The translations under genes and the position numbers were made by a program. DNA of 64,000 nucleotides. It comes from Ensifer adhaerens (GTDB lineage Bacteria > Pseudomonadota > Alphaproteobacteria > Rhizobiales > Rhizobiaceae). The notes under the pieces are model-generated. The model did no database searches. It was not told the origin of the DNA and was given only the letters and a program-made list of their open reading frames with translations. Location of the stretch: contig NZ_LGAP01000007.1 in NCBI RefSeq assembly GCF_001270265.1, positions 1 to 64,000 on the forward strand. The letters are read 5' to 3'. Positions 1 to 64,000 of the stretch are shown here, piece after piece (the stretch's first letter is position 1; the number at the start of each line of letters is the position of its first letter).

Positions 1-119
1 GCTCGTTGTGACGCGTCAGCCATACCAACGCCAAAACCACGTCGTCCATTTTGCCTTCGTCGATCTCCATTCCGCCAGGTTACCACGCGCGATCGCACAA
101 GTCCTGCGGCCCTGCTCGG

Positions 120-230
120 ATGGATACGCCTCCCCTGGAGGCTCGTGAGATATTTGCAGAACGCGGCCCCTATAAGGTCGACCTTGATGCGGCGATGAAA
201 ACCCGCGCGCAGACGACCGCCAAGAAGTGA
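120..230 (+). other. Short reading frame at left edge, possibly the tail of a lost gene
   Basis: Bases 1-261 hold no recognisable gene. The only open stretch worth noting ends in TGA at 228-230 and could start at ATG 120, giving 36 residues ending in TAKK. No ribosome-binding site precedes the ATG and the frame is closed by a stop at 9-11. It may be the decayed 3' end of a gene or chance. Confidence 0.2.
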
Positions 231-261
231 GCGATCCTCTGCGACACGATACGAGAAAAGG

Positions 262-555
262 CTACTCCAAAACCTCGATGACAGTATGCGTATTCGGGTC
301 GATAATCACGCGCCGCTCGTTGACGATCGCGTAGCCATACTTGGGTTGATCCGGCACTGGATAGATCTTGACGGTTTCCGGTAGGGGCTCGCCGATCACG
401 ATTTCACGCTCGTAAGCCACAGAAGGGTTTTTCTGTTCAAGCACATAGGTCCTAACCTCGCCAGGAAGGACCACAGTCGTCGACGTGGTCTGTGCAAGGG
501 CAGACACAGCGATTGGCAAGGAAATTGCCAGCGCTGCCAGAGCGGTGTTGCGCAT
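262..555 (-). CDS. DUF1236 family secreted protein
   Basis: A 97-residue protein with an N-terminal signal peptide (about residues 1-20, hydrophobic run ending SALAQ). The mature part carries the pattern typical of DUF1236 proteins of rhizobia: an IGEPLP motif near the middle, then KYGYAIVN and an RRVIIDP segment close to the C-terminus. Molecular function is unknown; it probably acts in the periplasm. I chose ATG 555 over upstream in-frame starts because AAGGAG lies just before it and the signal peptide begins there. A GGAAC-N17-GTT element sits 32 bases upstream, so stress-sigma control is likely. The gene is transcribed away from the sigma-factor gene at 730. Confidence 0.8.
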   Translation of the reverse strand: MRNTALAALAISLPIAVSALAQTTSTTVVLPGEVRTYVLEQKNPSVAYEREIVIGEPLPETVKIYPVPDQPKYGYAIVNERRVIIDPNTHTVIEVLE

Positions 556-586
556 ATCACTTCTCCTTGTTTTCCATGACGCCTTA

Positions 587-611
587 AACCACGCGGAGCA
601 AATTTGGTTCC
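587..611 (-). promoter_or_regulatory. RpoE2/EcfG-type promoter of the DUF1236 gene
   Basis: On the minus strand GGAAC (611-607), a 17-base spacer and GTT (589-587) match the consensus of the alphaproteobacterial general-stress sigma factor. The GTT lies 32 bases upstream of the start at 555. Confidence 0.7.
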
Positions 612-658
612 TGTCGGAAGCGGATTTTGTTGAACATTGGTGATCTTTATGGGGGTGC

Positions 659-683
659 GGAACCAATGGACTACGCGGGCATT
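659..683 (+). promoter_or_regulatory. Loose RpoE2-type promoter candidate before the ECF sigma gene
   Basis: GGAAC at 659-663 is followed by 18 bases and TT at 682-683, fitting the looser GGAAC-N18/19-TT form but without the G of GTT. It is 47 bases upstream of the ATG at 730. If real, this sigma factor would belong to the stress cascade. Confidence 0.35.
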
Positions 684-729
684 TCGATCAGGATGAAAGT
701 GTTCACCAAGGTCCGAAAGGCAGCCCTTC

Positions 730-1254
730 ATGCGCTCCTCCCATTCGTTACGAGATCCGCGGTACGCCCCGATCGAGGCAGAGGTTGTAAATCTGATACC
801 GGCACTGCGCGCGTTTGCACGATCGTTTGCAACTTCCCAGTTTGAGGCCGACGACCTCGTTCAAGACACGCTGTTTCGTGCACTGCGCAGCCTCGACCGT
901 TTCGAACCGGGCACCAACTTGAAATCGTGGCTGTTCACGATCATGCACAACGCGTTCCGCACCCAGTACCGGATCCGCCAGCGCGAGCTGCCTGTCAGCG
1001 CCGACTATTTTTCAGAGCTGACGCTGCCGGTGGCGCCAACACAGGATTGGTGTGTGCTCAACACGCGATTGCGAACGGCACTGGAGTCGATCACGCCGGA
1101 GCATAGGGAGATCCTGATCATGATAGCTGGCTTCGGGTTGAGCTATCAGGAAGCCGCTGCCATCTGCCGATGCCCCGTCGGCACGATCAAAAGCAGGCTA
1201 AGTCGCGCGCGAGAAGAACTTGAACTTGAGATGCACGGCAATCCATTGAATTGA
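730..1254 (+). CDS. ECF (sigma-70 family group IV) RNA polymerase sigma factor
   Basis: A 174-residue protein with the two ECF domains. Region 2 (about residues 25-90) contains DDLVQDTLFRAL and the FEPGTNLKSWLFTIMHN stretch that contacts the -10 element. Region 4 (about 110-165) ends in the helix-turn-helix YQEAAAICRCPVGTIKSRL for -35 recognition. It would direct RNA polymerase to a specific promoter set. No anti-sigma factor or PhyR-like partner is adjacent, which is unusual for many ECF groups. The ATG at 730 has AAAGG about nine bases upstream. Many genes in this window carry EcfG-type promoters, so this could be an EcfG paralogue, but I cannot assign the ECF subgroup by eye. Confidence 0.88.
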   Translation: MRSSHSLRDPRYAPIEAEVVNLIPALRAFARSFATSQFEADDLVQDTLFRALRSLDRFEPGTNLKSWLFTIMHNAFRTQYRIRQRELPVSADYFSELTLPVAPTQDWCVLNTRLRTALESITPEHREILIMIAGFGLSYQEAAAICRCPVGTIKSRLSRAREELELEMHGNPLN

Positions 1255-1285
1255 GCTTCAGCGGCACCGGTCGCAGCGGGGCCGA

Positions 1286-1768
1286 TCACTCCGGGTGGTA
1301 ACCGTATTCGGCTTCGACGATCCGCAGCCCATTGAGATATTTCTCCGTCTCCACCCCTGCAACCAGCGCCTGCTTGAGATTGTCCAAGAGATCGGCATGC
1401 TTCACCGGAAGCGCGAGAGCGTTAGATGCAGCTCGCCTCACGAAGGCTGCCTCCGCCTCGGCTAGTCTTTTTGTCAGTGCCACGACGGCACTGACGATCT
1501 GGGCATCAAACCCACATTCCCGCAATCTTCCAGCCGACCAACCTGGGCCCTTCTCCAAAACATCGTGTAGATAGGCGACCACCTTTGCATCGATCCCATC
1601 CACAGCATTTGCAACGCGCTCACAGTGGGTAAAATAGGGCTTCCCCATCTTGTCAAACTGTCCAGCATGGGCTTCCGCAGCAACGTGCCTGGCAACAATC
1701 AGTGCCTCTTCTGCCGGCAACACCAAGCCTTGAGGCGAACAGTTCTCGTTGCCACGTGTCTCAATCAT
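1286..1768 (-). CDS. HD-domain protein resembling the hydrolase half of RelA/SpoT
   Basis: A 160-residue protein. After a short N-terminal segment it shows the layout of an HD phosphohydrolase: an ARHVAAEAHAGQ helix, GKPYFTHCERVA (first metal-binding His) and then AYLHDVLEKG (the HD pair) near residues 75-85. This resembles the (p)ppGpp hydrolase domain of bifunctional RelA/SpoT proteins; small stand-alone versions are often called GTP pyrophosphokinases. No synthetase domain is present, so synthesis is unlikely. The usual ED doublet after HD is replaced by EK, which leaves activity uncertain. The ATG at 1768 is preceded by AGGA; longer in-frame extension upstream runs through the CBS relic and is not credible. 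Confidence 0.65.
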   Translation of the reverse strand: MIETRGNENCSPQGLVLPAEEALIVARHVAAEAHAGQFDKMGKPYFTHCERVANAVDGIDAKVVAYLHDVLEKGPGWSAGRLRECGFDAQIVSAVVALTKRLAEAEAAFVRRAASNALALPVKHADLLDNLKQALVAGVETEKYLNGLRIVEAEYGYHPE

Positions 1769-1772
1769 CGAT

Positions 1773-1949
1773 TTATTCCTGGTTATGCGCCCCGCCCGGT
1801 GCCGTAACACCCTGCAATCCCGCGCCCGCAAGCGCCGGGTCATTGCGCGCCGCGTCAGCAAGGGAGACGACGCCCACCAGTCTTTTCTCGCGATTGAGGA
1901 CTGGAAGACGGCGGACCTGAATGTCGCCCATATTGCGGGCAACGTCGGA
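1773..1949 (-). pseudogene. C-terminal relic of a CBS-domain protein
   Basis: The minus-strand frame encodes about 58 residues that look like the last beta-alpha unit of a CBS domain (VRRLPVLNREKRLVGVVSLAD) followed by a tail ending GGAHNQE. The first CBS domain and the start are missing; homology stops near 1949, right where the promoter of the divergent small gene (1952-1976) begins. Full-length CBS-pair proteins are about 140 residues. I read this as a truncated gene, not a functional one. Confidence 0.6.
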
Positions 1950-1951
1950 TG

Positions 1952-1976
1952 GGAACCGATGCTGCAGTTTGAGGTT
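1952..1976 (+). promoter_or_regulatory. RpoE2/EcfG-type promoter of the small membrane gene at 2000
   Basis: GGAAC (1952-1956), 17 bases, GTT (1974-1976), 24 bases before the ATG at 2000. It begins within a few bases of the break point of the CBS relic. Confidence 0.65.
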
Positions 1977-1999
1977 TGGCATGGATCGCGAGGTCCGCT

Positions 2000-2215
2000 A
2001 TGCCGACGCTTGTTCGTTTCGTAATCCTGAACATTGGAATGGGCTTTTTGCTCGGGATGGCGACCGTCGGCGTGATTGTAATAATCGCTCCCGCTTCCCT
2101 TGGTCATGGTGAGGTCTTCGTACCTCTTGCTTTTGGACTTCAGGCCTATGCTTTCGGTGCCTCGTTCGGCCTCGGCGCCCTTGCGACCGCATTGATTTCG
2201 GGCGCCGAGAACTGA
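2000..2215 (+). CDS. Small membrane protein, two predicted transmembrane helices
   Basis: A 71-residue hydrophobic protein. The first helix covers about residues 6-30 (ILNIGMGFLLGMATVGVIVI) and the second about residues 38-66, rich in Ala and Gly. I do not recognise a named family, although small proteins with an N-terminal FVILNIGMGFLLG-like helix are frequent in rhizobia. The ATG at 2000 follows a GAGGT-like site and a GGAAC-N17-GTT promoter. The ORF could open at 1981, but that start would lie almost on the transcription start. Expected in the inner membrane, probably stress-induced. Function unknown. Confidence 0.6.
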   Translation: MPTLVRFVILNIGMGFLLGMATVGVIVIIAPASLGHGEVFVPLAFGLQAYAFGASFGLGALATALISGAEN

Positions 2216-2221
2216 CATCGT

Positions 2222-2485
2222 TCAACTGCGATCGACGAATTTATTGAAGCGGCTTTGTGCCCCGTCCGCAGTCTGCTCCTGATGTAGGAACAACAGCTTG
2301 TTGTGATCGAAGATGCGAAAGAACTCCTCCCAGGATATCGGTTCGAGCGTCTCGTTCGGTTCGCCGAAATCAATACGAAGAATGCCATCGTCCGACACGC
2401 CCTTGACGCGAGATGGACGCCCCCGGCGGGCTTCGACCCATTGTCGTATCCTGCCATGATCGGCGGTGGTTGAAGTGTCGCCCAT
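2222..2485 (-). CDS. Small conserved rhizobial stress-type protein
   Basis: An 87-residue soluble protein with conserved-looking blocks: RIRQWVEARRGRPSRVKG near the N-terminus, GILRIDFGEPNE in the middle and an aromatic segment ISWEEFFRIFDHNKLLFLHQ, then SRFNKFV at the end. Proteins of this form are common in alphaproteobacteria, often just called hypothetical. Function is unknown. A strong site (AAAGGAGGT) precedes the ATG at 2485 and a GGAAC-N17-GTT promoter lies 30 bases upstream. It converges with the membrane-protein gene ending at 2215. Confidence 0.75.
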   Translation of the reverse strand: MGDTSTTADHGRIRQWVEARRGRPSRVKGVSDDGILRIDFGEPNETLEPISWEEFFRIFDHNKLLFLHQEQTADGAQSRFNKFVDRS

Positions 2486-2514
2486 TTTTACCTCCTTTAG
2501 TGAAGAAGGGCTCT

Positions 2515-2539
2515 AACCGGCGTTAAATATATTTGTTCC
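2515..2539 (-). promoter_or_regulatory. RpoE2/EcfG-type promoter of the gene at 2485
   Basis: Minus strand GGAAC (2539-2535), 17-base AT-rich spacer, GTT (2517-2515), 30 bases from the start codon. Confidence 0.7.
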
Positions 2540-2672
2540 GCGCTGTCTCGAAATCGCAGTGGGACCCAACACCGGGCGATGAGGTCCTTAAGCAGCTCAT
2601 TTTTGTAGGCAATGGCGTTGACACTACCCGGACCGTAGAGCCGGATGAACAAAAGCCACGCGTTCTCTCAAG

Positions 2673-2777
2673 GTGCCAACACATATCAAGGAACCGGAAC
2701 CTGGCGAGTTGCCGGACGAAAGGCGGACACCCAACCCTGATGAGAAAGACGGGCGGCCGCTTCATATCCAATACTGA
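2673..2777 (+). CDS. Possible 34-residue peptide, Pro/Asp/Glu-rich
   Basis: A GTG-initiated frame with a very polar composition (KEPEPGELPDERRTPNPDE) that resembles short acidic peptides annotated in rhizobia. AAGG overlaps the GTG, so translation start is weakly supported. No function can be proposed and it could be chance. Confidence 0.3.
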   Translation: MPTHIKEPEPGELPDERRTPNPDEKDGRPLHIQY

Positions 2778-3220
2778 AAGGCATGCCACAGCTGATCGAA
2801 ACGGCGCACGTCTTGTCGCTGATGACGTCGGCAATGCGACGTCTATCTCCTGGTGCCAGTGGCCGCACCCGGTAACCCTCGATGGCAAAATGCCGTCCAT
2901 CAAGGCCAAGTGCTGGTGGCCGCCCGCTCGTCAGGCGATGCGCGCGTCGTCGCTTCCGGTTGTGAACTTGACTATATGGAAGTTGATGCGGCGCCGGCAC
3001 AAGGTGTCAGTACGCTGGATGAAAGCGCGTTTCGGGATGAAGAGCTCTATACGGTCATTGAAGTCGAGCACGCAAAAACCAGGACTGGTGCGCGGCCTGA
3101 TGGAAGGTGAGATATCGGTCGCGACGATCAAGCCGGTACAGATCTGAGGGGCGCCCTCAAAGCCTAGATCGGCTCGTGGACGGCGGGGCGGCCCGGACCG
3201 GGCTGGAGTCGGAGGAGCAG
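2778..3220. other. Stretch without a supported gene
   Basis: Several overlapping frames are open on both strands (for example 2853-3110 plus and 2931-3131 minus), but none has a convincing start site or a recognisable motif. It may be eroded coding sequence. Confidence 0.4.
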
Positions 3221-4474
3221 CTACTCGCCTGATGTCTCCGTCTCTGCCGGCGGCTCCCAGCCGAAGATACTGCGTCCACCCAGGGAGGCAGAACGCCTGA
3301 ATTCGCCGGCAACGATTTCCTTCAAATCAGGGCCGGTCACGTAATGTTCGAGGCGACGCGCCTGTTCATCAAGGCGTCGAAGCGCCTCGAGCTCTTCTGT
3401 GTGACCGAGTTTGCCCTTTGAAACGGCCGACTTCATGACCTTGAGTGTTTCGTCATAGATTTTCAGGGGGACAGGGAAAGGGTGGCGATCCTTGCCGCCG
3501 TGGGCCAGTGAAAACCGTGCGGGGTCGGAAAAACGGCATGGTGCCCCATGAACGACTTCAGCGACCATGGCCAGCGCCTCTACCGTTCGCGCGCCCACGC
3601 CCGGCGTTAGAAGCAGCTCCTGAAAATCCTTGGGCGCCCGCTCGGCAGCGGAGGCGAGCGTTGCATGCAGACGGCTCATGTTGACGTCCTTTTCCCGCAC
3701 GTCGTGATGAGCCGGCATGATCAGATGAGGGAGCGACAACTGATCAGGAATGTGTGCAAAGACAGGTTCTGCCCGCCGGACGGCGAGTGCTTCGCGAACA
3801 ATGCGATCGGGTCCCAATTTTGCAAGCAGATCGATCTGTCCCTCTCGCGATCTCTCTGCCCTTCGGTCGGCGAGATTGACAATGACACCTTGAGTGTTTC
3901 CTTCAATCGCCGCATGTGGGGAATCGAGAAAGCTCTCCAGGTTTTCCGACAGCCAGTGGTAGCGCCTGGCCTGTCGTTGATCGCCGTTCATGCCCTGCTG
4001 GACGACGACCCATTTTCCGTCGTCGGTGACGATGAAACCGTGCAGATAGAGATCAAAGCCATCCTGAACCGCGGCACTGTCGATCTTGGCAACGAGGCGG
4101 CTCACGAGCCGCTCCGCGTCAAGGCCAACTCGATCGCCGATGGCAAGGAGCTCCGACGGGGTCTTACGCGACTGCGCGCCGCGCCCACCGCAAACGTGGA
4201 TGCCAAGCTCTGCAGACCTCGGCAACAGTCCTCGCTTCAGTGCGCCGATGACGCTGGTTGTGATGCCGGAGGAGTGCCAGTCCATGCCCATGACTGCGCC
4301 GAAAGACTGAAACCAGAATGGGTGTGCCATTCTTCGAAGAAATTCGTCTCGACCATAGTGCAGGATGATGGCTTCGGTCATGACGCCCCCGAGCTTGGTC
4401 AGGCGATCGCCGAGCCACTTGGGCACGCGCCCGCCATGGAGAGGAAGATCAGCACTTCCCGAACGTTTTGCCAT
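3221..4474 (-). CDS. DUF763 domain-containing protein
   Basis: A 417-residue protein matching the DUF763 family along most of its length. It starts with a SADLPLHGGRVPKWL block (about residues 6-20), has FWFQSFGAVMGMDWHSSG near 55-70, a VCGGRG segment near 95, and a mid-protein VVQQGMN motif. A C-terminal region of about 150 residues is more variable and helical. The biochemical role is unknown; the family is widespread in archaea and bacteria and a nuclease or DNA-repair link has been suspected. It stands alone here, next to a LigD-like relic on the same strand. The ATG at 4474 gives the usual family N-terminus. Confidence 0.85.
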   Translation of the reverse strand: MAKRSGSADLPLHGGRVPKWLGDRLTKLGGVMTEAIILHYGRDEFLRRMAHPFWFQSFGAVMGMDWHSSGITTSVIGALKRGLLPRSAELGIHVCGGRGAQSRKTPSELLAIGDRVGLDAERLVSRLVAKIDSAAVQDGFDLYLHGFIVTDDGKWVVVQQGMNGDQRQARRYHWLSENLESFLDSPHAAIEGNTQGVIVNLADRRAERSREGQIDLLAKLGPDRIVREALAVRRAEPVFAHIPDQLSLPHLIMPAHHDVREKDVNMSRLHATLASAAERAPKDFQELLLTPGVGARTVEALAMVAEVVHGAPCRFSDPARFSLAHGGKDRHPFPVPLKIYDETLKVMKSAVSKGKLGHTEELEALRRLDEQARRLEHYVTGPDLKEIVAGEFRRSASLGGRSIFGWEPPAETETSGE

Positions 4475-4599
4475 GAGCTTATCCTATTGATCCACAATGG
4501 CGGATGGTGCGCTATAGCATTTGCGGCACGAGCCTGGAAGTTCGAGACCGGACGGTCGCTGGCTGGGTAAGGAGCTCGACTACCCTTTCGTTGGCCAAA

Positions 4600-4990
4600 A
4601 GGAGAAAGCGGAAAAACCCTGCTGTTCTCCATCCCCATCGCGTCCGCTTGGCACCGACCGGCGTTCTTGTCCTGAGCATGTCGAGCATCTTCTTGAGGGA
4701 GCTTGCGTCCTTTTCACTGAACCCGGTTCCGACCGAGCCGACGTAGGCTCAGTCGGCTCCGAGGGGAGGCGACGGCTTCAAGCGCGCCAGGCAGGGCTCG
4801 AGGCGTTCCGGCATGGGATCGAGCGGAAGATTGGGCTGCGCGGGTTCGCGGCGCCGGCGTGTCTGGGATTTAGCGACCTGATCCTTCAGAAGCAGCGGCT
4901 TGGCGCGCCTCGTCATTTGCGCGATCGGGTTTCGGCAGCGACCGACTTGCGCAACGCATCCATGATGTTGATGGGCGGATTCCATTTTCA
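4600..4990 (-). pseudogene. Relic of an ATP-dependent DNA ligase of the LigD type
   Basis: Read on the minus strand, three LigD-like fragments lie in order: MDALRKSVAAETR (about 4985-4940), an inter-domain linker ending LDPMPERLEPCLARLKPSPP (about 4845-4770) that normally leads into the adenylation domain, and YVGSVGTGFSEKD followed by LKKMLDMLRTRTP (about 4750-4650) from the oligonucleotide-binding domain. Between the last two, almost the entire adenylation domain is missing and an in-frame TGA (4751-4749) stands where a Trp codon is expected. The first fragment is in another frame. I infer an internally deleted, frameshifted non-homologous-end-joining ligase. Whether the phosphoesterase or polymerase domains survive nearby is not visible. 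Confidence 0.5.
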
Positions 4991-5042
4991 CATGCAACAG
5001 AGACAAATTGGCCCTGGTTTCAGGAGGATGCAAGTGGCCCGC

Positions 5043-5165
5043 TCTTTTGTGCAGTTGAGTTTGGACGAACGCCGCGTCTTTGCACGAACGCATGAGAAGC
5101 AGAGCAGCCAGGCAGCACAAGGACGAATCGCCCACCCGCTCGACAATCGGCCGTGATTGAGGTTC
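5043..5165 (+). pseudogene. Possible N-terminal relic of an IS30-family transposase
   Basis: The frame reads FVQLSLDERRVFAR, which resembles the HTH start of IS30-type transposases, and after a frameshift SPTRSTIGRD, which resembles their RSPSTIGRE recognition helix. No DDE domain follows and no terminal repeats were found, so this would be a tiny remnant. It directly precedes the VapBC operator. Confidence 0.3.
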
Positions 5166-5188
5166 TTCTCGCCCGAGCTGATGATTGT

Positions 5189-5247
5189 GTATATCCCATT
5201 GACATATCCCAGGGAAGAGCCAAAATGGATATGTCCGATGTATATCC
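5189..5247 (+). promoter_or_regulatory. Operator/promoter region of vapBC with inverted and direct repeats
   Basis: GACATATCC (5201-5209) and GGATATGTC (5227-5235) form a perfect 9-base inverted repeat with a 17-base spacer. GTATATCC occurs as a direct repeat at 5189-5196 and 5240-5247, flanking the pair. This layout directly upstream of an antitoxin gene suggests an autoregulatory site for the VapBC complex. Confidence 0.6.
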
Positions 5248-5262
5248 AAGAAGGTGTCGATC

Positions 5263-5493
5263 ATGGAACAGGGATCAGTGTTTCAAAGCAATCGGAGTCA
5301 AGCCGTAAGGCTCCCAAAGGCCGTAGCATTGCCAGACGATGTGAAGCGCGTCGATATTGTTGCGGTCGGCCGCACACGGATCATAACGCCTGCGGGCGAG
5401 GCTTGGGATAGCTGGTTCGATGGCGAAGCTGTAACAACCGACTTCATGATTGAGCGAGATCAGCCCGCTTTGCAGGAGCGCGACTCTCTATGA
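5263..5493 (+). CDS. vapB: VapB-type antitoxin
   Basis: A 76-residue protein with an N-terminal SpoVT/AbrB-like (swapped-hairpin) DNA-binding domain: QSNRSQAVRLPKAVALP is the classic VapB signature, followed by the strand pair VDIVAVGRTRIITPAG. The C-terminal part (about residues 45-76), with DSWFDGE, would wrap the toxin. It should neutralise VapC and repress the operon through the repeats just upstream. I chose ATG 5263 over GTG 5254 because AGAAGG sits eight bases before the ATG. The stop overlaps the vapC start (ATGA at 5490-5493), so the two are translationally coupled. Confidence 0.88.
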   Translation: MEQGSVFQSNRSQAVRLPKAVALPDDVKRVDIVAVGRTRIITPAGEAWDSWFDGEAVTTDFMIERDQPALQERDSL

Positions 5494-5903
5494 TGCTGAA
5501 ATACATGCTCGACACGAACATCTGCATTTTCACGGTGAAAAACCGGCCGCAGCAGGTACGTGACGCGTTTAACCGCCACAATGGTCAACTGTGCATCAGT
5601 TCGATCAGTTTGATGGAGCTGATCTATGGCGCAGAAAAGTCGGCTATGCCTGAAAAGAATCTATTTGTCGTAGAGGGCTTTGCCGCACGCCTTGAGGTGC
5701 TCAGCTACGACCAGGTGGCCGCAAGCCACACGGGACAGTTGCGCGCCGAGCTTGCTCGGGGCGGCACGCCGATTGGCCCATATGAACAGTTGATTGCCGG
5801 GCACGCGCGCTCCAGAGGCCTGATATTGGTAACAAACAACCGCCGTGAATTCGACCGCGTACCCGGTCTACGCGTTGAGGATTGGACCGTTTCGCCCGGG
5901 TGA
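5490..5903 (+). CDS. vapC: VapC-type toxin, PIN-domain ribonuclease
   Basis: A 137-residue PIN-domain protein of normal VapC length. The acidic residues that bind Mg are visible: the Asp in MLDTNIC (about residue 8), the Glu in SLMELIYG (about 43), and the C-terminal pair in TNNRREFDRVPGL. VapC toxins cut specific tRNAs or rRNA and halt translation; the target here cannot be predicted. It overlaps vapB by four bases. On a plasmid such a pair usually stabilises the replicon. Confidence 0.9.
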   Translation: MMLKYMLDTNICIFTVKNRPQQVRDAFNRHNGQLCISSISLMELIYGAEKSAMPEKNLFVVEGFAARLEVLSYDQVAASHTGQLRAELARGGTPIGPYEQLIAGHARSRGLILVTNNRREFDRVPGLRVEDWTVSPG

Positions 5904-6201
5904 GCCGGTTTCGGTCAAGGTTGCGGAATGCGCCGCAGCCAGGACGAACAGCGACTACGTCCGGGCGGGCAGGATTCTCGGCCCCCTATCTAGTTGCGAA
6001 CATGCTCGAGCGAACGGTCAGAGTGTGGTGATTGATCGGGCCGAACGATCGTCGCGGTGACAGCGCTACGGCGAATGGGCCCTGCCCTGCGAAATCTGAC
6101 CGACGATATTGACCGACTTGCCGCTCACTACGCGTCGACGCCGACAGCAGGTGCTCGGCGACCTTGAACGGCAAAGCCTTTCCAGGCGGCATCCTGTGGA
6201 G
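5904..6201. other. Intergenic stretch, nothing recognised
   Basis: Short frames only. No motif, terminator or RNA was identified between vapC and the promoter at 6202. Confidence 0.4.
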
Positions 6202-6226
6202 GGAACTTTACATTCAAATTAGTGTT
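6202..6226 (+). promoter_or_regulatory. RpoE2/EcfG-type promoter of the BON-domain gene
   Basis: GGAAC (6202-6206), 17 bases, GTT (6224-6226), 27 bases before the ATG at 6253. Confidence 0.7.
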
Positions 6227-6252
6227 TTCTGATTGAATGGAAGGACTTCACG

Positions 6253-6636
6253 ATGATCCTGATCGCACCCGATGGAGATAGACGATACGAACATGGCCGC
6301 GGGGCCGGCGCTGCGGGACTGCTGGCGTCAATTCGATGCGCTGTGAGTTCAGAAACGACTTTCAATACCGAGCGTCTCTGCTTCCGTACCTTGGGCAATA
6401 TGGTCGTGATAGAAGGGGTGCTGCCGGATACAGACGCCGCCCAAATCATTCGCCGAATAGCCAATGAGATCGCCGGAGAAGAGCATGTCATCGTGCGCGT
6501 AACTTGCATAAATCCGTTCGCTTCTTCCGAAACCCTAAAATCCATCCCTCATGCGCCTGTGACCCAAAGCATCACGAAGGGATCGGTCATGGAAAGAACG
6601 GCACCGCGCCAGGGTCGAGGCACCGGCAGTCCCTAG
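6253..6636 (+). CDS. BON-like domain protein
   Basis: A 127-residue protein. Residues 28-85 resemble a BON domain: an alpha helix, then LGNMVVIEGVLPDTDAAQIIRRIAN and a final VIVRV strand. BON domains bind phospholipids or surfaces and are common in stress-induced proteins. There is no signal peptide, so it is probably cytoplasmic or membrane-associated. The ATG at 6253 has AAGGA seven bases upstream. The last four bases overlap the end of the convergent gene at 6633. The C-terminal 40 residues are basic and unstructured. The family call rests on a single short pattern. Confidence 0.6.
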   Translation: MILIAPDGDRRYEHGRGAGAAGLLASIRCAVSSETTFNTERLCFRTLGNMVVIEGVLPDTDAAQIIRRIANEIAGEEHVIVRVTCINPFASSETLKSIPHAPVTQSITKGSVMERTAPRQGRGTGSP

Positions 6637-6947
6637 CGACGTCGGACGGACGCACCCCAAAGGTATCCTATGGCGCCGGCCGCGATCAAAACGGTAGCGA
6701 GGTGGTTCCTGATCCTGTTCTGCGTCGCTTCCAGAACGATGACCGCCTCGGTCACGGCCAAGCGGGACGTGCCGGCAATGATTGCGGCCAGCTCTGCGCG
6801 CAGGTGCGCAATATCGGTCCGCAGCGCCTCGAGTTGGGCCTGTCGAACCAGTGCGGCAGCGTCGCCTGGAGCCGTCTCCAGTACCTCGTCGACAGCCACG
6901 ACTTTTGCGACGTCGTCAGCGCTTTCGTTTCCGGTCTGATCCATCAT
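6633..6947 (-). CDS. ElaB/YqjD/DUF883-like membrane-anchored protein
   Basis: A 104-residue protein with a long N-terminal helical region (about residues 15-65, rich in Ala, Leu and Glu) and a single C-terminal hydrophobic helix containing VLIAAGAIGYLWG, followed by a basic RRR tail. That topology resembles ElaB/YqjD proteins, which tether to the inner membrane and can bind ribosomes in stationary phase. Homology is by architecture only. ATG 6947 has AGGAG six bases upstream; a second ATG follows immediately at 6944. A GGAAC-N17-GTT promoter is 35 bases upstream. Confidence 0.6.
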   Translation of the reverse strand: MMDQTGNESADDVAKVVAVDEVLETAPGDAAALVRQAQLEALRTDIAHLRAELAAIIAGTSRLAVTEAVIVLEATQNRIRNHLATVLIAAGAIGYLWGASVRRR

Positions 6948-6981
6948 GACTGTCTCCTCTGGCGTGAAGGCGATGCCACCC

Positions 6982-7006
6982 AACGGTAGAGACGGCGTGT
7001 TGTTCC
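6982..7006 (-). promoter_or_regulatory. RpoE2/EcfG-type promoter of the gene at 6947
   Basis: Minus strand GGAAC (7006-7002), 17 bases, GTT (6984-6982). Confidence 0.7.
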
Positions 7007-7071
7007 ATCGGAAAGGGCATGTCGCCCATTCACAAATGTCGACCACGTTGACGTGGCGCCAGCACCATGAG

Positions 7072-7096
7072 TGAACATGTGGCTTTCACACGCGTT
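7072..7096 (+). promoter_or_regulatory. Near-consensus RpoE2-type promoter before the gene at 7128
   Basis: TGAAC (7072-7076), 17 bases, GTT (7094-7096), 32 bases before the start. One -35 base differs from GGAAC, so it is a weaker candidate than its neighbours. Confidence 0.35.
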
Positions 7097-7127
7097 AGGA
7101 TAAGCAACTGCATTTACGGCGACGACG

Positions 7128-8054
7128 ATGCCTAAGCCCGAGGAAAAGTCCGATAACGAACCACGTATCGGCGCCACAGCGGAATTTGCCTACGACAGAA
7201 TGACCGTGGAGCGCTTCCGCGCGGCATTCCCCCGCGCTCGCTGGAACGAGGAGCAACGGCGTTGGTTCGTACCGGGCAAAACGGCCAGCAAGCGCATTGC
7301 CCAGTGGCTCGCGCGCGAGAGGGAAAGCCTCGATCTTCATGCGGATGCCAAGGGTCGCGATGCGTACGCTTTTGAGCCGATTGCCAGCCAATATCTCCAG
7401 ATCGCCGAGGATATTCACGTACGCACACCTTATTCCAAGGACGTTATTGAGCATCTGCGGGCGATCCCTTGGGCCCGCTGGGACGATGAGATACGCGCTT
7501 GGCGCGTACCATTTCGATCCTACGAAGCGTTGCGCCGATCCTGGCCCGAAATCGAGGCGGCGGCTCGCCGAAGCGAACCGGCAGAACAAAAGCGCCGACA
7601 GGAGCAGGAAAGGCTTACGCCGAAATACGAGCGCGCGAAGTTGCGCTACGGCGAACGTCGCCGCCGCCGCTATCCGGTTCCAACCGAGGGGCTGCCGCCG
7701 ATCGGTCGAGCGGTGATGACGTCTTCGTACGGCGTGGTGATTATCACTGACGTGACGGGCGAACTCGCCGAGCCTGGTGATATCATGCGGTTTTATCCGC
7801 ATGTTGCAGGAGATCCGCGCGATTTTGTCTGGGCCCGATGGCGGCCAGCATCATTGGAAGAACTGGTGGCAACCTGGCCGGCGCGAGAACGGCCGAATGA
7901 CCTCGAAAAAGGCCGCGGCTGGTGGAGGCCAAGTCTGGACGAACTGCGTATCGCCCGCTCGCAGGCGCGCAGCCTGGAACGCAAAAAACAAAGGAGAATA
8001 TCACGCTCAAACGAGAAGGAAGGTTCTCTGGCGGCACGGCCAGGCACGCGTTGA
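7128..8054 (+). CDS. Uncharacterised protein with two HARP-like repeats
   Basis: A 308-residue, Arg-rich protein. Two segments share a pattern: residues about 22-62 (YDRMTVERFRAAFPRARWNE, then RRWFVPG) and about 100-140 (YSKDVIEHLRAIPWARWDDE, then RAWRVPF). Both recall the HARP module of SMARCAL1-type annealing helicases, in which an aromatic/acidic helix precedes a W-x-P motif, but no helicase domain follows. A compact domain around residues 190-270 (GRAVMTSSYGVVIITDVTGE) is unassigned. No signal peptide, so cytoplasmic. The start at 7128 has only a weak ribosome site. It could bind nucleic acid; this is inference. Confidence 0.65.
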   Translation: MPKPEEKSDNEPRIGATAEFAYDRMTVERFRAAFPRARWNEEQRRWFVPGKTASKRIAQWLARERESLDLHADAKGRDAYAFEPIASQYLQIAEDIHVRTPYSKDVIEHLRAIPWARWDDEIRAWRVPFRSYEALRRSWPEIEAAARRSEPAEQKRRQEQERLTPKYERAKLRYGERRRRRYPVPTEGLPPIGRAVMTSSYGVVIITDVTGELAEPGDIMRFYPHVAGDPRDFVWARWRPASLEELVATWPARERPNDLEKGRGWWRPSLDELRIARSQARSLERKKQRRISRSNEKEGSLAARPGTR

Positions 8055-8228
8055 GCGCCGCCGGCCTAGTGTCGGAATTATCTCAGGGGCGTGCTACGGC
8101 GAAACGGAGGATCGCTCGTTGCAAACGGCGCGGGCGGCTCTGTCTCGTCGGGTGCCCCGATCCCGCGGTGGGTTTCAGGAACAATGACGGCTGTTCCGAC
8201 CTTTCCTCTTAAGCGGAGGTGGAGTTGC

Positions 8229-8455
8229 ATGACGCGCTATTTTTTGATCTTCCCAACGGTGACGAGGCAGACGCTGGACGAGCAGGGTTTGGAGCCTGCT
8301 TCGCGCGACGCGGTCATGCAGTAAATACCCGCATTCTCGTGGATGTTGCGCGGGATAGACTGCCTGACGGCAATGGCACTGAAATCTCCGTGTCAGTACG
8401 CACTGACACCGTCTCGTTAGCAACGCTGACATTTCAGAACCAATGGCTTGATTGA
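8229..8455 (+). pseudogene. Frameshifted DUF6894-like gene
   Basis: A good ribosome site (GGAGGTGG) precedes ATG 8229, which opens with MTRYF as in small DUF6894 proteins. The expected continuation is split between two frames: FFDLPNGDE in one, TLDEQGLEPASRDAV in the other, then TRILVDVARDRLPDGNG and a C-terminal LATLTFQNQWLD back in the first. A six-T run at about 8241-8246 is one likely shift point. The frame begun at the ATG stops early, after 31 residues. Either a recent pseudogene or sequencing errors would explain this. Confidence 0.55.
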
Positions 8456-8540
8456 CGGTCGCGGAATGGTTCCCGGGTCGACAAGTTCCGGTCGGGTTCA
8501 GGTGACGCGACGCGGACGATTTGTCCGCGTCGCGCACCCT

Positions 8541-8714
8541 TTACGATTTGCCGCCCTTGCGGCCGGCTTCGGCGGCCCGCTCCGGATCGTTCTTGAAGTT
8601 ACCCTTCGAACCTTGAGACGCCTTGGCCGATTTGGTGGATGGCTTTGTCGTCGCACTTCGCTTGGAAGCGTCCCCTGATTTTTGACCGCTGTGGCTCTGT
8701 GGTTGATTGGGCAC
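8541..8714 (-). CDS. KGG-motif small stress protein
   Basis: A 57-residue, highly basic protein rich in Lys, Ser and Gln. The C-terminus KGNFKNDPERAAEAGRKGGKS matches the KGG repeat of stress-induced bacterial proteins such as the GsiB/YciG group (one motif here). Likely a small hydrophilic cytoplasmic protein that may bind nucleic acid or protect against desiccation. I chose the GTG at 8714, since AAGGAG lies seven bases upstream; the longer open frame to 8765 has no such site. A GGAAC-N17-GTT promoter lies 50 bases upstream, divergent from that of the next gene. Confidence 0.8.
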   Translation of the reverse strand: MPNQPQSHSGQKSGDASKRSATTKPSTKSAKASQGSKGNFKNDPERAAEAGRKGGKS

Positions 8715-8763
8715 GCGTTGGCTCCTTGAGTTAATGACCCTCGATTCATGCAAGGGTCTCCCC

Positions 8764-8788
8764 AACCGTACGATCGGCCGCCAGTTCC
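8764..8788 (-). promoter_or_regulatory. RpoE2/EcfG-type promoter of the KGG gene
   Basis: Minus strand GGAAC (8788-8784), 17 bases, GTT (8766-8764). Confidence 0.7.
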
Positions 8789-8847
8789 CTACACTTTCGG
8801 TTTTTCACCTCGTCGACCGCTTTATCCGAGCTCGGGATCCCGAATTC

Positions 8848-8873
8848 GGAACCATCTCCATGCGGCCGCGGTT
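8848..8873 (+). promoter_or_regulatory. RpoE2/EcfG-type promoter of the DUF6766 gene (18-base spacer)
   Basis: GGAAC (8848-8852), 18 bases, GTT (8871-8873), 29 bases before the GTG at 8903. The spacer is one base longer than in most others. Confidence 0.6.
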
Positions 8874-8902
8874 AGAGGCACATTCGGACGGAGGAACGCA
8901 AC

Positions 8903-9562
8903 GTGCGATTTCTACGAGACAACGGCCTGACGATCGTCCTCGTTACCGCGACACTCATAACCCTCATGGGCATGTATATAGCCGGTTGGCTGGCGAACAA
9001 TGACGAATTGACGGCCCACGGATCGGCCCCGCTAACCTTGGCCCACTATGGCCTAACCGGCCATTTCCTATCGGCCGTCTTCGAGAACTGGGAAAGCGAA
9101 TTTCTGCAGATGTCGGCCTATGTCGTCCTGACTGCCTATCTCTATCAACGGGGTTCTGCCGAATCCAAGGATCCCGACAAGCGATCTCCTCAAGATGAGG
9201 AACTTGCGGCCCGAGAAGAAGATCCCGAGGCGCCGTGGCCAGTCAAGGCAGGCGGTGTTGTGCGGTTCCTGTATGCCTACTCGTTGGGAATTGTCCTCAC
9301 CGGCCTCTTCCTTGCAAGTTTTGTACTCCATCTTTTCTCGAGCGCCAGAGCGGAGAGTGAGACGTCACACCTGCATGGACAACCAACAACGACGTTCGTG
9401 CAGCATCTTGGGAGCGCACAATTCTGGTTCGAATCTCTTCAGAACTGGCAATCCGAGTTCTTATCAACCGCGGTGATTGTCGTGCTTTCGATCTTTCTGA
9501 GGTACCGGGGATCGCCCGAATCCAAGCCTGTAGGCGCGCATCATCGAGGGACCGGGTCCTGA
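8903..9562 (+). CDS. DUF6766 family membrane protein
   Basis: A 219-residue integral membrane protein with about four hydrophobic segments (residues 9-31, 66-82, 118-145, 188-202). It is built as an internal duplication: each half contains an F-E-N/S-W-(E/Q)-SEFL motif (FENWESEFLQ near residue 60, LQNWQSEFLS near 180) followed by a helix and a short YxRGSxESK tail. These repeats are characteristic of DUF6766. Function unknown. GTG start with GGAGG upstream; an RpoE2-type promoter precedes it, and the divergent KGG gene has one too, so both are probably co-induced. Confidence 0.82.
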   Translation: MRFLRDNGLTIVLVTATLITLMGMYIAGWLANNDELTAHGSAPLTLAHYGLTGHFLSAVFENWESEFLQMSAYVVLTAYLYQRGSAESKDPDKRSPQDEELAAREEDPEAPWPVKAGGVVRFLYAYSLGIVLTGLFLASFVLHLFSSARAESETSHLHGQPTTTFVQHLGSAQFWFESLQNWQSEFLSTAVIVVLSIFLRYRGSPESKPVGAHHRGTGS

Positions 9563-10261
9563 GCGCAGCTTTGGCCTATCGGACGGTTCGCCGATGTGAT
9601 GCGGAGACAGGATCGGGCCGACCGCCGTCGTTCGCGAACGCAGAGAGTTGCTCTTTTGCGGTCGGTGGATATGCCGTTGTGCCAGCCCAATTCCGCAGCT
9701 TTGTCGGTAATAGCCAGCAAGGAGCGCGCTCACATCTTTATCTGTACCTGGCACCAATCTCAGCGGCCCTTTGCCGACCCTCGCAATGTGGACCGAATTG
9801 ATGAGCGTCGTCGGGGTGATTTTCTTGCTCTGTGTGGTGCTCTTCCTGCGCTTTCGGAAGGCCGGGTGGCTTTGAGCGTGACGAGCGCTGCGTCAGCGCG
9901 CGTGGGTGCCGGCTTGGCGGTGGGCGTATTCCTCAACGGGACAGAGGGAGATGCCGCCGGCTCTCCGGCGCTGCTATGTTTTCACATGACGGCCTCGTGT
10001 CTGACAAAATCCAATTTCGTCTAACATCATGTGCTATCCGCCCTCCATTTCAAGCAAGGACCAGCCAGCCTTGGAGCGAGCAACTTCTGACGGAAACAAG
10101 TGGCGACGTGCTTGCAAGGCGATATGTCGACAAATATCGATTCTATCGACTCATTCTTTTCATATGTCGATACTGACGACATAGTCGCAACGGTGTGTCT
10201 ACTTAGCAGGCGGCGAGCCGAACCCCAGTATTGGGGCCTTCAGCCACTCGCGCCGATGAGC
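9563..10261. other. Mostly non-coding stretch
   Basis: Apart from the possible peptide at 9786-9875 no gene is supported. An inverted repeat TATGTCG/CGACATA (10163-10169, 10177-10183) lies in an AT-rich patch upstream of the RES gene's 3' end; its role is unknown. Confidence 0.4.
9786..9875 (+). CDS. Possible 29-residue single-helix membrane peptide
   Basis: The frame MWTELMSVVGVIFLLCVVLF followed by a short basic tail has the look of a membrane micro-protein. No clear ribosome-binding site precedes it, so the call is tentative. Confidence 0.3.
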   Translation: MWTELMSVVGVIFLLCVVLFLRFRKAGWL

Positions 10262-10780
10262 CTAATCCCAAGACAGCTGATCGTTAGGGAGCCGCCCACT
10301 CGGGTCATGTACCTCCACTTTGTGCGGCAGGCTGGGCCCCCAGTTCCAAAGCACCAAGTTTCGATCCCCTTCTTCGGCGCCAGGTGCAAAACTGTGCACC
10401 AAGATACCCGCCGTACCCCTCGCCCTCAGTCGATCGTATATCGACCAGGATGGGGGTCTCCTTCCTTCGGAAAGCGCAGTGGCCCAACTGCAGGCCATTT
10501 CCTCCACAGAGACGCCATTCGCGGCCCGACCAACTTCAGAAGTAAGATCCGCGATGTCATCGCAGTCGACATCGTAGGAACAAAGTACACAGGGGTCGAT
10601 ACGATGGGCAAAACCTTGATTGGCTTCCTTAACCGCGGTCATGACACTGAGGGCGAGATAGAGAGCCGGCACGCCTTTTGGGTTGAATCGTGCGCCCCTT
10701 ATGGCCGCGCCATCTCCTGAAACGGGTTTGAAAGACCAGCGCGGATCATGCGCACGGTAACAATTGCCCACAAACCTCAA
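10262..10780 (-). CDS. RES-domain toxin
   Basis: A 172-residue protein with the RES fold: the N-terminal FVGNCYRAHDPRW block (Arg near residue 9), then GARFNPKGVPALYLAL (Glu/Ser region for NAD binding) and a C-terminal LVLWNWG stretch. RES toxins of the Res-Xre type II systems degrade NAD. The start is the TTG at 10780, which overlaps the TGA of the antitoxin gene (TTGA) and gives the usual MRFVG-like N-terminus. The open frame continues far upstream in the antitoxin region but that part is not credible. It should be translated coupled to the antitoxin. Confidence 0.85.
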   Translation of the reverse strand: MRFVGNCYRAHDPRWSFKPVSGDGAAIRGARFNPKGVPALYLALSVMTAVKEANQGFAHRIDPCVLCSYDVDCDDIADLTSEVGRAANGVSVEEMACSWATALSEGRRPPSWSIYDRLRARGTAGILVHSFAPGAEEGDRNLVLWNWGPSLPHKVEVHDPSGRLPNDQLSWD

Positions 10781-11166
10781 GCGAAGCCCCCAAGGGCCAT
10801 ATGATCGAGGTAATCTCGCACTGCCGCAGCCTTGCCGTCTTTTACCAGAGACTCCGCCGTGCGCCCGCCAAAAGCTGGTAGAGGTTGAGCACGGTACCAA
10901 GCCATTGCTTGCTCCTTACCACCAGCCCAATCTGAAACACGACTGATAATCTCCAGCATTTCCCGGAGGCGGCTCTGCGTTTTTGCCCCCCGGCTACGCT
11001 CGCTTCTATACAGCGTTTCGCGGGCTAGCCCCGCCGTCTCGGCTAACTGGCTCTTAGACATGCCGAAGCCGGTCGCGACCCGTTCCACAGCGATCTTTCC
11101 CGCCCGATCCATATAGGACAGGACCAGTGGACCGCTCTGCTCCAAAGATTTTAGACCCTGAGCCAT
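10777..11166 (-). CDS. Xre/MbcA/ParS-family antitoxin (DUF2384)
   Basis: A 129-residue protein. An N-terminal helix-turn-helix (about residues 25-60, GMSKSQLAETAGLARETLYR) binds DNA and the C-terminal DUF2384 toxin-binding domain (about 75-129) holds the pattern AMAWYRAQPLPAFGGRTAESLV. Together with the downstream RES toxin this is a complete Res-Xre pair. The antitoxin comes first, as usual. ATG 11166 was preferred over ATG 11172 on the spacing to GCGGA. The AT-rich sequence at 11180-11215 probably holds the operator and promoter (minus strand TTGCAC, 16 bases, GATATG). Confidence 0.88.
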   Translation of the reverse strand: MAQGLKSLEQSGPLVLSYMDRAGKIAVERVATGFGMSKSQLAETAGLARETLYRSERSRGAKTQSRLREMLEIISRVSDWAGGKEQAMAWYRAQPLPAFGGRTAESLVKDGKAAAVRDYLDHMALGGFA

Positions 11167-11599
11167 GATCATTCCGCCATATCGAGTAACTCATTTATTG
11201 TGCAAAATATATGGCGTCGCCGGCAACAACGCAAGCGCCAACGAAAAATTCACCGAGGCGCGCGAGCAGGTTCAGGTTGCTGCCATTCAAAGAGCCGTCA
11301 CCTAGGCGCTTCGAGTAACCACCGGATTCACCCGCAACAGAGCCATCAGAACCGGTCCCAGCGAGAACGCCCCTTGCCGCGTCTTTTCCGCAGCATTTCC
11401 ATTTCTTCGAGAATTGCCTGCAGGTCACCAATGACAGGTCGTGCGCGGAAGCGTTCAGGGCGAGCAGATGCCGAATTAGGCGCGTCACTCATTGAAACGG
11501 TGCAGTGCAGCATTATCTTGTGCAATGCAGCAATAAACATCTGCACAAGGGCCGCTATGACAGCCATCCTGGCCGTTACGGCCCGGAGGTAATTCCACC
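11167..11599. other. Intergenic region upstream of the antitoxin and esterase genes
   Basis: Contains the toxin-antitoxin promoter at its left end and the esterase ribosome site (CGGAGG, 11584-11589) at its right. Two overlapping minus-strand frames (11195-11488 and 11346-11627) lack ribosome sites and motifs and were not called. Confidence 0.4.
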
Positions 11600-12694
11600 A
11601 TGCGCTCCCTATCGGATACTGTGGCACGGCTCAAACAATTCCGCTCAATGCAATCTGTGTTTGATGACGGAGGCCGGCTGGCCCCGTTTGAAGCCTTTGG
11701 AACGAATCCGGGCGAACTTGAAGCAAGAATTCACGTCCCAGCAAAGCTGGCAAAGTCGCCGGCACTCGTGGTGGTGTTGCATGGCTGTACCCAGACTGCG
11801 GCCACATATGACAAGGGCTCCGGTTGGAGCAAGCTCGCCGACGAATGCGGCTTCGTCGTCTTGTTTCCGCAGCAGACGCGTAGCAACAACGCCAATCTTT
11901 GCTTCAATTGGTTTCAGCCGAACGATATAGCACGCGATAGAGGTGAAGCCCTTTCAATCCGCCAGATGATCAAGACCGTCGAGACGCGCAACAACATCGA
12001 TCGTAGTCGGGTCTTTATCACCGGCCTGTCGGCAGGCGGGGCTATGGCAAATGTAATGCTGGCTACCTATCCCGAGGCCTTCGCCGGCGGGGCGATCATA
12101 GCTGGCCTCCCCTATGATACGGCGCGCACTGTACCTCAGGCGTTCGATCGTATGCGGGCGCAAGGTATTCCCGACGAACAATCTCTTCAAAAGAAGCTTC
12201 GAGCTGGCTCGCAATCAAACGGTCCTTGGCCTGCGATCTCGGTCTGGCATGGTACGCTAGACGCTACCGTCAATTCCGCCAACGCAGGCGCGATTGTGAA
12301 ACAGTGGCAGGGCATTCACGGCATAAAGGCAGCCTCTCACTCAGACACATCAAGGGGGCGGCTCGAACGCCGGGCGTGGGTAGATTCGGACGGGAACGAA
12401 CGCCTCCAGCTCTTTCACATCAAGGGCATGGGTCACGGCACGCCCATAGACGTCAAAAGCGGTTACGGGCAGGCAGGGCCCTACATGCTCGACGTCGGCA
12501 TTTCATCGACCGAGGAAATTGCGCAGTCGTTCGGAATTGTAGCGCCATGTTTGAGACAGGTAAGCCCGGGCGCCAACATTGACGTCCCGGCCCCAGCGTC
12601 GCGCAACGCCGGCAGCCAGCGTCGAGGGGGACCTGCAGACGGTATTCGTCGCACTATCGAAGACGCGTTGCGTGCGGCGGGTCTGATGCGCTAG
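11600..12694 (+). CDS. PHB-depolymerase-like esterase (alpha/beta hydrolase)
   Basis: A 364-residue enzyme of the LpqC/poly(3-hydroxybutyrate) depolymerase-like esterase family. The oxyanion region VVVLHGCTQTAATYD lies near residues 56-72, the nucleophile elbow GLSAGGAM near 138-145 (Ser about 140), an acidic residue in WHGTLDATV near 220, and the catalytic His in KGMGHGTPID near 278. There is no clear signal peptide, so it may act on intracellular polyester or on other esters. CGGAGG stands just before the ATG at 11600. No stress promoter was found. The C-terminal 60 residues are low-complexity. Confidence 0.85.
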   Translation: MRSLSDTVARLKQFRSMQSVFDDGGRLAPFEAFGTNPGELEARIHVPAKLAKSPALVVVLHGCTQTAATYDKGSGWSKLADECGFVVLFPQQTRSNNANLCFNWFQPNDIARDRGEALSIRQMIKTVETRNNIDRSRVFITGLSAGGAMANVMLATYPEAFAGGAIIAGLPYDTARTVPQAFDRMRAQGIPDEQSLQKKLRAGSQSNGPWPAISVWHGTLDATVNSANAGAIVKQWQGIHGIKAASHSDTSRGRLERRAWVDSDGNERLQLFHIKGMGHGTPIDVKSGYGQAGPYMLDVGISSTEEIAQSFGIVAPCLRQVSPGANIDVPAPASRNAGSQRRGGPADGIRRTIEDALRAAGLMR

Positions 12695-12793
12695 CGGCAG
12701 TAACACCTCAATTTTTGGCAAAGCGTCTGAACCGACAAACAAAATCCGGCCCCCCGCGTTGTCCTTAAGCACAACGTGAAAGGAGACGTCGCG

Positions 12794-13750
12794 ATGACAA
12801 AATCAGCAACGGCTGCAAAGCAACGGGCCATCCAGAATGAAGTTGCCGAAGACGACGCCAAGGGAAAGCCAAAGGCGGAAACAGCGATGCAGGCGGGCGG
12901 GCGAACATACCCCGCACCGCCCTTTCCGAAACAACACCAGAAGAAACCAGGCGATGAGGCCAAGCTGTCGCCGCCTGCCCTCTATGACGCGCCGTTTTAC
13001 CTTGGCTCGAACAAGCTGCTCGACAAGGTCGCGATCATCACGGGGGGCGATTCAGGAATAGGCAGGTCGGTAGCGGTTTTGTTTGCACGAGAAGGTGCTG
13101 ATGTTGTCATCCTCCATCTCGACGAAGACAAGGATGCCAAGGAGACATCAGAGGCTGTGGCGCGCGAAGGCCGGCGCTGCCTAGTTCTGAAGGGTGATGT
13201 CAAGAACTCGACGTTTTGCAGGAAGGCCGTCCAGCAGGCGGTTTCGGAGTTCGGCAAACTTGACGTGCTGGTCAACAATGCCGCCTTCCAGGTACATTCT
13301 TATGACATAGAGGACCTGAGCGAAGAGCACTTCGACGAAACATTGAAGACGAATCTCTATGGCTATTTTCATATGGCCAAAGCTGCCGTTCCACATCTTC
13401 GACCGGGGGCGGCAATCATCAACACCGGCTCGATCACGGGTATTGATGGGCAAAAAAACCTGCTTGACTATTCGATGACCAAGGGCGGCATCCACGCCTT
13501 CACACGGGCGCTGGCCTCACAGCTTGTCGCCAAGGGCATTCGGGTAAACGCAGTTGCTCCGGGGCCGGTATGGCGCCCTCTCAATCCAAGCGACAAGGAG
13601 GCAGAGGATGTATCGAAGTTCGGTGCCAATGTTCCAATGAAACGACCAGCGCAACCCGAAGAAATTGCGCCAGCCTACGTGTTCCTGGCCTCTGCTCATT
13701 GCTCCAGCTACATCACCGGCGAGATACTGCCGATCATCGGTGGCTACTGA
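12794..13750 (+). CDS. SDR-family oxidoreductase of the YghA/YdaD general-stress type
   Basis: A 318-residue short-chain dehydrogenase with a roughly 70-residue N-terminal extension rich in Lys and Pro. The NAD(P)-binding motif TGGDSGIGRSVA is near residues 84-95, the NNAA motif near 160, the active-site Ser in TGSITG near 215, and Tyr/Lys in YSMTKGG near 230. The extension followed by GGDSGIGR is typical of the YghA-type proteins induced in stationary phase or salt stress. The substrate is unknown. ATG 12794 has AAAGGAG eight bases upstream. No GGAAC element was found at the right distance. Confidence 0.85.
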   Translation: MTKSATAAKQRAIQNEVAEDDAKGKPKAETAMQAGGRTYPAPPFPKQHQKKPGDEAKLSPPALYDAPFYLGSNKLLDKVAIITGGDSGIGRSVAVLFAREGADVVILHLDEDKDAKETSEAVAREGRRCLVLKGDVKNSTFCRKAVQQAVSEFGKLDVLVNNAAFQVHSYDIEDLSEEHFDETLKTNLYGYFHMAKAAVPHLRPGAAIINTGSITGIDGQKNLLDYSMTKGGIHAFTRALASQLVAKGIRVNAVAPGPVWRPLNPSDKEAEDVSKFGANVPMKRPAQPEEIAPAYVFLASAHCSSYITGEILPIIGGY

Positions 13751-13862
13751 AAAACGGTGGGTCGCCCACCATTGCCTTTGCCCCCCGGGGGCCATGGAGT
13801 GAACTGTGCCTGGAATTTCAGCTGCGCAAAAATCTCGCGCCGGAGGCACGCGTCTAAACAAG

Positions 13863-13893
13863 AAAAGCCGCCCACATTACATGGACGGCCTTT
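13863..13893. terminator. Hairpin between convergent genes, likely bidirectional terminator
   Basis: AAAAGCCGCCC and GGACGGCCTTT pair with one bulge around a nine-base loop. A-rich and T-rich flanks would serve transcripts from both the SDR gene (ending 13750) and the YflT-like gene (ending 13906). Confidence 0.5.
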
Positions 13894-13905
13894 CGACTTC
13901 CTCGA

Positions 13906-14520
13906 TCAGATCAGCGTTCCACGCCTTGTGTATCTTGCGCGTTCTTCTTCAATCTGGGCCGGGCTATAGGGATCGAGCGTCTGGTCGAACCTGTTCCAGC
14001 CCTGCGCACGATAGGCCGAACGACGCTCTTCCAGATCGACCCAGTTGGAGCGCTGCAGGATTGCCTCGGCCCGCGCGACGTCGCCGTCGTTAACGCGCGC
14101 CGTCACCAATGTACCGCCACGGCGGACGCCCTCGGCGTAGACATGCGCATCTTCCTCCGGCACGCCGGAGTCCGTGAGCGCACCAATAATCCCACCGACG
14201 GCACCACCGGCAATGGCACCGGCGGCGGCACCCGCAGCCGTCGCCGCCAGCCAGCCGGCTGCCACCACCGGACCGACGCCAAGGATCGCCATCAACCCGA
14301 GGCCGGTCAGAAGACCGCCTGCGCCGCCGACCGCGGCGCCAATGCCGGCACCAGCACCCGCGCCTTCCGCAGCGCCTTCGGTGTCGTCAACCTTGTATCG
14401 GCCTTCGGCATTGCTTGCGACCATGCTGATATCGCCATCGGGAATGCCTGCGGCTTTCAGCGCCCGCACGGCTTCTGAAGCTTCATCATAGGTGTCGAAA
14501 AGTCCTGAAACAGTTTTCAT
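13906..14520 (-). CDS. YflT-domain (general stress protein 17M-like) protein
   Basis: A 204-residue protein. Residues 1-45 (KTVSGLFDTYDEASEAVRALKAAGIPDGDISMV) form the YflT/general stress protein 17M domain. Residues 60-135 are a Gly/Ala-rich hydrophobic block, probably a glycine-zipper membrane hairpin. The C-terminal part repeats a second alpha/beta half (GGTLVTARV) and ends in a charged segment. ATG 14520 is chosen on AAGGA upstream and family N-terminus. It lies 44 bases after the PepSY-like gene on the same strand, so the two likely share the promoter at 14918-14942. Confidence 0.8.
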   Translation of the reverse strand: MKTVSGLFDTYDEASEAVRALKAAGIPDGDISMVASNAEGRYKVDDTEGAAEGAGAGAGIGAAVGGAGGLLTGLGLMAILGVGPVVAAGWLAATAAGAAAGAIAGGAVGGIIGALTDSGVPEEDAHVYAEGVRRGGTLVTARVNDGDVARAEAILQRSNWVDLEERRSAYRAQGWNRFDQTLDPYSPAQIEEERARYTRRGTLI

Positions 14521-14564
14521 GTCGATTTTCCTTGGATGGGTTTGTTGACGTTTCCCGACCAGCA

Positions 14565-14879
14565 TCAGTTGACAACGATGTTGCCCTGATAGTCGAGCGC
14601 GACAGTCACGGTCTTACCGTCCTTGGTGGCAGAGGCCCGCCAGATACCCTTGTCGTCCAGCTTCAGTCCGGAAATCGCGGTGTAGCCGTTCTCTTCGAGG
14701 CGGGCGCGTGCCTGCTCTTCGGTGAAGCTGTTGGCGCCTGCGACAGGTGCGGTCGGATTGGTAGTGTCAGGGGTGGCGACGGCCGGCGTTTCGGGATTTG
14801 GCGAGGGGGTCGCCGTCTGTGCATAAGCGCTCAGGGCGCTTGCCGCCATTAAGGCTGTCGCGACAATCACTCGTTTCAT
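14565..14879 (-). CDS. PepSY-like secreted protein
   Basis: A 104-residue exported protein: a signal peptide of about 20 residues ending SAYAQ, a Thr/Pro-rich linker, then a PepSY-type fold (residues 48-104) with FTEEQARARLEENGYTAISGL and the closing strand VTVALDYQGNIVV. PepSY domains are found in periplasmic proteins and protease inhibitors; the role here is unknown. AGGAG precedes the ATG at 14879, and a perfect GGAAC-N17-GTT promoter is 39 bases upstream. First gene of a likely two-gene operon with the YflT-like gene. Confidence 0.8.
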   Translation of the reverse strand: MKRVIVATALMAASALSAYAQTATPSPNPETPAVATPDTTNPTAPVAGANSFTEEQARARLEENGYTAISGLKLDDKGIWRASATKDGKTVTVALDYQGNIVVN

Positions 14880-14917
14880 TGGTGTCTCCTTGATGCGTTA
14901 TTGGACGATGCTGGGAC

Positions 14918-14942
14918 AACGCCGAGCCTCCACATCCGTTCC
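14918..14942 (-). promoter_or_regulatory. RpoE2/EcfG-type promoter of the PepSY-YflT operon
   Basis: Minus strand GGAAC (14942-14938), 17 bases, GTT (14920-14918). Confidence 0.75.
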
Positions 14943-15273
14943 GAAGCGCGTCAAAAGAAGCTAGTTTATTTTGAAATTACAATGGCTTACAAACGCGATT
15001 GCACTCCCCGCCTCCCCTTTCGGGGTGCGGCCCAAACTGCCGAAGCGCTCTCGGTGGCGAGATGCTGGAGACAAACCGCATTCCTCGCCAATGGTTCCCG
15101 CGTTGGGCGCCGAAGCAGGCCGCAAGTGCTTACGTTGTCCGCCTCGCTATCCATAACCTCAGCGTTTATCCCGCAGTCCCAAGAACAAACCTTCTGACCT
15201 TTTGGATTGGCGGTGGATCGCCTCGGCGCTGTTTCGCTCGCTTCATCGCCGATGTTTCCGGGGCAGCAATTAT
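14943..15273. other. Intergenic region, no gene supported
   Basis: Open frames on both strands lack ribosome sites and motifs. It lies between the stress promoter at 14918 and the terminator at 15274. Confidence 0.4.
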
Positions 15274-15310
15274 CAAAGAGACCGCGCCCTGCTCCGCAGG
15301 CGCGGTCTCT
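15274..15310 (-). terminator. Intrinsic-type terminator of the gene at 15338-15706
   Basis: A perfect 12-base inverted repeat (AGAGACCGCGCC at 15277-15288 and its complement at 15299-15310) with a ten-base loop, followed on the minus strand by TTT and an AT-rich stretch. It starts 28 bases past the stop codon. Confidence 0.7.
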
Positions 15311-15337
15311 CATTCTTGCTTTCGTCCTGGCTTCAGA

Positions 15338-15706
15338 CTATTTCTGTGATCGCTCCAAAAGGATGCGCATTTCGTCGAACCTCCTTTTTCGCACCGCGTC
15401 CTCCTCCTGGGGTGAATAGCAAGTGTTCGATTGGCAGAACCGAACCAGTGCGAAAGGCGGCTTCGCAGCACGGAATTCACACTCAAACATGTCCGACATT
15501 TCCGATTTTGCCACTCCGGCGCGCGTCGAATAGGTCAGCCGAACACCTGGCGGTTTCAGTTCCGGAAAGGACTGAACGATTCCGAGCTGCAGCACTTCAG
15601 TCAGAAGGAAGTTTTTTGCGACCGTGGCACATACCGCCTCCAGATCCCCGGATTGGGCGAAAGCTGGAAATGCGACCAGGTTCAACAAGAGCGCGTAGCG
15701 TTTCAT
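15338..15706 (-). CDS. Secreted protein of unknown function
   Basis: A 122-residue protein with a clear signal peptide (MKRYALLLNLVAFPAFAQS, cleavage about residue 18). The mature part has four Cys residues (AVCAT, FECEF, RFCQSNTCY), suggesting disulphides in the periplasm, and a C-terminal charged helix. GGAGG precedes the ATG at 15706. No known domain was recognised and no stress promoter was seen. Confidence 0.6.
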   Translation of the reverse strand: MKRYALLLNLVAFPAFAQSGDLEAVCATVAKNFLLTEVLQLGIVQSFPELKPPGVRLTYSTRAGVAKSEMSDMFECEFRAAKPPFALVRFCQSNTCYSPQEEDAVRKRRFDEMRILLERSQK

Positions 15707-15927
15707 GCAGTTCCTCCAAGGCGTTATCTGCTGAATAACTAGAGGACGCGCAGCAATATCAATCGCCTAACGAGATGAAATCTCGATCTGGCGTCCGCCC
15801 CCTTCACCGCGACAACTTTTCGACGATTTGAGGCGTCCATGCCCGGCGGAAATTCGACTGCTGAAGCAGGCTGGGAGTGCGGCGCTAGAGACCGCCGCAA
15901 CTCTCAAGGTTTGTCCACGAAGCGCGC

Positions 15928-16278
15928 TTATCCGATGCGAGGACAGCCCGGCCGATTGGCAAATGCCACGGTAACGAACCGCCCGCGCCGCTCGCCGTCG
16001 ATGATGATCTGCCTGCGCGTAACGGCCTGGATTTCCGGATCACGAACTCCGAGCCTAGATGCACGACGAAGGGCTTGGCGTGCGCTACAGCCAGGCCGTA
16101 CGTACTCGTCGTCGTAGTATCGACGCTCTCGATCTCTATCGCGGAGCTCCAGGTCTGGGCGTCCGTCGGGCCCGATGTAGAGGTCCAGGGACTGCGCCGA
16201 TGACGTGGATGAAGCGGCTGAGAGGGCGCCGACCGCGACCAGGCTTGCCGCCAGAAAGTTGTGAATGGACTTTTGCAT
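15928..16278 (-). CDS. Secreted basic/acidic protein of unknown function
   Basis: A 116-residue protein with a signal peptide (hydrophobic residues 8-27, ending SSAQS). The mature N-terminal part is charged (ELRDRDRERRYYDDEY) and the rest contains CSARQALRRASRLGVRDP and a second Cys near the end (RPGCPR). Proteins with this Asp-Arg-Tyr-rich segment followed by a short conserved domain are common as hypothetical secreted proteins in rhizobia. GAGGAGG precedes the ATG, and a GGAAC-N17-GTT promoter lies 44 bases upstream. Confidence 0.65.
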   Translation of the reverse strand: MQKSIHNFLAASLVAVGALSAASSTSSAQSLDLYIGPDGRPDLELRDRDRERRYYDDEYVRPGCSARQALRRASRLGVRDPEIQAVTRRQIIIDGERRGRFVTVAFANRPGCPRIG

Positions 16279-16321
16279 GTCCGCCTCCTCAGTGGAGTTC
16301 AGTTGAACCTATTGAAAACTG

Positions 16322-16346
16322 AACGAGGAAGGCGGACGAAGGTTCC
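16322..16346 (-). promoter_or_regulatory. RpoE2/EcfG-type promoter of the gene at 16278
   Basis: Minus strand GGAAC (16346-16342), 17 bases, GTT (16324-16322). Confidence 0.7.
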
Positions 16347-16528
16347 CCGATATCGACGGCGGTTGCCGCGCGCCCTATTCGTTTGCCGATCACGATGGCG
16401 CGGAAGGGCCGACGACCCGCTGCCATTTTTACGGCGATCCGTTGCAATCGCTGCCGGTTGCCATCACCGCCTTTCTTCTGCCCTTTCCTGGACTAATCTC
16501 TTAAACGGAACAATTTCGCCGGCAGGAA

Positions 16529-18877
16529 ATGACCCACTCTGCAGACAGCCCAAATCAGACCGATGGTAAAAGTGCCTACTCTTCGACAATGGGAGCCGGA
16601 CCAGAAAACCTTCAGCCAGTGGACGAACCGGTTGTACGCCCCAACGAAAGCGGCGAAGTGATCGCATCGTCAGGGCAAGGCGATCCACAAATGACCGAGC
16701 CGCACCCACCAGTCTTCACAGAAAGCAAGCGTGCGCTTCGCCATCTTGCATCCGCTTTTCGCCGCGATCTCGGCACGGTCGGACGGCGTTGCTTGGCGGG
16801 TTCATCCGCGCTGATCAAGACGCTCAAACCAGCCGCGAGCGCTTCGCGCGCCTGGATCCCGCACGGCTTCATACTGAGGGCGGCATCAACCACAGGCTCC
16901 CTTCGCAAATTCATATCCGGTGCAATTAGCGTCATTTCCACGCGGGCATGGCTTCATGTCTTGCGACCTGCACCACGGTCATGGAAAGCCGGGATTTTGA
17001 TGGTGACGTTGACCTTTGCGATCTTCATGACCGGAATGCTGATCTGGGCGCTGAAGGATGTGCCGTGGGAAGAAATCGCCGACGGCTCCCTAAAACCTGT
17101 TGCGGTCCTTGAAGCGGCGGACGGCGAGCCAATCGTAAGACAGGGCCCTTTCCAGGGCCCCTATGCCCGATACGAGGAGTTTCCCGTACATTTGGTCGAT
17201 GCCGTTCTTTCAATAGAGGATCGGCGGTTCATGGTCCATTACGGCGTCGATCTGAAAGGGATCATGCGGGCGGTGCTGAGAAACTTCCAGGCTGGTTCGG
17301 TCGTCCAAGGTGGCAGCACCATTACCCAGCAACTGATCAAAGTGCAGTATCTTGAAAGCGATCGCACACTGAAGCGCAAGCTGCAGGAACTGGTCATCGC
17401 ATTCTGGCTCGAGTGGAAGCTCGGCAAACGCGAGATCCTCACGCGATACTTGAACTCCGTTTACCTTGGATCCGGCGCGACAGGGATGCCCGCGGCGGCC
17501 CGTATCTACTTCAACAAGGACATCGCCGCACTCAACGTTCAGGAGGCCGCGATGCTGGCCGGACTGCTGAAGGCGCCGAGCCAATTGAATCCGATCGACA
17601 ATTTTGAGGCCGCACGTGAAAGGACCACAACGGTCCTCGACGCGATGGTGGCAAACGGCAAGCTCGGAGCGAAGGATGCGTCCGCCGCCAAGGCAGAGTT
17701 TGCCGAGTTGCACCCGACCACCCCGATGCCGCGCTCGGGCAGTTGGTTTGCAGACTGGATCTCGCCCCAGGCCGGCGAAATTGCGGGAGCCTCTCCAGGT
17801 TCGACAACGGTGCGCACGACGCTGGTACCACGCCTTCAGCAGCTTGCCGAAGATGTGGTCGCTCGCAATCTTGATAAGGATGGGAAAGCGCTGGGTGCGT
17901 CACAGGCAGCACTGGTGGCGATGACGCCCGATGGAGCAGTCGTCGCCATGGTTGGTGGGCGCGACTATAAGACCAGCCAGTTTAATCGCGCCGTCGCCGC
18001 CAAGAGACAGCCGGGCTCAACATTCAAGCTATTTGTCTTTTATGCAGCATTGAAGAGCGGCCTTACCCTCAGTGATCAGGTCTTCGATGGCCCGATTGAA
18101 GTCGACGGCTGGTCGCCGCAAAACTCGACAGGCCGCTATCGCGGTTGGGTGACCATTGCGGAAGCCTTTGCCCGATCTCTCAATGGCGCAACCGTTGCGC
18201 TTGCGCAGGAAGTGGGCATCGAGAACGTCGTCGCCGCCGCAAGGGAGCTTGGTATCGACAGCCCACTAAATCCCGTGCCGGCATTGGCGCTCGGATCATC
18301 CGAAGTCAGTCTGCTTGACCTGACGGGTGCCTATGCTTCGATCCGCCTTGGCAAATCCCCCGTCGAACCCTGGGGCGTGATCGATTTTCAGGCGTCGACC
18401 CAAGCCAAGGCGTTCCGCGTCGGTCCGCTGGTACCCGCTTCGGCCGATCTCTCTTCTTACCAACAGGATCTGGTGAGCCTCCTGCAGCTCGTGGTCGAGC
18501 GTGGCACCGGGCGAGACGCTTCTCCGGGCGCATTTGCAGCCGGAAAGACCGGCACCAGCCAGAACAATCGTGACGCCTGGTTCGTGGGTTTTACGGAAGA
18601 TCTTGTTGCCGGCGTCTGGGTCGGCAACGATGACGACACGCCCATGAAGGGCGTCACCGGGGGCGCGCTTCCGGCTCGCATTTGGCGGGATTTCATGCAA
18701 GCGGCAATGGCGCAACCTGCGCCCCAGATCGACCCAGATACGGGGCTCATGACAAGCCAAAGAGCGCCCGCGGCGTCCTGCAATATCAGCGCTTGCGCCC
18801 GGAGCTATCGATCGTTTCGAGCTTCCGACTGTACCTACCAGCCATATTGGGGCGAGCGGCGGCTGTGTGAGCGGTAG
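16529..18877 (+). CDS. Bifunctional class A penicillin-binding protein (PBP1 type)
   Basis: A 782-residue peptidoglycan synthase. A poorly conserved 150-residue cytoplasmic N-terminus precedes one transmembrane helix (about 153-173). The glycosyltransferase (GT51) domain follows, with SIEDRRFMVHYGVD (catalytic Glu), GGSTITQQL and the downstream EAAMLAGLLKAPS. The transpeptidase domain carries the SxxK motif at Ser497-Lys500 (PGSTFK), SLNG (SxN) and KTGTS at 673. It polymerises glycan chains and crosslinks peptides on the periplasmic face. Four Cys residues close to the C-terminus are unusual. AGGAA abuts the ATG at 16529; the ATG at 16589 is a possible alternative. Confidence 0.93.
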   Translation: MTHSADSPNQTDGKSAYSSTMGAGPENLQPVDEPVVRPNESGEVIASSGQGDPQMTEPHPPVFTESKRALRHLASAFRRDLGTVGRRCLAGSSALIKTLKPAASASRAWIPHGFILRAASTTGSLRKFISGAISVISTRAWLHVLRPAPRSWKAGILMVTLTFAIFMTGMLIWALKDVPWEEIADGSLKPVAVLEAADGEPIVRQGPFQGPYARYEEFPVHLVDAVLSIEDRRFMVHYGVDLKGIMRAVLRNFQAGSVVQGGSTITQQLIKVQYLESDRTLKRKLQELVIAFWLEWKLGKREILTRYLNSVYLGSGATGMPAAARIYFNKDIAALNVQEAAMLAGLLKAPSQLNPIDNFEAARERTTTVLDAMVANGKLGAKDASAAKAEFAELHPTTPMPRSGSWFADWISPQAGEIAGASPGSTTVRTTLVPRLQQLAEDVVARNLDKDGKALGASQAALVAMTPDGAVVAMVGGRDYKTSQFNRAVAAKRQPGSTFKLFVFYAALKSGLTLSDQVFDGPIEVDGWSPQNSTGRYRGWVTIAEAFARSLNGATVALAQEVGIENVVAAARELGIDSPLNPVPALALGSSEVSLLDLTGAYASIRLGKSPVEPWGVIDFQASTQAKAFRVGPLVPASADLSSYQQDLVSLLQLVVERGTGRDASPGAFAAGKTGTSQNNRDAWFVGFTEDLVAGVWVGNDDDTPMKGVTGGALPARIWRDFMQAAMAQPAPQIDPDTGLMTSQRAPAASCNISACARSYRSFRASDCTYQPYWGERRLCER

Positions 18878-19015
18878 GTTTGGCCCGCCCGGATAATTCG
18901 CATTTCCAAGCCGCGTAATTTTGTCGTCCTTGACCGTCCGCCTCGCAAGTCGAGGGAACAACTGCTCTTCCAGTGCCATCCCGACTGGGCGAACCGATCA
19001 TCCCGACGCCAAATC

Positions 19016-19645
19016 GTGATTTTTCGCTTTGACACTCGCTCAGACGGCCCGATCCGACCAACGACAGAAGTGACGCGTGAACATGAAATCCCATCAATCG
19101 GGGTCTGCGATCTACGGACGGATGTTACCTTGAGTACTGCAGTGGAAGTTCTGGGAAGGTTCCGTGAGCTCGCACCCGTCGATAGGCGGGAGCTCGTCGG
19201 GCTGTGGCGCGGTTCTGGTGTGCCGACAGGCCATCCGTTGGACGGCGTTCTTGAAAACCTCGGCTGGTTTGGCAAGCGCTTTCACCCGAACTTTCGCGCC
19301 GATGCACTTTTATTTCAAATCGGACCCGGTCGATTGGTCGCGGTCGAGCCGGCCCATATCCCCATGGGATTGGCATTGCGCCTGGGATCGATGGGGCGCA
19401 CGCGCATGGCTCGACATTGCTTTGCGTACCTTCAACGACTGCTGCGGGCGCGTGGGCCGACCGCGACAATCGAGATGCAGGACTTTGAAGGGATAAATTC
19501 GGCGGCCATGGTCTATGACCGGCAGCCAATCACGGACCTATTTCGGCGGATCGATGATGTTCGCTTGCTTGGGATGATGTCGTACCAACACGATCCTCGA
19601 CCGTATTTCTTCACATTAGTGCGTCAGGAATACTCACCCATTTGA
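19016..19645 (+). CDS. GXWXG / DUF4334 domain protein
   Basis: A 209-residue protein with the N-terminal GXWXG motif (GLWRGSGVPTGHPLDG, about residues 62-77) and a C-terminal DUF4334 domain containing FEGINSAAMVYDRQPITDLFRRIDD and LLGMMSYQHDPRPYFFTL. The two domains normally occur together in small proteins of about 170-190 residues. Function unknown. The frame opens at GTG 19016 without a good ribosome site; the GTG at 19061 is another candidate and would still keep both domains. Confidence 0.75.
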   Translation: MIFRFDTRSDGPIRPTTEVTREHEIPSIGVCDLRTDVTLSTAVEVLGRFRELAPVDRRELVGLWRGSGVPTGHPLDGVLENLGWFGKRFHPNFRADALLFQIGPGRLVAVEPAHIPMGLALRLGSMGRTRMARHCFAYLQRLLRARGPTATIEMQDFEGINSAAMVYDRQPITDLFRRIDDVRLLGMMSYQHDPRPYFFTLVRQEYSPI

Positions 19646-19954
19646 TACCCAGCTTGTGGAGGATCGGGAGGAGAACTTCACATGACTTCCGGGCTATCAA
19701 GCCTATGTCAGGCAGGATCAGCCTACGACGCTGATCGTCTGGGACCGGAAAACGATTACATGCCCGCAGAGTCTGTCCACGCTTAGTCGTATGACCTGCC
19801 GGAAGCACAGATGCATCTGATCGCCGGTGCCGGTCATTTGCTGCTGGAAACGCACTTTGACGGCGCACTGGCGCGATTTTCTTAGCCGGCTTCGCATGGA
19901 ATCGATGGCGCTCAAATTGCCGGCAATATTTCTGGCTGCAGCTGCGTCCGCCAT
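19646..19954. other. Intergenic stretch, nothing recognised
   Basis: No frame with a ribosome site or motif. Convergent region between the DUF4334 and DUF2188 genes. Confidence 0.4.
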
Positions 19955-20227
19955 CTATGGGGTTTCGTGCCCTGTCGGTTCGTTGCTGCGATCGACCACT
20001 TCGGTATCGGGTCGGTCTTCGCCATCGGCGTGTTCCTGACGCCAATTCCCGCTTCCGTCCTGATACTCGATTTCCTCGTCCTTCCCCGCGCTTTGGTGTT
20101 CCTGAGCGGCAATGCGGGCCGCCTCAAGAGCCTCGTCATGAGACGGAAAAGCTTCCGAGAAGACACCGCCCGACTTGTATGCCCAGCCGCCGTCGTGGGG
20201 GACGACCTCGTATTTCGTTTTCGCCAT
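19955..20227 (-). CDS. DUF2188 domain protein
   Basis: A 90-residue hydrophilic protein. The first 50 residues form a DUF2188-type domain (YEVVPHDGGWAYKSGG, then the helix SHDEALEAARIAA and the IEYQDGSGNW strand). The acidic C-terminal 35 residues look disordered. Such proteins are short and cytoplasmic; no function is known. ATG 20227 has GGAGGT four bases upstream, whereas the longer open frame to 20284 does not. No GGAAC-type promoter was found. Confidence 0.82.
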   Translation of the reverse strand: MAKTKYEVVPHDGGWAYKSGGVFSEAFPSHDEALEAARIAAQEHQSAGKDEEIEYQDGSGNWRQEHADGEDRPDTEVVDRSNEPTGHETP

Positions 20228-20497
20228 TTCCACCTCCGATGCACAAATCCCGTTTTGACGACGCCAAGCTGATTTCTGCGACACCTCCGGTTCACGCCGA
20301 AACTGATGCTCCGTGTTTCAACAGCCGCAGTGGGCGCCTTCGAGCCGGACATTCATATTTCAGATAGGGCGCCGAGATCGCATTGGTACCATAGCAGAAT
20401 CTTCACGTGCACGCCTTCACCACGGCTGTCTGCCGGGGTGCTGACCAATGCATGGACAAGTCTTCCAATCGTGGTCTTCCCGCCCCGGTGGCTGATT

Positions 20498-20522
20498 GGA
20501 ACAATGCGCGCCGGCATCCGTT
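20498..20522 (+). promoter_or_regulatory. RpoE2/EcfG-type promoter candidate before the L,D-transpeptidase gene
   Basis: GGAAC (20498-20502), 17 bases, GTT (20520-20522). It ends only eight bases before the ATG at 20531, so the transcript would be almost leaderless. The match may be fortuitous. Confidence 0.45.
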
Positions 20523-20530
20523 GGGCGTCC

Positions 20531-21517
20531 ATGAACAGAGACAAATTTGTTGCAGCACTTATGGTATCGACATTGATCTGCGGCGGCGCCGCCAGCAGCT
20601 CCGAACTTCTGCCAGAGACGATCAATACTGTGGTGCTCGGCACCGTTTCAACAGCTGAATCGTCGTCGGTGCGCGCGGCCGGTCCGGACCCTGCCATCGT
20701 GCAGCTTCAGGTCCTGTTGGATCGTGCCGGTTCCTCTCCGGGCGTGATCGACGGGTATTTTGGTGAGAATGTCAGCAAATCGGTGGCAGGCTTTGAGGCG
20801 ATGAACGGGCTGCCCCCAGATGGCAAGCTCGATCCGGAAGTTATCGCCCGTCTCAAAAACGATGCGCCGGTCGTCCAGAGCTACAAAATCACCGGTGAAG
20901 ATACGGCCGGTTTGGTGAAAACGATCCCGGAAGATTACGGCGAGAAAGCCCGTATGGATCACCTTGGTTATATGAGCGTGGAAGAGAGGTTGTCCGAGCG
21001 CTTTCACATGGATATCGACCTCATAAAGGCGCTCAATCCGCAAGCATCCTTTGCCGTTGGTGAAACGATAGCGGTGACGATGCCAGGGCCGTTCAAGAGC
21101 GGGAAGGTCAAACACATCGAAGCCAACAGACGGAAGGCACAGCTTTACGCCTATGGTGAAGACGGCACGCTGCTGGCAGTCTATCCAGCCACGATCGGCA
21201 GTTCCGAGACGCCGGCACCGTCCGGCACGCACGAGGTCAAGGGTGTAGCGCGAATGCCCACCTACACCTATGACCCTGAGATCAACTTCAAGCAGGGAAA
21301 CAATACGCGCGTTCTTACAATACCGAGTGGCCCGAACGGTCCGGTTGGGACCGTGTGGATTGATCTGTCGAAGCCGACTTATGGTATCCACGGAACACCC
21401 GAGCCTGCGCTCATTGATAAAGTCGGTTCGCACGGCTGTATCCGCCTTGCAAACTGGGATGTGGAGGAACTGGCCGCAATGGTCGAACCGGGGGTTACCG
21501 TCGAATTCGTGGAGTAG
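20531..21517 (+). CDS. L,D-transpeptidase (YkuD domain) with peptidoglycan-binding domain
   Basis: A 328-residue exported enzyme. A signal sequence (about residues 1-22) is followed by a PG_binding_1 domain near residues 55-105 (VQLQVLLDRAGSSPGVIDGYFG), a LysM-like stretch near 150-180 (LIKALNPQ, VGETIAV) and the C-terminal YkuD domain with the active-site signature SHGCIRL near residue 300 (Cys nucleophile) and IHGTPEP ahead of it. It would make 3-3 peptidoglycan crosslinks or attach proteins to the wall. The longer open frame from 20306 is discarded, as the signal peptide starts at 20531, although no ribosome site is visible there. Confidence 0.88.
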   Translation: MNRDKFVAALMVSTLICGGAASSSELLPETINTVVLGTVSTAESSSVRAAGPDPAIVQLQVLLDRAGSSPGVIDGYFGENVSKSVAGFEAMNGLPPDGKLDPEVIARLKNDAPVVQSYKITGEDTAGLVKTIPEDYGEKARMDHLGYMSVEERLSERFHMDIDLIKALNPQASFAVGETIAVTMPGPFKSGKVKHIEANRRKAQLYAYGEDGTLLAVYPATIGSSETPAPSGTHEVKGVARMPTYTYDPEINFKQGNNTRVLTIPSGPNGPVGTVWIDLSKPTYGIHGTPEPALIDKVGSHGCIRLANWDVEELAAMVEPGVTVEFVE

Positions 21518-21709
21518 TGGCTCACCGCCTGGAACTTAAAACGCGCGCCTCGCCTGCTCACCTTAGCCGTGGAAAAGGAACATCGGGCCGATAATACCGC
21601 CGCAACTGTGGCTTTGAGTGCCGCATGGTCCAGTATCTGCGCTCTCATCTCGTGCCTTGGCAACAACCCGCCCGCAGTCTAGCATGGGTCGACCGTGGAG
21701 GAGGCTTCG

Positions 21710-22510
21710 ATGACCTCAAGCTTCAACGTTCATGACGCGGCCGGCTATGAGCAACTCATGGGCCGCTGGAGCCAAAAACTCGCGCCGTTGTTCATCGATT
21801 TCGCAGGAATTGCCGACGGGGAGAAGGTCCTCGATGTCGGTTGCGGAACGGGCAGCCTTACCTTTGCGCTGAGCAGGGCTGCCGAACTCAGTGAGATCGA
21901 CGCGATCGACTATTCGCCTGTCTTCGTCGAGGAGGCGGCCCGGCGCAACACCGATCCACACATCAAGATCGGGCAGGCAGATGCCTGCGCGCTTCCCTTC
22001 GAGGACGGCGCCTTCGACCGCGCCTTTGCACTGCTCGTACTTCACTTCGTGCCCGAGGCCGACAAAGCTATCGCCGAGATGCGCCGGGTTGTAAGGCCGG
22101 GCGGCGTGGTCGCGGCGGCCGTGTGGGACCATTTCGGCGGCATGCCTGGAATGCGCATGATGGTCGATACCGTAGCCGCGCTGAGCGAGGGCGGTCGACA
22201 GCTGCGCAACCGGTACTTTTTTCAACCAATGATGCAGCCGGGTGAAATGAAGCGCGCTTTCGTCGCCCAGCATCTTGTAGACGTTGTCGAAACGCAGCTG
22301 ATGATCCGAATGAACTATGGAAACTTCGACGACTATTGGGCGCCGATAGCCGCCGGCGAAGGGCCGCTTGGAAAGTTTGTATGTTCGCTCGAGGGCTCGG
22401 ACCGGGTGCGCGTGGACACAGCCGTTCGTTCTGCCTCTGAGGCGGGCCAACGCGATGGGCCAAGATCATTCGCCAACATCGCTTGGGCCTGCCGGGGCGT
22501 TGCCCCCTGA
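21710..22510 (+). CDS. Class I SAM-dependent methyltransferase
   Basis: A 266-residue methyltransferase of the UbiE/Methyltransf_11 type. Motif I VLDVGCGTGSLTFAL lies near residues 38-52, the acidic residue closing the second strand in IDAIDYSP near 67, and motif II region DRAFALLVLHFVPE near 105. The C-terminal half (FDDYWAPIAAGEGPLG, then DGPRSFANIAWACRG) is typical of a group of rhizobial methyltransferases with unknown acceptor. ATG 21710 was chosen for the GGAGGAGG site upstream. Confidence 0.85.
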   Translation: MTSSFNVHDAAGYEQLMGRWSQKLAPLFIDFAGIADGEKVLDVGCGTGSLTFALSRAAELSEIDAIDYSPVFVEEAARRNTDPHIKIGQADACALPFEDGAFDRAFALLVLHFVPEADKAIAEMRRVVRPGGVVAAAVWDHFGGMPGMRMMVDTVAALSEGGRQLRNRYFFQPMMQPGEMKRAFVAQHLVDVVETQLMIRMNYGNFDDYWAPIAAGEGPLGKFVCSLEGSDRVRVDTAVRSASEAGQRDGPRSFANIAWACRGVAP

Positions 22511-22742
22511 TCTTGCGACAGTTGGCGGCGGAACACTTCCCCGAAACCGCCATCACCTGGGCGGTTGGCTATAGAGGCGGATGATCGACAGGCTGCAGCC
22601 CGGCGCGGGCAGAGCAGAAATGGCCGATTGTGTCAGCAGAAATGCCGCCACACTTGTTACTCCCGTCGTTTGGTTTCCGGTGCAAGACTATCTCTTGTTC
22701 AGCAACGAGCGAACTCGCAGCAACGAGGAGGTTGCAATAGCC

Positions 22743-23528
22743 ATGACGACGTCAACGGACAACAGCGAACACGCAGCCATGCAGAGACCACCAGTCGTCT
22801 CGGCGCAGGCATGGGAAGAAGCCCGCCAGCAACTGTTGGTCAAGGAAAAGGCTCAGACCCGCGCCCGGGACGCACTGGCGGCAGAGCGTCGGCGAATGCC
22901 GTGGATAGCGGTGGACGCCGGTTATGTCTTCGAGGGGCCTACAGGCAAGGCCAGCCTACTCGAACTCTTCGCCGGTCGGCACCAGTTGATCATCTATCGG
23001 GCCTTCTTCGAGCCGGGGGTATTCGGTTGGCCCGACCACGCCTGCAGAGGGTGTTCCATGGTCGCAGACCAGGTTGCTCACCTCGCCCATCTGAACGCCC
23101 GTGACACCACGCTGGTTTTCGTTTCGCGAGCTCCGCAGGCGGACATTGCGCGGCTGAAGGCTCGGATGGGCTGGCAGATGCCCTGGTACACCATTACCGA
23201 CAGTTTCGACGCCGATTTCGGTGTGGCCGAGTGGCATGGCACCAACGTGTTTTACCGCGACGGCGGGCGCGTGTATCGCACCTACTTCATCAACAACCGC
23301 GGCGACGAGCAGATGGGGAGCACATGGAACTACCTCGACATCACACCGCTCGGCCGCCAGGAAGTCTGGGAGGACTCGCCCAAGGGCTACCCACAGACGC
23401 CGACATACAAATGGTGGAATTGGAATGACAGCTACGTCGCGGACGCCGCACCCGACCAGAAGTGGGTCGAAGTGTCGGACGCCGGCGAAGCGGCGTTCCG
23501 GGAGAAACAAACCAACACGAAGCCCTGA
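22743..23528 (+). CDS. DUF899 family thioredoxin-like protein
   Basis: A 261-residue member of the DUF899 (AhpC/TSA-like fold) family. It contains the N-terminal helix WEEARQQLLVKEKAQTRARDALAAERRRMPW, then FEGPTGKASLLELFAGRHQLIIYR, GCSMVADQVAHLAHL and the C-terminal WNYLDITPLGRQEVWED plus WWNWNDSY. The role is unknown; a thioredoxin-like fold suggests redox function, but the CxxC is replaced by CRGC. ATG 22743 follows GAGGAGG by eleven bases. The upstream in-frame extension to 22581 has no site. Confidence 0.85.
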   Translation: MTTSTDNSEHAAMQRPPVVSAQAWEEARQQLLVKEKAQTRARDALAAERRRMPWIAVDAGYVFEGPTGKASLLELFAGRHQLIIYRAFFEPGVFGWPDHACRGCSMVADQVAHLAHLNARDTTLVFVSRAPQADIARLKARMGWQMPWYTITDSFDADFGVAEWHGTNVFYRDGGRVYRTYFINNRGDEQMGSTWNYLDITPLGRQEVWEDSPKGYPQTPTYKWWNWNDSYVADAAPDQKWVEVSDAGEAAFREKQTNTKP

Positions 23529-23579
23529 GTACGTCTACGGAGGAAGCATCCTTTCCTCTCGGCCGCCCTCTTCGTTTCG

Positions 23580-23717
23580 CTAGTTGCCTGTAACAATTGC
23601 AGGGATTCCAGCTGGGGCCAGCTCTGGTCCCGGCCCAAATGCGAGAATGCTGAGCGCGAGAGCGACCAGTACGCAGATGAGTATGAGGAAGGCGAGACCG
23701 GCTTTGTCCATCATCAT
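23580..23717 (-). CDS. 45-residue single-pass membrane protein
   Basis: A short protein with one transmembrane helix (about residues 6-28, LAFLILICVLVALALSILAF) and a Pro/Gly-rich tail. AAAGG lies just upstream of the first of three consecutive ATG codons (23717, 23714, 23711). No family recognised. Confidence 0.5.
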   Translation of the reverse strand: MMMDKAGLAFLILICVLVALALSILAFGPGPELAPAGIPAIVTGN

Positions 23718-24049
23718 CAGGACCTTTAATATCGGATAATAGACGCAAGAGAAATATGTCAGACCGCCTGGCTGAGGACTGGTGACGTGACTTCCGACTT
23801 CACCCGCATCGGAGTTGTCGGGTGCTTGCTCAAGGCGTTCACGAGTCTCCCAGCCACAGCGCCCCGCAGACACCCTACCACCTTCATTGGGCACGGACAG
23901 CGGCCGCCGTTCACGTGGCTTTCGACTGCCGCTACCGGAAGCTCAGCCGGTTCCTGGCCGGGATCAGAGTTGCTTGCGACAGCGACAGCACCCGCCTTGC
24001 GGCGGGTACTGTCTCATAGGGGCGCATTCCGGTCACTACCGGGAATAGC

Positions 24050-24469
24050 CTACTGCTGCGCCGGCGCTGCCGTTTGAAGTTTTTCCTGAACCTTCTTGGC
24101 AACTGCCGGATCGCTCTGCGCGGCCGATAGGATGGCGGAATACTCCTCGATTGAGACCGGCGAAGCTTCGACGGCCTCCACCATTTGCTTGCTTGCTTCT
24201 GTCTGCAGCTTTTCCTTGGTCGCCGCGTCCTTGGTCGCTTCTATTTTCGCAGAATATGTCTGTCTGACCTTGTCGACCTGAAGATAGGCAACCGCGAACG
24301 CCTCGATCTTTTGATCGCTGATGGTGCCAGTGCTGTCGGCCTGTCCCTGGGTTGTCGTCTTTTCTTGCATCTGAGCAATCTGCGCAGCGGAAGCAGGCGC
24401 GACCGTCATGAAACTGAAAGCCGTGGCAGCCAGCGATGCAGCGAGTGTGTAGCGAGTGATCATATTCAT
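24050..24469 (-). CDS. DUF4168 family exported protein
   Basis: A 139-residue secreted protein: signal peptide to about residue 28 (ending PASAA), a Gln/Thr-rich linker and the DUF4168 domain (residues 48-125) built of charged helices (KIEAFAVAYLQVDKVRQTYSAKI, then VEASPVSIEEYSAILSAA). Function unknown; the family is periplasmic. Its ATG overlaps the TGA of an upstream minus-strand frame (24466-24648, ATGA). That frame encodes about 60 polar residues but opens with TTG and lacks a ribosome site, so I did not call it. Confidence 0.85.
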   Translation of the reverse strand: MNMITRYTLAASLAATAFSFMTVAPASAAQIAQMQEKTTTQGQADSTGTISDQKIEAFAVAYLQVDKVRQTYSAKIEATKDAATKEKLQTEASKQMVEAVEASPVSIEEYSAILSAAQSDPAVAKKVQEKLQTAAPAQQ

Positions 24470-24858
24470 TCCTTCAAGACTTGGACGACGTGGGGCAGCG
24501 ATACCCTGCCGTGCTCAATCGCTCCTTCCACCGTGCGGAAGGGCAGCGCGTCATTGACAATGGAAGGCTTGAAAGGGGCTGGTGCGGCGGCATCGGGGTC
24601 ATTTGCTGACCATTGGACGGCAGCTTTGTGGCTCTCGCGGGATGCCAAGGCAGGATTCTATAAGCGCGACCCAGTCGCCCAATAGAGGGGTGCCACTTCT
24701 GAAGCGATGACCCTGACGCTCGACGAACCGAATTTGACATGTCGCTGAGAAGTCTGCGACACCGGGTGGTTCCTTGAGGGCAACTTGCCGCTTGGCTATA
24801 ACTACCCTTTTTAGGCCTTGCGGTCGTGCGTTCGCTGGTCTCATGACGCCTGAAGGCC
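24470..24858. other. Intergenic region between the DUF4168 gene and lacR
   Basis: Holds only the doubtful minus-strand frame 24466-24648. No stress promoter consensus was found. Confidence 0.35.
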
Positions 24859-24874
24859 TAGTAAAACTTTACTA
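24859..24874. promoter_or_regulatory. Probable LacR operator upstream of lacR
   Basis: TAGTAAAACTTTACTA is a palindrome with TAGTAAA/TTTACTA arms, 81 bases before the lacR ATG. A related palindrome, AGTAAATATTTACT, lies before lacE, giving the shared core AGTAAA-N2-TTTACT expected of a LacI-family dimer. Confidence 0.65.
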
Positions 24875-24955
24875 AAAGCGATTTCGGAATTCGAGCGGAT
24901 GTGACATAGTCGCTCGATGACAACAATGGCCCGATGACAACAATGGAATGACGGC

Positions 24956-26011
24956 ATGGTCACTATCAAGGAAATCGCCAAAAGCGTTGGCGTGTCGTCG
25001 GCCACGGTGTCGAGGGTGCTCAATTACGATCCCGCCTTGTCCATCTCGCCCGCGAAGCGCCAGGCGATCATCGAGACCGCCGAGGCTCTGAACTATGAGA
25101 CCCCGCGCAATCGCAACAAGGCGAACGGACAGGTTGCCCCCAGCCTTTTGACCAAGCTCGTCATCGTGCATTTTCTCGAGCCTTCGGACGAGATTGCCGA
25201 CCCCTATTATGTCGGCGTCCGGCTTGGTATCGAAAGCCGCTGCCGTGACTTGAGGACGGAGATCGTCAAGGTCTTCCATTCCGATGCGCTGCCCGAGGCG
25301 TCCCTGCTCGAAGGCGCATCGGGCGTCATCGTCATAGGCAAGCACTCGGACAACGAGATCGACTGGCTGAACAAGCATGCCCGGCATGTCGTTTTTGCCG
25401 ATTTCGACCCCAGGACCGACCAGATCGACAGCGTATTTTCCGATGTGGGGCTCGCCACTTGCAAGATCCTCGAGGCCTTGAAATCCAGCGGATACAAGCG
25501 CATCGGCTTTATCGGAAGCCACGAAAACCTCAATGGCGCCGTGCAGCACTTCGCTGAGCGACGTTGCGCCGCCTATATCGACTGGCAGAAGAAGGGCGGC
25601 ACCTTCGCGCCCGAGCTTTTGGCGCTCGCCGACTGCTCGTCGGGTCAGAGCCTTCGGCTCGATACCGGTTATCGTCTCGCGCGCGAACTGCTTTCGCTCA
25701 CTGAGCGTCCGGATGTGATCGTGACGTCCAACGACAATATGGCGATCGGCACCTATCGGGCGATCCAGGAGTTCGGCCTGTCGATCCCGAACGACGTCGG
25801 TGTCATCTCCTTCAACGACATCCCCGTCGCACAGTTCCTGACGCCGTCGCTGACTACGGTGCGCATTCATGGCGAACATATCGGCGAGACGGCCGTCGAC
25901 CTGTTGCTCGAGCGTCTTTCGGGTCGCAGCTACGGCAAGCAGGTGCGCATCGCCACGGAACTCGTCTGGCGCGACAGTTGCCGCAAGCCCTTGGAATCCC
26001 AATCGTTGTGA
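24956..26011 (+). CDS. lacR: LacI-family transcriptional repressor of the lac operon
   Basis: A 351-residue LacI-type regulator. The N-terminal helix-turn-helix (VTIKEIAKSVGVSSATVSRVLNY, residues 2-24) is followed by the hinge helix and a periplasmic-binding-protein-like sensor domain containing VIVTSNDNMAIGTYRAIQEFG and DVGVISFNDIPVAQFLTPSLTTV. It sits immediately upstream of lacE in the same direction, as lacR does in Agrobacterium and S. meliloti. A matching palindrome is found before its own gene and before lacE, suggesting autoregulation and repression of lacEFGZK; the inducer is probably lactose or an allolactose-like sugar. A 12-base direct repeat TGACAACAATGG (about 24918 and 24935) lies in its leader. 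Confidence 0.88.
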   Translation: MVTIKEIAKSVGVSSATVSRVLNYDPALSISPAKRQAIIETAEALNYETPRNRNKANGQVAPSLLTKLVIVHFLEPSDEIADPYYVGVRLGIESRCRDLRTEIVKVFHSDALPEASLLEGASGVIVIGKHSDNEIDWLNKHARHVVFADFDPRTDQIDSVFSDVGLATCKILEALKSSGYKRIGFIGSHENLNGAVQHFAERRCAAYIDWQKKGGTFAPELLALADCSSGQSLRLDTGYRLARELLSLTERPDVIVTSNDNMAIGTYRAIQEFGLSIPNDVGVISFNDIPVAQFLTPSLTTVRIHGEHIGETAVDLLLERLSGRSYGKQVRIATELVWRDSCRKPLESQSL

Positions 26012-26028
26012 AGCTGCTCCAGGCGCGA

Positions 26029-26042
26029 AGTAAATATTTACT
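26029..26042. promoter_or_regulatory. Probable LacR operator upstream of lacE
   Basis: AGTAAATATTTACT is a perfect 14-base palindrome, 95 bases before the lacE ATG and 18 bases after the lacR stop. It matches the operator at 24859-24874 in both arms. Confidence 0.65.
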
Positions 26043-26136
26043 AAATCGCCCTTGCGTGTTGCCTGAATTTCGGTAACTCTTGCGCGGACGGCAGGAGAGG
26101 AGAACCTGCCCTCAGCAAGTTTCTAGGGAGGAAACG

Positions 26137-27405
26137 ATGTATCGCAAAACGAACCTGTCGCGCGTGGCAGCTGGCGCGCTCGCCGCAGCGAGCCTGCTTG
26201 CGTCCACCGCCGCCTTTGCCGGTGAAGTCACGATCTGGTGTTGGGATCCCAACTTCAATGTCGCAATCATGAAGGAAGCCGCGTCGCGCTACAGCGCGAA
26301 GCATCCTGAGACGACCTTCAACATCGTCGACTTCGCCAAGGCCGATGTCGAGCAGAAGCTGCAGACGGCCCTATCCTCCGGCACCACCGATGCCTTGCCG
26401 GATATCGTGCTGATCGAGGACTATGGTGCGCAGAAATACCTTCAGTCCTTCCCCGGCGCTTTCGCTGAGCTTTCCAGCAAGGTCGATTTCTCCGGGTTCG
26501 CGCCCTACAAGGTTCAACTGATGACGATGGACGGAGCCGTCTACGGCATGCCGTTCGATTCCGGCGTCACCGGTCTCTACTACCGCAAGGATTACCTGGA
26601 GCAGGCCGGGTTCAAACCCGAAGACATGCAGGATCTGACCTGGGACCGTTTCATCGAGATCGGCAAGCAAGTCGAAGCCAAGACCGGCAAGAAGATGCTC
26701 GGCCTCGACGTCAATGATGCGGGCTTCGTGCGTATCCTGATGCAGTCCGCCGGTGACTGGTATTTCGACAAGGACGGCAATCTCTCAATCGAGAACAACG
26801 CGGCCTTGAAGGCGGCACTCGAGACCGAGCAGAAGATCCTGCAGGCCAATATCCACAAGCCGGCGGCCGGCTGGACGGAATGGGTGGCGACCTTCACCTC
26901 CGGCGACGTCGCCACCGTGACGACGGGTGTGTGGATCACCGGTACGGTCAAGGCCCAGGCCGATCAATCCGGGAAATGGGGTGTAGCACCCATTCCCAAG
27001 CTTGATGTCGAGGGCGCTTCGCATGCCTCCAACCTTGGCGGTTCCAGCTGGTATGTTACCGCAGGCTCCGCCGAGAAGGACGAGGCCATCGATTTTCTCA
27101 ACGAAGTCTACGCCAAGGACATCGATTTCTACCAGAAGATCCTGACGGAACGCGGTGCCGTCGGCTCGCTCCTGGCTGCCCGCAACGGGCCGGCTTATTC
27201 CGAAGCCGACGCCTTCTTTGGCGGCGAGAAGGTCTGGCAGAATTTCTCCGACTGGCTGGCGAAGGTTCCGGCGGTCAACTACGGCGTCTTCACCAACGAG
27301 GTAGACACGGCGGTGACGGCGCATCTGCCTTCGCTCGGCCAGGGTGCCCCCATCGATGACGTATTGAAAGCGGTCGACAGCCAGGCCCAGGGCCAGATCC
27401 AGTAA
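26137..27405 (+). CDS. lacE: Lactose ABC transporter, periplasmic binding protein
   Basis: A 422-residue family 1 (MalE-type) solute-binding protein. The signal peptide covers about residues 1-30 (ending AAFAGE). Mature motifs include VTIWCWDPNFNVAIM at the N-terminus, MPFDSGVTGLYYRKDYLEQAGF in the middle and the C-terminal NFSDWLAKVPAVNYG. It should capture the sugar in the periplasm and hand it to LacF/LacG. Order and neighbours (lacE-lacF-lacG-lacZ-lacK after lacR) reproduce the lac operon known in Agrobacterium radiobacter and S. meliloti. AGGGAGG precedes the ATG at 26137, preferred over the frame opening at 26080. Confidence 0.88.
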   Translation: MYRKTNLSRVAAGALAAASLLASTAAFAGEVTIWCWDPNFNVAIMKEAASRYSAKHPETTFNIVDFAKADVEQKLQTALSSGTTDALPDIVLIEDYGAQKYLQSFPGAFAELSSKVDFSGFAPYKVQLMTMDGAVYGMPFDSGVTGLYYRKDYLEQAGFKPEDMQDLTWDRFIEIGKQVEAKTGKKMLGLDVNDAGFVRILMQSAGDWYFDKDGNLSIENNAALKAALETEQKILQANIHKPAAGWTEWVATFTSGDVATVTTGVWITGTVKAQADQSGKWGVAPIPKLDVEGASHASNLGGSSWYVTAGSAEKDEAIDFLNEVYAKDIDFYQKILTERGAVGSLLAARNGPAYSEADAFFGGEKVWQNFSDWLAKVPAVNYGVFTNEVDTAVTAHLPSLGQGAPIDDVLKAVDSQAQGQIQ

Positions 27406-27414
27406 CGGCCCAAA

Positions 27415-27435
27415 GGCAGGCGGCAACCGCCTGCC
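27415..27435 (+). other. Intercistronic hairpin between lacE and lacF
   Basis: GGCAGGCGG (27415-27423) and CCGCCTGCC (27427-27435) form a perfect nine-base stem with a three-base loop, ten bases after the lacE stop and without a T tract. Such elements downstream of binding-protein genes often stabilise the upstream mRNA or attenuate the operon, so binding protein exceeds permease. Confidence 0.6.
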
Positions 27436-27512
27436 TCCTTCGCAGGAGCGGCATGCGGCCATTACGTCCGCCTGCCTTCCGCAATGTCGTCCCTTTTCGT
27501 TGAGAGCATCCC

Positions 27513-28409
27513 ATGGCTGCCGGCAAAACAGGCGGATTGAAGCGCTATTACGATCTGAACGGCTGGCTGTTCGTCGCCCCGTCATTGCTTCTCATCGCAA
27601 TCTTCCTCGTCTATCCGATCTTGCGCTCGCTCTACCTGTCCTTCTTCTCGGGCAAGGGCATGATCATGAAGTTTGCCGGCTTCGGAAACGTCGCGCGGTT
27701 ATGGAATGACCCGGTCTTCCTCCAGGCGCTGACGAATACCGTCACTTTCTTCGTCGTGCAGGTGCCGATCATGATCACGCTGGCGCTTATGCTCGCAGCG
27801 GTCTTGAACAACGACAAACTGAAGTTCATCGGCTTTTTTCGCACCGCCATTTTCCTGCCCTGCGTCGCCTCGCTCGTTGCCTATTCCGTGCTCTTCAAAA
27901 GCATGTTCTCCGTCGACGGCGTGGTGAACTCCGCACTTTTGGCGGTCGGTCTCGTCTCGACGCCGATCGGCTGGCTGACGGAACCCTTCTGGGCCAAGGT
28001 GCTCGTCATCCTCGCCATCACCTGGCGCTGGACCGGCTACAACATGATCTTTTACCTTGCAGCGCTGCAGAACATCGACAAGTCGATCTATGAGGCTGCG
28101 AAGATAGACGGCGTACCCGCCTGGGCCCGCTTCGTCTACATCACCGTACCGATGCTGAAGCCGGTGATCCTGTTTACGACGATCATCTCGACCATCGGCA
28201 CGATCCAGCTGTTCGACGAAGTCTACAATCTGACCGAGGGCCGCGGCGGCCCGGCGAATGCGACGCTGACGCTCTCGCTTTACATCTACAATCTCACCTT
28301 CCGCTTCATGCCGAGTTTCGGCTACGCAGCGACCATTTCCTACGTCATCGTGATCATGGTGGCGCTTCTCTCCTTCCTCCAGTTCTATGCGGCGAGGGAT
28401 CGCTCATGA
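27513..28409 (+). CDS. lacF: Lactose ABC transporter permease 1
   Basis: A 298-residue inner-membrane permease of the MalF-like binding-protein-dependent group with six predicted helices (first at about residues 21-43). The EAA loop that contacts the ATPase reads YEAAKIDGVPAWARFVYITVPMLKP, near residues 195-220. It forms the channel with LacG. The last four bases overlap lacG (ATGA at 28406), implying coupled translation. Confidence 0.9.
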   Translation: MAAGKTGGLKRYYDLNGWLFVAPSLLLIAIFLVYPILRSLYLSFFSGKGMIMKFAGFGNVARLWNDPVFLQALTNTVTFFVVQVPIMITLALMLAAVLNNDKLKFIGFFRTAIFLPCVASLVAYSVLFKSMFSVDGVVNSALLAVGLVSTPIGWLTEPFWAKVLVILAITWRWTGYNMIFYLAALQNIDKSIYEAAKIDGVPAWARFVYITVPMLKPVILFTTIISTIGTIQLFDEVYNLTEGRGGPANATLTLSLYIYNLTFRFMPSFGYAATISYVIVIMVALLSFLQFYAARDRS

Positions 28410-29221
28410 ACGCCCCCCGCTTTTTCTCAACCGCGCTGCAATACGTCTTTCTCGCGACCGCAGCCTTCCTGTCGATTTTCCCGTTCATCTGGATGGTGAT
28501 CAGTTCGACGAACACGTCGATCGACATCATCAGCGGCCGAACGGGCATCGGCGAGGCGTTCGCCACCAATGTCGCCAACTTCTTCACACAGGTCGATGTG
28601 CCATTGGTTTTCTGGAACTCCACGAAGGTCGCGGTACTTGCCACGCTGCTCACGATCGTCGTGTCGTCGCTGGCCGGCTACGGCTTTGAGATGTTCAGGT
28701 CCAAGGCGCGCGATCGCATCTACGCGCTGGTGCTTTTGACACTCATGGTGCCGTTTGCAGCGCTGATGATCCCGCTTTTCATGATGATGGCGAAGAGCGG
28801 CCTCATCAACACGCATATCGCAATCATGCTGCCGACGATCGCGTCTGCCTTCATCATCTTCTACTTCCGCCAGTCGACGAAGGCCTTTCAGACGGAGCTT
28901 CGCGATGCGGCCAAGGTCGACGGTCTCAAGGAGTGGCAGATCTTCCTCTACATCTACGTTCCCGTGATGCGTTCTACCTACGCGGCCGCATTCGTCATCG
29001 TCTTCATGACGAACTGGAACAACTACCTCTGGCCGCTCATCGTCCTCCAGTCGAACGAGACCAAGACGATCACCCTGGTCGTCTCCTCGCTCGCGTCCGC
29101 CTATTACCCCGACTACGGCGTCGTCATGATCGGTACGATCCTGGCCACCCTCCCCACCCTTCTCGTCTTCTTCGTCATGCAGCGCCAGTTCGTCCAGGGC
29201 ATGCTCGGCTCAGTGAAATAG
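28406..29221 (+). CDS. lacG: Lactose ABC transporter permease 2
   Basis: A 271-residue MalG-like permease with six predicted helices. The EAA-type loop RDAAKVDGLKEWQIFLYIYVPVMRS lies around residues 168-195. Together with LacF it makes the membrane channel of the lactose importer. It starts at the ATG overlapping the lacF stop and is followed 11 bases later by lacZ. Confidence 0.9.
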   Translation: MNAPRFFSTALQYVFLATAAFLSIFPFIWMVISSTNTSIDIISGRTGIGEAFATNVANFFTQVDVPLVFWNSTKVAVLATLLTIVVSSLAGYGFEMFRSKARDRIYALVLLTLMVPFAALMIPLFMMMAKSGLINTHIAIMLPTIASAFIIFYFRQSTKAFQTELRDAAKVDGLKEWQIFLYIYVPVMRSTYAAAFVIVFMTNWNNYLWPLIVLQSNETKTITLVVSSLASAYYPDYGVVMIGTILATLPTLLVFFVMQRQFVQGMLGSVK

Positions 29222-29232
29222 GAAAGTCGTCA

Positions 29233-31479
29233 ATGCGCATTACTGAAAACTTCAATGCCAACTGGGTCTTCCGCGACGGCTTCGAGCCCGCCCGTGTCCA
29301 TGAGCTTCAGCAGGGCGAAACCGTGCGCCTGCCCCACAGCGCCGTCGAACTGCCCTACAACTACTTCGACGAGACCGACTACCAGAAGCCTTTCACCTAT
29401 CAGAAGCAGTTTGACTGGCGCCCGGAATTCGAGGGCCGCGAAGTCTCGCTCGTCTTCGATGCCGCCATGGCCGACAGCGTCGTCTATCTGAACGGCAAGG
29501 AGATCATCGCGCACAAGGATGGCTACACGCCCTTCGAGGCGCGACTGACGCCGCATCTCACGCGCGGCGAAAACCTGATCACGGTGAAGATCGATGGCTC
29601 TGAAAACCCGGAAATTCCACCTTTTGGCGGCCAGATCGACTATCTCTGCTATGCCGGCATCTACCGCGACGTCTGGCTGAAAGTGACAAGTCCCGTCTCG
29701 ATTGCCAATGTGAAGATCGAGACGCCGGACGCGCTCGCGGCGAAGAAGTCCGTCACCGCCCGCGTCTTGTTTGCCAATCCGCTGGGCCTCGCCCTCTCCG
29801 GCACCCTCGCTGCAAAGATCCGCCGCAAGGGTGGCGGCGACGTTGCGGCTGCCTCGATCGAGGTCAGTGGCAACGAGGCCACGCTCACCTTCTCCGAGCT
29901 CATCGATATCGAACTTTGGGATATCGACAATCCGGTGCTCTACGCCCTGTCGCTCAAACTCGAGACCGAACACGGTGAAGACGCGCTGACGCAGCGCTTC
30001 GGCTTCCGCACGGCACTTTTCACGCCGGAGGGGTTTCTGCTCAACGGCGGGCCGCTGAAACTGCGCGGATTGAACCGCCACCAGGCCTTTCCCCACACGG
30101 GCTATGCCATGGGTCGGCGCGCGCAGGAAAAAGACGCCGACATCCTGAAATACGAGCTCGCCTGCAATGTCGTTCGCACATCGCACTATCCGCAATCGAA
30201 GTGGTTCATCGAGCGCTGCGACGAGATCGGCCTGCTCGTCTTCGAGGAAATCCCCGGTTGGCAGCATATCGGCGGCGAAGCCTGGCAGAAGGAATCGATC
30301 GAGAATGTGCGCCGCATGATCGAGCGGGACTGGAACCATCCCTCGATCATCATCTGGGGCGTTCGCATCAACGAAAGCCAGGACAATCACGCCTTCTACA
30401 CCGAAACGAACCGTCTTGCCCGCGAGCTTGATCCCACCCGCCAGACCGGCGGCGTGCGCTTCATCACCAATTCGGAACTGCTGGAAGACGTTTACACGAT
30501 GAACGACTTCATACTCGGCAACGAGGAGCTGCCGGGCAACAACCGTGGACGCGTGGTGCTGCGCGATCGCGTGGAAACGACGGGCATCAGCCGACCGATC
30601 CCCTATATGATCACCGAATATAACGGCCACATGTATCCGACCAAGCGTTTCGACCAAGAGCAGCGCCAGGCCGAGCATGTGACGCGCCATCTCTTGATCC
30701 TGAACGCCGTTGCCGGCGATCGCGACATTTCCGGCTCCACCGGCTGGTGCATGTTCGACTACAACACCCACAAGGACTTCGGCGCCGGCGACCGCATCTG
30801 CTATCACGGCGTGCTCGACATGTACCGGATCCCGAAACTGGCCGCCTATGCCTATGCATCGCAAGGTGATCCGAAGGACAACGTCGTGCTTCAGCCGGTG
30901 ACCTTCTGGGCACGCGGCGAGCGCAACATCGGCGGCGTGTTGCCGCTGATCGTGCTGACCAACTGCGACTATATCGAAGTGAAGTTCGGGGAATGGCCGG
31001 CAAAACGGATCTATCCGGACAGGGAGAATTACCCGCACCTGCCGCATCCGCCCGTCGTCCTCGACCTGCGCAGCGTGACGCCGGAAGAATTCGGCACCTG
31101 GGGTCGGGTCTGGCGCGAAGGCACCTTCACCGGCTACGTCGACGGCAAGCCCGTCAAGACGTTGACCCTGCCGGCCGACCCGGTGCCGGCGACGCTGGAA
31201 GTCGTCGCCGACGACACGGACCTTCGCGCTTCGGAGAAGGATGCCGTGCGGGTGGTCGTGCGCGCGCTTGATCAATGCGGTAACCTGTTGCCCTATTTCG
31301 AGGAGCCCGTCATTCTTTCGCTCGCCGGTCCCGGCCGGATCATCGGCCCCTGCGAACACACGCTGAAGGGCGGAGCGACCGGCTTCTGGATCGAGGCCGG
31401 CGAAGCCAAAGGCGAACTTGAGCTGACCGTGAAGAGCCGCCGCTTCGACACCCAGTCCCTCACCTTCACCGTTAGCTGA
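29233..31479 (+). CDS. lacZ: Beta-galactosidase, glycoside hydrolase family 2
   Basis: A 748-residue GH2 enzyme, shorter than E. coli LacZ (1024) but like the rhizobial LacZ. Domains: sugar-binding jelly roll (about 1-180), immunoglobulin-like middle (about 185-275), TIM barrel (about 275-560) and a C-terminal beta domain. The acid/base Glu381 lies in WGVRINES and the nucleophile Glu462 in ITEYNG; the RGLNRHQ block near 275 is also typical of the family. It hydrolyses lactose after import, in the cytoplasm, since no signal peptide is present. The related beta-glucuronidase has a similar layout and cannot be excluded without alignment, but the lac context favours beta-galactosidase. AGGAAA precedes ATG 29233. 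Confidence 0.87.
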   Translation: MRITENFNANWVFRDGFEPARVHELQQGETVRLPHSAVELPYNYFDETDYQKPFTYQKQFDWRPEFEGREVSLVFDAAMADSVVYLNGKEIIAHKDGYTPFEARLTPHLTRGENLITVKIDGSENPEIPPFGGQIDYLCYAGIYRDVWLKVTSPVSIANVKIETPDALAAKKSVTARVLFANPLGLALSGTLAAKIRRKGGGDVAAASIEVSGNEATLTFSELIDIELWDIDNPVLYALSLKLETEHGEDALTQRFGFRTALFTPEGFLLNGGPLKLRGLNRHQAFPHTGYAMGRRAQEKDADILKYELACNVVRTSHYPQSKWFIERCDEIGLLVFEEIPGWQHIGGEAWQKESIENVRRMIERDWNHPSIIIWGVRINESQDNHAFYTETNRLARELDPTRQTGGVRFITNSELLEDVYTMNDFILGNEELPGNNRGRVVLRDRVETTGISRPIPYMITEYNGHMYPTKRFDQEQRQAEHVTRHLLILNAVAGDRDISGSTGWCMFDYNTHKDFGAGDRICYHGVLDMYRIPKLAAYAYASQGDPKDNVVLQPVTFWARGERNIGGVLPLIVLTNCDYIEVKFGEWPAKRIYPDRENYPHLPHPPVVLDLRSVTPEEFGTWGRVWREGTFTGYVDGKPVKTLTLPADPVPATLEVVADDTDLRASEKDAVRVVVRALDQCGNLLPYFEEPVILSLAGPGRIIGPCEHTLKGGATGFWIEAGEAKGELELTVKSRRFDTQSLTFTVS

Positions 31480-31488
31480 GTAACCGCC

Positions 31489-32577
31489 ATGGCCGAAGTC
31501 CGTCTCACCGATATTCGCAAGCGCTTCGGCGCGCTCGAAATCATCAAGGGCGTCGATCTGTCGATCGAGGCCGGAGAGTTCGTCGTCTTCGTCGGACCTT
31601 CGGGCTGCGGAAAGTCGACGCTGCTGCGCATGATCGCCGGGCTGGAGGACATCTCTTCCGGCGAGCTCACCATCGGCGGCGCGGTAATGAACGATGTCGA
31701 TCCCTCCAAGCGCGGCATTGCCATGGTGTTTCAGTCCTACGCCCTCTATCCGCACATGACCGTGCGCGAGAACATGGGCTTCGCGCTCAAATTCGCCGGA
31801 ATGGCGAGGGAGGAAATCGATAGCCGGGTCAACGACGCGGCACGCATCCTCGAGCTTGAACCGCTCCTTGATCGCAAGCCCAAGGCGCTCTCGGGCGGTC
31901 AGCGGCAGCGCGTCGCAATTGGCCGCGCCATCGTGCGCAATCCTCTCGTCTTCCTGTTCGACGAGCCGCTGTCGAACCTGGACGCGGAGTTGCGCGTGCA
32001 CATGCGGGTGGAAATCGCCAAGCTGCACAAGGAACTGAAGTCGACCGTCATCTACGTTACGCATGATCAGGTGGAAGCGATGACCCTCGCCGACAAGATC
32101 GTCGTTCTGCGGTCGGGGATTGTAGAACAGGTGGGCGCGCCGCTTGAGCTCTACGACGACCCGGCAAACACCTTTGTTGCAGGCTTTATCGGCTCACCGC
32201 GCATGAACTTTCTTAAAGGCCGTGTCGCCACTATCGCAGACGGCCATGTGACCGTGGCACTGACGAGCCAGCCCGAAGTTGCGCTGACCCTTCCCATTGC
32301 ATCGACGTCCGTCACCACGGGTGACGCCGTCACCCTCGGAATTCGGCCCGAGCATTTTTTCGCCCAGGGAATGGGTGACGCGGAGCTCGCCGTCGAAGTC
32401 GATGTCGCAGAGCACCTCGGCAATACCAGCTATGTCTATGCTCATGTCTCCGACAGCGAGCGGATCATCATCGAACACGGTGATGTCCGCAAAATCGCAA
32501 GTCGCGAGACCTTGACCATCGGCATCGCTGCATCGCGGTCATTCCTGTTCGATGATGAAGGTAATCGTATCAGGTAA
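31489..32577 (+). CDS. lacK: ABC transporter ATP-binding protein (MalK/UgpC type)
   Basis: A 362-residue ATPase. Walker [10 protein letters not shown] is at residues 36-44, the signature LSGGQRQR at 134-141, Walker B with [10 protein letters not shown] at about 157-166, and a C-terminal regulatory (TOBE-like) domain from about 235. It powers LacEFG and ends the operon. The start lies nine bases after lacZ. Strongly similar in layout to the ATPase of the neighbouring fructosidase system (32707-33753). Confidence 0.9.
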
Positions 32578-32637
32578 CGGAATTGGGCGCCCTTCGCGCG
32601 AGCCGTCAATCGCCGGTCTAGCCAATGAGAAAGCGAC

Positions 32638-32670
32638 GCCTGCGCGCAATGTGGCGAGTTGCGCGCAGGC
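32638..32670. terminator. Hairpin between two convergent operons
   Basis: GCCTGCGCGCAA (32638-32649) and TTGCGCGCAGGC (32659-32670) form a perfect 12-base stem with a nine-base loop between the lacK stop (32577) and the end of the minus-strand ATPase gene (32707). There is no long T tract, so it may act bidirectionally or with Rho. Confidence 0.55.
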
Positions 32671-32706
32671 CGTCGTCAAAATCCGCAATGGACGAAATCC
32701 ATTGTG

Positions 32707-33753
32707 TCAGTTCAACCGCGACCCCTGGGACGAGAAGAGGTGGATCTTCGCCAGATCAGGGGCGATCGCTACCGACTGCCCGGGTCGAACATCCACACGA
32801 TCGCGGATCACCAATGTCGTATCGACAGCGCCGAGCTTGACCACCAGGTGCGTCTCGGCGCCGGTGGGCTCCACCACGCCGACCGTCGCCGGAATGCCGC
32901 TCTCGGCGATGGCCAGATGCTCAGGCCGGATGCCGTAGGTTCGCGCAGCACCGCCGGAATAGCCCGGCGGCAGCGGAAGCGCCTTGCCGTCATCGGTGAC
33001 GAACCGCCCATCCACGATCGAGCCGTTGAAGAGGTTCATGGCAGGCGAGCCGATGAACGTGGCGACAAAGGTGTTTATGGGGCGGTCATAGAGGTCCAGC
33101 GGCCGGCCAATCTGCTCGACCACGCCGCCACGCATGACGACGATCCGGTCTGCCATTGTCATCGCCTCGATCTGATCATGCGTGACGTAGACCGTCGTCG
33201 TCTTCAGCCTTTGGTGCAGATCCTTGATTTCGGCACGCATGGTCACCCGTAGCTTGGCATCGAGGTTCGACAGCGGTTCGTCGAAAAGAAACACCTGGGG
33301 ATGACGGACAATCGCACGGCCCATCGCCACGCGTTGGCGCTGGCCGCCGGAAAGCTGCCTGGGCAAGCGGTCGAGCAGCGGTTCGAGCGCCAGGATATCG
33401 GCCGCCTCTTTTACACGGCTTTGGATCGCGGCCTTGTCCTGGCCCTTCAGCTTCAGCGCGAATCCCATGTTCTCCGCCACGGTCATATGCGGATAGAGCG
33501 CGTAACTTTGAAAAACCATGGCGATATCGCGCTCCTTGGGCGCGATATCGTTGACGACGCGGCCACCGATGCGGATCTGGCCGCCGCTGATGTCTTCGAG
33601 ACCGGCAAGCATGCGCAGCAATGTCGACTTGCCGCATCCCGAGGGGCCGACGAGTGTGACGAACTCGCCATCCTCGATGTCGATGGAAACATCGTGAATA
33701 ACAGGAACGGCGCCATATTGCTTTCTAACCTGTTCGATGGTGACAGATGCCAT
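32707..33753 (-). CDS. ABC transporter ATP-binding protein (MalK/UgpC type) of the fructoside system
   Basis: A 348-residue ATPase with Walker [10 protein letters not shown] near residue 36, LSGGQRQR near 133, [15 protein letters not shown] near 155 and a TOBE-like C-terminal domain. It is the last gene of the minus-strand operon that begins with a LacI-type regulator at 39762. It starts 23 bases after the GH32 gene. It would energise the importer formed by the two permeases at 35502 and 36388. Confidence 0.9.
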   Translation of the reverse strand: MASVTIEQVRKQYGAVPVIHDVSIDIEDGEFVTLVGPSGCGKSTLLRMLAGLEDISGGQIRIGGRVVNDIAPKERDIAMVFQSYALYPHMTVAENMGFALKLKGQDKAAIQSRVKEAADILALEPLLDRLPRQLSGGQRQRVAMGRAIVRHPQVFLFDEPLSNLDAKLRVTMRAEIKDLHQRLKTTTVYVTHDQIEAMTMADRIVVMRGGVVEQIGRPLDLYDRPINTFVATFIGSPAMNLFNGSIVDGRFVTDDGKALPLPPGYSGGAARTYGIRPEHLAIAESGIPATVGVVEPTGAETHLVVKLGAVDTTLVIRDRVDVRPGQSVAIAPDLAKIHLFSSQGSRLN

Positions 33754-33776
33754 GGTTATTCCTCCCGTTTGCGCAA

Positions 33777-35498
33777 TCAGAGTTCAAGTTGCCAGATCGT
33801 GGCGGCAGCAATGTTGCCCGCCGGCGCTGACAGGCGTGCCGAGCGCACGCCGGTGAAGCCTGGCAGACGCTTCGTCCCCGTCCAGCGACCGTTGTCGGCG
33901 AAGACCTCAATGGAGCCGACATCGAGGAAGATACGCAGCGTCGACGGTTGCGCACCGACGGCGATGTAGCGCGGTGTCTCCTTGCCGTTCGGCGGGTCGT
34001 AGCGGATGACCAGGCCCTCCGGGCCGAGCTGCACGCCGAGGCCGACGGCCGGATGGTCAAGCTCGAGATGGAATGCCGCACCTGGAGTTGCGAGCTCGAT
34101 TACGATCTCGACCGCTCCGTTGCCGAGGCTGATAGGCGCCTGCCCCTTGAGTTTGCTGTCGTCGATCAGACCCCGGCGCAGTGTTGCGACTGTTTCGACC
34201 GGGGGCGTCAGCAGTGCGTTCTGCTCCAGCAGCAGCTGCCGAGGCAGCGTCATTGCCGTTGGAAAGTCGATTTTTTTTGAGACCTCGGTCCAGTTTGCAA
34301 GCCAGGCGATGCCGATCGGCCCGGATCGATCCACAAATGCCTGGAAAGCATAGGCGTCGGTCGCGAAATCCAGCTCCTGCTCGAACTCCTTGACGAAGGT
34401 GAGGCCATCGAAGCGGCCGACAGTTGCAGCCGTGATGTTGCGGCGCCCCGTTTGCGGATCGCGGCTCGTCAGCAACCCGAAGATGAGAGCCCAGCGCGTT
34501 TCCGGATCTTCGGCCGGCCCGTCAAGCGGCACGATGCAAGGGCACTCCGCCGCCGTCATCCCGAACCGGTCCTCCCGGTGCAGAATGCCGATGAAGGTCC
34601 AGTCGGAGGCGCCGTCCGGGTCGCCGCTTTCATAGAGCAAAACGACGCCGCCGGCGCGGTCGCGGCTGCCCACAAGCATCTTCCAGCGACCGTCCGGGCC
34701 CTTGAAGACATAGGGGTCGCGGAAGTCGAGCGTCAGGTCGAGACCGGCCGGCCGCTCAGGAAGAATGATCTTTTCGGCGCCAGCCGTGATCTGATCCCGC
34801 GACACGGCCGTCAATTGGATCTGCTCTTCGGGTTCCCGATCCTTGACCTGCTCGGTGAAGAAGACCCGGATACCGGGTTCACTCGACGACAGCGGAATGG
34901 CCGAGCCCGAAAACGCCCCGCCGCGACCATCGGCGCGCACCGAGAGGTCCGCCGAGGGAAACAGGAAGATCGGCAGATGTCGCCAATGAACGTAGTCTTG
35001 CGATACCGCATGGCCCCAATGCATGGTGTTCCAGCGCAGGCTGTGCGGATAGTGCTGGTAGAAGAGATGGACATGGTCGCCGAAGCGGCCAAACCCGTTG
35101 GGATCGTTCATCCATCCGAAGGGTGGGCGGAAATGGTAGCTCCCGGCGACCGTCGGTGCCGCATTTTCCCGGCTGCTGTGCAGGATCTGAATGCCCTTGC
35201 TGAGGACATCCTGCTGCTGAAAGGCATAGGCAACGGAGACTACCGTTGTGGTTGGGTCATAGGCGAGGACCGCTTGACCGCCCTCTTCCAGTTCCAGGCT
35301 ATGCTGCTCGAACTCGTCAGCGTTGGAAACCACCAGACGGCTGATTTCACGATCGGCCACGCACGCTGAGATCTCGGCCGGTGCTCCTGTCTGTGTTGCC
35401 TTCAGCCAGATGTGGATCGTGGTCGCATCCGCAAGGACTGCGCTGATCGTCTCGATTTCTCCGGCGTGAGCGGGAGCGGTATTTGCATGCGTTGTCAT
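33777..35498 (-). CDS. Beta-fructofuranosidase / levanase-type glycoside hydrolase family 32
   Basis: A 573-residue GH32 enzyme. A roughly 120-residue N-terminal beta-rich extension precedes the five-bladed propeller. The nucleophile Asp132 is in WMNDPNG, the transition-state stabiliser Asp261 in RDP and the acid/base Glu318 in the EC motif (AAECP). A C-terminal beta-sandwich begins near residue 430. No signal peptide, so it hydrolyses imported sucrose, inulo-oligosaccharides or levan fragments in the cytoplasm. The family covers invertase, inulinase and levanase activities and I cannot separate these. It is encoded inside the ABC operon, three bases after the preceding permease gene. Confidence 0.88.
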   Translation of the reverse strand: MTTHANTAPAHAGEIETISAVLADATTIHIWLKATQTGAPAEISACVADREISRLVVSNADEFEQHSLELEEGGQAVLAYDPTTTVVSVAYAFQQQDVLSKGIQILHSSRENAAPTVAGSYHFRPPFGWMNDPNGFGRFGDHVHLFYQHYPHSLRWNTMHWGHAVSQDYVHWRHLPIFLFPSADLSVRADGRGGAFSGSAIPLSSSEPGIRVFFTEQVKDREPEEQIQLTAVSRDQITAGAEKIILPERPAGLDLTLDFRDPYVFKGPDGRWKMLVGSRDRAGGVVLLYESGDPDGASDWTFIGILHREDRFGMTAAECPCIVPLDGPAEDPETRWALIFGLLTSRDPQTGRRNITAATVGRFDGLTFVKEFEQELDFATDAYAFQAFVDRSGPIGIAWLANWTEVSKKIDFPTAMTLPRQLLLEQNALLTPPVETVATLRRGLIDDSKLKGQAPISLGNGAVEIVIELATPGAAFHLELDHPAVGLGVQLGPEGLVIRYDPPNGKETPRYIAVGAQPSTLRIFLDVGSIEVFADNGRWTGTKRLPGFTGVRSARLSAPAGNIAAATIWQLEL

Positions 35499-35501
35499 TG
35501 A

Positions 35502-36395
35502 TCAACCTTTCACGGCCGAGCCAACGAAGGAACTGACGAACCAGCGCTGGAAGGCAAGATAGAGGGCGAGGATCGGCAGCATCATCAATACCGACGCAGC
35601 CATGGCGCGATCCCAATAGATGCTGTCCTGACCGAAGAACGTGGCGATCGCGACGGCGATCGGCCGTGCGTAATCGGTTTGGGTGACGAGGATCGGCCAA
35701 AGATACTGGTTCCAACTCTCGATCCCCATCAGGATCGAAACGGTGGCAAGTGCTGGCAGGCTGAGCGGCAGGAAAATCGACCGATAGATGCGGAAGATCG
35801 ACGCGCCGTCGATCTGCGCCGCTTCGAAGAGCTCCTTCGGAAGCTGCGCGAAGAACTGGTAGAAGAGGAAGATATAGAGCGGACTGGCGATCCAGGGCAC
35901 GATCTGCACCGCGAATGTATCTGTCATGCCGGCGCGCGATACCATGATGACGAGCGGCATGATGATACTTTCCTGGGGGATCACGTAGAGAGCAATAACC
36001 AGCGACAGGATCAGCGCGCGGCCGCGCACGGAACCCCAGGCAAGAACGAATCCTGCCATGGAATTGACGATCAGGCCCGAACCGACCGTCAACGCGAGGA
36101 TGATCAGCGAGTTCAGCAGATAGCGCCCGAAGGCGAGCTCGCCGGAGAAATTGCCGACCTCCGCGAAATTGGCGAGTGTCGGATCGGACACCCAGAACGC
36201 CCTGAAGCTCCCCATGTCGGCCAGGATCTGAAAACGATCGTCCTTCAGGCTGGCGATCAGCAGCATGAACAAGGGCGACACGATGACGAGCGCGATCACA
36301 AGGATGCAGGCCGTCTGGACGATGCGCAGAGAACCGACAGCCGAGCGGGTGCGGGTCATCTGCGCCTGCGGTGTGGAGATTGCGATATCAGACAT
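35502..36395 (-). CDS. Sugar ABC transporter permease 2 (MalG-like)
   Basis: A 297-residue inner-membrane permease with six predicted helices; the EAA loop reads LFEAAQIDGASIFRIYRSIFLPLSLP near residues 205-230. The start overlaps the end of the first permease gene by eight bases. It works with the first permease (36388-37323), binding protein and ATPase to import the substrate of the GH32 enzyme. Confidence 0.9.
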   Translation of the reverse strand: MSDIAISTPQAQMTRTRSAVGSLRIVQTACILVIALVIVSPLFMLLIASLKDDRFQILADMGSFRAFWVSDPTLANFAEVGNFSGELAFGRYLLNSLIILALTVGSGLIVNSMAGFVLAWGSVRGRALILSLVIALYVIPQESIIMPLVIMVSRAGMTDTFAVQIVPWIASPLYIFLFYQFFAQLPKELFEAAQIDGASIFRIYRSIFLPLSLPALATVSILMGIESWNQYLWPILVTQTDYARPIAVAIATFFGQDSIYWDRAMAASVLMMLPILALYLAFQRWFVSSFVGSAVKG

Positions 36396-37323
36396 CGAAA
36401 CGCCTCAGAAGTTGACGCTGAAGCAGCGCGATAACGAGAACGATGAGAAAGAGAATGACCGATACGGCCGAGGCATAACCGAGCTTCTGCTCCTCGAAGC
36501 CCGAACGGACCATGTAATGGACCACTGTCTCCGTGCTGCTTTTCGGGCCGCCTTGGGTCAGGATGGCAACCTGCGTATAGAGCTTGAATGCCTGGATTGT
36601 CGTAATCACCAGCACGAAGACATGGGTCGGCCGCAAGCCCGGCATTGTCACATGCCAGAAGCGCTGCAGCGCGTTTGCGCCGTCGATCCGGGCTGCGTCG
36701 TAGAGCTCATCCGGTATAGACTGAAGACCGGCGAGATAGACGATCATCTGGAAGCCGTAGGCCTGCCAGGCCGATAGCAGCACGATCGAGAACATTGCCC
36801 AGTTCGGATCCCCGAGCCAGTCGATTGGTTCAATGGTCCCGCCCGACAGGAAACCGATCACCTGGTTGAATGGTCCGGTTGGGTACTGAAACAGCGTTCC
36901 CCAGATGACGCAGACGACGACCATCGACGTGATCGCAGGCAGGAAGAACAGCCCGCGAAAGAGATTTTGAAACGGCATCTTCTGGTGCAGCAGCAGCGCG
37001 GTGGCAAACGCCAGGCCGCACTGCACCGGCAGGATCCAGAAGGTGAAGCGCGAGACGTTCCAGAGCGATGTCCAGAACAGATCATCTTTAAGGATGCGCA
37101 GGAAGTTACCGAAGCCGACGAAGCGGACCGGCGTTGGCCGCGGCACCAGCGGCTGGTTGGTCATCGCCGTCCAGAAAGACAACAGGAACGGGACGATCAG
37201 GAAAATCGTCAGCAGCGCCACCGCCGGCGCAAGCATGCCCATCTCCTGAAACAGCCGGCTCTTGTCCCGGCGCCAGGCGGGACGCGCTGCAACCGCCGGC
37301 TCGGCTGATTGTTGCAATGTCAT
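36388..37323 (-). CDS. Sugar ABC transporter permease 1 (MalF-like)
   Basis: A 311-residue permease with six helices and a cytoplasmic N-terminus of about 25 residues. The EAA-type loop DELYDAARIDGANALQRFWHVTMPGLRP lies near residues 210-240. A run of GGA triplets forms a strong ribosome site before the ATG at 37323. The gene is 99 bases downstream of the binding protein gene. Confidence 0.9.
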   Translation of the reverse strand: MTLQQSAEPAVAARPAWRRDKSRLFQEMGMLAPAVALLTIFLIVPFLLSFWTAMTNQPLVPRPTPVRFVGFGNFLRILKDDLFWTSLWNVSRFTFWILPVQCGLAFATALLLHQKMPFQNLFRGLFFLPAITSMVVVCVIWGTLFQYPTGPFNQVIGFLSGGTIEPIDWLGDPNWAMFSIVLLSAWQAYGFQMIVYLAGLQSIPDELYDAARIDGANALQRFWHVTMPGLRPTHVFVLVITTIQAFKLYTQVAILTQGGPKSSTETVVHYMVRSGFEEQKLGYASAVSVILFLIVLVIALLQRQLLRRFDV

Positions 37324-37422
37324 ACTCTCCTCCTCCTCCTCACATCAATATGCGGGGCCGGTGACGGGCCCGATGGCGGCAGATCCTTTGTGGCCCCGTC
37401 ATCGTGGCCCGTCTCCGGTTGT

Positions 37423-38718
37423 TTATTGCTGCTCGTCGAAGGGCGGGTAGCCGTCGTTTTCCTCGATGTCCTCATCGATCTTGGCTGCCGCCGCGGACAA
37501 TGCTGTCTTGGCGTCACCGCCATTGAAGATCTCATCCACCGCCTGCATGAAGGTAGACGTGATCACGGGATAGGCGGGGTGCGGGGGACGCGCGACCGCG
37601 GTCTTGGACGCCTGTTCGAATGCAACGGCGAGCGGACCGCCGGTGTCGTACAAGGGCGATGCCGCCGCGAAGCTCTTCAGACCCGGATAGCCGGAATCGG
37701 CCGTCGCATAATCACGATAAAGCTTGTCCTTCAGCATGAAGCTGACGAACTTGCCGGCGATGTCCGGATGCTCGGAGGCCGTGGTGATGCCCCAGATCCA
37801 GGTACCGTTGGGGCTTGCGCCCTTCGGTCCGAACTTCGGCAGCGGCATGACGACGATGTCGTCCTTCATCGAGGCGGCTGCTTCCGCATAGAACCAGTGG
37901 CCGCCGAGCGCGAGGGCCGCCGGATGGCCTTCGGCGAAGAACTGGTTGGTGCCGGAGGATTGCGGCACGACCCAGCCATTCTTGACCCAGGTCTGCATCA
38001 TCGTCAGGGCTTTGACGCACGCGTCGCTATCAAGGGTGCCGGTCGATTTCCAGGTCGTGCGATCGATCAGGTCGCAGCCTGCCGACTGCAGGATCGGGCC
38101 GTAGGCGTAGGTGATCCATTCGGTCTTGATGCCGTAGCCGCGAAACGTGTCGATCGGCCACTTGACGCCATCGACCTTGGCGAGCTTTTCGAGGTAGCCT
38201 TCAAATTCCTCCTGTGTCCAGGCATCGTCCACCGACTTCGGAATGCGGGCGCCGATCGCTTCGAGATACTTCCTGTTGCCGTAGAGTACGACCGAGGAAT
38301 CGGTCAGGCCGATCGCATAGAGATCCTTGTCGATCGGATAAGTGCCCTGGGCGATGTTCGATGCGGTCATGTCATCGAGCACATCCTGATCGATGAGAGG
38401 CTTGATCGGCTGCAGATAGCCGGACCAGACATAGTTGGCGAGAAACGGCGCATCGAGCTCCATGACGTCGGGCAGTTGCTTGGACATGACCGCGGCGCTG
38501 AATTTTTCATTGTAAGCGTCGTGCGGCGCGTAGATCAGCTCGACATCCACGTCCGGATTGGCCGCCTCGAAACGTTTGGCGACCTCGCCATAGGTCGAAA
38601 CCCAACCCGGATCGCCTTGATGCATGACATGAAGGACGGTTTTCGCCTCGGCAGTCACGCCTGCGGCCGCAAGGGCCACCGACGCCATCAACATTGAAAG
38701 TAAACGTTTACCCATCAT
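37423..38718 (-). CDS. Sugar ABC transporter binding protein of the fructoside system
   Basis: A 431-residue family 1 solute-binding protein with a signal peptide (about residues 1-25, ending TAEAK). Motifs include VLHVMHQGDPGWVSTYGEVAKRFE, the middle TDSSVVLYGNRKYLEAIGARIP and the C-terminal YPVITSTFMQAVDEIF. It should present a fructose-containing oligosaccharide to the permeases. The ATG at 38718 follows AGGAG. Codons 3-6 contain the palindrome GTAAACGTTTAC, a likely binding site for the LacI-type regulator encoded 40 bases upstream. Confidence 0.87.
   Translation of the reverse strand: MMGKRLLSMLMASVALAAAGVTAEAKTVLHVMHQGDPGWVSTYGEVAKRFEAANPDVDVELIYAPHDAYNEKFSAAVMSKQLPDVMELDAPFLANYVWSGYLQPIKPLIDQDVLDDMTASNIAQGTYPIDKDLYAIGLTDSSVVLYGNRKYLEAIGARIPKSVDDAWTQEEFEGYLEKLAKVDGVKWPIDTFRGYGIKTEWITYAYGPILQSAGCDLIDRTTWKSTGTLDSDACVKALTMMQTWVKNGWVVPQSSGTNQFFAEGHPAALALGGHWFYAEAAASMKDDIVVMPLPKFGPKGASPNGTWIWGITTASEHPDIAGKFVSFMLKDKLYRDYATADSGYPGLKSFAAASPLYDTGGPLAVAFEQASKTAVARPPHPAYPVITSTFMQAVDEIFNGGDAKTALSAAAAKIDEDIEENDGYPPFDEQQ
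38700..38711. promoter_or_regulatory. Likely LacI-type operator inside the start of the binding-protein gene
   Basis: GTAAACGTTTAC is a perfect 12-base palindrome with the central CG usual for LacI-family sites. It overlaps codons 3-6 of the gene starting at 38718. A similar site (GTAACCGTTAAC on the minus strand) precedes the regulator gene. Confidence 0.6.
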
Positions 38719-38757
38719 TGTAACTCCTCCTCGACAGGGTTTGGTTTTTCAGTTTGA

Positions 38758-39762
38758 TCAGACGGATGAGCGCTCCACCAACTGGAACGCGAGTTTGCGC
38801 ACCTCGCCGGGGGCGGCATTTTCTGAAAGCAGAATGTCTGCCGCCATGCGGCCCATGGCACGGTGCGGCAGAGCCATGGTCGTCAACGGTGGATCGAGCC
38901 TGGAAGCAATGTCCACCTGATTGTCGAAGCTTGCGACGGCAACGTCATCCGGAATCTGCGCACCGACCCGACGCAGCGCGGCGTAGACTTCCATCGCGAC
39001 ACGGTCGTTACCGCAAAGGATCGCATCCGGACGCTCCGGGCCATCCATCAGCGCGGTTACATGTGAAAGAACAAGGCTGTGGGCCCTATCGCTATAGATC
39101 GCCCGGCGGACCGCCGGCAGAACGCGGGCACGATCTCCGTCGAGCCCGGCTTCGCCGAGTGCGCGCCGGAAGCCGGCTTCACGCAACTCTCCCGCCAGAA
39201 GCCCCGGCAGGTTGATGAAGGCAATATTCCGCCGGCCAGCCTCAATCAGATAGCTGGTGATCTCGTGAGCCGCACCGATCTCGTCCGGCACCAGCGACGT
39301 CACCTTGTCATTGGCCTCACGGCAATTGATCATCACGCCGACCGTCTCTGCGAACTCCGCCGGAAGCGATACCGTCTTGTGATACATCGCCGCGTAGGCA
39401 ATTGCGCGTGGGCGGAAGCGGCGCACCTCCTCCAGTACCGAGGCCACATCGCGGCCGCCGCCGAGCGTCATGGCAAAGACCGCCATGTCGGAGGCGCGCG
39501 CAGCACCGTCCAGTCCACGGATGATCTCGGTGGCAAACGGTGAGGTGATCAGGTCATCGGCAACGACCCCGATCAGCGGCATCCAACCCTGTCGCATGCC
39601 GCGCGCGGCCAAGTTGGTGACATAACCCAACTCCTCGGCGATCTCCTTGATGCGTAGTCGCGTTTGTTCCGACATCCGCGCCGAGCCGCCGTGCAACGCA
39701 CCCGAAACGGTCTTGATGGAAACGCCGGCGCGCTCCGCAATGTCGCTCAATGACGTTGTCAC
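38758..39762 (-). CDS. LacI-family transcriptional regulator of the fructoside ABC operon
   Basis: A 334-residue LacI-type regulator. The N-terminal HTH reads SLSDIAERAGVSIKTVSGALHG (residues 4-25), and the sensor domain contains AILCGNDRVAMEVYAALRRVG and DDVAVASFDNQVDIASRLDPPLTTM. It is transcribed first in the operon, 39 bases before the binding protein gene. Palindromes related to GTAAnCGTTnAC lie at its own promoter and at the start of the next gene, so it probably represses itself and the operon until the imported sugar or a derivative binds. Confidence 0.87.
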   Translation of the reverse strand: MTTSLSDIAERAGVSIKTVSGALHGGSARMSEQTRLRIKEIAEELGYVTNLAARGMRQGWMPLIGVVADDLITSPFATEIIRGLDGAARASDMAVFAMTLGGGRDVASVLEEVRRFRPRAIAYAAMYHKTVSLPAEFAETVGVMINCREANDKVTSLVPDEIGAAHEITSYLIEAGRRNIAFINLPGLLAGELREAGFRRALGEAGLDGDRARVLPAVRRAIYSDRAHSLVLSHVTALMDGPERPDAILCGNDRVAMEVYAALRRVGAQIPDDVAVASFDNQVDIASRLDPPLTTMALPHRAMGRMAADILLSENAAPGEVRKLAFQLVERSSV

Positions 39763-39775
39763 GGGCAGTCCTTGG

Positions 39776-39787
39776 GTTAACGGTTAC
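39776..39787. promoter_or_regulatory. Likely autoregulatory LacI-type operator
   Basis: GTTAACGGTTAC on the plus strand (GTAACCGTTAAC on the minus) is a near-palindrome matching the GTAAACGTTTAC site at 38700 in ten of twelve positions. It lies 14 bases upstream of the regulator's start codon at 39762. Confidence 0.55.
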
Positions 39788-39930
39788 CCATCTCTACTCG
39801 ATCGGTGTCCTTGAGTCAATCTTGGGTGTTGAATGACCTGCAAGAGCGCTTGCGAAAAGGCAATCATCACCCCTGCCCCACCGAGACATATGCGCACATT
39901 TCTTTTCGGCACGTCAGGCAAACGAACAAA

Positions 39931-39962
39931 GGAAAACCCCGAAACTGGGAGGTTCCGGGGCT
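39931..39962 (-). terminator. Intrinsic terminator of the alpha-galactoside operon
   Basis: On the minus strand CCCCGGAAC and GTTTCGGGG form a stem with one mismatch and a short loop, followed by TTTTCC. It lies 28 bases beyond the stop of the gene ending at 39990. Confidence 0.6.
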
Positions 39963-39989
39963 TCCTCGCCGCGCGACCGGGAGAAAAAG

Positions 39990-41360
39990 CTACGCGGCGT
40001 GAACCTTTCTTGCGCTTCGCGCCCATTCCGGGATCCAGTTGCCGTGAGCGGCGAGCAGGTCATCGGTAAGCGACCAGATCTGGTCGAGATCGAGCTCGGC
40101 GGCCGTGTGCGGATCCATCATCGCTGCATGATAGAGGTGTTCACGGTTCTCGGTCATCATGGCGGCGACCGTCAGTTCCTGCACGTTGATATTGGTGCGG
40201 ATCAGCGCGGTGAGCTGCGGCGGGAGATCGCCGATAAAGGTCGGCTGTATGCCGTTCTCGTCGACGAGGCACGGCACTTCGGCCGCGCAATTGTCGGGCA
40301 GGGAGGTGATGCAGCCATTGTTGCGCAGGTTGCCGTAGATGACCGAGGGCTCGCCCGTCCAGACGGAATTCATGATCGAGGAGGCATATTCCTTCGACGG
40401 CTTGACCTCGATCTTGTCGGCAGATCGATAGGCGGCCGCCTGCCCCTTCCACCGCTCGACCTGCTCGATGCAGCGCTTGGGATATTCGTCGAGGGGGATG
40501 CCGAACTTTTCGATCAGATCGTCGCGCCCTTCCTTGATGAAGTAGGGCGTATATTCGGCGAAGTGCTCCGAGCTTTCGGTGACGAAATACCCGAGCCGCG
40601 TCATCATTTCATAGCGCACCTTGTTCGGGCAGCGCGGGTTCCAGCCGGGCTTGGGCGCGCGACCCTCGCGGTAGGCGCGCAGTAGATCGGGATAAAGGTT
40701 GCGGTAGGATCCATCCGGCTGGCGGTGCTCGAACTTGAGGAAGAACGCCATGTGGTTGATGCCGGCCGAGCGGTAGCGGATCTCCTCGTAAGGGATGTTC
40801 AGATCCTCGGCGAGCTCCATCGCCGTGCCCTGAACCGAGTGGCAGAGACCGACCTGCTTGATATGAGGGTACTTCTCGGCGATCGCCCAGGTGTTGATCG
40901 CCATCGGGTTGACGTATTGAAGCAGGATTGCCTCGGGGCAGACCTCGGTCATGTCGGCGCAGATGCTCCAAAGATGCGGCACCGTGCGCAGGCCGCGCAT
41001 GATGCCGCCAACGCCAAGCGTGTCGGCGATCGTCTGACGCAGGCCATACTTCTTCGGCACCTCGAAATCCGTGACCGTGCAGGGCTCGTAGCCGCCGATC
41101 TGAAAAGCGACGACGACGAAATCGGCGCCGTCGAGAGCCTTGCGCTGGTTGGCGTGCAGCTCGATGGTCGCTTTGACGCCGAGCGTCGAGATCAGCTTGC
41201 GGACGACGACCTCGCTTTCCTCGAGCCGCTGCGGATTGATGTCCATCAGCGCGATCCTTGCGCCCGACAGGGCCGGACGCTGCAGCACGTCGCCGATGAT
41301 GTTCTTCATGAACACGGTCGAGCCGGCGCCGATGAAGGTGATCTTGGGTTGTCTCGTCAT
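39990..41360 (-). CDS. melA: Alpha-galactosidase, glycoside hydrolase family 4 (E. coli MelA type)
   Basis: A 456-residue GH4 enzyme that follows the E. coli MelA pattern closely. NAD-binding starts at ITFIGAGSTVFMKN (residues 7-20), the IGGYEPCTVTDFEVP block is near 88, the metal ligand Cys in GLCHSVQG near 172 and its partner His in GINHMAFF near 200. GH4 uses NAD and Mn by an oxidation-elimination-addition route. It should cut the galactose from melibiose, raffinose or stachyose after uptake. Last gene of the operon, 17 bases after the ATPase gene. Confidence 0.9.
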   Translation of the reverse strand: MTRQPKITFIGAGSTVFMKNIIGDVLQRPALSGARIALMDINPQRLEESEVVVRKLISTLGVKATIELHANQRKALDGADFVVVAFQIGGYEPCTVTDFEVPKKYGLRQTIADTLGVGGIMRGLRTVPHLWSICADMTEVCPEAILLQYVNPMAINTWAIAEKYPHIKQVGLCHSVQGTAMELAEDLNIPYEEIRYRSAGINHMAFFLKFEHRQPDGSYRNLYPDLLRAYREGRAPKPGWNPRCPNKVRYEMMTRLGYFVTESSEHFAEYTPYFIKEGRDDLIEKFGIPLDEYPKRCIEQVERWKGQAAAYRSADKIEVKPSKEYASSIMNSVWTGEPSVIYGNLRNNGCITSLPDNCAAEVPCLVDENGIQPTFIGDLPPQLTALIRTNINVQELTVAAMMTENREHLYHAAMMDPHTAAELDLDQIWSLTDDLLAAHGNWIPEWARSARKVHAA

Positions 41361-41377
41361 GAAATGCCTCTTTTTTG

Positions 41378-43048
41378 CTAGGCAGCCACTTCGAACGCGG
41401 CTCTGACGAGCCGTTCCGTGTAGGCGGTCTTGGGATTTGAAAGAACGTCTTCGACCGGCCCCTCTTCAACGATCTTGCCGTGCTGCATCACCACCACCCG
41501 GTGGCAAAGTGCGCGCACGACCTTGAGATCGTGGGAGATGAAGAGGTAGCTCAGTCCCTTCTCGTCCTGCAGCTTGCGCAGCAGTTCGATGATCTGTGCC
41601 TGAACCGAGAGATCGAGCGCCGAGGTCGGTTCGTCGAGCAAGATGAACTCGGGCTCCAACGCGATCGCCCGGGCGATCGCGATGCGCTGGCGCTGGCCGC
41701 CTGAAAACTCGTGCGGGAAACGCGACAGGATGTTGATCGGGAGGCCGGCGCTGTTCAGCGCGTCGCGGACCCGCTCCAGCCGCTCGTTGCGGGTGGCGCC
41801 GAGCCTGTTGACGATCAGCCCTTCTTCGATGATCTGGCCGACCGACATGCGCGGATTGAGCGAGGAGAAAGGATCCTGAAAGACGATCTGCATGCGCGAG
41901 CGCAACGGCCGCATTTCGTCGCGGGTCTTGTTCTGGATCGGTTCGCCGTCGAACAGGATTTCCCCGCCTTCGGCGCGCAGCAGCTTAACCAGAGCCTGAC
42001 CGAACGTCGTCTTGCCCGAGCCGGATTCGCCAACAAGGCCCAATGTCTCGTGCCGGTGGAGCTTCAGGCTCAGGCTGTCAACCGCAACCAGCTCCTTGAG
42101 CTGCGGCTTGAAGAAACCGCCCGCCCGCAGCATGAAGGAAACACGTACCGAGCGACCTTCCAGAATGGCAGCCGAATCCGGCGGCATCGGGTTGGCGATG
42201 CCCTTCGGCTCGGAGTTGAGCAGATGGCGCGTATAGGGGTGCTGCGGGTCTCCAAACAGCGCCGCCGTGGTGTTGTGCTCTTTAACCTCGCCGTTCTGCA
42301 TGACATAGACATAGTCGGAGAACTGCCTGACGACGGTCAGATCATGCGTGATCAGGATCACCGCCATGCCGAGCGTCTTCTGCAGATCGCGGATGAGGTT
42401 GAGGATCTGCGCCTGCACCGTGACGTCGAGTGCAGTCGTCGGCTCGTCGGCAATCAACACATCGGGATTGTTGGCGAGCGCCATGGCGATCATGATGCGC
42501 TGCCGCTGGCCGCCCGACAGCTGGTGCGGATACTGGTTGAGACGCGCTTCCGGATCGGGGATCTGAACCTGGCGCAAAAGCTCCAGCGTCCGCTCAGTCG
42601 CCTGCTTGCGGCTCAGCTTCTGATGCACCCGGATTGCTTCGATGATCTGTGCGCCGATGGTGTAGACTGGGTTGAGCGAACTCATCGGCTCCTGGAAAAT
42701 CATCGAGATGCGGTTTCCGCGCAGTGCCCGGCGCTGGCGATCGGAAAGCTTCAGGACATTCTTGCCGTCATAATCGATACTGGAACGCTCCGACACGCTT
42801 GCGCGCTTGGTGAGCAAGCCCATAACGGTGCGGGCTGTCACCGATTTTCCCGAACCGGATTCGCCGACCACTGCGATCGTCTCGCCGCGATAGAGCTGGA
42901 AGGAGACATCTTTCACGGCATCGACCAGGCCGCCTTCGACCTTGAACTTTACCGCCACATGGCGTGCGTCGATAATCGGAGAGCCGATGGCGGCGGCGTG
43001 ATCATGTCGCTGTTCGGGGGCAAGTAAGTTCAAATCCATGAGTGCCAT
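41378..43048 (-). CDS. agpD: ABC transporter ATP-binding protein with two fused ATPase domains (AgpD-like)
   Basis: A 556-residue protein with two complete nucleotide-binding domains of the dipeptide/oligopeptide (DppD-DppF) type. The first (about residues 25-285) carries [19 protein letters not shown] and ADEPTTALD. The second (about 300-550) carries [19 protein letters not shown] and LDEPTSALD. The C-terminal end of each half is typical of oligopeptide-type ATPases. It would drive the AgpABC importer. I chose ATG 43048 (GAGGAGG upstream) over the open frame to 43111, which would overlap agpC. Gene name by position and similarity to the S. meliloti agp locus. Confidence 0.87.
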
Positions 43049-43058
43049 GAGCGCCTCC

Positions 43059-44180
43059 TCAATAGGGGTCGACGGCGTCGCGCAGGCCATCGCCCAGCGC
43101 ATTGAACGCAAAGACGGTGATCAGCACGAAGGCGACGGGCGACAGGATCCAGGGATAGGACCCGATGACGGAATAGGTGGCCGTGTCCTGCAGCATCAGC
43201 CCCCAGGACATCAACGGCGGCTTGACCGCGAAGCCGAGGAATCCGAGGAACGATTCCAAAAGGACCACGTTCGGGATCGCCAGCGTCACCGCAACGATGA
43301 CATGGCTCATGACGTTGGGAAAAATGTGCTGGAAGATGATCCGGCGATCGGTAGCGCCGATCGCCATGGCCGCACGCACATAATCTATTCTGGCGAGCGC
43401 CAGCGTCTTGCCCCGCACCTCGCGCGACATCTGCGCCCAACCAAGTGCCGACATGACGAAGATGACGAAGGCAAGGAAGACGTTGGTCGGTGCCGTCACG
43501 GGGATCAGCGACGTCAGCGCCAAGTAGAGCGGCAGTTGCGGGAAGGCCAGCACCAGTTCGACGAAACGCTGCATCCAGGCATCGAAACGCCCGCCAAAGT
43601 AACCCGACACCATGCCGATCGTGGTGCCGACGACGGTCACGATGAAGACCACCGTCAGCGCGATCATCAGGGATACGCGCGAGCCGTGGAAAATGCGCGA
43701 CAGCACATCGCGGCCGAACTTGTCTGTGCCGAGGAAATTCACCGGTGTCCCATCGACGGCGCCGAAGAAATGCCGGTCGGTCGGCACGAGCCCAAAGAGC
43801 CGGTAGCTGAAGCCCTTGACGAAGAAGCCGAGGTCCTTCGGATTGGCATAATCCGGCCCGACGATCGGCTGGAAGGTGATCGGATCGAGCTCGGTGCCCT
43901 CGCCGACTTGATAAGTGCGAGGCCAGACGAGCTTGCCGTCCTCATCGGTGATGCTGACCATCTGCGGTGGCGCGAAGGCAACGCCGGTGAGCTTTGGATC
44001 GACGGGTGAGAAAAACTCAGCAAAGACCGTCATGACCATCAAGAGGCAGACGAGAACGAGGCCGGCCATGCCGGTCCAGGAGCGCTTGAGACGGCGCCAG
44101 ACGAGCGCCAGATAGGTTTCGTTGCCGTGATGAGCTGCCGGCACGGCAACGGCGATGATGTCTTGAACGTCGGCTTTCAT
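43059..44180 (-). CDS. agpC: ABC transporter permease (DppC-like, AgpC)
   Basis: A 373-residue permease of the OppC/DppC type: an N-terminal helix (about residues 38-60), a long periplasmic loop of about 120 residues, then LGTDKFGRDVLSRIFHGSRVSLMIAL (start of the core domain, near 155-180) and a C-terminal half with the EAA-like VRAAMAIGATDRRIIFQHIFPN. It starts with an ATGA overlap with agpB and ends ten bases before agpD. Builds the oligosaccharide channel with AgpB. Confidence 0.9.
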   Translation of the reverse strand: MKADVQDIIAVAVPAAHHGNETYLALVWRRLKRSWTGMAGLVLVCLLMVMTVFAEFFSPVDPKLTGVAFAPPQMVSITDEDGKLVWPRTYQVGEGTELDPITFQPIVGPDYANPKDLGFFVKGFSYRLFGLVPTDRHFFGAVDGTPVNFLGTDKFGRDVLSRIFHGSRVSLMIALTVVFIVTVVGTTIGMVSGYFGGRFDAWMQRFVELVLAFPQLPLYLALTSLIPVTAPTNVFLAFVIFVMSALGWAQMSREVRGKTLALARIDYVRAAMAIGATDRRIIFQHIFPNVMSHVIVAVTLAIPNVVLLESFLGFLGFAVKPPLMSWGLMLQDTATYSVIGSYPWILSPVAFVLITVFAFNALGDGLRDAVDPY

Positions 44181-45190
44181 GCGTGGGCACCTCCACCAAG
44201 ACGCACCCGGGGGTCGAGCATCGCCAGAAGCATGTCGGCGATGATGTTGCCGACGATGAGCGTCGCCGACAACACCAGCATGAAGGTGGCGGTGACATAG
44301 ACGTCACCGACCCACATGGAGCCGACGATCGCCGGTCCGACGGTCGGCAGCGCGAAGATGATCGCCGTCTCGATTTCGCCAGTCAGCATGTAGGGCAGAA
44401 CGACGCCCTGATACATGACCAGCGGATGCAGCGCATTCGGCACGGCATGGCGCAGGATGACGGCACCCTCCGAGAGGCCCTTGGCACGGGCGGTCTCGAC
44501 ATATTGGGCATTGAGCGTGTCGAGCAGGTTACCCCGCATCACGCGCATGTTGTAGGCGAGCCCGCCGAAGGTGGCGATGGCGATCACCGGCCAGACATGC
44601 TTCAGGAGATCGACGAACTTGTCGAAGGACCATGGCGCGCCACCGTAGCGGGCGGAATGGAAACTGTTGATCTCGGTGACGTTGAAATGGAAGACCAGGA
44701 CATAGACGATGATCAGCGCCATCAGGAAACGCGGCACCGTCATGCCCAGAAAGGAAATGCCCGACAGCAGGCTGTCGATCCATGAATATTGCCGCGTGGC
44801 AGCCAGGATGCCGAAGGTGATACCGATGATCGATGCGAGGATGTGGCATACCAGCGCCAGAGCCAGCGTGCGCGGCAGCCGCTCACCGACCACCTCTGCC
44901 ACCGGCTTGTTGTAGAACAGGCTATGGCCGAAGTCGCCGCGGGTCAGGATGCCCGTGATCCAATTGACGTACTGCACCGGCATCGGCTTATCGAGGCCAT
45001 TGGCGATCTTGTAGGCCTGGGCTTGGGCGTCGGCTTCCTCGAAGGAGGCGCCGCCCTGGTTGATCAGCTGCGAGCGAATGTAGTCGCTGTAGTCGCCCGG
45101 CGGCGCCTGGATGATCGCGAACGTGACGACGCTCAGCACGAAGAGCACCGGTATGGCGGATGCGATGCGCACAAGCAGAAATCGGAACAT
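44177..45190 (-). CDS. agpB: ABC transporter permease (DppB-like, AgpB)
   Basis: A 337-residue permease of the OppB/DppB type. N-terminal FRFLLVRIASAIPVLFVLSVVTFAIIQAPPGDY is diagnostic; six helices follow, with the EAA loop VETARAKGLSEGAVILRHAVPNALHP near residues 240-265. The gene overlaps agpC by four bases. A hairpin lies between it and agpA. Confidence 0.9.
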   Translation of the reverse strand: MFRFLLVRIASAIPVLFVLSVVTFAIIQAPPGDYSDYIRSQLINQGGASFEEADAQAQAYKIANGLDKPMPVQYVNWITGILTRGDFGHSLFYNKPVAEVVGERLPRTLALALVCHILASIIGITFGILAATRQYSWIDSLLSGISFLGMTVPRFLMALIIVYVLVFHFNVTEINSFHSARYGGAPWSFDKFVDLLKHVWPVIAIATFGGLAYNMRVMRGNLLDTLNAQYVETARAKGLSEGAVILRHAVPNALHPLVMYQGVVLPYMLTGEIETAIIFALPTVGPAIVGSMWVGDVYVTATFMLVLSATLIVGNIIADMLLAMLDPRVRLGGGAHA

Positions 45191-45222
45191 GGCTGTTAGG
45201 TTCTCTTGTGTGTTTAAGGGAT

Positions 45223-45254
45223 CGTTCCGGCCGCGATCGGCTGCTGCCGGAACG
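45223..45254 (-). other. Intercistronic hairpin between agpA and agpB
   Basis: CGTTCCGGC (45223-45231) and GCCGGAACG (45246-45254) form a perfect nine-base stem with a 14-base loop, just after the agpA stop and without a T tract. It parallels the hairpin after lacE and may set the ratio of binding protein to permease. Confidence 0.55.
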
Positions 45255-45267
45255 AACTCTGTGAGGG

Positions 45268-47355
45268 TCAGTTGATCGGGCCGCCTTCACCAGGCTTGCC
45301 CGGCAGCTGTTCGGGGAACAATTCGTAATCTCCCTGCTTGTCGGCAGTGACAAAAACCCTCTCCCGGATGATCGTGTCTTCCGCCCAGTTGAACATGAAG
45401 ATCGGGGCGCCGCTTGGAATGTTGGAGAAGCGCTTGTTGATGACCAGCGCGCCCGGATACTCCGTCAGGCCGACGGTATCGACATTGGTGGTCGACACCT
45501 TCTGGTATTGCTTCATCAGATCGGCCCGCTCGTCATTGTCATTGCTAGCGATGAACTTATTGACGATATCGACGAGCTCCTTTTCGAACGGCATCAGATC
45601 AAGCTCACCGCTCTCAGGCACGCGGTGATGCCAACTGGTGCGGGGGCCGGTGGCTGCAAGTTGGGGTGTGTTCTGCACGACGGAGGACAATTCGGCTCCG
45701 TTGCGATGAACCATCCAGTCGAAGCGGCCGGCATAGTTGGTTGCGTCCCGCTGCTTGCCGTCCAGCGAGTTCAGGACGATGCGAAGCCCGAGCTTTTCCA
45801 TCTGGCCGACCACGCCTTCGGCGAGGTTCTTGTCGGTATTGTACTCGGAGGTGACGAGAAGCACGATCTCGACATCCTTGCCGCCCAGCTTGTCGGCGGG
45901 GTAGTTGACGAAGCCGTTGCCGTCCGTGTCCTTCAAGCCGGCCTTTTCGAGCAGCGCCTTGGCGCCTTCGAGATCAAAGGGATAGTAGACCGTCGACTGG
46001 CGATCATAAAAGCTGGTCCCGGAGGACAGCCCGCCGGGATAGATCGCGGTGAAAGGCCCCTTGACGAGTGACTCCCCGAGCTTCTTGCGGTCAATCGCCA
46101 TTGTCACGGCCCTGCGGAAATCCGCGTTGCGATTGAGCTCGCGCACGGCCTTCCCGCGCTCATCCGGATCACCCCAGCCGTTGCCGGAAAAGTTCATGTG
46201 GAGATTGTAGCCGATCAGGCGAGCGCCGAAGGCAAGGCGCGCGGGTGCCGTCTCCGATGCGGCGCGCTTCAGGGATTCGACGAAGTTTTCCGGCTGTTCG
46301 AGGTTGGAGAAGTCGCCTGATCCGGCGATCGCCTGCACATCCCGGTCGGCCCAGGTCGACAGCTTGTAGTGCATCTCGTTGAGATAAGGCAGCTGGTTGC
46401 CCGCCTCGTCGACTTTCCAGTAGTAGGGATTACGACGTAGCACGATAATGTCGTCGGAGCGGTACTCGACCGGCACCCAGGCGCCCATAACCGGCGTGTT
46501 CATGTATTCCGGCGGAAAGCCGTTCTTGTACTGATCGTAGGTCATATCCTTGTTGTATTTGGGGTGCTTGGTCTTGAGGATATGCGCGGGGCCTGGGCAA
46601 AAGGTGCCATAGGCCATGGAATAGAGATGCTGGCGCGGGAACGCTTCCTTGAAGGTCCATTCGACGGTGTTGGCGTCGATGGCCTTCAGCGTCGTGCCCT
46701 CCCCGAAGGTTTCCGGCGTCGCTCCATTGAGCGGCGATACGTTCGGATCGACGACGTTGTCCTCCCAGTAGAACATGACGTCTTCCGACGAAAACGGAAC
46801 GCCGTCCGACCATTTTGCGCCCTCGATCAGATGCATGGTCAGCTTGTGACCGTCGGGCGACCACTCCCAGCTTTTGGCAAGGTTCGGCAAGGGTTCCATA
46901 TCCTTCGCCTCGACCTGATAGAGCGGCGCGGTACGGGTCAGGCATTCGAACATTTCGATATCGATGCCACCCCAGCCTTGCGTCTGCCCGGCCGAGTAAT
47001 TCCAGCCTTCCGGGCGTCCGCCGACCACATGGCGCATTGTGTCGCCATAGACGCCGATACCATCAGGCATGTTGCCCGTCTTGAAGACCAGGGGTTCCTT
47101 TGGCAGGCGCTCGGCCACCGGCGGCAGCTTGCCGGTTTTCACGAATTTCTCCGTGACCCACTCAGGCTCGCGATATTCCGGCAGCGCCTTGTATTCGAGG
47201 ATGGAATCGCGCGGCACGTAGGTGATCTTGCCCTGTGCGGGGAATGGCGGCTGTTCGGGCACAACAGTCGGCTCGGAGGCCCAGGCCTGCAAGGCAAAGC
47301 TCGATACGCCGAGCATCAAGGCGGTTCGCAGTCTAAAATGGCGCATTGCGTTCAT
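45268..47355 (-). CDS. agpA: ABC transporter periplasmic binding protein for alpha-galactosides (AgpA-like)
   Basis: A 695-residue family 5 (DppA/OppA-type) binding protein, long for the family. A signal peptide covers about residues 1-27 (ending QAWAS). Typical segments are WSPDGHKLTMHLIEGAKWSDGVPFSSEDVMFYW near residue 170 and RRAVTMAIDRKKLGESL near 430. In S. meliloti the homologous AgpA takes up melibiose, raffinose and related sugars although its fold is that of peptide binders. ATG 47355 is preferred over ATG 47373 because the purine-rich GAGGGAGAGAG stretch lies between them. Confidence 0.85.
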   Translation of the reverse strand: MNAMRHFRLRTALMLGVSSFALQAWASEPTVVPEQPPFPAQGKITYVPRDSILEYKALPEYREPEWVTEKFVKTGKLPPVAERLPKEPLVFKTGNMPDGIGVYGDTMRHVVGGRPEGWNYSAGQTQGWGGIDIEMFECLTRTAPLYQVEAKDMEPLPNLAKSWEWSPDGHKLTMHLIEGAKWSDGVPFSSEDVMFYWEDNVVDPNVSPLNGATPETFGEGTTLKAIDANTVEWTFKEAFPRQHLYSMAYGTFCPGPAHILKTKHPKYNKDMTYDQYKNGFPPEYMNTPVMGAWVPVEYRSDDIIVLRRNPYYWKVDEAGNQLPYLNEMHYKLSTWADRDVQAIAGSGDFSNLEQPENFVESLKRAASETAPARLAFGARLIGYNLHMNFSGNGWGDPDERGKAVRELNRNADFRRAVTMAIDRKKLGESLVKGPFTAIYPGGLSSGTSFYDRQSTVYYPFDLEGAKALLEKAGLKDTDGNGFVNYPADKLGGKDVEIVLLVTSEYNTDKNLAEGVVGQMEKLGLRIVLNSLDGKQRDATNYAGRFDWMVHRNGAELSSVVQNTPQLAATGPRTSWHHRVPESGELDLMPFEKELVDIVNKFIASNDNDERADLMKQYQKVSTTNVDTVGLTEYPGALVINKRFSNIPSGAPIFMFNWAEDTIIRERVFVTADKQGDYELFPEQLPGKPGEGGPIN

Positions 47356-47435
47356 TGTTTCTCTCTCCCTCATGCTTCATACCGGGCCGAAACGGCACGG
47401 CTTGCTCCTCAAGCATTTTCTTTATCCGAAGACGC

Positions 47436-47467
47436 GCATGGGACCCGTGGGAGCGGCTCTCCCATGC
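47436..47467 (-). other. Intercistronic hairpin between the GH4 gene and agpA
   Basis: GCATGGGA (47436-47443) and TCCCATGC (47460-47467) form a perfect eight-base stem with a 16-base loop. There is no T tract. It lies 30 bases past the GH4 stop. Confidence 0.45.
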
Positions 47468-47497
47468 TGCCGCATCCCCCACCCTCGCCTCGGCCAG

Positions 47498-48970
47498 TCA
47501 GCCGGCCGCGCGTAACTTCGTTGCTTCCTTCTCGGCGCGCAGTTCCTCGATCGAGCGCACTTCACGGCGGGCAACGCCCCTCCACTCGCGGGTCCTGACC
47601 GTTGCCTTGCTCAGACGCTCGCGGGCGGCAGGCAAGGCGTCAGCGTATTGGGGAAGCCACTGCGCCTGGGCGACGACCATCTCGTCGACCATTTGCCAAA
47701 CCTCTTCGGGCGTGCAGACGGCACCGACCAGGGGATCGTGCAGGACTGCAAGCTTCAGAAGGTCGATGTCGCCGGAGATAGCCGCATGGACCGACATGCG
47801 CTGGACGTTGATCGATGAGATGCAGGTGGCCGCACACGCTTCGGGAAGCGTGATGCCCGCGACCATGTTGATGCCGAAGCGATCGACGAAACCGGGCGAT
47901 TCAATGATCGCATCCGACGGCAGGTTGGTGATCACGCCGTTGTTCTTCACATTGAAGTGGCCGCGGTAGACGCGCCCGGTCTCCAGCGCCTCGAGGATAT
48001 GGCTGGCGTGCTCGTTGGAGCGGCGGGCCGGATCGATCGGGTTGGCGGCGGCTTCGAGGAATTGCGGGAACTCGGTCTCAAACCAGTTGCGTGTCTCGGT
48101 CGAGTGACGCAGATAACCGCCGGTCTCACCATGGATCCAGTCTGACATGTCGATCCAGCGGGTCACCTCTTCGGGCCGTTTGCGATACCACGGCAGGTAC
48201 TCCGACAGGTGCCCATTGCTTTCGGTCGAATAGACGCCGAACCGCTTGAGCACATCGATGCGCAGCTTTTCTTGGCTGGAAAAAACCGGGTGCGCTTCGA
48301 AAGCGGCAATAAGTTCGTCCTTGCCGATCTTGCGGCCGCGCAGCCTGACGTCGACAAACCAGGTCTGGTGGTTGATGCCGGAGCAGATGAAGTCGAGTTC
48401 GCCGTCCTTGGCGCCAAGGATCTCGGCGATCTGCTCGCCGCCGTGCTGAACACCATGGCAAAGCCCGATTGCATCGACCTTGCCGTACTCGATCGCCGCC
48501 CAGGTGTTCATCGCCATCGGGTTGGCGTAGTTGAGGAATTTCGCGCCCGGTTCGGCCAGTTCGCGGATATCTTTGCAGAAATCCAGGATGACCGGAATAT
48601 TGCGCTGGCCGTAGAGAATGCCGCCGGCGCAGATCGTATCGCCGACGCACTGGTCAACGCCGTATTTCAGCGGGATCTGGATATCGTCGGCATAGGCGCT
48701 GAGCCCGCCGACCCGTACGCAGCTGATGATGTAGCGTGCCCCTGCGATTGCCTCGCGACGGTCGGTCGTTGCCGTGACCTTGGTCGGCAAGTTGTTCGCC
48801 TCGATAACTTTGTCGAGGATCGATTTGATCATGTCGAGATTGTGCGCGCTCAAGTCAGTCAGCGCGAATTCGACGTCGTGGAACTCCGGAACGCAAAGAA
48901 TATCGGTAAAGAGCTTCTTGGTGAAACCGACGCTGCCGGCGCCAATGATGGCAATCTTGAAGTTGCTCAT
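47498..48970 (-). CDS. Glycoside hydrolase family 4, alpha-galactosidase/alpha-glucosidase type
   Basis: A 490-residue GH4 enzyme, only distantly like the other GH4 in the operon. NAD-binding opens with IAIIGAGSVGFTKKL (residues 6-20); CVRVGGL is near 85; the metal ligands are the Cys in GLCHGVQHGG near 172 and the His in GINHQTWFVDV near 204. It is first in the operon, where the S. meliloti agp locus has its melA gene, so an alpha-galactosidase is likely, though alpha-glucosidase and alpha-galacturonidase belong to the same family. ATG 48970 has AGGA upstream; the open frame to 49117 is an extension without a site. Confidence 0.83.
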   Translation of the reverse strand: MSNFKIAIIGAGSVGFTKKLFTDILCVPEFHDVEFALTDLSAHNLDMIKSILDKVIEANNLPTKVTATTDRREAIAGARYIISCVRVGGLSAYADDIQIPLKYGVDQCVGDTICAGGILYGQRNIPVILDFCKDIRELAEPGAKFLNYANPMAMNTWAAIEYGKVDAIGLCHGVQHGGEQIAEILGAKDGELDFICSGINHQTWFVDVRLRGRKIGKDELIAAFEAHPVFSSQEKLRIDVLKRFGVYSTESNGHLSEYLPWYRKRPEEVTRWIDMSDWIHGETGGYLRHSTETRNWFETEFPQFLEAAANPIDPARRSNEHASHILEALETGRVYRGHFNVKNNGVITNLPSDAIIESPGFVDRFGINMVAGITLPEACAATCISSINVQRMSVHAAISGDIDLLKLAVLHDPLVGAVCTPEEVWQMVDEMVVAQAQWLPQYADALPAARERLSKATVRTREWRGVARREVRSIEELRAEKEATKLRAAG

Positions 48971-49113
48971 GCTGTCCTCGTCGCTGTTCGTTCGGCCGCG
49001 TGAAGGCGATTGGGTAAAATTGCTGCGCCGAGAAGGTTGCGCCGAAGCGCATTTTCCCTCCCAGATTTCTTCTCCCCGATCGTTCAGAACCGGCCATCTT
49101 GCGTTGTTGAGAG

Positions 49114-49131
49114 GCATTATGCGTATAATGC
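49114..49131. promoter_or_regulatory. Palindrome in the divergent promoter region of the agp locus
   Basis: GCATTAT (49114-49120) and ATAATGC (49125-49131) form a perfect seven-base inverted repeat around GCGT. It lies 31 bases before the AraC-type regulator gene and 144 bases before the divergent GH4 gene. Part of it could also be a -10 box. Confidence 0.4.
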
Positions 49132-49161
49132 TTGGTGTCGCCAGAGAGGTATTGTGCTTTC

Positions 49162-50091
49162 ATGGGTAATTCTATGCTGAAACGCTTGATCGAGAATGGC
49201 CCCGCCATGAAGACGGTTTCGCTACCGCGTGGGCGTCATAGCCTGCACACCATGCCGACGAGTACGGGCTATGAGATCCGCACGGATGCGAGTTACGATT
49301 GGGATGGTCGCAAGCGTGGCCAGACGCCGTTCACGGTACTGCAATATACGATCTCGGGCGCCGGGAACCTGCGCTACGAAGCGCGCAACCACCGTGTGCG
49401 CGAGGGCGAGACGCTGCTCCTCCTGGTGCCGCATAACCATCGCTACTGGCTCGAGCAGAATGGTCGTTGGGAGTTTTTCTGGATCTCCATGAACGGCGAA
49501 GAGGCGCTGCGGATCCACAAGGCCATTCTTTCGACAACCGGTCCCATCCTGAACCTGAAGCCCGAGACGATCGAGCACCTGGCCGACTGCAGCCTGCGGC
49601 TGATTTCAGGCGGCGGCGAAGCGCCGGGCAGCGCATCGGCTATCGCCTACGAGGCGGCAATGGCGCTCTATGATGACGTCTTTGGCGCCCATCCCGTATT
49701 CAGCCAGGAATACCGGACGATGCAGCATGTCATCCAGCACATCATGACAAACCTTGAGCATCCCCTTCCCGTCGAAACGTTGGCCGAAGTCTCGGGGCTC
49801 AGCCGAGCACATTTCTCGCGCGTCTTTGCCGCCAGTGAGGGCATGCCGCCCGCGGAGTTCGTGCTGCGCAAGAGATTACAGCGAGCAACGAAGCTGCTCA
49901 CAAAGGCGGCGCATCTCTCGGTCAAGGAAGTGTCGATCATGTCCGGTTTCGAAGACCCGAACTATTTCGCCAAAGTGTTCCGTCGCTATTTTGGCGCAAG
50001 TCCCACGGAGTTCCGCACGACGGGCATGTATTCGAGTGTCGCTGCCAAGAGCCAGGAAGCGGCAAACCTCTCTCGTGCGGAAAATGAATAG
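49162..50091 (+). CDS. agpT: AraC-family transcriptional regulator of the alpha-galactoside locus (AgpT-like)
   Basis: A 309-residue AraC-type activator. The N-terminal half has a cupin-like sugar-sensing domain (YTISGAGNLRYEARNHRVREGETLLLLVPHNHRYW, near residues 60-100). The C-terminal half has two helix-turn-helix motifs: PVETLAEVSGLSRAHFSRVFAASEG near residue 205 and the consensus VKEVSIMSGFEDPNYFAKVFRRYFGASPTEFR near 255-285. It is divergent from the glycosidase-transport operon, as AgpT is in S. meliloti, so it probably activates that operon on alpha-galactosides. Start choice between ATG 49162 and ATG 49174 is uncertain. Confidence 0.85.
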   Translation: MGNSMLKRLIENGPAMKTVSLPRGRHSLHTMPTSTGYEIRTDASYDWDGRKRGQTPFTVLQYTISGAGNLRYEARNHRVREGETLLLLVPHNHRYWLEQNGRWEFFWISMNGEEALRIHKAILSTTGPILNLKPETIEHLADCSLRLISGGGEAPGSASAIAYEAAMALYDDVFGAHPVFSQEYRTMQHVIQHIMTNLEHPLPVETLAEVSGLSRAHFSRVFAASEGMPPAEFVLRKRLQRATKLLTKAAHLSVKEVSIMSGFEDPNYFAKVFRRYFGASPTEFRTTGMYSSVAAKSQEAANLSRAENE

Positions 50092-50960
50092 CTGCGGTTG
50101 CGGTCAGCGCGTTTCACGTCACAACCTCGTTTTATTGTCCAGTGACGAGCCTTATCAAATTACCCGCGAAATTGTCGCGCCGGCAATCGCTTATGGGTTA
50201 CCTCCCCGCACCGGTTCGGTGATCCGATACGTCGGTTAACCGCATGCAGCTTGCGTGTTGGCCAGCGAAGGCAGCGCTTTGCACCAAGCCTTCGTTCCTC
50301 TTGAAAACGGAGAAGCAACGCAGCCTGCGCATAGCTGCATTGCACAATAAATGTTTTCCAAATGATCAAAAAACGATCATAACGCACATAGCTGATGCAC
50401 ATGGCGGCTTCTCCTCCCAGTGCCGCCGCAGCAGCTGTTCCCCTCTGGAGGTTTTATGACCTTCACACTTCATGGGCCGCGGTTTTCCGCAGGCCCATTT
50501 TTTTGCCCGGATTTTTGGTCGATCCCCTCAATCGACGCGGCCGCGCAGCGTGGAAATCCCAATTGTTCGCCCGCTCCATCCGAAAGCCGCCCTGTCTGTC
50601 GCGCAGGGTGCGAATAGCTGCATCGTAACGGGCTTGTCTGTTCGGGAGATGATGAAGCCCAGCTTCGAGTAGCCAACGGCTTCAGCGATCTGCTGAAGCG
50701 ACGTATGCGCAAAACCATGTCGGCAAACAATGCCGCCGCGCGATCTATGATTTCGGCGTCCGATTCGACTTCCGGCAGGCTAAGCATTGAACTGGCGGAC
50801 GTTGATCACGCCGGTCCCATGCGGCTGCCGCGTGCGCCAATGGCCCTGTCGCTCTGCTATCCGAGATATGGCCGGGCCCGCCTGTTCCGCTTGCACCGGC
50901 GTGGCGATCCGGCTCGCGAGCCTGAGCCAGTCTGCAATCGGCACGCGCGCGTTCGATCGC
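50092..50960. other. Intergenic region between the sugar block and the rep region
   Basis: No gene is supported. The open frames have neither ribosome site nor motif. An ATGATC/GATCAT repeat around A-rich sequence occurs near 50361-50379. Confidence 0.4.
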
Positions 50961-51131
50961 TTAGGACCGACCGGTCGCGGCGACTGGCTCCTCAGCCAGA
51001 ACGGGCTCTGCTTGCAGATCAGGTTCGAGTTTCAAATCCAACTTCCCCCAGATCGATGTCTTTTGTGTATCGGCCTTCGCCTTGCGGGACGGCTTGATCT
51101 CAACGATGAACGGCTTTGTCTGCTGACGCAT
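50961..51131 (-). CDS. Small basic protein found near repABC modules
   Basis: A 56-residue protein beginning MRQQTKPFIVEIKPSRKAKA and holding a TSIWGKLDL motif. I recall short proteins with a KPFIVEVK...SIWG layout in many rhizobial plasmids, but no function is established. GGAGGATCT lies directly before the ATG at 51131; the open frame to 51188 lacks such a site. It is transcribed away from repA. Confidence 0.6.
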   Translation of the reverse strand: MRQQTKPFIVEIKPSRKAKADTQKTSIWGKLDLKLEPDLQAEPVLAEEPVAATGRS

Positions 51132-51626
51132 AGATCCTCCAGGCGACGAATCGCGTTCGAACGATAGCGTTTGGTTCGGTGGACGCAACTACCAGATCAG
51201 ATGGACCCGCCATCATCCGGCAAAAGACGTGCGAGCGGCGTGGTGACGACCTCGTGGTCAGGCTCACCGATCGGCCTCTCAGTTGGTCTCGTTCGAATCA
51301 ATTGATCGAATCGTAAAAGGAACGGCGATTCTGCCGTTTCGCCTTGTTGTCGGTGTCGGCCGGCGCAAGAAACGGTTGACAACGGCACGTGAGTGGGCTG
51401 GCCAAAGCAAGCGATCGCCGAAAGGAATGTTGACGCCAATGTAGCGTCAACATGCTGATAAATATACGAAAGGCAATGAAGAGAAACTGGCGGGGCGCCG
51501 CTTTGACTACAACCTTTAAGTTCTTGTTTTCCCTAAAGCGGCTTGTCGGCTGACATAGAATCGTGTCTCTACTTCCAGACGGAAACAATGCGTCAGACGC
51601 GAAGAAACCGTTTTGAAGAGCTCACG
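51132..51626. other. repA upstream region
   Basis: Contains the inverted repeat at 51429-51451, a TTGACT box at 51502-51507 without a convincing -10 partner, and an AT-rich tract up to the repA start. This is where the repABC promoter and RepA operator are expected. Confidence 0.45.
51429..51451. promoter_or_regulatory. Inverted repeat upstream of repA, candidate operator
   Basis: GTTGACGC (51429-51436) and GCGTCAAC (51444-51451) are perfect eight-base arms with a seven-base spacer. The sequence differs from the parS palindrome and lies about 175 bases ahead of repA, where RepA/RepB autorepression is expected. Confidence 0.5.
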
Positions 51627-52835
51627 ATGTTAAAAACCGCGAATCCCCAGTTTGAAAACGAGACGACGTCCGAGCGTATCACACGTCAGGCGACTGCGCT
51701 TTCGGACCGGTTGCGCGCCGTCGGTGAGATCGCTTTTCCGCCGAAGGCGATGAAAACCCTCAGGTCGTTTACCTCAGGGGAGGTCGCGCAGATCGTTGGG
51801 GTCTCGGACGGTTATCTCCGGCAATTGTCCTTGGACGGTCTCGGGCCGATGCCGGAACTGGGGACCGCTGGTCGCCGTTCTTATACGCTGCGCCAGATCA
51901 ACGAGCTTCGCGCCTATCTTGCCGAAGCGCGCCCGAAGGAAGCGCTGAAGTTCTGGCCGCGCCGCCGCGAAGGCGACAAGCTCCAGATCATCAGCGTTGC
52001 CAACTTCAAGGGCGGCTCGGCCAAGACAACGTCGTCGCTTTACCTCGCACAGGGGCTGGCGCTGCAGGGTTACCGCGTTCTGGCGATCGACCTCGATCCC
52101 CAGGCATCCCTGTCTGCCATGTTCGGTTATCAGCCCGAATTCGACATTGCCGAAAATACCACTCTTTACGGCGCGATCCGGTACGACGACGAGCGGGTCG
52201 GCATGCGTTCGGTGATCCGTTCGACCTATTTCGAGGGCATCGACCTGGTCCCGGGCAATCTCGAGCTCATGGAGTTTGAGCACGAAACCCCGCGCGCCAT
52301 GGGCAAGCGCTCCGGACCAGAGGATCTGTTCTTCCGCCGCGTCGCAGCCGCGATCAATGAAGTCGAGGCGGACTACGATGTCGTTGTCATCGACTGCCCG
52401 CCACAACTCGGCTTCCTGACCATGGGCGCTCTCAATGCGGCAACCGGCATGCTGGTGACGATCCACCCGCAGATGGTTGATGTCGCCTCGATGAGCCAGT
52501 TCCTATTGATGACCGCCGATCTGATCGCTGTCATCGAGGACGCCGGCGCGCACCTGAACTATGACTTCATGAAGTTCGTCGTGACCAGACATGACCCGCG
52601 CGACGTGCCCGAACAGGAGATCGTCGGACTGTTGCGCGACCTCTTCGGCAGCGATGTCCTCAAGGCCACGGCCTGGAAGTCGACGGCGATTGCAAATGCC
52701 GGCCTCACCAAGCAGTCGCTGTTCGAATTGTCGAAAGGTGCCGTCGGGCGGTCCGTCTATGATCGCGCCATGGAATCCGTCAATTCGGTCAACACCGAGG
52801 TGATCGACCTGATTTCGCAGGTATGGCAGCGATGA
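51627..52835 (+). CDS. repA: RepA, ParA-family partition ATPase
   Basis: A 402-residue ParA/Walker-type ATPase. An N-terminal helix-turn-helix region (FTSGEVAQIVGVSDGYLRQLS, near residues 50-70) precedes the deviant Walker A NFKGGSAKTTSS (near 128-140); the Walker B-type motif VVVIDCPPQLGF is near 255. RepA moves plasmid copies apart together with RepB-parS and represses the repABC operon. ATG 51627 gives the usual family length; ATG 51588 (415 residues) with GGA upstream is possible. First gene of the operon repA-repB-repC. Confidence 0.95.
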   Translation: MLKTANPQFENETTSERITRQATALSDRLRAVGEIAFPPKAMKTLRSFTSGEVAQIVGVSDGYLRQLSLDGLGPMPELGTAGRRSYTLRQINELRAYLAEARPKEALKFWPRRREGDKLQIISVANFKGGSAKTTSSLYLAQGLALQGYRVLAIDLDPQASLSAMFGYQPEFDIAENTTLYGAIRYDDERVGMRSVIRSTYFEGIDLVPGNLELMEFEHETPRAMGKRSGPEDLFFRRVAAAINEVEADYDVVVIDCPPQLGFLTMGALNAATGMLVTIHPQMVDVASMSQFLLMTADLIAVIEDAGAHLNYDFMKFVVTRHDPRDVPEQEIVGLLRDLFGSDVLKATAWKSTAIANAGLTKQSLFELSKGAVGRSVYDRAMESVNSVNTEVIDLISQVWQR

Positions 52836-52884
52836 GTGATTGCGTCTTCCCCTTGCTAGAATTCATTCCCCTTGGGCGGGATGC

Positions 52885-52900
52885 GTTGTCTGCAGACAAC
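52885..52900. promoter_or_regulatory. parS centromere-like site in the repA-repB gap
   Basis: GTTGTCTGCAGACAAC is a perfect 16-base palindrome that matches the repABC parS consensus GTTNNCNGCNGNNAAC. It sits between repA and repB, 29 bases upstream of the repB start, a position known for parS in Ti-type plasmids. RepB should bind here. Confidence 0.9.
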
Positions 52901-52929
52901 ACCTCGCCCCTATCGAGGAGGTCCTTCCA

Positions 52930-53946
52930 TTGAGCAAGCGCACCCAGTCCATTCGCTCGATGTTTGCCGGGCAGAGCGAGCACGCCGTTGACAATGACGT
53001 CAAGCGGCCGTCGCTGCCACGCGTGAGTTCCGGCGCAGTGCGCTCACTCAAGGACACCTTCTCCGACGTCGAGAAGGAGTATGAAGTTCTTCGCGCGAAG
53101 CTTGCTTCGGGCCAGATCGCCGTGGAGATCGACCCTTCTCTGATCGATCCCTCGCCTCTTGCTGACCGCTTCAGCGAGCAGGACGCAGTCAGTTTCGAGG
53201 CGTTGAAGACCTCGATCCGGGAAAGGGGGCAGGAAATTCCCGTCCTCGTCCGTGAGCACCCTTCGGTTACCGGCCGCTACCAGAGCGCCTACGGGCATCG
53301 CCGCATTCGCGCCGCTCGTGCACTCAATATCCCCGTTAGGGCCTATGTGCGCACGCTGACCGATGAAGATCTGGTCGTTGCGCAAGGGGTGGAGAACTCT
53401 GCCCGCGAAGACCTTAGCTTCATCGAACGTGCGGTTTTTGCGGGGCGTTTGGAGGATGCAGGATTTGCCCGAGCGCTGATCCAGTCGGCACTTTCCGTCG
53501 ACCGGGCTGAAGTTTCCAAGCTTGTCGCTGTTGCGCGCGCGCTGCCAGGTGAACTTGTTGACGCGATCGGGCGTGCGCCGAAGATTGGTCGCGGCCGCTG
53601 GCAGTCGCTCGTCGATGCGATCGGCAACGAGGCGGCATTGAAGCGTGCCCTGGCTGTTGCAACGAAGCCCGGCTTTGCGACACGGGAAACGGACGACCGC
53701 TTTATGGTTGCGTTTACGGCGGCCACCAAATCAGAAGAGGGGCCGGCCGCTCAGCTTGCGCCTGAGGTCGTTACCACCGGATCAGGCGCCGAAATCGGAA
53801 AGGTGGCCACGACCGACAAGCAATGGCGCCTGTCGATCCGGCGCGATCGCAATGACGGATTTGCAGATTATCTGACGGCGAAATTGCCCGAGCTGTTTGA
53901 AGCTTACGAGGCTGCGCTGACGGAAAAGCAGAGCAGCGCCGAATAA
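52930..53946 (+). CDS. repB: RepB, ParB-family centromere-binding protein
   Basis: A 338-residue ParB-type protein. The ParB nuclease-like domain (residues 60-165) contains IRERGQEIPVLVRE and the GHRRIRAARALNI box; the HTH region (about 165-215) follows with SFIERAVFAGRLEDAGF. A C-terminal dimerisation part ends at residue 338. It starts at TTG 52930, preceded by GAGGAGGTCC; the frame further upstream overlaps the parS site and is not coding. RepB binds parS and works with RepA in segregation. Confidence 0.94.
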   Translation: MSKRTQSIRSMFAGQSEHAVDNDVKRPSLPRVSSGAVRSLKDTFSDVEKEYEVLRAKLASGQIAVEIDPSLIDPSPLADRFSEQDAVSFEALKTSIRERGQEIPVLVREHPSVTGRYQSAYGHRRIRAARALNIPVRAYVRTLTDEDLVVAQGVENSAREDLSFIERAVFAGRLEDAGFARALIQSALSVDRAEVSKLVAVARALPGELVDAIGRAPKIGRGRWQSLVDAIGNEAALKRALAVATKPGFATRETDDRFMVAFTAATKSEEGPAAQLAPEVVTTGSGAEIGKVATTDKQWRLSIRRDRNDGFADYLTAKLPELFEAYEAALTEKQSSAE

Positions 53947-53992
53947 GGCGCCGTACTGAAGACTGAAAATTTAGAGGAGCAGCACCGGCGAA

Positions 53993-54046
53993 AGAAAAAA
54001 GGCCCCCGAAACACCGTCTCCGAAGGCCCTTTCTCGTCATTTGGCG
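53993..54046 (-). ncRNA. ctRNA, antisense regulator of repC (IncA type)
   Basis: In the repB-repC gap the minus strand has a -35 TTGACT (54081-54076), 17 bases, then GAATCT (54058-54053), which predicts a start near 54046. Transcription would end at a hairpin (AAAGGGCC/GGGGCCTTT arms, about 54033-53997) followed by a T tract (forward AAAAAA at 53995-54000). The result is an RNA of about 54 bases, the size of ctRNAs in other repABC plasmids. It is complementary to the repC leader and should lower RepC synthesis, giving copy control and incompatibility. Confidence 0.75.
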
Positions 54047-54151
54047 ATTTCGAGATTCGCACTTCCGGGATTCACAGTCAAGACTCTCTCAAGAGATTTG
54101 GCACCGTTTCGGTGACCGTTAGTTCTTTGCCTGAAAAAAGGTAAGGCTGAA

Positions 54152-55369
54152 ATGGACAGGTTATCCGTAACGACGCCATTCGGGCGGCGGCCGATGTCGC
54201 TTGCCCTGGTGAAGGGACAGATCAGATCGTCCGGCATCAAAGCCGGAAAGACCGTGGACAAGTGGAAGGTCCTTCGCGACGTATGCGGGGCAAGGACGCT
54301 TCTTGGTGTCCAGGACCGTGCTCTGGCTGTGCTGAACGCACTGCTGTCGTTCTATCCGCAAAGCGAATTGGCCGAGGGTAAGGACCTCATCGTGTTTCCG
54401 TCGAACGCGCAGCTGACCCACCGTGCCAACGGCATCGGCGGCAGCACGCTTCGCCGCAGCCTCGCTACATTGGTCAATGCGGGCCTGGTTTCGCGCAAGG
54501 ACAGCCCGAACGGCAAGAGATACGCACGCAAAGACGGCGAGGGCGGCATCGAACAGGCCTATGGCTTCGACCTCGCGCCGCTGTTGGCCCGCTCGGAAGA
54601 ACTGGCAGGAATGGCGCAGGAAGTTGCGGCCGAACGCCGACGGTTTCTGATCGCCAAGGAGCGTGTCTCCTTGTGCCGCCGAGACATTCGCAAGCTGATT
54701 ACCGCGGCGATCGAAGAGAGGGCCGCCGGCGATTGGGCTCATGTCGAAGACATATTTGTCGCGCTCGTCGCACGAATTCCACGCTCGCCGAGCCTCAAGG
54801 ACTTAGCCGCCATCGCCGACGAATTGACGCTTTTGCACGAAGAAGTCGTCAACATGCTGGATGATAACGAACTTTCCGGAAATATGACTGGCAATGCTGT
54901 TCTATTTGAGCAGCACATACAGAATACAGAATCCGAATCCTTTAATGAACTTGAACCTAGCTCTGAAAAAGAGCAGGGCGAAAAGCCGGGTGCAGAGACT
55001 GGAGCAAAGCCGAAGGGCTTGCAGCCATTCCCGTTGGAGATGGTCTTGCGGGCCTGCCCGGAGATCAAACCGTTCGGGCCAAACGGCGAAGTTTCGAGTT
55101 GGCGCGACCTCATGATGGCGGCCGTGACGGTCCGCTCGATGCTTGCGGTCAGCCCGTCGGCCTATGAGGAGGCGTGCGAGGTAATGGGCCCGGCAACGGC
55201 AGCATCTGTGGTGGCCTGCATCTACGAGCGATCAGGTCACATCAATTCGGCCGGCGGCTATCTCAGAGATCTGACGAACCGGGCACGTCGCGGAGAGTTC
55301 TCGATTGGGCCGATGCTGATGGCACTGCTTCGCGGGGCGCCGACATCCAATCTGGCTTACGCGTCGTGA
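54152..55369 (+). CDS. repC: RepC replication initiator
   Basis: A 405-residue RepC. The N-terminal winged-helix domain (about residues 35-125) contains GARTLLGVQDRALAVLNALLSFYP and HRANGIGGSTLRRSLATLVNAGLV; the C-terminal half (about 280-400) contains the conserved MVLRACPEIKPFG and GGYLRDLTNRARRGEFSIGPML. RepC binds oriV, which in this class lies inside repC in an AT-rich stretch; here bases 54855-54970 are visibly AT-rich. Translation is probably controlled by the ctRNA and a leader stem (GGCACCG/CGGTGACC near 54101-54118). Confidence 0.95.
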   Translation: MDRLSVTTPFGRRPMSLALVKGQIRSSGIKAGKTVDKWKVLRDVCGARTLLGVQDRALAVLNALLSFYPQSELAEGKDLIVFPSNAQLTHRANGIGGSTLRRSLATLVNAGLVSRKDSPNGKRYARKDGEGGIEQAYGFDLAPLLARSEELAGMAQEVAAERRRFLIAKERVSLCRRDIRKLITAAIEERAAGDWAHVEDIFVALVARIPRSPSLKDLAAIADELTLLHEEVVNMLDDNELSGNMTGNAVLFEQHIQNTESESFNELEPSSEKEQGEKPGAETGAKPKGLQPFPLEMVLRACPEIKPFGPNGEVSSWRDLMMAAVTVRSMLAVSPSAYEEACEVMGPATAASVVACIYERSGHINSAGGYLRDLTNRARRGEFSIGPMLMALLRGAPTSNLAYAS

Positions 55370-55598
55370 GCCGCCGTGCGGATGGGCACAGCTGTTTTCG
55401 GCTCGAAGCTTCCCTTTGAGAGCTGCACTTGGTGAGTGTCGGAAACAGCGAAGCCATCGCCTCCACAGGGGGTTGCCGCACCAGGGGGCCGGCCGTCTTT
55501 CCGCAAGGTTGGCAGACCGGTCGCGGTACGGCGATCGGTTGTCGTCACTACAGCACCTGACCTCCCCTCCTCCATTTTCGCCGCGGTAGGGAATGCCG
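55370..55598. other. Region after repC
   Basis: No gene and no clear terminator recognised between repC and the small gene at 55599. Confidence 0.35.
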
Positions 55599-55781
55599 TT
55601 AGTGCGATGGCTGCGACATCATCGGCAGATAGACTGTCGGAGTTGAGGGCTTGTTGCCAGCAAGCTCGCTTCCGGCAAGCAGATAGGCCGAAAGCGCCAA
55701 GACCGAGATGAGTAATATGCCAATGGGCAGGCCGGCGGAGGGGTGACGTTCGGGCTTCAGATAGTTTCTATCATCCATCAT
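55599..55781 (-). CDS. Small single-pass membrane protein
   Basis: A 60-residue protein with a charged N-terminus (MMDDRNYLKPERHPS), one transmembrane helix (about residues 20-40, PIGILLISVLALSAYLLAG) and a short polar tail. GGAGGT precedes the ATG at 55781. Function unknown. A GGAAC-N18-GTT element lies 24 bases upstream, so stress induction is likely. It is the first gene after repC on the opposite strand. Confidence 0.6.
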   Translation of the reverse strand: MMDDRNYLKPERHPSAGLPIGILLISVLALSAYLLAGSELAGNKPSTPTVYLPMMSQPSH

Positions 55782-55805
55782 AGCGACCTCCATTTGCACG
55801 ACCGG

Positions 55806-55831
55806 AACGGGGAAAGGGTGCAGCTGGTTCC
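55806..55831 (-). promoter_or_regulatory. RpoE2/EcfG-type promoter of the gene at 55781 (18-base spacer)
   Basis: Minus strand GGAAC (55831-55827), 18 bases, GTT (55808-55806). Confidence 0.55.
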
Positions 55832-58588
55832 CGGGAAACGGGCGGAGCCGAGGGACAGGTTCTTGGAATTTGCGACTGGTGACATTCTAGCACCAGGACC
55901 GGCGGATCACCTGAGACCGCAGGTAGCATGAGGACTGGATGTCAGGATTGTTCGCGCTCTGTTCTTAGCTATTTCGGGCGTCATCCAAAGAGGCGAAGCG
56001 GAAATGTGTTTACACAGGCAATTCCGCGTCCTGGCCGTTCAAAAGCAGATCCGAAAATCCGCGCGTCGCGTTGCGCTATGCGGAAGCCGGTGTTCCGGCT
56101 GGAGGCGCCGTGACCCGTCATCCCAAATGGCTGACGGGTTGCGAACTCGCGGGCGTCTGTTACTTGCGCGGCGCGCATTTATAAACAAGTTGCCCTGTGC
56201 CGACGGTTCCCAACAACTGACAAGATTGTACGGCTCGTCCGTGTCACATTCGTTCGCCAGGCAATTGGCTGGTTGGCTTTACTCAACCGGCGATCACCGG
56301 ATCGGCCGCTTTCGCGAACGTCGAGATGCGTACATCCATCTGCTTCCACCGGCCGGGCGGGATCGGCTTTGGGCTCGAGCCGCGGACGAACGGCACCTTG
56401 ACGCAATTGAAGGAGACATGGGTGCTTCGCTTCACGAACCCGATATGTTTGAAACGCCAGTTGGAAGGTCCCGGCGTGAGTCGTCAGTGTGCCAACCGTC
56501 TGATCGCTGTCGCGGCATAGCCGCTCAAGGATCGCCCGTCGCGCCGGATCTGCGGCGCTTTGAACAGGACTTGGTGCACTAGGTCCGCTCGCGGTCTGTC
56601 GATCTAAGTAACTACCGCCGAGCTTTGTGTGAAGGAAATCGGTCGCTGCACAGTCCGATGATCATCGTCACACCAGCGGTGTCGCGCCGGAAGATCTCTT
56701 GCCGATCGATGCCGTCATGGTTTCACCATGTGTCGATTTCCGCGTGGATACGACGACCGGGCTGAAAGTACTTACCGATCTCGTTGGCACTTGCACTATT
56801 TAGCCCGTTGGTGGCGTGGGGCAGCCTTCCACCGCGACATCGCCGCAAAGCCCGAGGCAACCTGACGCTCGTTGGCGTTGTTACACTCGTGGGCCGCCGA
56901 AGCCACCTGGGTTAGAACTGCAGGAAACACAGAAGGTGCAGACGATGACAGAAAGCAACAGGAAAAGTGTCGCGAGAGATTCGCCGAGATGGGCAACGTA
57001 TCCTTTTGCTCGCGGAATTGTGACGATGCTTGTGCGATAGAATTTCGGCGATGGCCGGCCAGAGATACCTGGCCTCGCCCGGATACCAGGGGGTTGAAAA
57101 GTGCGCTCTGACTCGCCGCTTGAAGTCTATGAAAATGGCACCGATCGACCAAGGGTTATCCGTCAATGATCATGAATTCATTGGTCGGCAGCTTTGCCCT
57201 CAAGCGCATCCTGGACCGATATCGCGCGCTACAGTTTCGGCAAGTGGCCACCGTGTGCAGCCGCGATTAAATGCGGGCATGGAAATGGCAATGTTGATTT
57301 CAGCATGGCCGGCCGATCTACCGGACGCCAATGCGTCAGCGGCGGCCTCGTTTCCATTGACATAAGCTCATCCCATTCGCCCGCTCGACGGGCCAGGTAT
57401 TTTGGCGACAGGTCGATCTTTGCGCTGCAATTCTTTGAAAGTCGCCGCTAACCGGATTGTTGCGGAGTGATATCTGCTGGCTGCTGCCAGGATTTTGCCG
57501 GCGATGCGAAAGCGGTATTGGTCATGTTCCGCGATTTTGGCGTCCAGATATCGCGCAAGGACACTCGTGTGTTGTTGACTGCGCAACGCTAACTATGTGT
57601 TTCTGCGAGAAATAAGTTTCGTAACGGAAGTAAATATAGGATTTACTTCCGCCACACGCACGCCGGCGAAACACGGCGGATACTGTAGCGTTTGGCTATG
57701 GCAGGCGAATCCGGGCAGAATGCCCTTGAAACAACGTTCATCGGCACCAATTTTCGTTTGTCCCACCCCTGCAACATGGCAGGCCGCGAAGTGCCGGAGG
57801 TGCCGTGTTGCATGGACGCAAGCATTTCTCGACTGTTGGTAGTTCGAAAAGATCCCGTCACTACGCGCCGCCGGAGGTGACTTTTCGTTAGGACGTTCCC
57901 GCGCCTTCCAATTGGAAGGTTCATCGGTACCATCAGGTAGCGACCTTTCACCCTTGCCACTACAGGCATGATGGTTTCCATTTATTCGAACGAGCCGACA
58001 GGACATTGCCCACGCGGCAATCCGGCGCGCGCAGGGGTCAATCACCGGTTTCCGAAAACCCGATATCTCGGCGCATCCGGCTCGAAAGGCCATTCCTCCA
58101 GTTGCTCAGCCGTTGGTGCGGCCAAGTCGATAGAACGAGCCAAAGGGCGGTTCTCCAGACGAAAGGACGGCAGTGTTTGTCGAGCGATGGCGGCAGAGTA
58201 CCGGCGAGCAAGAATTCTTTTCGAAAATTCTTTTTCACGCATGGTGTTTAGTCCGGTGCTGCGGACGCGATCGGATGCTCTGAAGATTTGTGGAGGCTTG
58301 GGCGCACGGGATTTCGGTTCCGGCGGCGTCACAAGTGCAAACTGCAGGCGTCGACGTTGGCTACCGGAAGCGGCGCACGCGCTCTGTTGAGCGCCATCAG
58401 CCGTCCTCCATTGACATTGACGCGCTGAGTAATGCCCGGGCGGCAGAACCAATCTTGAGTCCAGATTGGAATGCTCCGGCGCGACTCTCAAAAGGCCGGA
58501 TCCGAAAGTGTCGGATTGCAGCCGCAACACGCGCTGGCTTGCGATCGTGCGTCTCACCAGCATCGTGATTGGACAGCGCCACCGACTA
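55832..58588. other. Gene-poor stretch, probably decayed sequence
   Basis: About 2.7 kb without a credible gene. Overlapping frames occur on both strands (for example 56004-56582 plus, 57643-57981 minus, 58042-58242 minus), but none has a good ribosome site or a motif I recognise. I searched by eye for transposase motifs and found none that were convincing. The palindrome at 57625-57651 is the only distinctive element. Confidence 0.45.
57625..57651. promoter_or_regulatory. Long inverted repeat, orphan operator-like site
   Basis: CGGAAGTAAAT (57625-57635) and ATTTACTTCCG (57641-57651) are perfect 11-base arms with a five-base spacer. No regulator gene or convincing gene start lies nearby; a weak minus-strand frame (57586-57368, TTG start) begins 39 bases away. 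Confidence 0.45.
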
Positions 58589-58614
58589 GGAACAGGCTAG
58601 TGCCGGGCTGGCTT
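58589..58614 (+). promoter_or_regulatory. Loose RpoE2-type promoter candidate
   Basis: GGAAC (58589-58593) followed by 19 bases and TT (58613-58614), 28 bases before the ATG at 58643. It lacks GTT at the standard spacing. Confidence 0.3.
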
Positions 58615-58642
58615 TCGTAACGTCGTTTGATTGGAGGCGACA

Positions 58643-59080
58643 ATGAAGCATCACACCTTAGAGCAGCTGCAGAACATCGCGCAGATAGAGCCATTCTTCG
58701 GTGCGCACGAGATGACGCGCCGCCAGCGACTGGAACGTTGGGTCGAGTTGTTGGAGGATATTCGGCATAGGCACCTCGATACGCTTCATGAAACCGAATT
58801 CCAGTTCAGTGACGAGCGAAATGCGCTGCGTAGCGACTACTCTCCGATAACGGTCGCCTTCCGCGATCCGGTTCTCCATGCGGCCGGCATGGAGAACGAT
58901 ACCTATGGCGAGGCGAAACGGTTCTTCGAGATCTGTGACGAAGAGCTGCATGACATCGTCTGCTACTGCCGCTTCGGCACGACAGTGAGCGCGGCCTCCG
59001 CGGCGCGGCAGGTCCGGGCTTTGCTTTCGGATCGGCCGAAGAGCTTCTGGTCGGCGGTGGCTGCATTTTTTATCGCCTAG
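58643..59080 (+). CDS. Uncharacterised 145-residue protein
   Basis: A charged, mostly helical protein beginning MKHHTLEQLQNIAQIEPFFG. It has a segment MTRRQRLERWVELLEDI near residues 25-40 and an acidic central part with two Cys residues (FEICDEELHDIVCYCRFG). No signal peptide or membrane helix except a weakly hydrophobic C-terminus (WSAVAAFFIA). GGAGG lies five bases before ATG 58643. I do not recognise the family. Confidence 0.6.
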   Translation: MKHHTLEQLQNIAQIEPFFGAHEMTRRQRLERWVELLEDIRHRHLDTLHETEFQFSDERNALRSDYSPITVAFRDPVLHAAGMENDTYGEAKRFFEICDEELHDIVCYCRFGTTVSAASAARQVRALLSDRPKSFWSAVAAFFIA

Positions 59081-59311
59081 GCCCGCACCGCGGCCGCGGT
59101 TTGTAACCGATCGAGGTGCTAGTCGAGTGGCGCCAGCCCTTTCCGTGCGGGGCGTATTGACCCAGTTCCGCGCAAATGTTGTGCGCTTAAATGTATCGTG
59201 TGGGAATGGTCAGCGTGCCCTTGGATGTCGTGCCCTGAACTGGGTTCGCGTCAGGCTTCCAATAGGCCGGGCGCCGCGCGGCCTATTGGAAGGGTTGTTC
59301 CCGGAATCGGG
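59081..59311. other. Intergenic region holding a strong hairpin
   Basis: Between the gene ending 59080 and cspA no gene is supported. The hairpin at 59256-59292 is described separately. Confidence 0.4.
59256..59292. terminator. Perfect 14-base hairpin downstream of the cold-shock gene
   Basis: CTTCCAATAGGCCG (59256-59269) and its exact complement (59279-59292) flank a nine-base GC loop. It starts 20 bases past the cspA stop on the minus strand. No T tract follows on either strand, so it may be a Rho-aided terminator or an RNA-stability element. Confidence 0.5.
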
Positions 59312-59518
59312 TCAGTTGCGCAGGTTGTCAGCCGACATCTTGCCTGATTTGCGGTCCTCGACCAGGTCGTAACTGATCTTCTGTCCATCGTTCAGACCGC
59401 GCATGCCGGCGCGCTCGACGGCGGAAGCATGGACGAAGACGTCCGTACCGCCATCGTCGGGCTGGATGAAGCCGTAGCCCTTCGTCGAGTTAAACCACTT
59501 CACGGTACCAGTCGCCAT
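59312..59518 (-). CDS. Cold-shock protein (CspA family)
   Basis: A 68-residue single cold-shock domain. TGTVKWFNSTKGYGFI (residues 3-18) holds RNP1 (KGYGFI) and DVFVHASAV (about 27-35) holds RNP2. It binds single-stranded nucleic acid and melts RNA secondary structure. Length is normal for the family. The purine-rich GGGGAACG before ATG 59518 serves as the ribosome site. Single gene; a long hairpin lies just downstream. Confidence 0.93.
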   Translation of the reverse strand: MATGTVKWFNSTKGYGFIQPDDGGTDVFVHASAVERAGMRGLNDGQKISYDLVEDRKSGKMSADNLRN

Positions 59519-59721
59519 AACGTTCCCCTTTGTCAGTCAGCCTTGGAACCTGGGGTTCGCTCGGCGTTTGTTGCGCCATCGAAACTAGCCCATCGGGCGG
59601 AGAAGGGAAGAGGGTGCTCCAAATTTATGTAGTTTGCGCCGGTTCCTTTTTGCGCTTGCTCTAACAGCGCGACAGATAGCCAGCAAAGCTTCCGGATCAA
59701 GTTGGCATCAATGGTTGACTT

Positions 59722-59737
59722 GTTGTCTGCAGACAAC
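59722..59737. promoter_or_regulatory. parS site 2 (distal cluster)
   Basis: GTTGTCTGCAGACAAC, identical in sequence to the site between repA and repB. Confidence 0.85.
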
Positions 59738-59823
59738 AAATGGCTGGGGCCACACCCACGATTTTTGAGGCATTAACGCGGATGCGTGTACGCTATCGTT
59801 CGGAAGGTAGTCCGACCTTCGAT

Positions 59824-59839
59824 GTTGTCTGCAGACAAC
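59824..59839. promoter_or_regulatory. parS site 3 (distal cluster)
   Basis: GTTGTCTGCAGACAAC, identical to sites 1 and 2; 102 bases from site 2. Confidence 0.85.
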
Positions 59840-60055
59840 AAAAGCAAGACCGTGCCATTGCCGGGCCAAATGGAACGTAAGGTTCGCAGCCTTGCTCTGC
59901 CCTCTTGGTGCGCATGGACGCGGGGTGGGAGATCATTGGGCGAATCTGCGCCGCGAAGTGTATCAGGAAGGCAAGTGCGATAACGCGTGTTGAGTGCGGT
60001 CGCGCTCGACGCTGCTGCTGTATTGCGTGCGTTGAGCGGCGTGCGAAAATCTGTA

Positions 60056-60100
60056 CTCCACTCCACTCCACTCCACTCCACTCCACTCCACTCCACTCCA
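60056..60100. repeat. CTCCA microsatellite, nine units
   Basis: Nine perfect tandem copies of CTCCA between parS sites 3 and 4. On the minus strand it would read WSGVE over and over, but no real gene includes it. A tract like this is prone to slippage. Confidence 0.9.
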
Positions 60101-60185
60101 ATCGGTCGAACCGTCGTTGTTCGTTCTTTCACTGATTGACGAACGCGTGACTTTTAGGTTTTCGAGGGCTTGGACCGTGGACGAT

Positions 60186-60201
60186 GTTGTCAGCAGACAA
60201 C
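60186..60201. promoter_or_regulatory. parS site 4 (distal cluster, one-base variant)
   Basis: GTTGTCAGCAGACAAC: one base differs from the others but it still fits GTTNNCNGCNGNNAAC. Confidence 0.8.
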
Positions 60202-60347
60202 ATCGGACGAATCGGACGGTCCCAACGGCAGGCTGATGAAGGGAATTGTTAGCCGGGATGCAAGTGGGGCTATGCGTGCTGCGCGTGCCGATCATTGTCG
60301 TCTGCGACGGTCACGGATGAGCTCTAGGTGACCGGTCAAGAAGGAAT

Positions 60348-60363
60348 GTTGTCTGCAGACAAC
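60348..60363. promoter_or_regulatory. parS site 5 (distal cluster)
   Basis: GTTGTCTGCAGACAAC, identical to site 1; 80 bases ahead of the stress promoter at 60444. Confidence 0.85.
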
Positions 60364-60443
60364 AACGCCACTTCCATTCCTGTAGGTATGCTTTGAGGTG
60401 GGCGGACGATGGCCATCTCGCGAGCGTTGTTTTAGATCGCCGT

Positions 60444-60468
60444 GGAACCTGAGATTCTCGTCTGCGTT
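60444..60468 (+). promoter_or_regulatory. RpoE2/EcfG-type promoter of the DUF3606 gene
   Basis: GGAAC (60444-60448), 17 bases, GTT (60466-60468), 25 bases before the ATG at 60494. Confidence 0.7.
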
Positions 60469-60493
60469 GTTTTCAGTGGAAAGGAGGCTTCCA

Positions 60494-60676
60494 ATGCAAG
60501 ATGACACAGCTAAAACCGTCATGGATCGACGCCTCGCCCCAGGCAGTCAGAAGTATGAGGTTTGCTACTTCGCAAAGAAGCATGGCATCAAGGAAAGCGA
60601 TGCACGACGCATTATCAAACAGCATGGTCGTGATCGAGACGCCGCTGACAGGGCAGCAAGTCGGCTAAGGGGCTAA
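60494..60676 (+). CDS. DUF3606-like small protein
   Basis: A 60-residue protein resembling DUF3606: an N-terminal polar part (DRRLAPGSQKYEVCYFAKKHG) followed by a helix-turn-helix-like IKESDARRIIKQHGRDRDAADRAA. Members are short and often stress-induced; they may bind DNA. AAGGAGG precedes the ATG, and a perfect GGAAC-N17-GTT promoter lies upstream. A small membrane-like frame follows six bases later. Confidence 0.75.
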   Translation: MQDDTAKTVMDRRLAPGSQKYEVCYFAKKHGIKESDARRIIKQHGRDRDAADRAASRLRG

Positions 60677-60682
60677 TTGGCC

Positions 60683-60877
60683 ATGGATCACGGGTTAGTA
60701 GCCGGCGTAGCTGTGGGCGCAGTCATCGGAGCCGCTCTCGAAGATATCCCTATCGCTATCGCGATTGGCATCGCGGACGGCGCAGCTGTTCACCGACGCG
60801 AGATCTCTCTTGCCGAGGAGACGATTTTGGCGGTCTCGCTACAAGTTGCGAGGGCCCGCGAGCCATTACGGCGATAA
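60683..60877 (+). CDS. Possible small membrane protein downstream of the DUF3606 gene
   Basis: A 64-residue frame with a Gly/Ala/Ile-rich hydrophobic part (residues 5-33, GLVAGVAVGAVIGAALEDIPIAIAI) and a charged C-terminus. It begins six bases after the previous stop, so it could be in the same transcript, but the ribosome site is weak. Confidence 0.4.
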   Translation: MDHGLVAGVAVGAVIGAALEDIPIAIAIGIADGAAVHRREISLAEETILAVSLQVARAREPLRR

Positions 60878-62084
60878 AGGATCTTCACGATGGCGGGAGG
60901 GGAATGGCCAGCTTGATATCAACCGTGGCTCATCCAAAGGATTGGCATCAGATGGTGCTCGGGGAGGCCATGCCTCGCGAAGTTTCGATATTGATACGCT
61001 GTCCTTCCAAAAGAGGCGCGGGATCGTTTGTCAAACTGCTTGCATTTGCGGCCAGTAATGCTGGCATCAGGTCATTGGATCTTCCTCCTGGAAGCGGGAC
61101 TTCGGCGTTGTCCGTGCATGCGATAGCTCTTCGCTTCATTGGTGTGCGCGCGACGTCATCGGACCGTCTTGCAGAGGCGGGTCGTGAGAAGAGCCTTGGT
61201 ATGGGCAAAGTCATTTTACGTCGACGCAGTGGTCCCTATTCTGCTGGGATCTGGTCGACAGTGCTTCATTCGACCGCCAGAGACCCTTGTCCCGTCATCA
61301 GCCGACTGATCCGGTTCCCCTTTGAAATCTGCTGAACTCTGATGTAGGTTTGTTTCGGCGAAACACGATGATCGGCTCTCAGGTCAACCGGCCGCGACTT
61401 CGGAGAGACGAAAGCGAAGGCGTCCTGACCTAAGCTCATTACGGAGCGCCAGTTAAAAATTGGCACTCGTTGCGTCTGTTAGGGCACTGCAAAACTTGCC
61501 TCTCGCTCACAAAATGCGAGCTTACGAGGGGGGTTGGGGGCCTTCAGTGGAAGTAATCAATCAACGGATAGCTTCGCGTGTCGTCCGAGTGATGGAAGTG
61601 AATGCTATCATTGCTTCCGTATGGGCTTATTTCACTGTTAATTCATATTGTTAATAACGTATGCAATTGCACAAGCAACCTGCAAAAAGGGCACCTTTAA
61701 GCATTCACGCTGAACCAATGGTCGATAGAAGCGCGCGCTGAGTGTTAGGCAGGGAGGAGGCTCTGGGTTCACTTGGGCTTTCGACGTCCGGGGCGGTTGG
61801 CCTCCTGACAGTAGCCACAACCGCATCCTAGAGATCCGGCGCTCCACGTTCGATCGTTCTGCTGGCTGGGACGCGTTGCCGCTGAAATCGCTGACGCCGC
61901 CAATCGTTGGCTCTTTGATGTGGTCGCTGCCCTTTGTCTCCTACAAGCCTTCGATTCCCCTTCAGCGTCGCGCCGCCGTGGTGACCAAGTTCAAGATTCT
62001 GGCGCGTCGCTGGCGAGGCGTCTGTGGGTTTCGGCATCTGGCCCAGTCCGAGCGCGGGCCCCGCGGCTTGGTCAGACCCGGTAA
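60878..62084. other. Gene-poor stretch
   Basis: No gene is supported. The frame 60904-61335 has no recognisable motif. Frames around 61828-62100 on both strands resemble eroded sequence. Confidence 0.4.
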
Positions 62085-62201
62085 GCGGGACGCCGCCTGA
62101 TCGAGAGGCGCACCAACGCCCCGGAGGTCATGGACGTGCCGGCAGTGGAACAGGTGGTCACCACGACCCCGTCCAAGGCGGCCCAGCTCACGCTGTTCTG
62201 A
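62085..62201 (+). pseudogene. C-terminal fragment of an unidentified plasmid gene
   Basis: A stop at 62082-62084 is followed by 38 codons, AGRRLIERRTNAPEVMDVPAVEQ and a tail ending KAAQLTLF. The charged segment and the ending look like the C-terminus of a larger plasmid protein. A hairpin terminator follows. The 5' part of the gene is missing. Confidence 0.35.
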
Positions 62202-62232
62202 TCCTCACGCTGCTGGCATTCTCGCAATCGGT

Positions 62233-62265
62233 CCCGTTCGGGAACCCTGCTCGGACGGGCCTTTT
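62233..62265 (+). terminator. Terminator-like hairpin before the ardC region
   Basis: CCCGTTCG (62233-62240) pairs with CGGACGGG (62252-62259), with one G-T pair, around an 11-base loop. CCTTTT follows at 62260-62265. Confidence 0.5.
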
Positions 62266-62745
62266 CGTTGCCATTCTGAGCATGAACACCACGGCGGCCG
62301 CAGCGGCGGCCATTCTTTAGCGGTGCGTGCGCGCCGGCGCCCTACAGCATCGCAACCGATGACGGGGTTTCGCCCTGACAACGCGCCGCCCGACCGCCAC
62401 CAGGTCGCCCATTTCCGTGAGGCCCGCGGAGATCCGCAGCAGCTGGCGCCTCAATGCGAATTCGTGGGGCTGACCCGACCGACAATTCCGCCGGGTTTTC
62501 CTCACCAGGTTCGCAAGCCCGCAACGAGGGCGATAGAGCCCGGCAATAATCCGGCGATCGCGCAGCATGAGTAATCGGCTCTTTCAGGGCCGTGCGGCGT
62601 AGGGGAGCAGGCTGCTACAGGCCGCGGCGCAGGCAAGGGCGAGCCCTCCTACACGTCCGTTTCGGCCCTGCGGGTGCCCGCGCCGCTCGTGGCCTTCCGC
62701 TGCTGGAAGCTCCCGCCGCTAAGGCGGTCCAGAAAGGAGCCACTC
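62266..62745. other. Leader region of the ardC-like gene
   Basis: No gene with support. The short GC-rich frames lack motifs. The ribosome site AAGGAG of the next gene lies at its right end. Confidence 0.4.
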
Positions 62746-63642
62746 ATGCAAACCAAGCGCGACACCCATCAGATTATCACCGACACCATTCTCGCGGCCC
62801 TCGAAAACTGCGGGCCTTGCGAGCGTCCCTGGGTCGGCCAGGCGCTGACCATGCCGGTCAACGCCGTGTCAGGCCACGAATACCGCGGCACAAATGTTGT
62901 CATGCTGTGGGTCGCCGCCCAAGAGGCCGGCTACGCGGAAAATCAATGGGCGACCTTCAAACAGTGGTCCGAGAAGGGCGCGCGCGTCCGTAAGGGCGAG
63001 AAAGCTACCCCGGTCATCTGGTTCAAAATGCTCGACCGCAAGGGCGACGACGCCGGCGCCGATGACGAGGATAGCCGACACATTCCCTGCGCCCGCCTGA
63101 GCTGGGTGTTCAACACCGCCCAGGTCGATGGCTACCAGCCCGAGAAGGCGCGCTCGCCCAAGGACAACCAAGTCTTCCCGATCGGGTTGGCCGATGCGCT
63201 GATTGCCGCAACCTGCGCAAAGATCCGCCACGAGGGCGCGCGGGCCTTCTACCGGCCCAGCACCGACGAAATCGTGCTGCCCCCACGATACCTGTTCACC
63301 GGCACGTCCACCAGCAGCGCCACCGAGGCGTACTATGGCGTCGCTCTTCATGAGTTGACGCATTGGACTGCACCGCGCCTCGAGCGCGAGTTTGGCAAGC
63401 GCTTCGGGGATGACGCCTACGCTGCCGAAGAACTGGTCGCCGAACTCGGTGCAGCGTTCCTCTGCGCCCGACTGGGCGTTTCGGTCGAGCCGCGTGCCGA
63501 CCACGCCAAGTACCTCGCCAGCTGGATCAAGATCCTGAAAGATGACCGCAAGGCGATCATCACCGCCGCCAGCAAGGCAGCTGAGGCGAGCGACTACCTC
63601 CTGGCCTTTAAAGGCGAAACCGAAGCGAGGAAGGCAACCTAA
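62746..63642 (+). CDS. ardC: ArdC-like antirestriction protein (DUF1738 + zincin metallopeptidase fold)
   Basis: A 298-residue ArdC-type protein. The N-terminal ssDNA-binding DUF1738 part (about residues 1-125) contains GHEYRGTNVVMLWVAAQEAGY and WATFKQWSEKGARVRKGEKATPVIWFK. The C-terminal part (about 150-290) is zincin-like with HELTHWT (zinc-binding HExxH, near residue 205) and EELVAELGAAFL supplying the third ligand. ArdC proteins protect incoming plasmid DNA from host restriction and are typical of conjugative or mobilisable elements. AAGGAG lies six bases before ATG 62746. A stem (AGGCAACC/GGTTGCCT) surrounds the stop codon. Confidence 0.9.
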   Translation: MQTKRDTHQIITDTILAALENCGPCERPWVGQALTMPVNAVSGHEYRGTNVVMLWVAAQEAGYAENQWATFKQWSEKGARVRKGEKATPVIWFKMLDRKGDDAGADDEDSRHIPCARLSWVFNTAQVDGYQPEKARSPKDNQVFPIGLADALIAATCAKIRHEGARAFYRPSTDEIVLPPRYLFTGTSTSSATEAYYGVALHELTHWTAPRLEREFGKRFGDDAYAAEELVAELGAAFLCARLGVSVEPRADHAKYLASWIKILKDDRKAIITAASKAAEASDYLLAFKGETEARKAT

Positions 63643-63819
63643 CGGTTGCCTGTCCCTTCGCCTCACATGCACGGGCTTGCCTCCGGTGCGGCAAACTCGC
63701 ACCGACGATCGTTGAGGGGAATAGCCCGGAAGGGTTCGGGATCGCACTTCATGAGCAGCCGAGAGATTTCGCCCTGCCCGATGCTGGCCCGCATCAATTG
63801 GGAGTTTTGCGACGATGGC

Positions 63820-64000
63820 TCATATCGGCAACAGGGCGTCGGGCTTTACATCTGCCACGGATGCATAGGTATGGGTCTCCCTTACACCGGGCAAGGGCAG
63901 TATCACCCGCTCCAGAAAGTCCTGAAACATGGACATGTCGGCAATTCTCGCTTTTACGAGATAATCGAAGCCGCCGATGACCATGTGGCATTCCAGAACT
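63820..64000 (-). CDS. Lrp/AsnC-family regulator, partial (5' end outside the window)
   Basis: The minus strand from the window edge reads, in frame, VLECHMVIGGFDYLVKARI, MSMFQDFLERVILPLPGV and TYASVADVKPDALLPI before TGA (63822-63820). This is the C-terminal RAM (ligand-binding and oligomerisation) domain of Lrp/AsnC regulators, about 60 residues. The N-terminal helix-turn-helix lies beyond position 64000. Its target cannot be told from here. Confidence 0.8.
   Translation of the reverse strand, partial: VLECHMVIGGFDYLVKARIADMSMFQDFLERVILPLPGVRETHTYASVADVKPDALLPI

Follow-up and report, generated by a model that had tools for sequence, protein, structure and literature searches.

A probable plasmid-borne general-stress island around an rpoE5-type sigma factor gene in Ensifer adhaerens

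The closest described systems are the alphaproteobacterial general stress response (PhyR-NepR-EcfG), with the RpoE2 regulon of Sinorhizobium meliloti, and two non-canonical, plasmid-borne EcfG sigmas of rhizobia, S. meliloti RpoE5 and Rhizobium etli EcfG2. The EcfG/RpoE2-type consensus, as printed for R. etli in the accessible literature, consists of a GGAAC -35 element followed by N16-CGTT. According to the available part of the S. meliloti report, rpoE5 rises with RpoE2, and overexpression of RpoE5 raised a single putative target (PMC6180224). Here we analyse a window of 64,000 nucleotides from Ensifer adhaerens (contig NZ_LGAP01000007.1, positions 1 to 64,000), the left part of which is, judging from its sequence, very probably one arm of a plasmid-borne general-stress island with rpoE5 at its core (Table 1).

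A plasmid sigma factor gene and its surroundings

The window carries a sigma factor gene, not mentioned in the first-pass annotation, whose product has both sigma-70 regions 2 and 4 (Pfam); its family calls are NCBIfam and Pfam matches, and the ECF15 label is that of S. meliloti RpoE5. The protein shares 66.7% identity with the product of a S. meliloti pSymB gene and falls into one clade with S. meliloti RpoE5 and not with canonical EcfG (clade support 100/99), in a sigma tree from which one locus (L026) was left out and in which the R. etli EcfG2 gene itself is absent. In this tree S. meliloti is represented by a pSymB gene that carries no annotation; it was recognised as rpoE5 from its replicon and from its promoter, which matches the one printed for rpoE5 in the accessible part of PMC6180224 letter for letter over 25 bases. 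Near-fixed differences, some of them in sigma region 2, separate the RpoE5 and canonical clades. The canonical phyR-nepR-ecfG-kinase locus is found on contig C12, where PhyR, an HWE kinase and EcfG occur with NepR beside them. No NepR gene was found beside the window sigma, the two NepR genes of the genome being on C12 and C5, and the window sigma is therefore not the canonical EcfG.

The likely promoter of the sigma gene, GGAAC-N17-ATT, precedes rpoE5 at 12/12 same-genus orthologues, and is also found ahead of rpoE5 in S. meliloti and S. fredii. The adjoining HD-domain gene has an orthologue in 10 relative loci, at most about 1.2 kb from rpoE5 in eight of them. Finally, repA, repB and repC stand in tandem in the window, whose replicon is a repABC plasmid, in line with the single replicon assumed by the first-pass annotation.

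Predicted EcfG-type promoters in the window

Eleven EcfG-type sites had been proposed at the starts of small genes, and all were recovered at the same places and strands, with 23-49 nt between the -10 element and the start codon and an RBS-like sequence at every one. The spacing between GGAAC and GTT is N17 in nine and N18 in two, and the C before GTT that belongs to the printed consensus occurs in only 5/11. The excess over shuffled sequence is clear: the window holds 22 GGAAC-N16-19-GTT sites, as opposed to a mean of 6.58 and a maximum of 14 in 100 dinucleotide shuffles. Across the whole genome, 499 GGAAC-N16-18-GTT sites occur in 7.46 Mb, and the window contains 21 where 4.1 are expected (Poisson, 3e-9); promoters combined with GGAG number 76 in the same 7.46 Mb, with 11 in the window (0.86% of the genome) against 0.56 expected. 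N17 accounts for 15 window sites, nine of them with an RBS and a start codon, while each of the other spacings from N6 to N33 yields 0-6 sites, 0-2 at starts. Sites at gene starts are likewise in excess over background, at 12/21 in the window versus 3/54 in a 760 kb sample of the same genome; these twelve are the eleven proposed sites plus an N16 site at 41394. The backwards-read pattern, which has 866 genome matches versus 499 for the pattern itself, was set aside as a control because its neighbouring bases differ, and shuffles and other spacings were relied on instead.

These counts bear on the possibility of a chance or compositional artefact, in which GGAAC and GTT would simply be frequent in the window. 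About half of the 22 sites do lie outside a promoter position, as such a reading would have it, but control spacings display no such excess, the shuffles are lower and the promoters are conserved at orthologues; we regard an artefact as extremely improbable and as refuted for the group, while single sites could be due to chance.

Eleven further sites lie in the window beyond those originally proposed, mostly intragenic or far from a fitting start; among them, the one at 15074-15098 possibly drives an RNA or acts as a distal promoter. Bidirectional promoters (GGAAC-N17-GTTCC, read on both strands) were considered and rejected, being not enriched (14/375 N17 sites versus 90/802 control-spacing sites).

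As for the genes behind the promoters, the names DUF1236, KGG, DUF6766 and PepSY-YflT given previously are borne out by Pfam, while ElaB-like, BON and DUF3606 are borne out weakly or not at all. The PepSY and YflT genes are probably co-transcribed, both behind the same promoter; the YflT start at 14520 is the gene model's choice, and a longer ORF begins at 14565.

Table 1. Features of the window, with predicted promoters listed next to their genes. Fractions give the orthologues at which a promoter is kept.
Feature	Coordinates	Strand	Basis
Predicted EcfG-type promoter, DUF1236 gene	587..611	-	4/4
DUF1236 protein gene	262..555	-	PF06823 2.1e-20
GGAAC-N17-ATT, likely sigma-gene promoter	659..683	+	Sequence
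EcfG-type sigma factor, orthologue of S. meliloti RpoE5	730..1254	+	PF04542, PF08281, PF22029
HD-domain gene adjoining rpoE5	1286..1768	-	PF13328 below cut-off
Predicted EcfG-type promoter, small membrane gene	1952..1976	+	1/9
Small membrane protein gene	2000..2215	+	Without Pfam match
Predicted EcfG-type promoter, conserved small gene	2515..2539	-	2/4
Conserved small gene	2222..2485	-	Without significant Pfam match
Predicted EcfG-type promoter, BON-like gene	6202..6226	+	5/5
BON-like gene	6253..6636	+	PF04972 E 0.049, below cut-off
Predicted EcfG-type promoter, gene called ElaB-like	6982..7006	-	3/3
Gene called ElaB-like in the first-pass annotation	6633..6947	-	Without significant Pfam match
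Predicted EcfG-type promoter, KGG gene	8764..8788	-	No KGG orthologue found in the comparison of relatives
KGG stress-induced motif protein gene, GTG start	8541..8714	-	PF10685 6e-8
Predicted EcfG-type promoter (N18), DUF6766 gene	8848..8873	+	2/2, both N18
DUF6766 membrane protein gene, GTG start	8903..9562	+	PF20554 3.2e-91
Predicted EcfG-type promoter, PepSY gene	14918..14942	-	6/7 (PepSY orthologues)
PepSY-domain gene	14565..14879	-	PF13670 3.1e-6
YflT general-stress protein gene	13906..14520	-	PF11181 8.8e-7
Leftover site	15074-15098	-	Without ORF close downstream
Predicted EcfG-type promoter, small secreted protein gene	16322..16346	-	1/1
Small secreted protein gene	15928..16278	-	Without Pfam match; signal peptide judged by eye
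Possible twelfth promoter	20498..20522	+	8 nt before L,D-transpeptidase (YkuD) ATG at 20531; strong promoter at 1/3 orthologues
Leftover candidate site, N16	41394-41417	-	32 nt ahead of glycosyl hydrolase family 4 gene
repABC plasmid replication/partition genes	51588..55369	+	AAA_31 (ParA type), RepB, RP-C families
Predicted EcfG-type promoter (N18), second small membrane gene	55806..55831	-	0/4
Second small membrane protein gene	55599..55781	-	Without Pfam match
Predicted EcfG-type promoter, DUF3606-like gene	60444..60468	+	Site identical at 24/25 bases at G014:C5:838977
DUF3606-like gene	60494..60676	+	PF12244 0.0026, below cut-off

Clustering around rpoE5 and its conservation in relatives

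The first-pass annotation had viewed these genes as a dispersed RpoE2/EcfG regulon. The promoters are indeed of EcfG/RpoE2 type and co-regulation of the mostly uncharacterised small genes appears likely, but the sites are clustered rather than dispersed, nine of the eleven promoters lying within 587-16346 (the first 16.4 kb), around rpoE5, and the other two near repABC (55.8 and 60.4 kb). We found no description of such clustering in an open-access library of papers.

A similar arrangement is seen in relatives. In six of them, pooled, GGAAC-N17-GTT reaches 4.75 sites per 10 kb at 0-10 kb from rpoE5, as opposed to 0.42 for control spacings (11x), and falls to 0.83 versus 0.28 at 90-100 kb. Individual genomes vary: the densest bin in G013 is 40-60 kb from rpoE5, site density in G014 stays high through most of a 180 kb stretch, and a second cluster lies 60-80 kb from rpoE5 in G001. 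The window promoters are kept in 24/39 orthologue upstream regions, as opposed to 5/66 for window genes without any of the eleven sites; two of the eleven are poorly conserved (1/9 and 0/4), and the promoters of the KGG and DUF3606-like genes lie outside this count. The genes of the related islands are of stress type (DUF892, CsbD, Ku, DUF4142, DUF2934 and BON), and similar promoter hotspots were identified on three Rhizobium plasmids and one Shinella plasmid. Two relatives show no such enrichment in the flanks of canonical ecfG, with 6 and 7 sites in 200 kb versus 4.9 and 6.5. In the E. adhaerens genome itself these flanks are mildly dense: a 20 kb stretch about canonical ecfG contains 5 sites, of which 2 are at starts, and a stretch of equal length about the second NepR gene, on C5, contains 7, of which 4 are at starts, both values being above background.

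Genomes with rpoE5 have 11-38 N17 sites with an RBS, versus 8-17 in those without (p 0.02, kinship ignored), the latter range being that of five genomes of the genus that lack an rpoE5 orthologue. One of these, G015, has versions of three window promoters (matched by eye), and RpoE5 is thus not needed for those three.

Proposed working of the island and comparison with known systems

At the core of the island would be rpoE5, a non-canonical EcfG sigma gene behind its own EcfG-like promoter, surrounded by many one- or two-gene units, each with its own GGAAC-N17-GTT (or N18) promoter. Stress would turn on the chromosomal PhyR-NepR-EcfG (RpoE2) switch, RpoE2 would transcribe the island together with rpoE5, and RpoE5 would in turn amplify or prolong transcription of the island and of its own gene. 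From their sequence, the promoters are predicted to be active in vivo; by analogy with S. meliloti, RpoE2 presumably turns on rpoE5 here as well, RpoE5 may share the island sites, and the driver of the island could be RpoE2, RpoE5 or both.

We give a little under an even chance to the chromosomal EcfG (RpoE2) alone reading the island, rpoE5 then being just one more target within the cluster and controlling few genes or none itself. The three promoters with versions in G015 are consistent with this reading, as are the 320 genes raised by S. meliloti RpoE2 compared with the one putative target of RpoE5 in the available part of PMC6180224, because of which RpoE5 is possibly a minor player. Against it, site density in the pooled relatives peaks near rpoE5, the plasmid-borne EcfG2 of R. 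etli acts partly independently (PMC3892343, as far as its accessible part goes), and island and chromosomal promoters differ both in N17 spacing (39/43 versus 12/31) and in the C before GTT (6/43 versus 18/31), the chromosomal set being an unselected list of 31, part of which is expected by chance, and orthologous promoters being counted repeatedly.

These same differences in spacing and -10 type, together with the near-fixed clade differences in RpoE5 and the larger number of N17 sites with an RBS in rpoE5 genomes, argue for a more tentative alternative in which RpoE5 would be the main regulator of the island, preferring GGAAC-N17-GTT without a C before GTT, and RpoE2 the trigger. The limits of the comparison set and the single S. 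meliloti target weigh against it, as does the behaviour of the -10 type: among the eleven window promoters those without C lie near rpoE5 and most with C further off (p 0.015), but such a gradient fails as a general rule in six relatives (18/73 versus 12/53, p 0.84). A third reader, which we consider very unlikely, would be an ECF sigma of a different group that recognises a similar motif (e.g., of ECF26 type, GGAATA/GT); some S. meliloti promoters answer to both RpoE2 and RpoE6, but GGAAC with GTT matches the ECF15 consensus and not GGAATA (both in the available part of PMC6180224), and the island's own sigma gene is of EcfG type in the tree.

What second EcfG sigmas on rhizobial plasmids do is of interest in this respect, S. 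meliloti RpoE5 seemingly having almost no targets (PMC6180224) and the R. etli EcfG2 regulon having yielded no motif (PMC3892343) in the accessible parts of these reports: a dense, conserved promoter group at such sigma genes supplies specific targets and promoters for experiments, and places dozens of uncharacterised small proteins in one pathway. A further suggestion is that global stress regulons can expand on accessory replicons, as genes with their own promoters accumulate next to a sigma gene. More speculatively, the EcfG paralogues on plasmids (RpoE5 in Ensifer/Sinorhizobium, sigmas resembling EcfG2 in Rhizobium and Shinella) might be hubs of fast-changing regulon islands, in which tens of single genes, each behind a promoter specific to the sigma, would gather around the sigma gene, be gained and lost, and travel on accessory replicons as a portable general-stress extension, with a -10 preference of RpoE5 separate from that of chromosomal EcfG.

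Compared with the PhyR-NepR-EcfG/RpoE2 regulon, whose canonical module is also present in this genome, promoter consensus, promoter-start distance and kinds of targets are alike, whereas here the promoters are packed in a plasmid island and the plasmid sigma is without a NepR neighbour. S. meliloti RpoE5 (SMb21484, ECF15; PMC6180224, available part) is the orthologue of the window sigma, with the identity and clade given above and the same GGAAC-N17-ATT layout; in 40 kb of sequence flanking its gene there are 7 N17 sites versus 0.8, two of them at starts, and a weak NepR-like ORF lies downstream of it, in contrast to the window, where none was found. No motif emerged for the EcfG2 regulon of R. 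etli in PMC3892343, the accessible part of which describes no clustering. EcfG2 (PF00052; PMC3892343, PMC3188799, both in part) is likewise non-canonical, plasmid-borne and away from the phyR-nepR locus, and in three other Rhizobium strains plasmid EcfG-like sigmas, which fall inside the non-canonical group of the tree and outside the RpoE5 clade, likewise lie in promoter hotspots.

EcfG-type promoter sites in the window

The first-pass annotation had proposed that at least eleven window genes, which it named, share an EcfG/RpoE2-type GGAAC-N17/N18-GTT promoter, and all eleven sites are present, on the correct strand, with an RBS-like sequence and an ATG or GTG 23-49 nt downstream. The window holds 22 GGAAC-N16-19-GTT sites against a mean of 6.58 and a largest count of 14 in 100 dinucleotide shuffles. 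Spacing N17 accounts for 15 window sites, nine of them at a start, and each of the remaining spacings between N6 and N33 gives 0-6 sites, 0-2 at starts.

Throughout the genome (7.46 Mb, 99 contigs) GGAAC-N16-18-GTT occurs 499 times, and the window has 21 of these against an expectation of 4.1; with GGAG 3-33 nt beyond there are 76, 11 in the window versus 0.56 expected (Poisson 3e-11), and eight of these 11 belong to the original eleven. Sites at a start number 3 of 54 in the genomic background (760 kb sampled) and 0 of 4 in the next 140 kb of C67, the contig whose positions 1-64000 make up the window. The 20 kb surrounding canonical ecfG on contig C12 (5 sites, 2 at starts) and a second NepR gene on contig C5 (7 sites, 4 at starts), both picked deliberately, are dense too. 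This NepR gene (C5:25029) lies with three promoter+GGAG sites in about 4.5 kb (G000:C5:23146-27607), forming a second small hotspot on a different contig.

The repABC genes mark the replicon of the window as a plasmid, and Ensifer canadensis pT173c is the best plasmid match for its first 20 kb. Further along the contig, the match of G000:C67:71299-71436 to the RepC N-terminal family model is confined to the model's last quarter, and the stretch is possibly a remnant of another replicon.

Features of the window
Feature	Position	Strand	Remark
GGAAC-N17-ATT	659-683		upstream of sigma gene
ECF sigma gene	730-1254	+	sigma-70 regions 2 and 4
CBS-domain gene	1773-1982	-	5' end shortened, 69 aa vs 141 aa in E. 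canadensis
Small membrane gene promoter	1952-1976		overlaps start of shortened CBS-domain gene
Atu_At1 small RNA	4554-4663	-	Rfam
PIN-domain gene, VapC-like	5490-5903	+	similar plasmid copies annotated VapC; inside island
Xre/MbcA-type antitoxin gene	10777-11172	-	inside island
Long-ORF run	24956-49117		separates two promoter groups; none of the eleven sites
Glycosyl hydrolase family 4 gene	39990-41360		within long-ORF run
ar15 small RNA	50390-50502	+	Rfam; about 1 kb upstream of repABC
repA, repB, repC	51588-55369
ArdC-type anti-restriction protein gene	62746-63642	+	near repABC end of the window

In the regions of related genomes examined, a strong promoter is retained upstream of 24 of 39 orthologues of promoter-bearing window genes, at protein identities as low as 42%, versus 5 of 66 orthologues of window genes that have none of the eleven sites (sigma rows tallied separately). 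Retention counts are given for DUF1236 (4/4), BON-like (5/5), ElaB-like (3/3), DUF6766 (2/2), secreted (1/1), PepSY (6/7), conserved small (2/4), small membrane (1/9) and second small membrane (0/4) genes; no KGG or DUF3606 orthologues were found in these regions. Among controls, HD (0/10), CBS (0/11), DUF763 (0/2), DUF5710 (0/3) and PHB depolymerase-like (0/1) genes have none, and YflT (1/9), PBP1 (1/2), gene 15338 (1/1), transpeptidase (1/3) and SDR (1/24, paralogues included) have one each. The window sites are genuine and of EcfG type; they cluster and are for the most part conserved. Regulation through them is what we infer from sequence.

RpoE5 and the surrounding island

The window sigma shares 45% identity with the C12-encoded EcfG, which is adjoined by NepR, PhyR and an HWE kinase. 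Of 15 other genomes of the genus, 10 carry orthologues at 61-68% identity, at 12 loci in all, and, among the plasmid matches listed, one lies on S. meliloti pSymB (66.7%). A tree of 38 sigma sequences groups it with these orthologues in a 13-member clade (support 100/99) that is separate from canonical EcfG. We identify it as RpoE5. GGAAC-N17-ATT precedes all 12 same-genus rpoE5 orthologues and the S. meliloti and S. fredii genes. No NepR-like ORF was found beside the window sigma; weak ones lie antisense to the stretch immediately downstream of rpoE5 in S. fredii (L184:20624-20752, minus strand, E 0.007) and S. meliloti (L183:20555-20698, minus strand, E 0.45), and PMC6180224 mentions such an ORF in the latter species.

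A contig end 0.7 kb to the left of the gene leaves only one island arm visible in the window. Ten genomes carry rpoE5; in the six whose contigs are long, N17 sites in the surrounding 200 kb versus the mean of ten control spacings numbered 91/8.2 (G014), 53/6.0 (G004), 43/6.8 (G001), 25/5.7 (G002), 20/5.1 (G010) and 17/5.2 (G013); canonical ecfG flanks gave 6/4.9 in G014 and 7/6.5 in G010. The densest 20-kb bin contains or adjoins rpoE5 in G010, G002, G004 and G001, the last with a second cluster at 60-80 kb, and lies 40-60 kb away in G013; most of the 200 kb is dense in G014 (rpoE5 bin 12 sites, top bin 14). Pooled N17 density per 10 kb is 4.75 at 0-10 kb (control 0.42), levels off near 1.8-1.9 between 40 and 80 kb and is 0.83 at 90-100 kb (control 0.28). 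Within about 10 kb each side of all 12 same-genus loci (236 kb) there are 106 N17 sites, of which 56 are at starts; the other spacings give 2-21 sites, 0-6 of them at starts. An RBS-backed start within 400 nt is absent for 63 of 249 N17 sites versus 182 of 370 control-spacing sites in six rpoE5 regions (L103-L162), and some such N17 sites may serve as promoters of small or antisense RNAs.

The 159 promoter-gene pairs of twelve rpoE5 regions form 78 groups, 48 of them single, so island content turns over. A Pfam scan of 76 of the 78 group representatives matched 54 families, the 25 listed including DUF892, CsbD, Ku, DUF4142, DUF2934, DUF982, BON and Nramp.

Candidate sigma factors for the sites and comparison with other systems

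Island and chromosomal sites differ in N17 spacing (39/43 vs 12/31) and in C directly before GTT (6/43 vs 18/31), for one pattern in four genomes. Contigs were classed as chromosomal on their size or the presence of ecfG, related promoters enter the tally repeatedly, and chance accounts for some of the chromosomal sites (control spacing N24 yields 1-5 per genome). Genomes with rpoE5 carry 11-38 N17+AGGAG sites versus 8-17 in the five without it (p 0.023, kinship uncorrected). Against a model in which RpoE5 alone reads the sites, its overexpression in S. meliloti yielded one target, according to PMC6180224, and G015, a relative without rpoE5, still has forms of the promoters belonging to the ElaB-like, PepSY and secreted-protein genes (matched by eye), all three with C before GTT.

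Among six loci of other origin, 40 kb each, picked from 60 listed of 953 plasmid records, N17 sites versus the mean (highest) of other spacings were 18/1.8 (7) in Rhizobium sp. C104, 12/1.1 (3) in R. phaseoli, 14/1.0 (3) in R. leguminosarum, 7/1.1 (3) in Shinella, 7/0.8 (3) in S. meliloti and 4/0.8 (4) in S. fredii; the G018 region, over 20 kb, gave 3/0.5 (4). On these figures neither S. fredii nor G018 makes a convincing hotspot.

Promoter islands around rpoE5 or ecfG2 were not found described in the literature searched, most subscription papers lying outside its reach. The S. meliloti GGAAC-N17-ATT site agrees at each of 25 bases with the promoter that PMC6180224 prints for rpoE5; that paper also reports activation of rpoE5 by RpoE2, the canonical EcfG. 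It is already known that the EcfG2 subgroup is located on plasmids (PMC3892343) and that the heat-induced genes of R. etli include a larger proportion from plasmids (PMC4167512).
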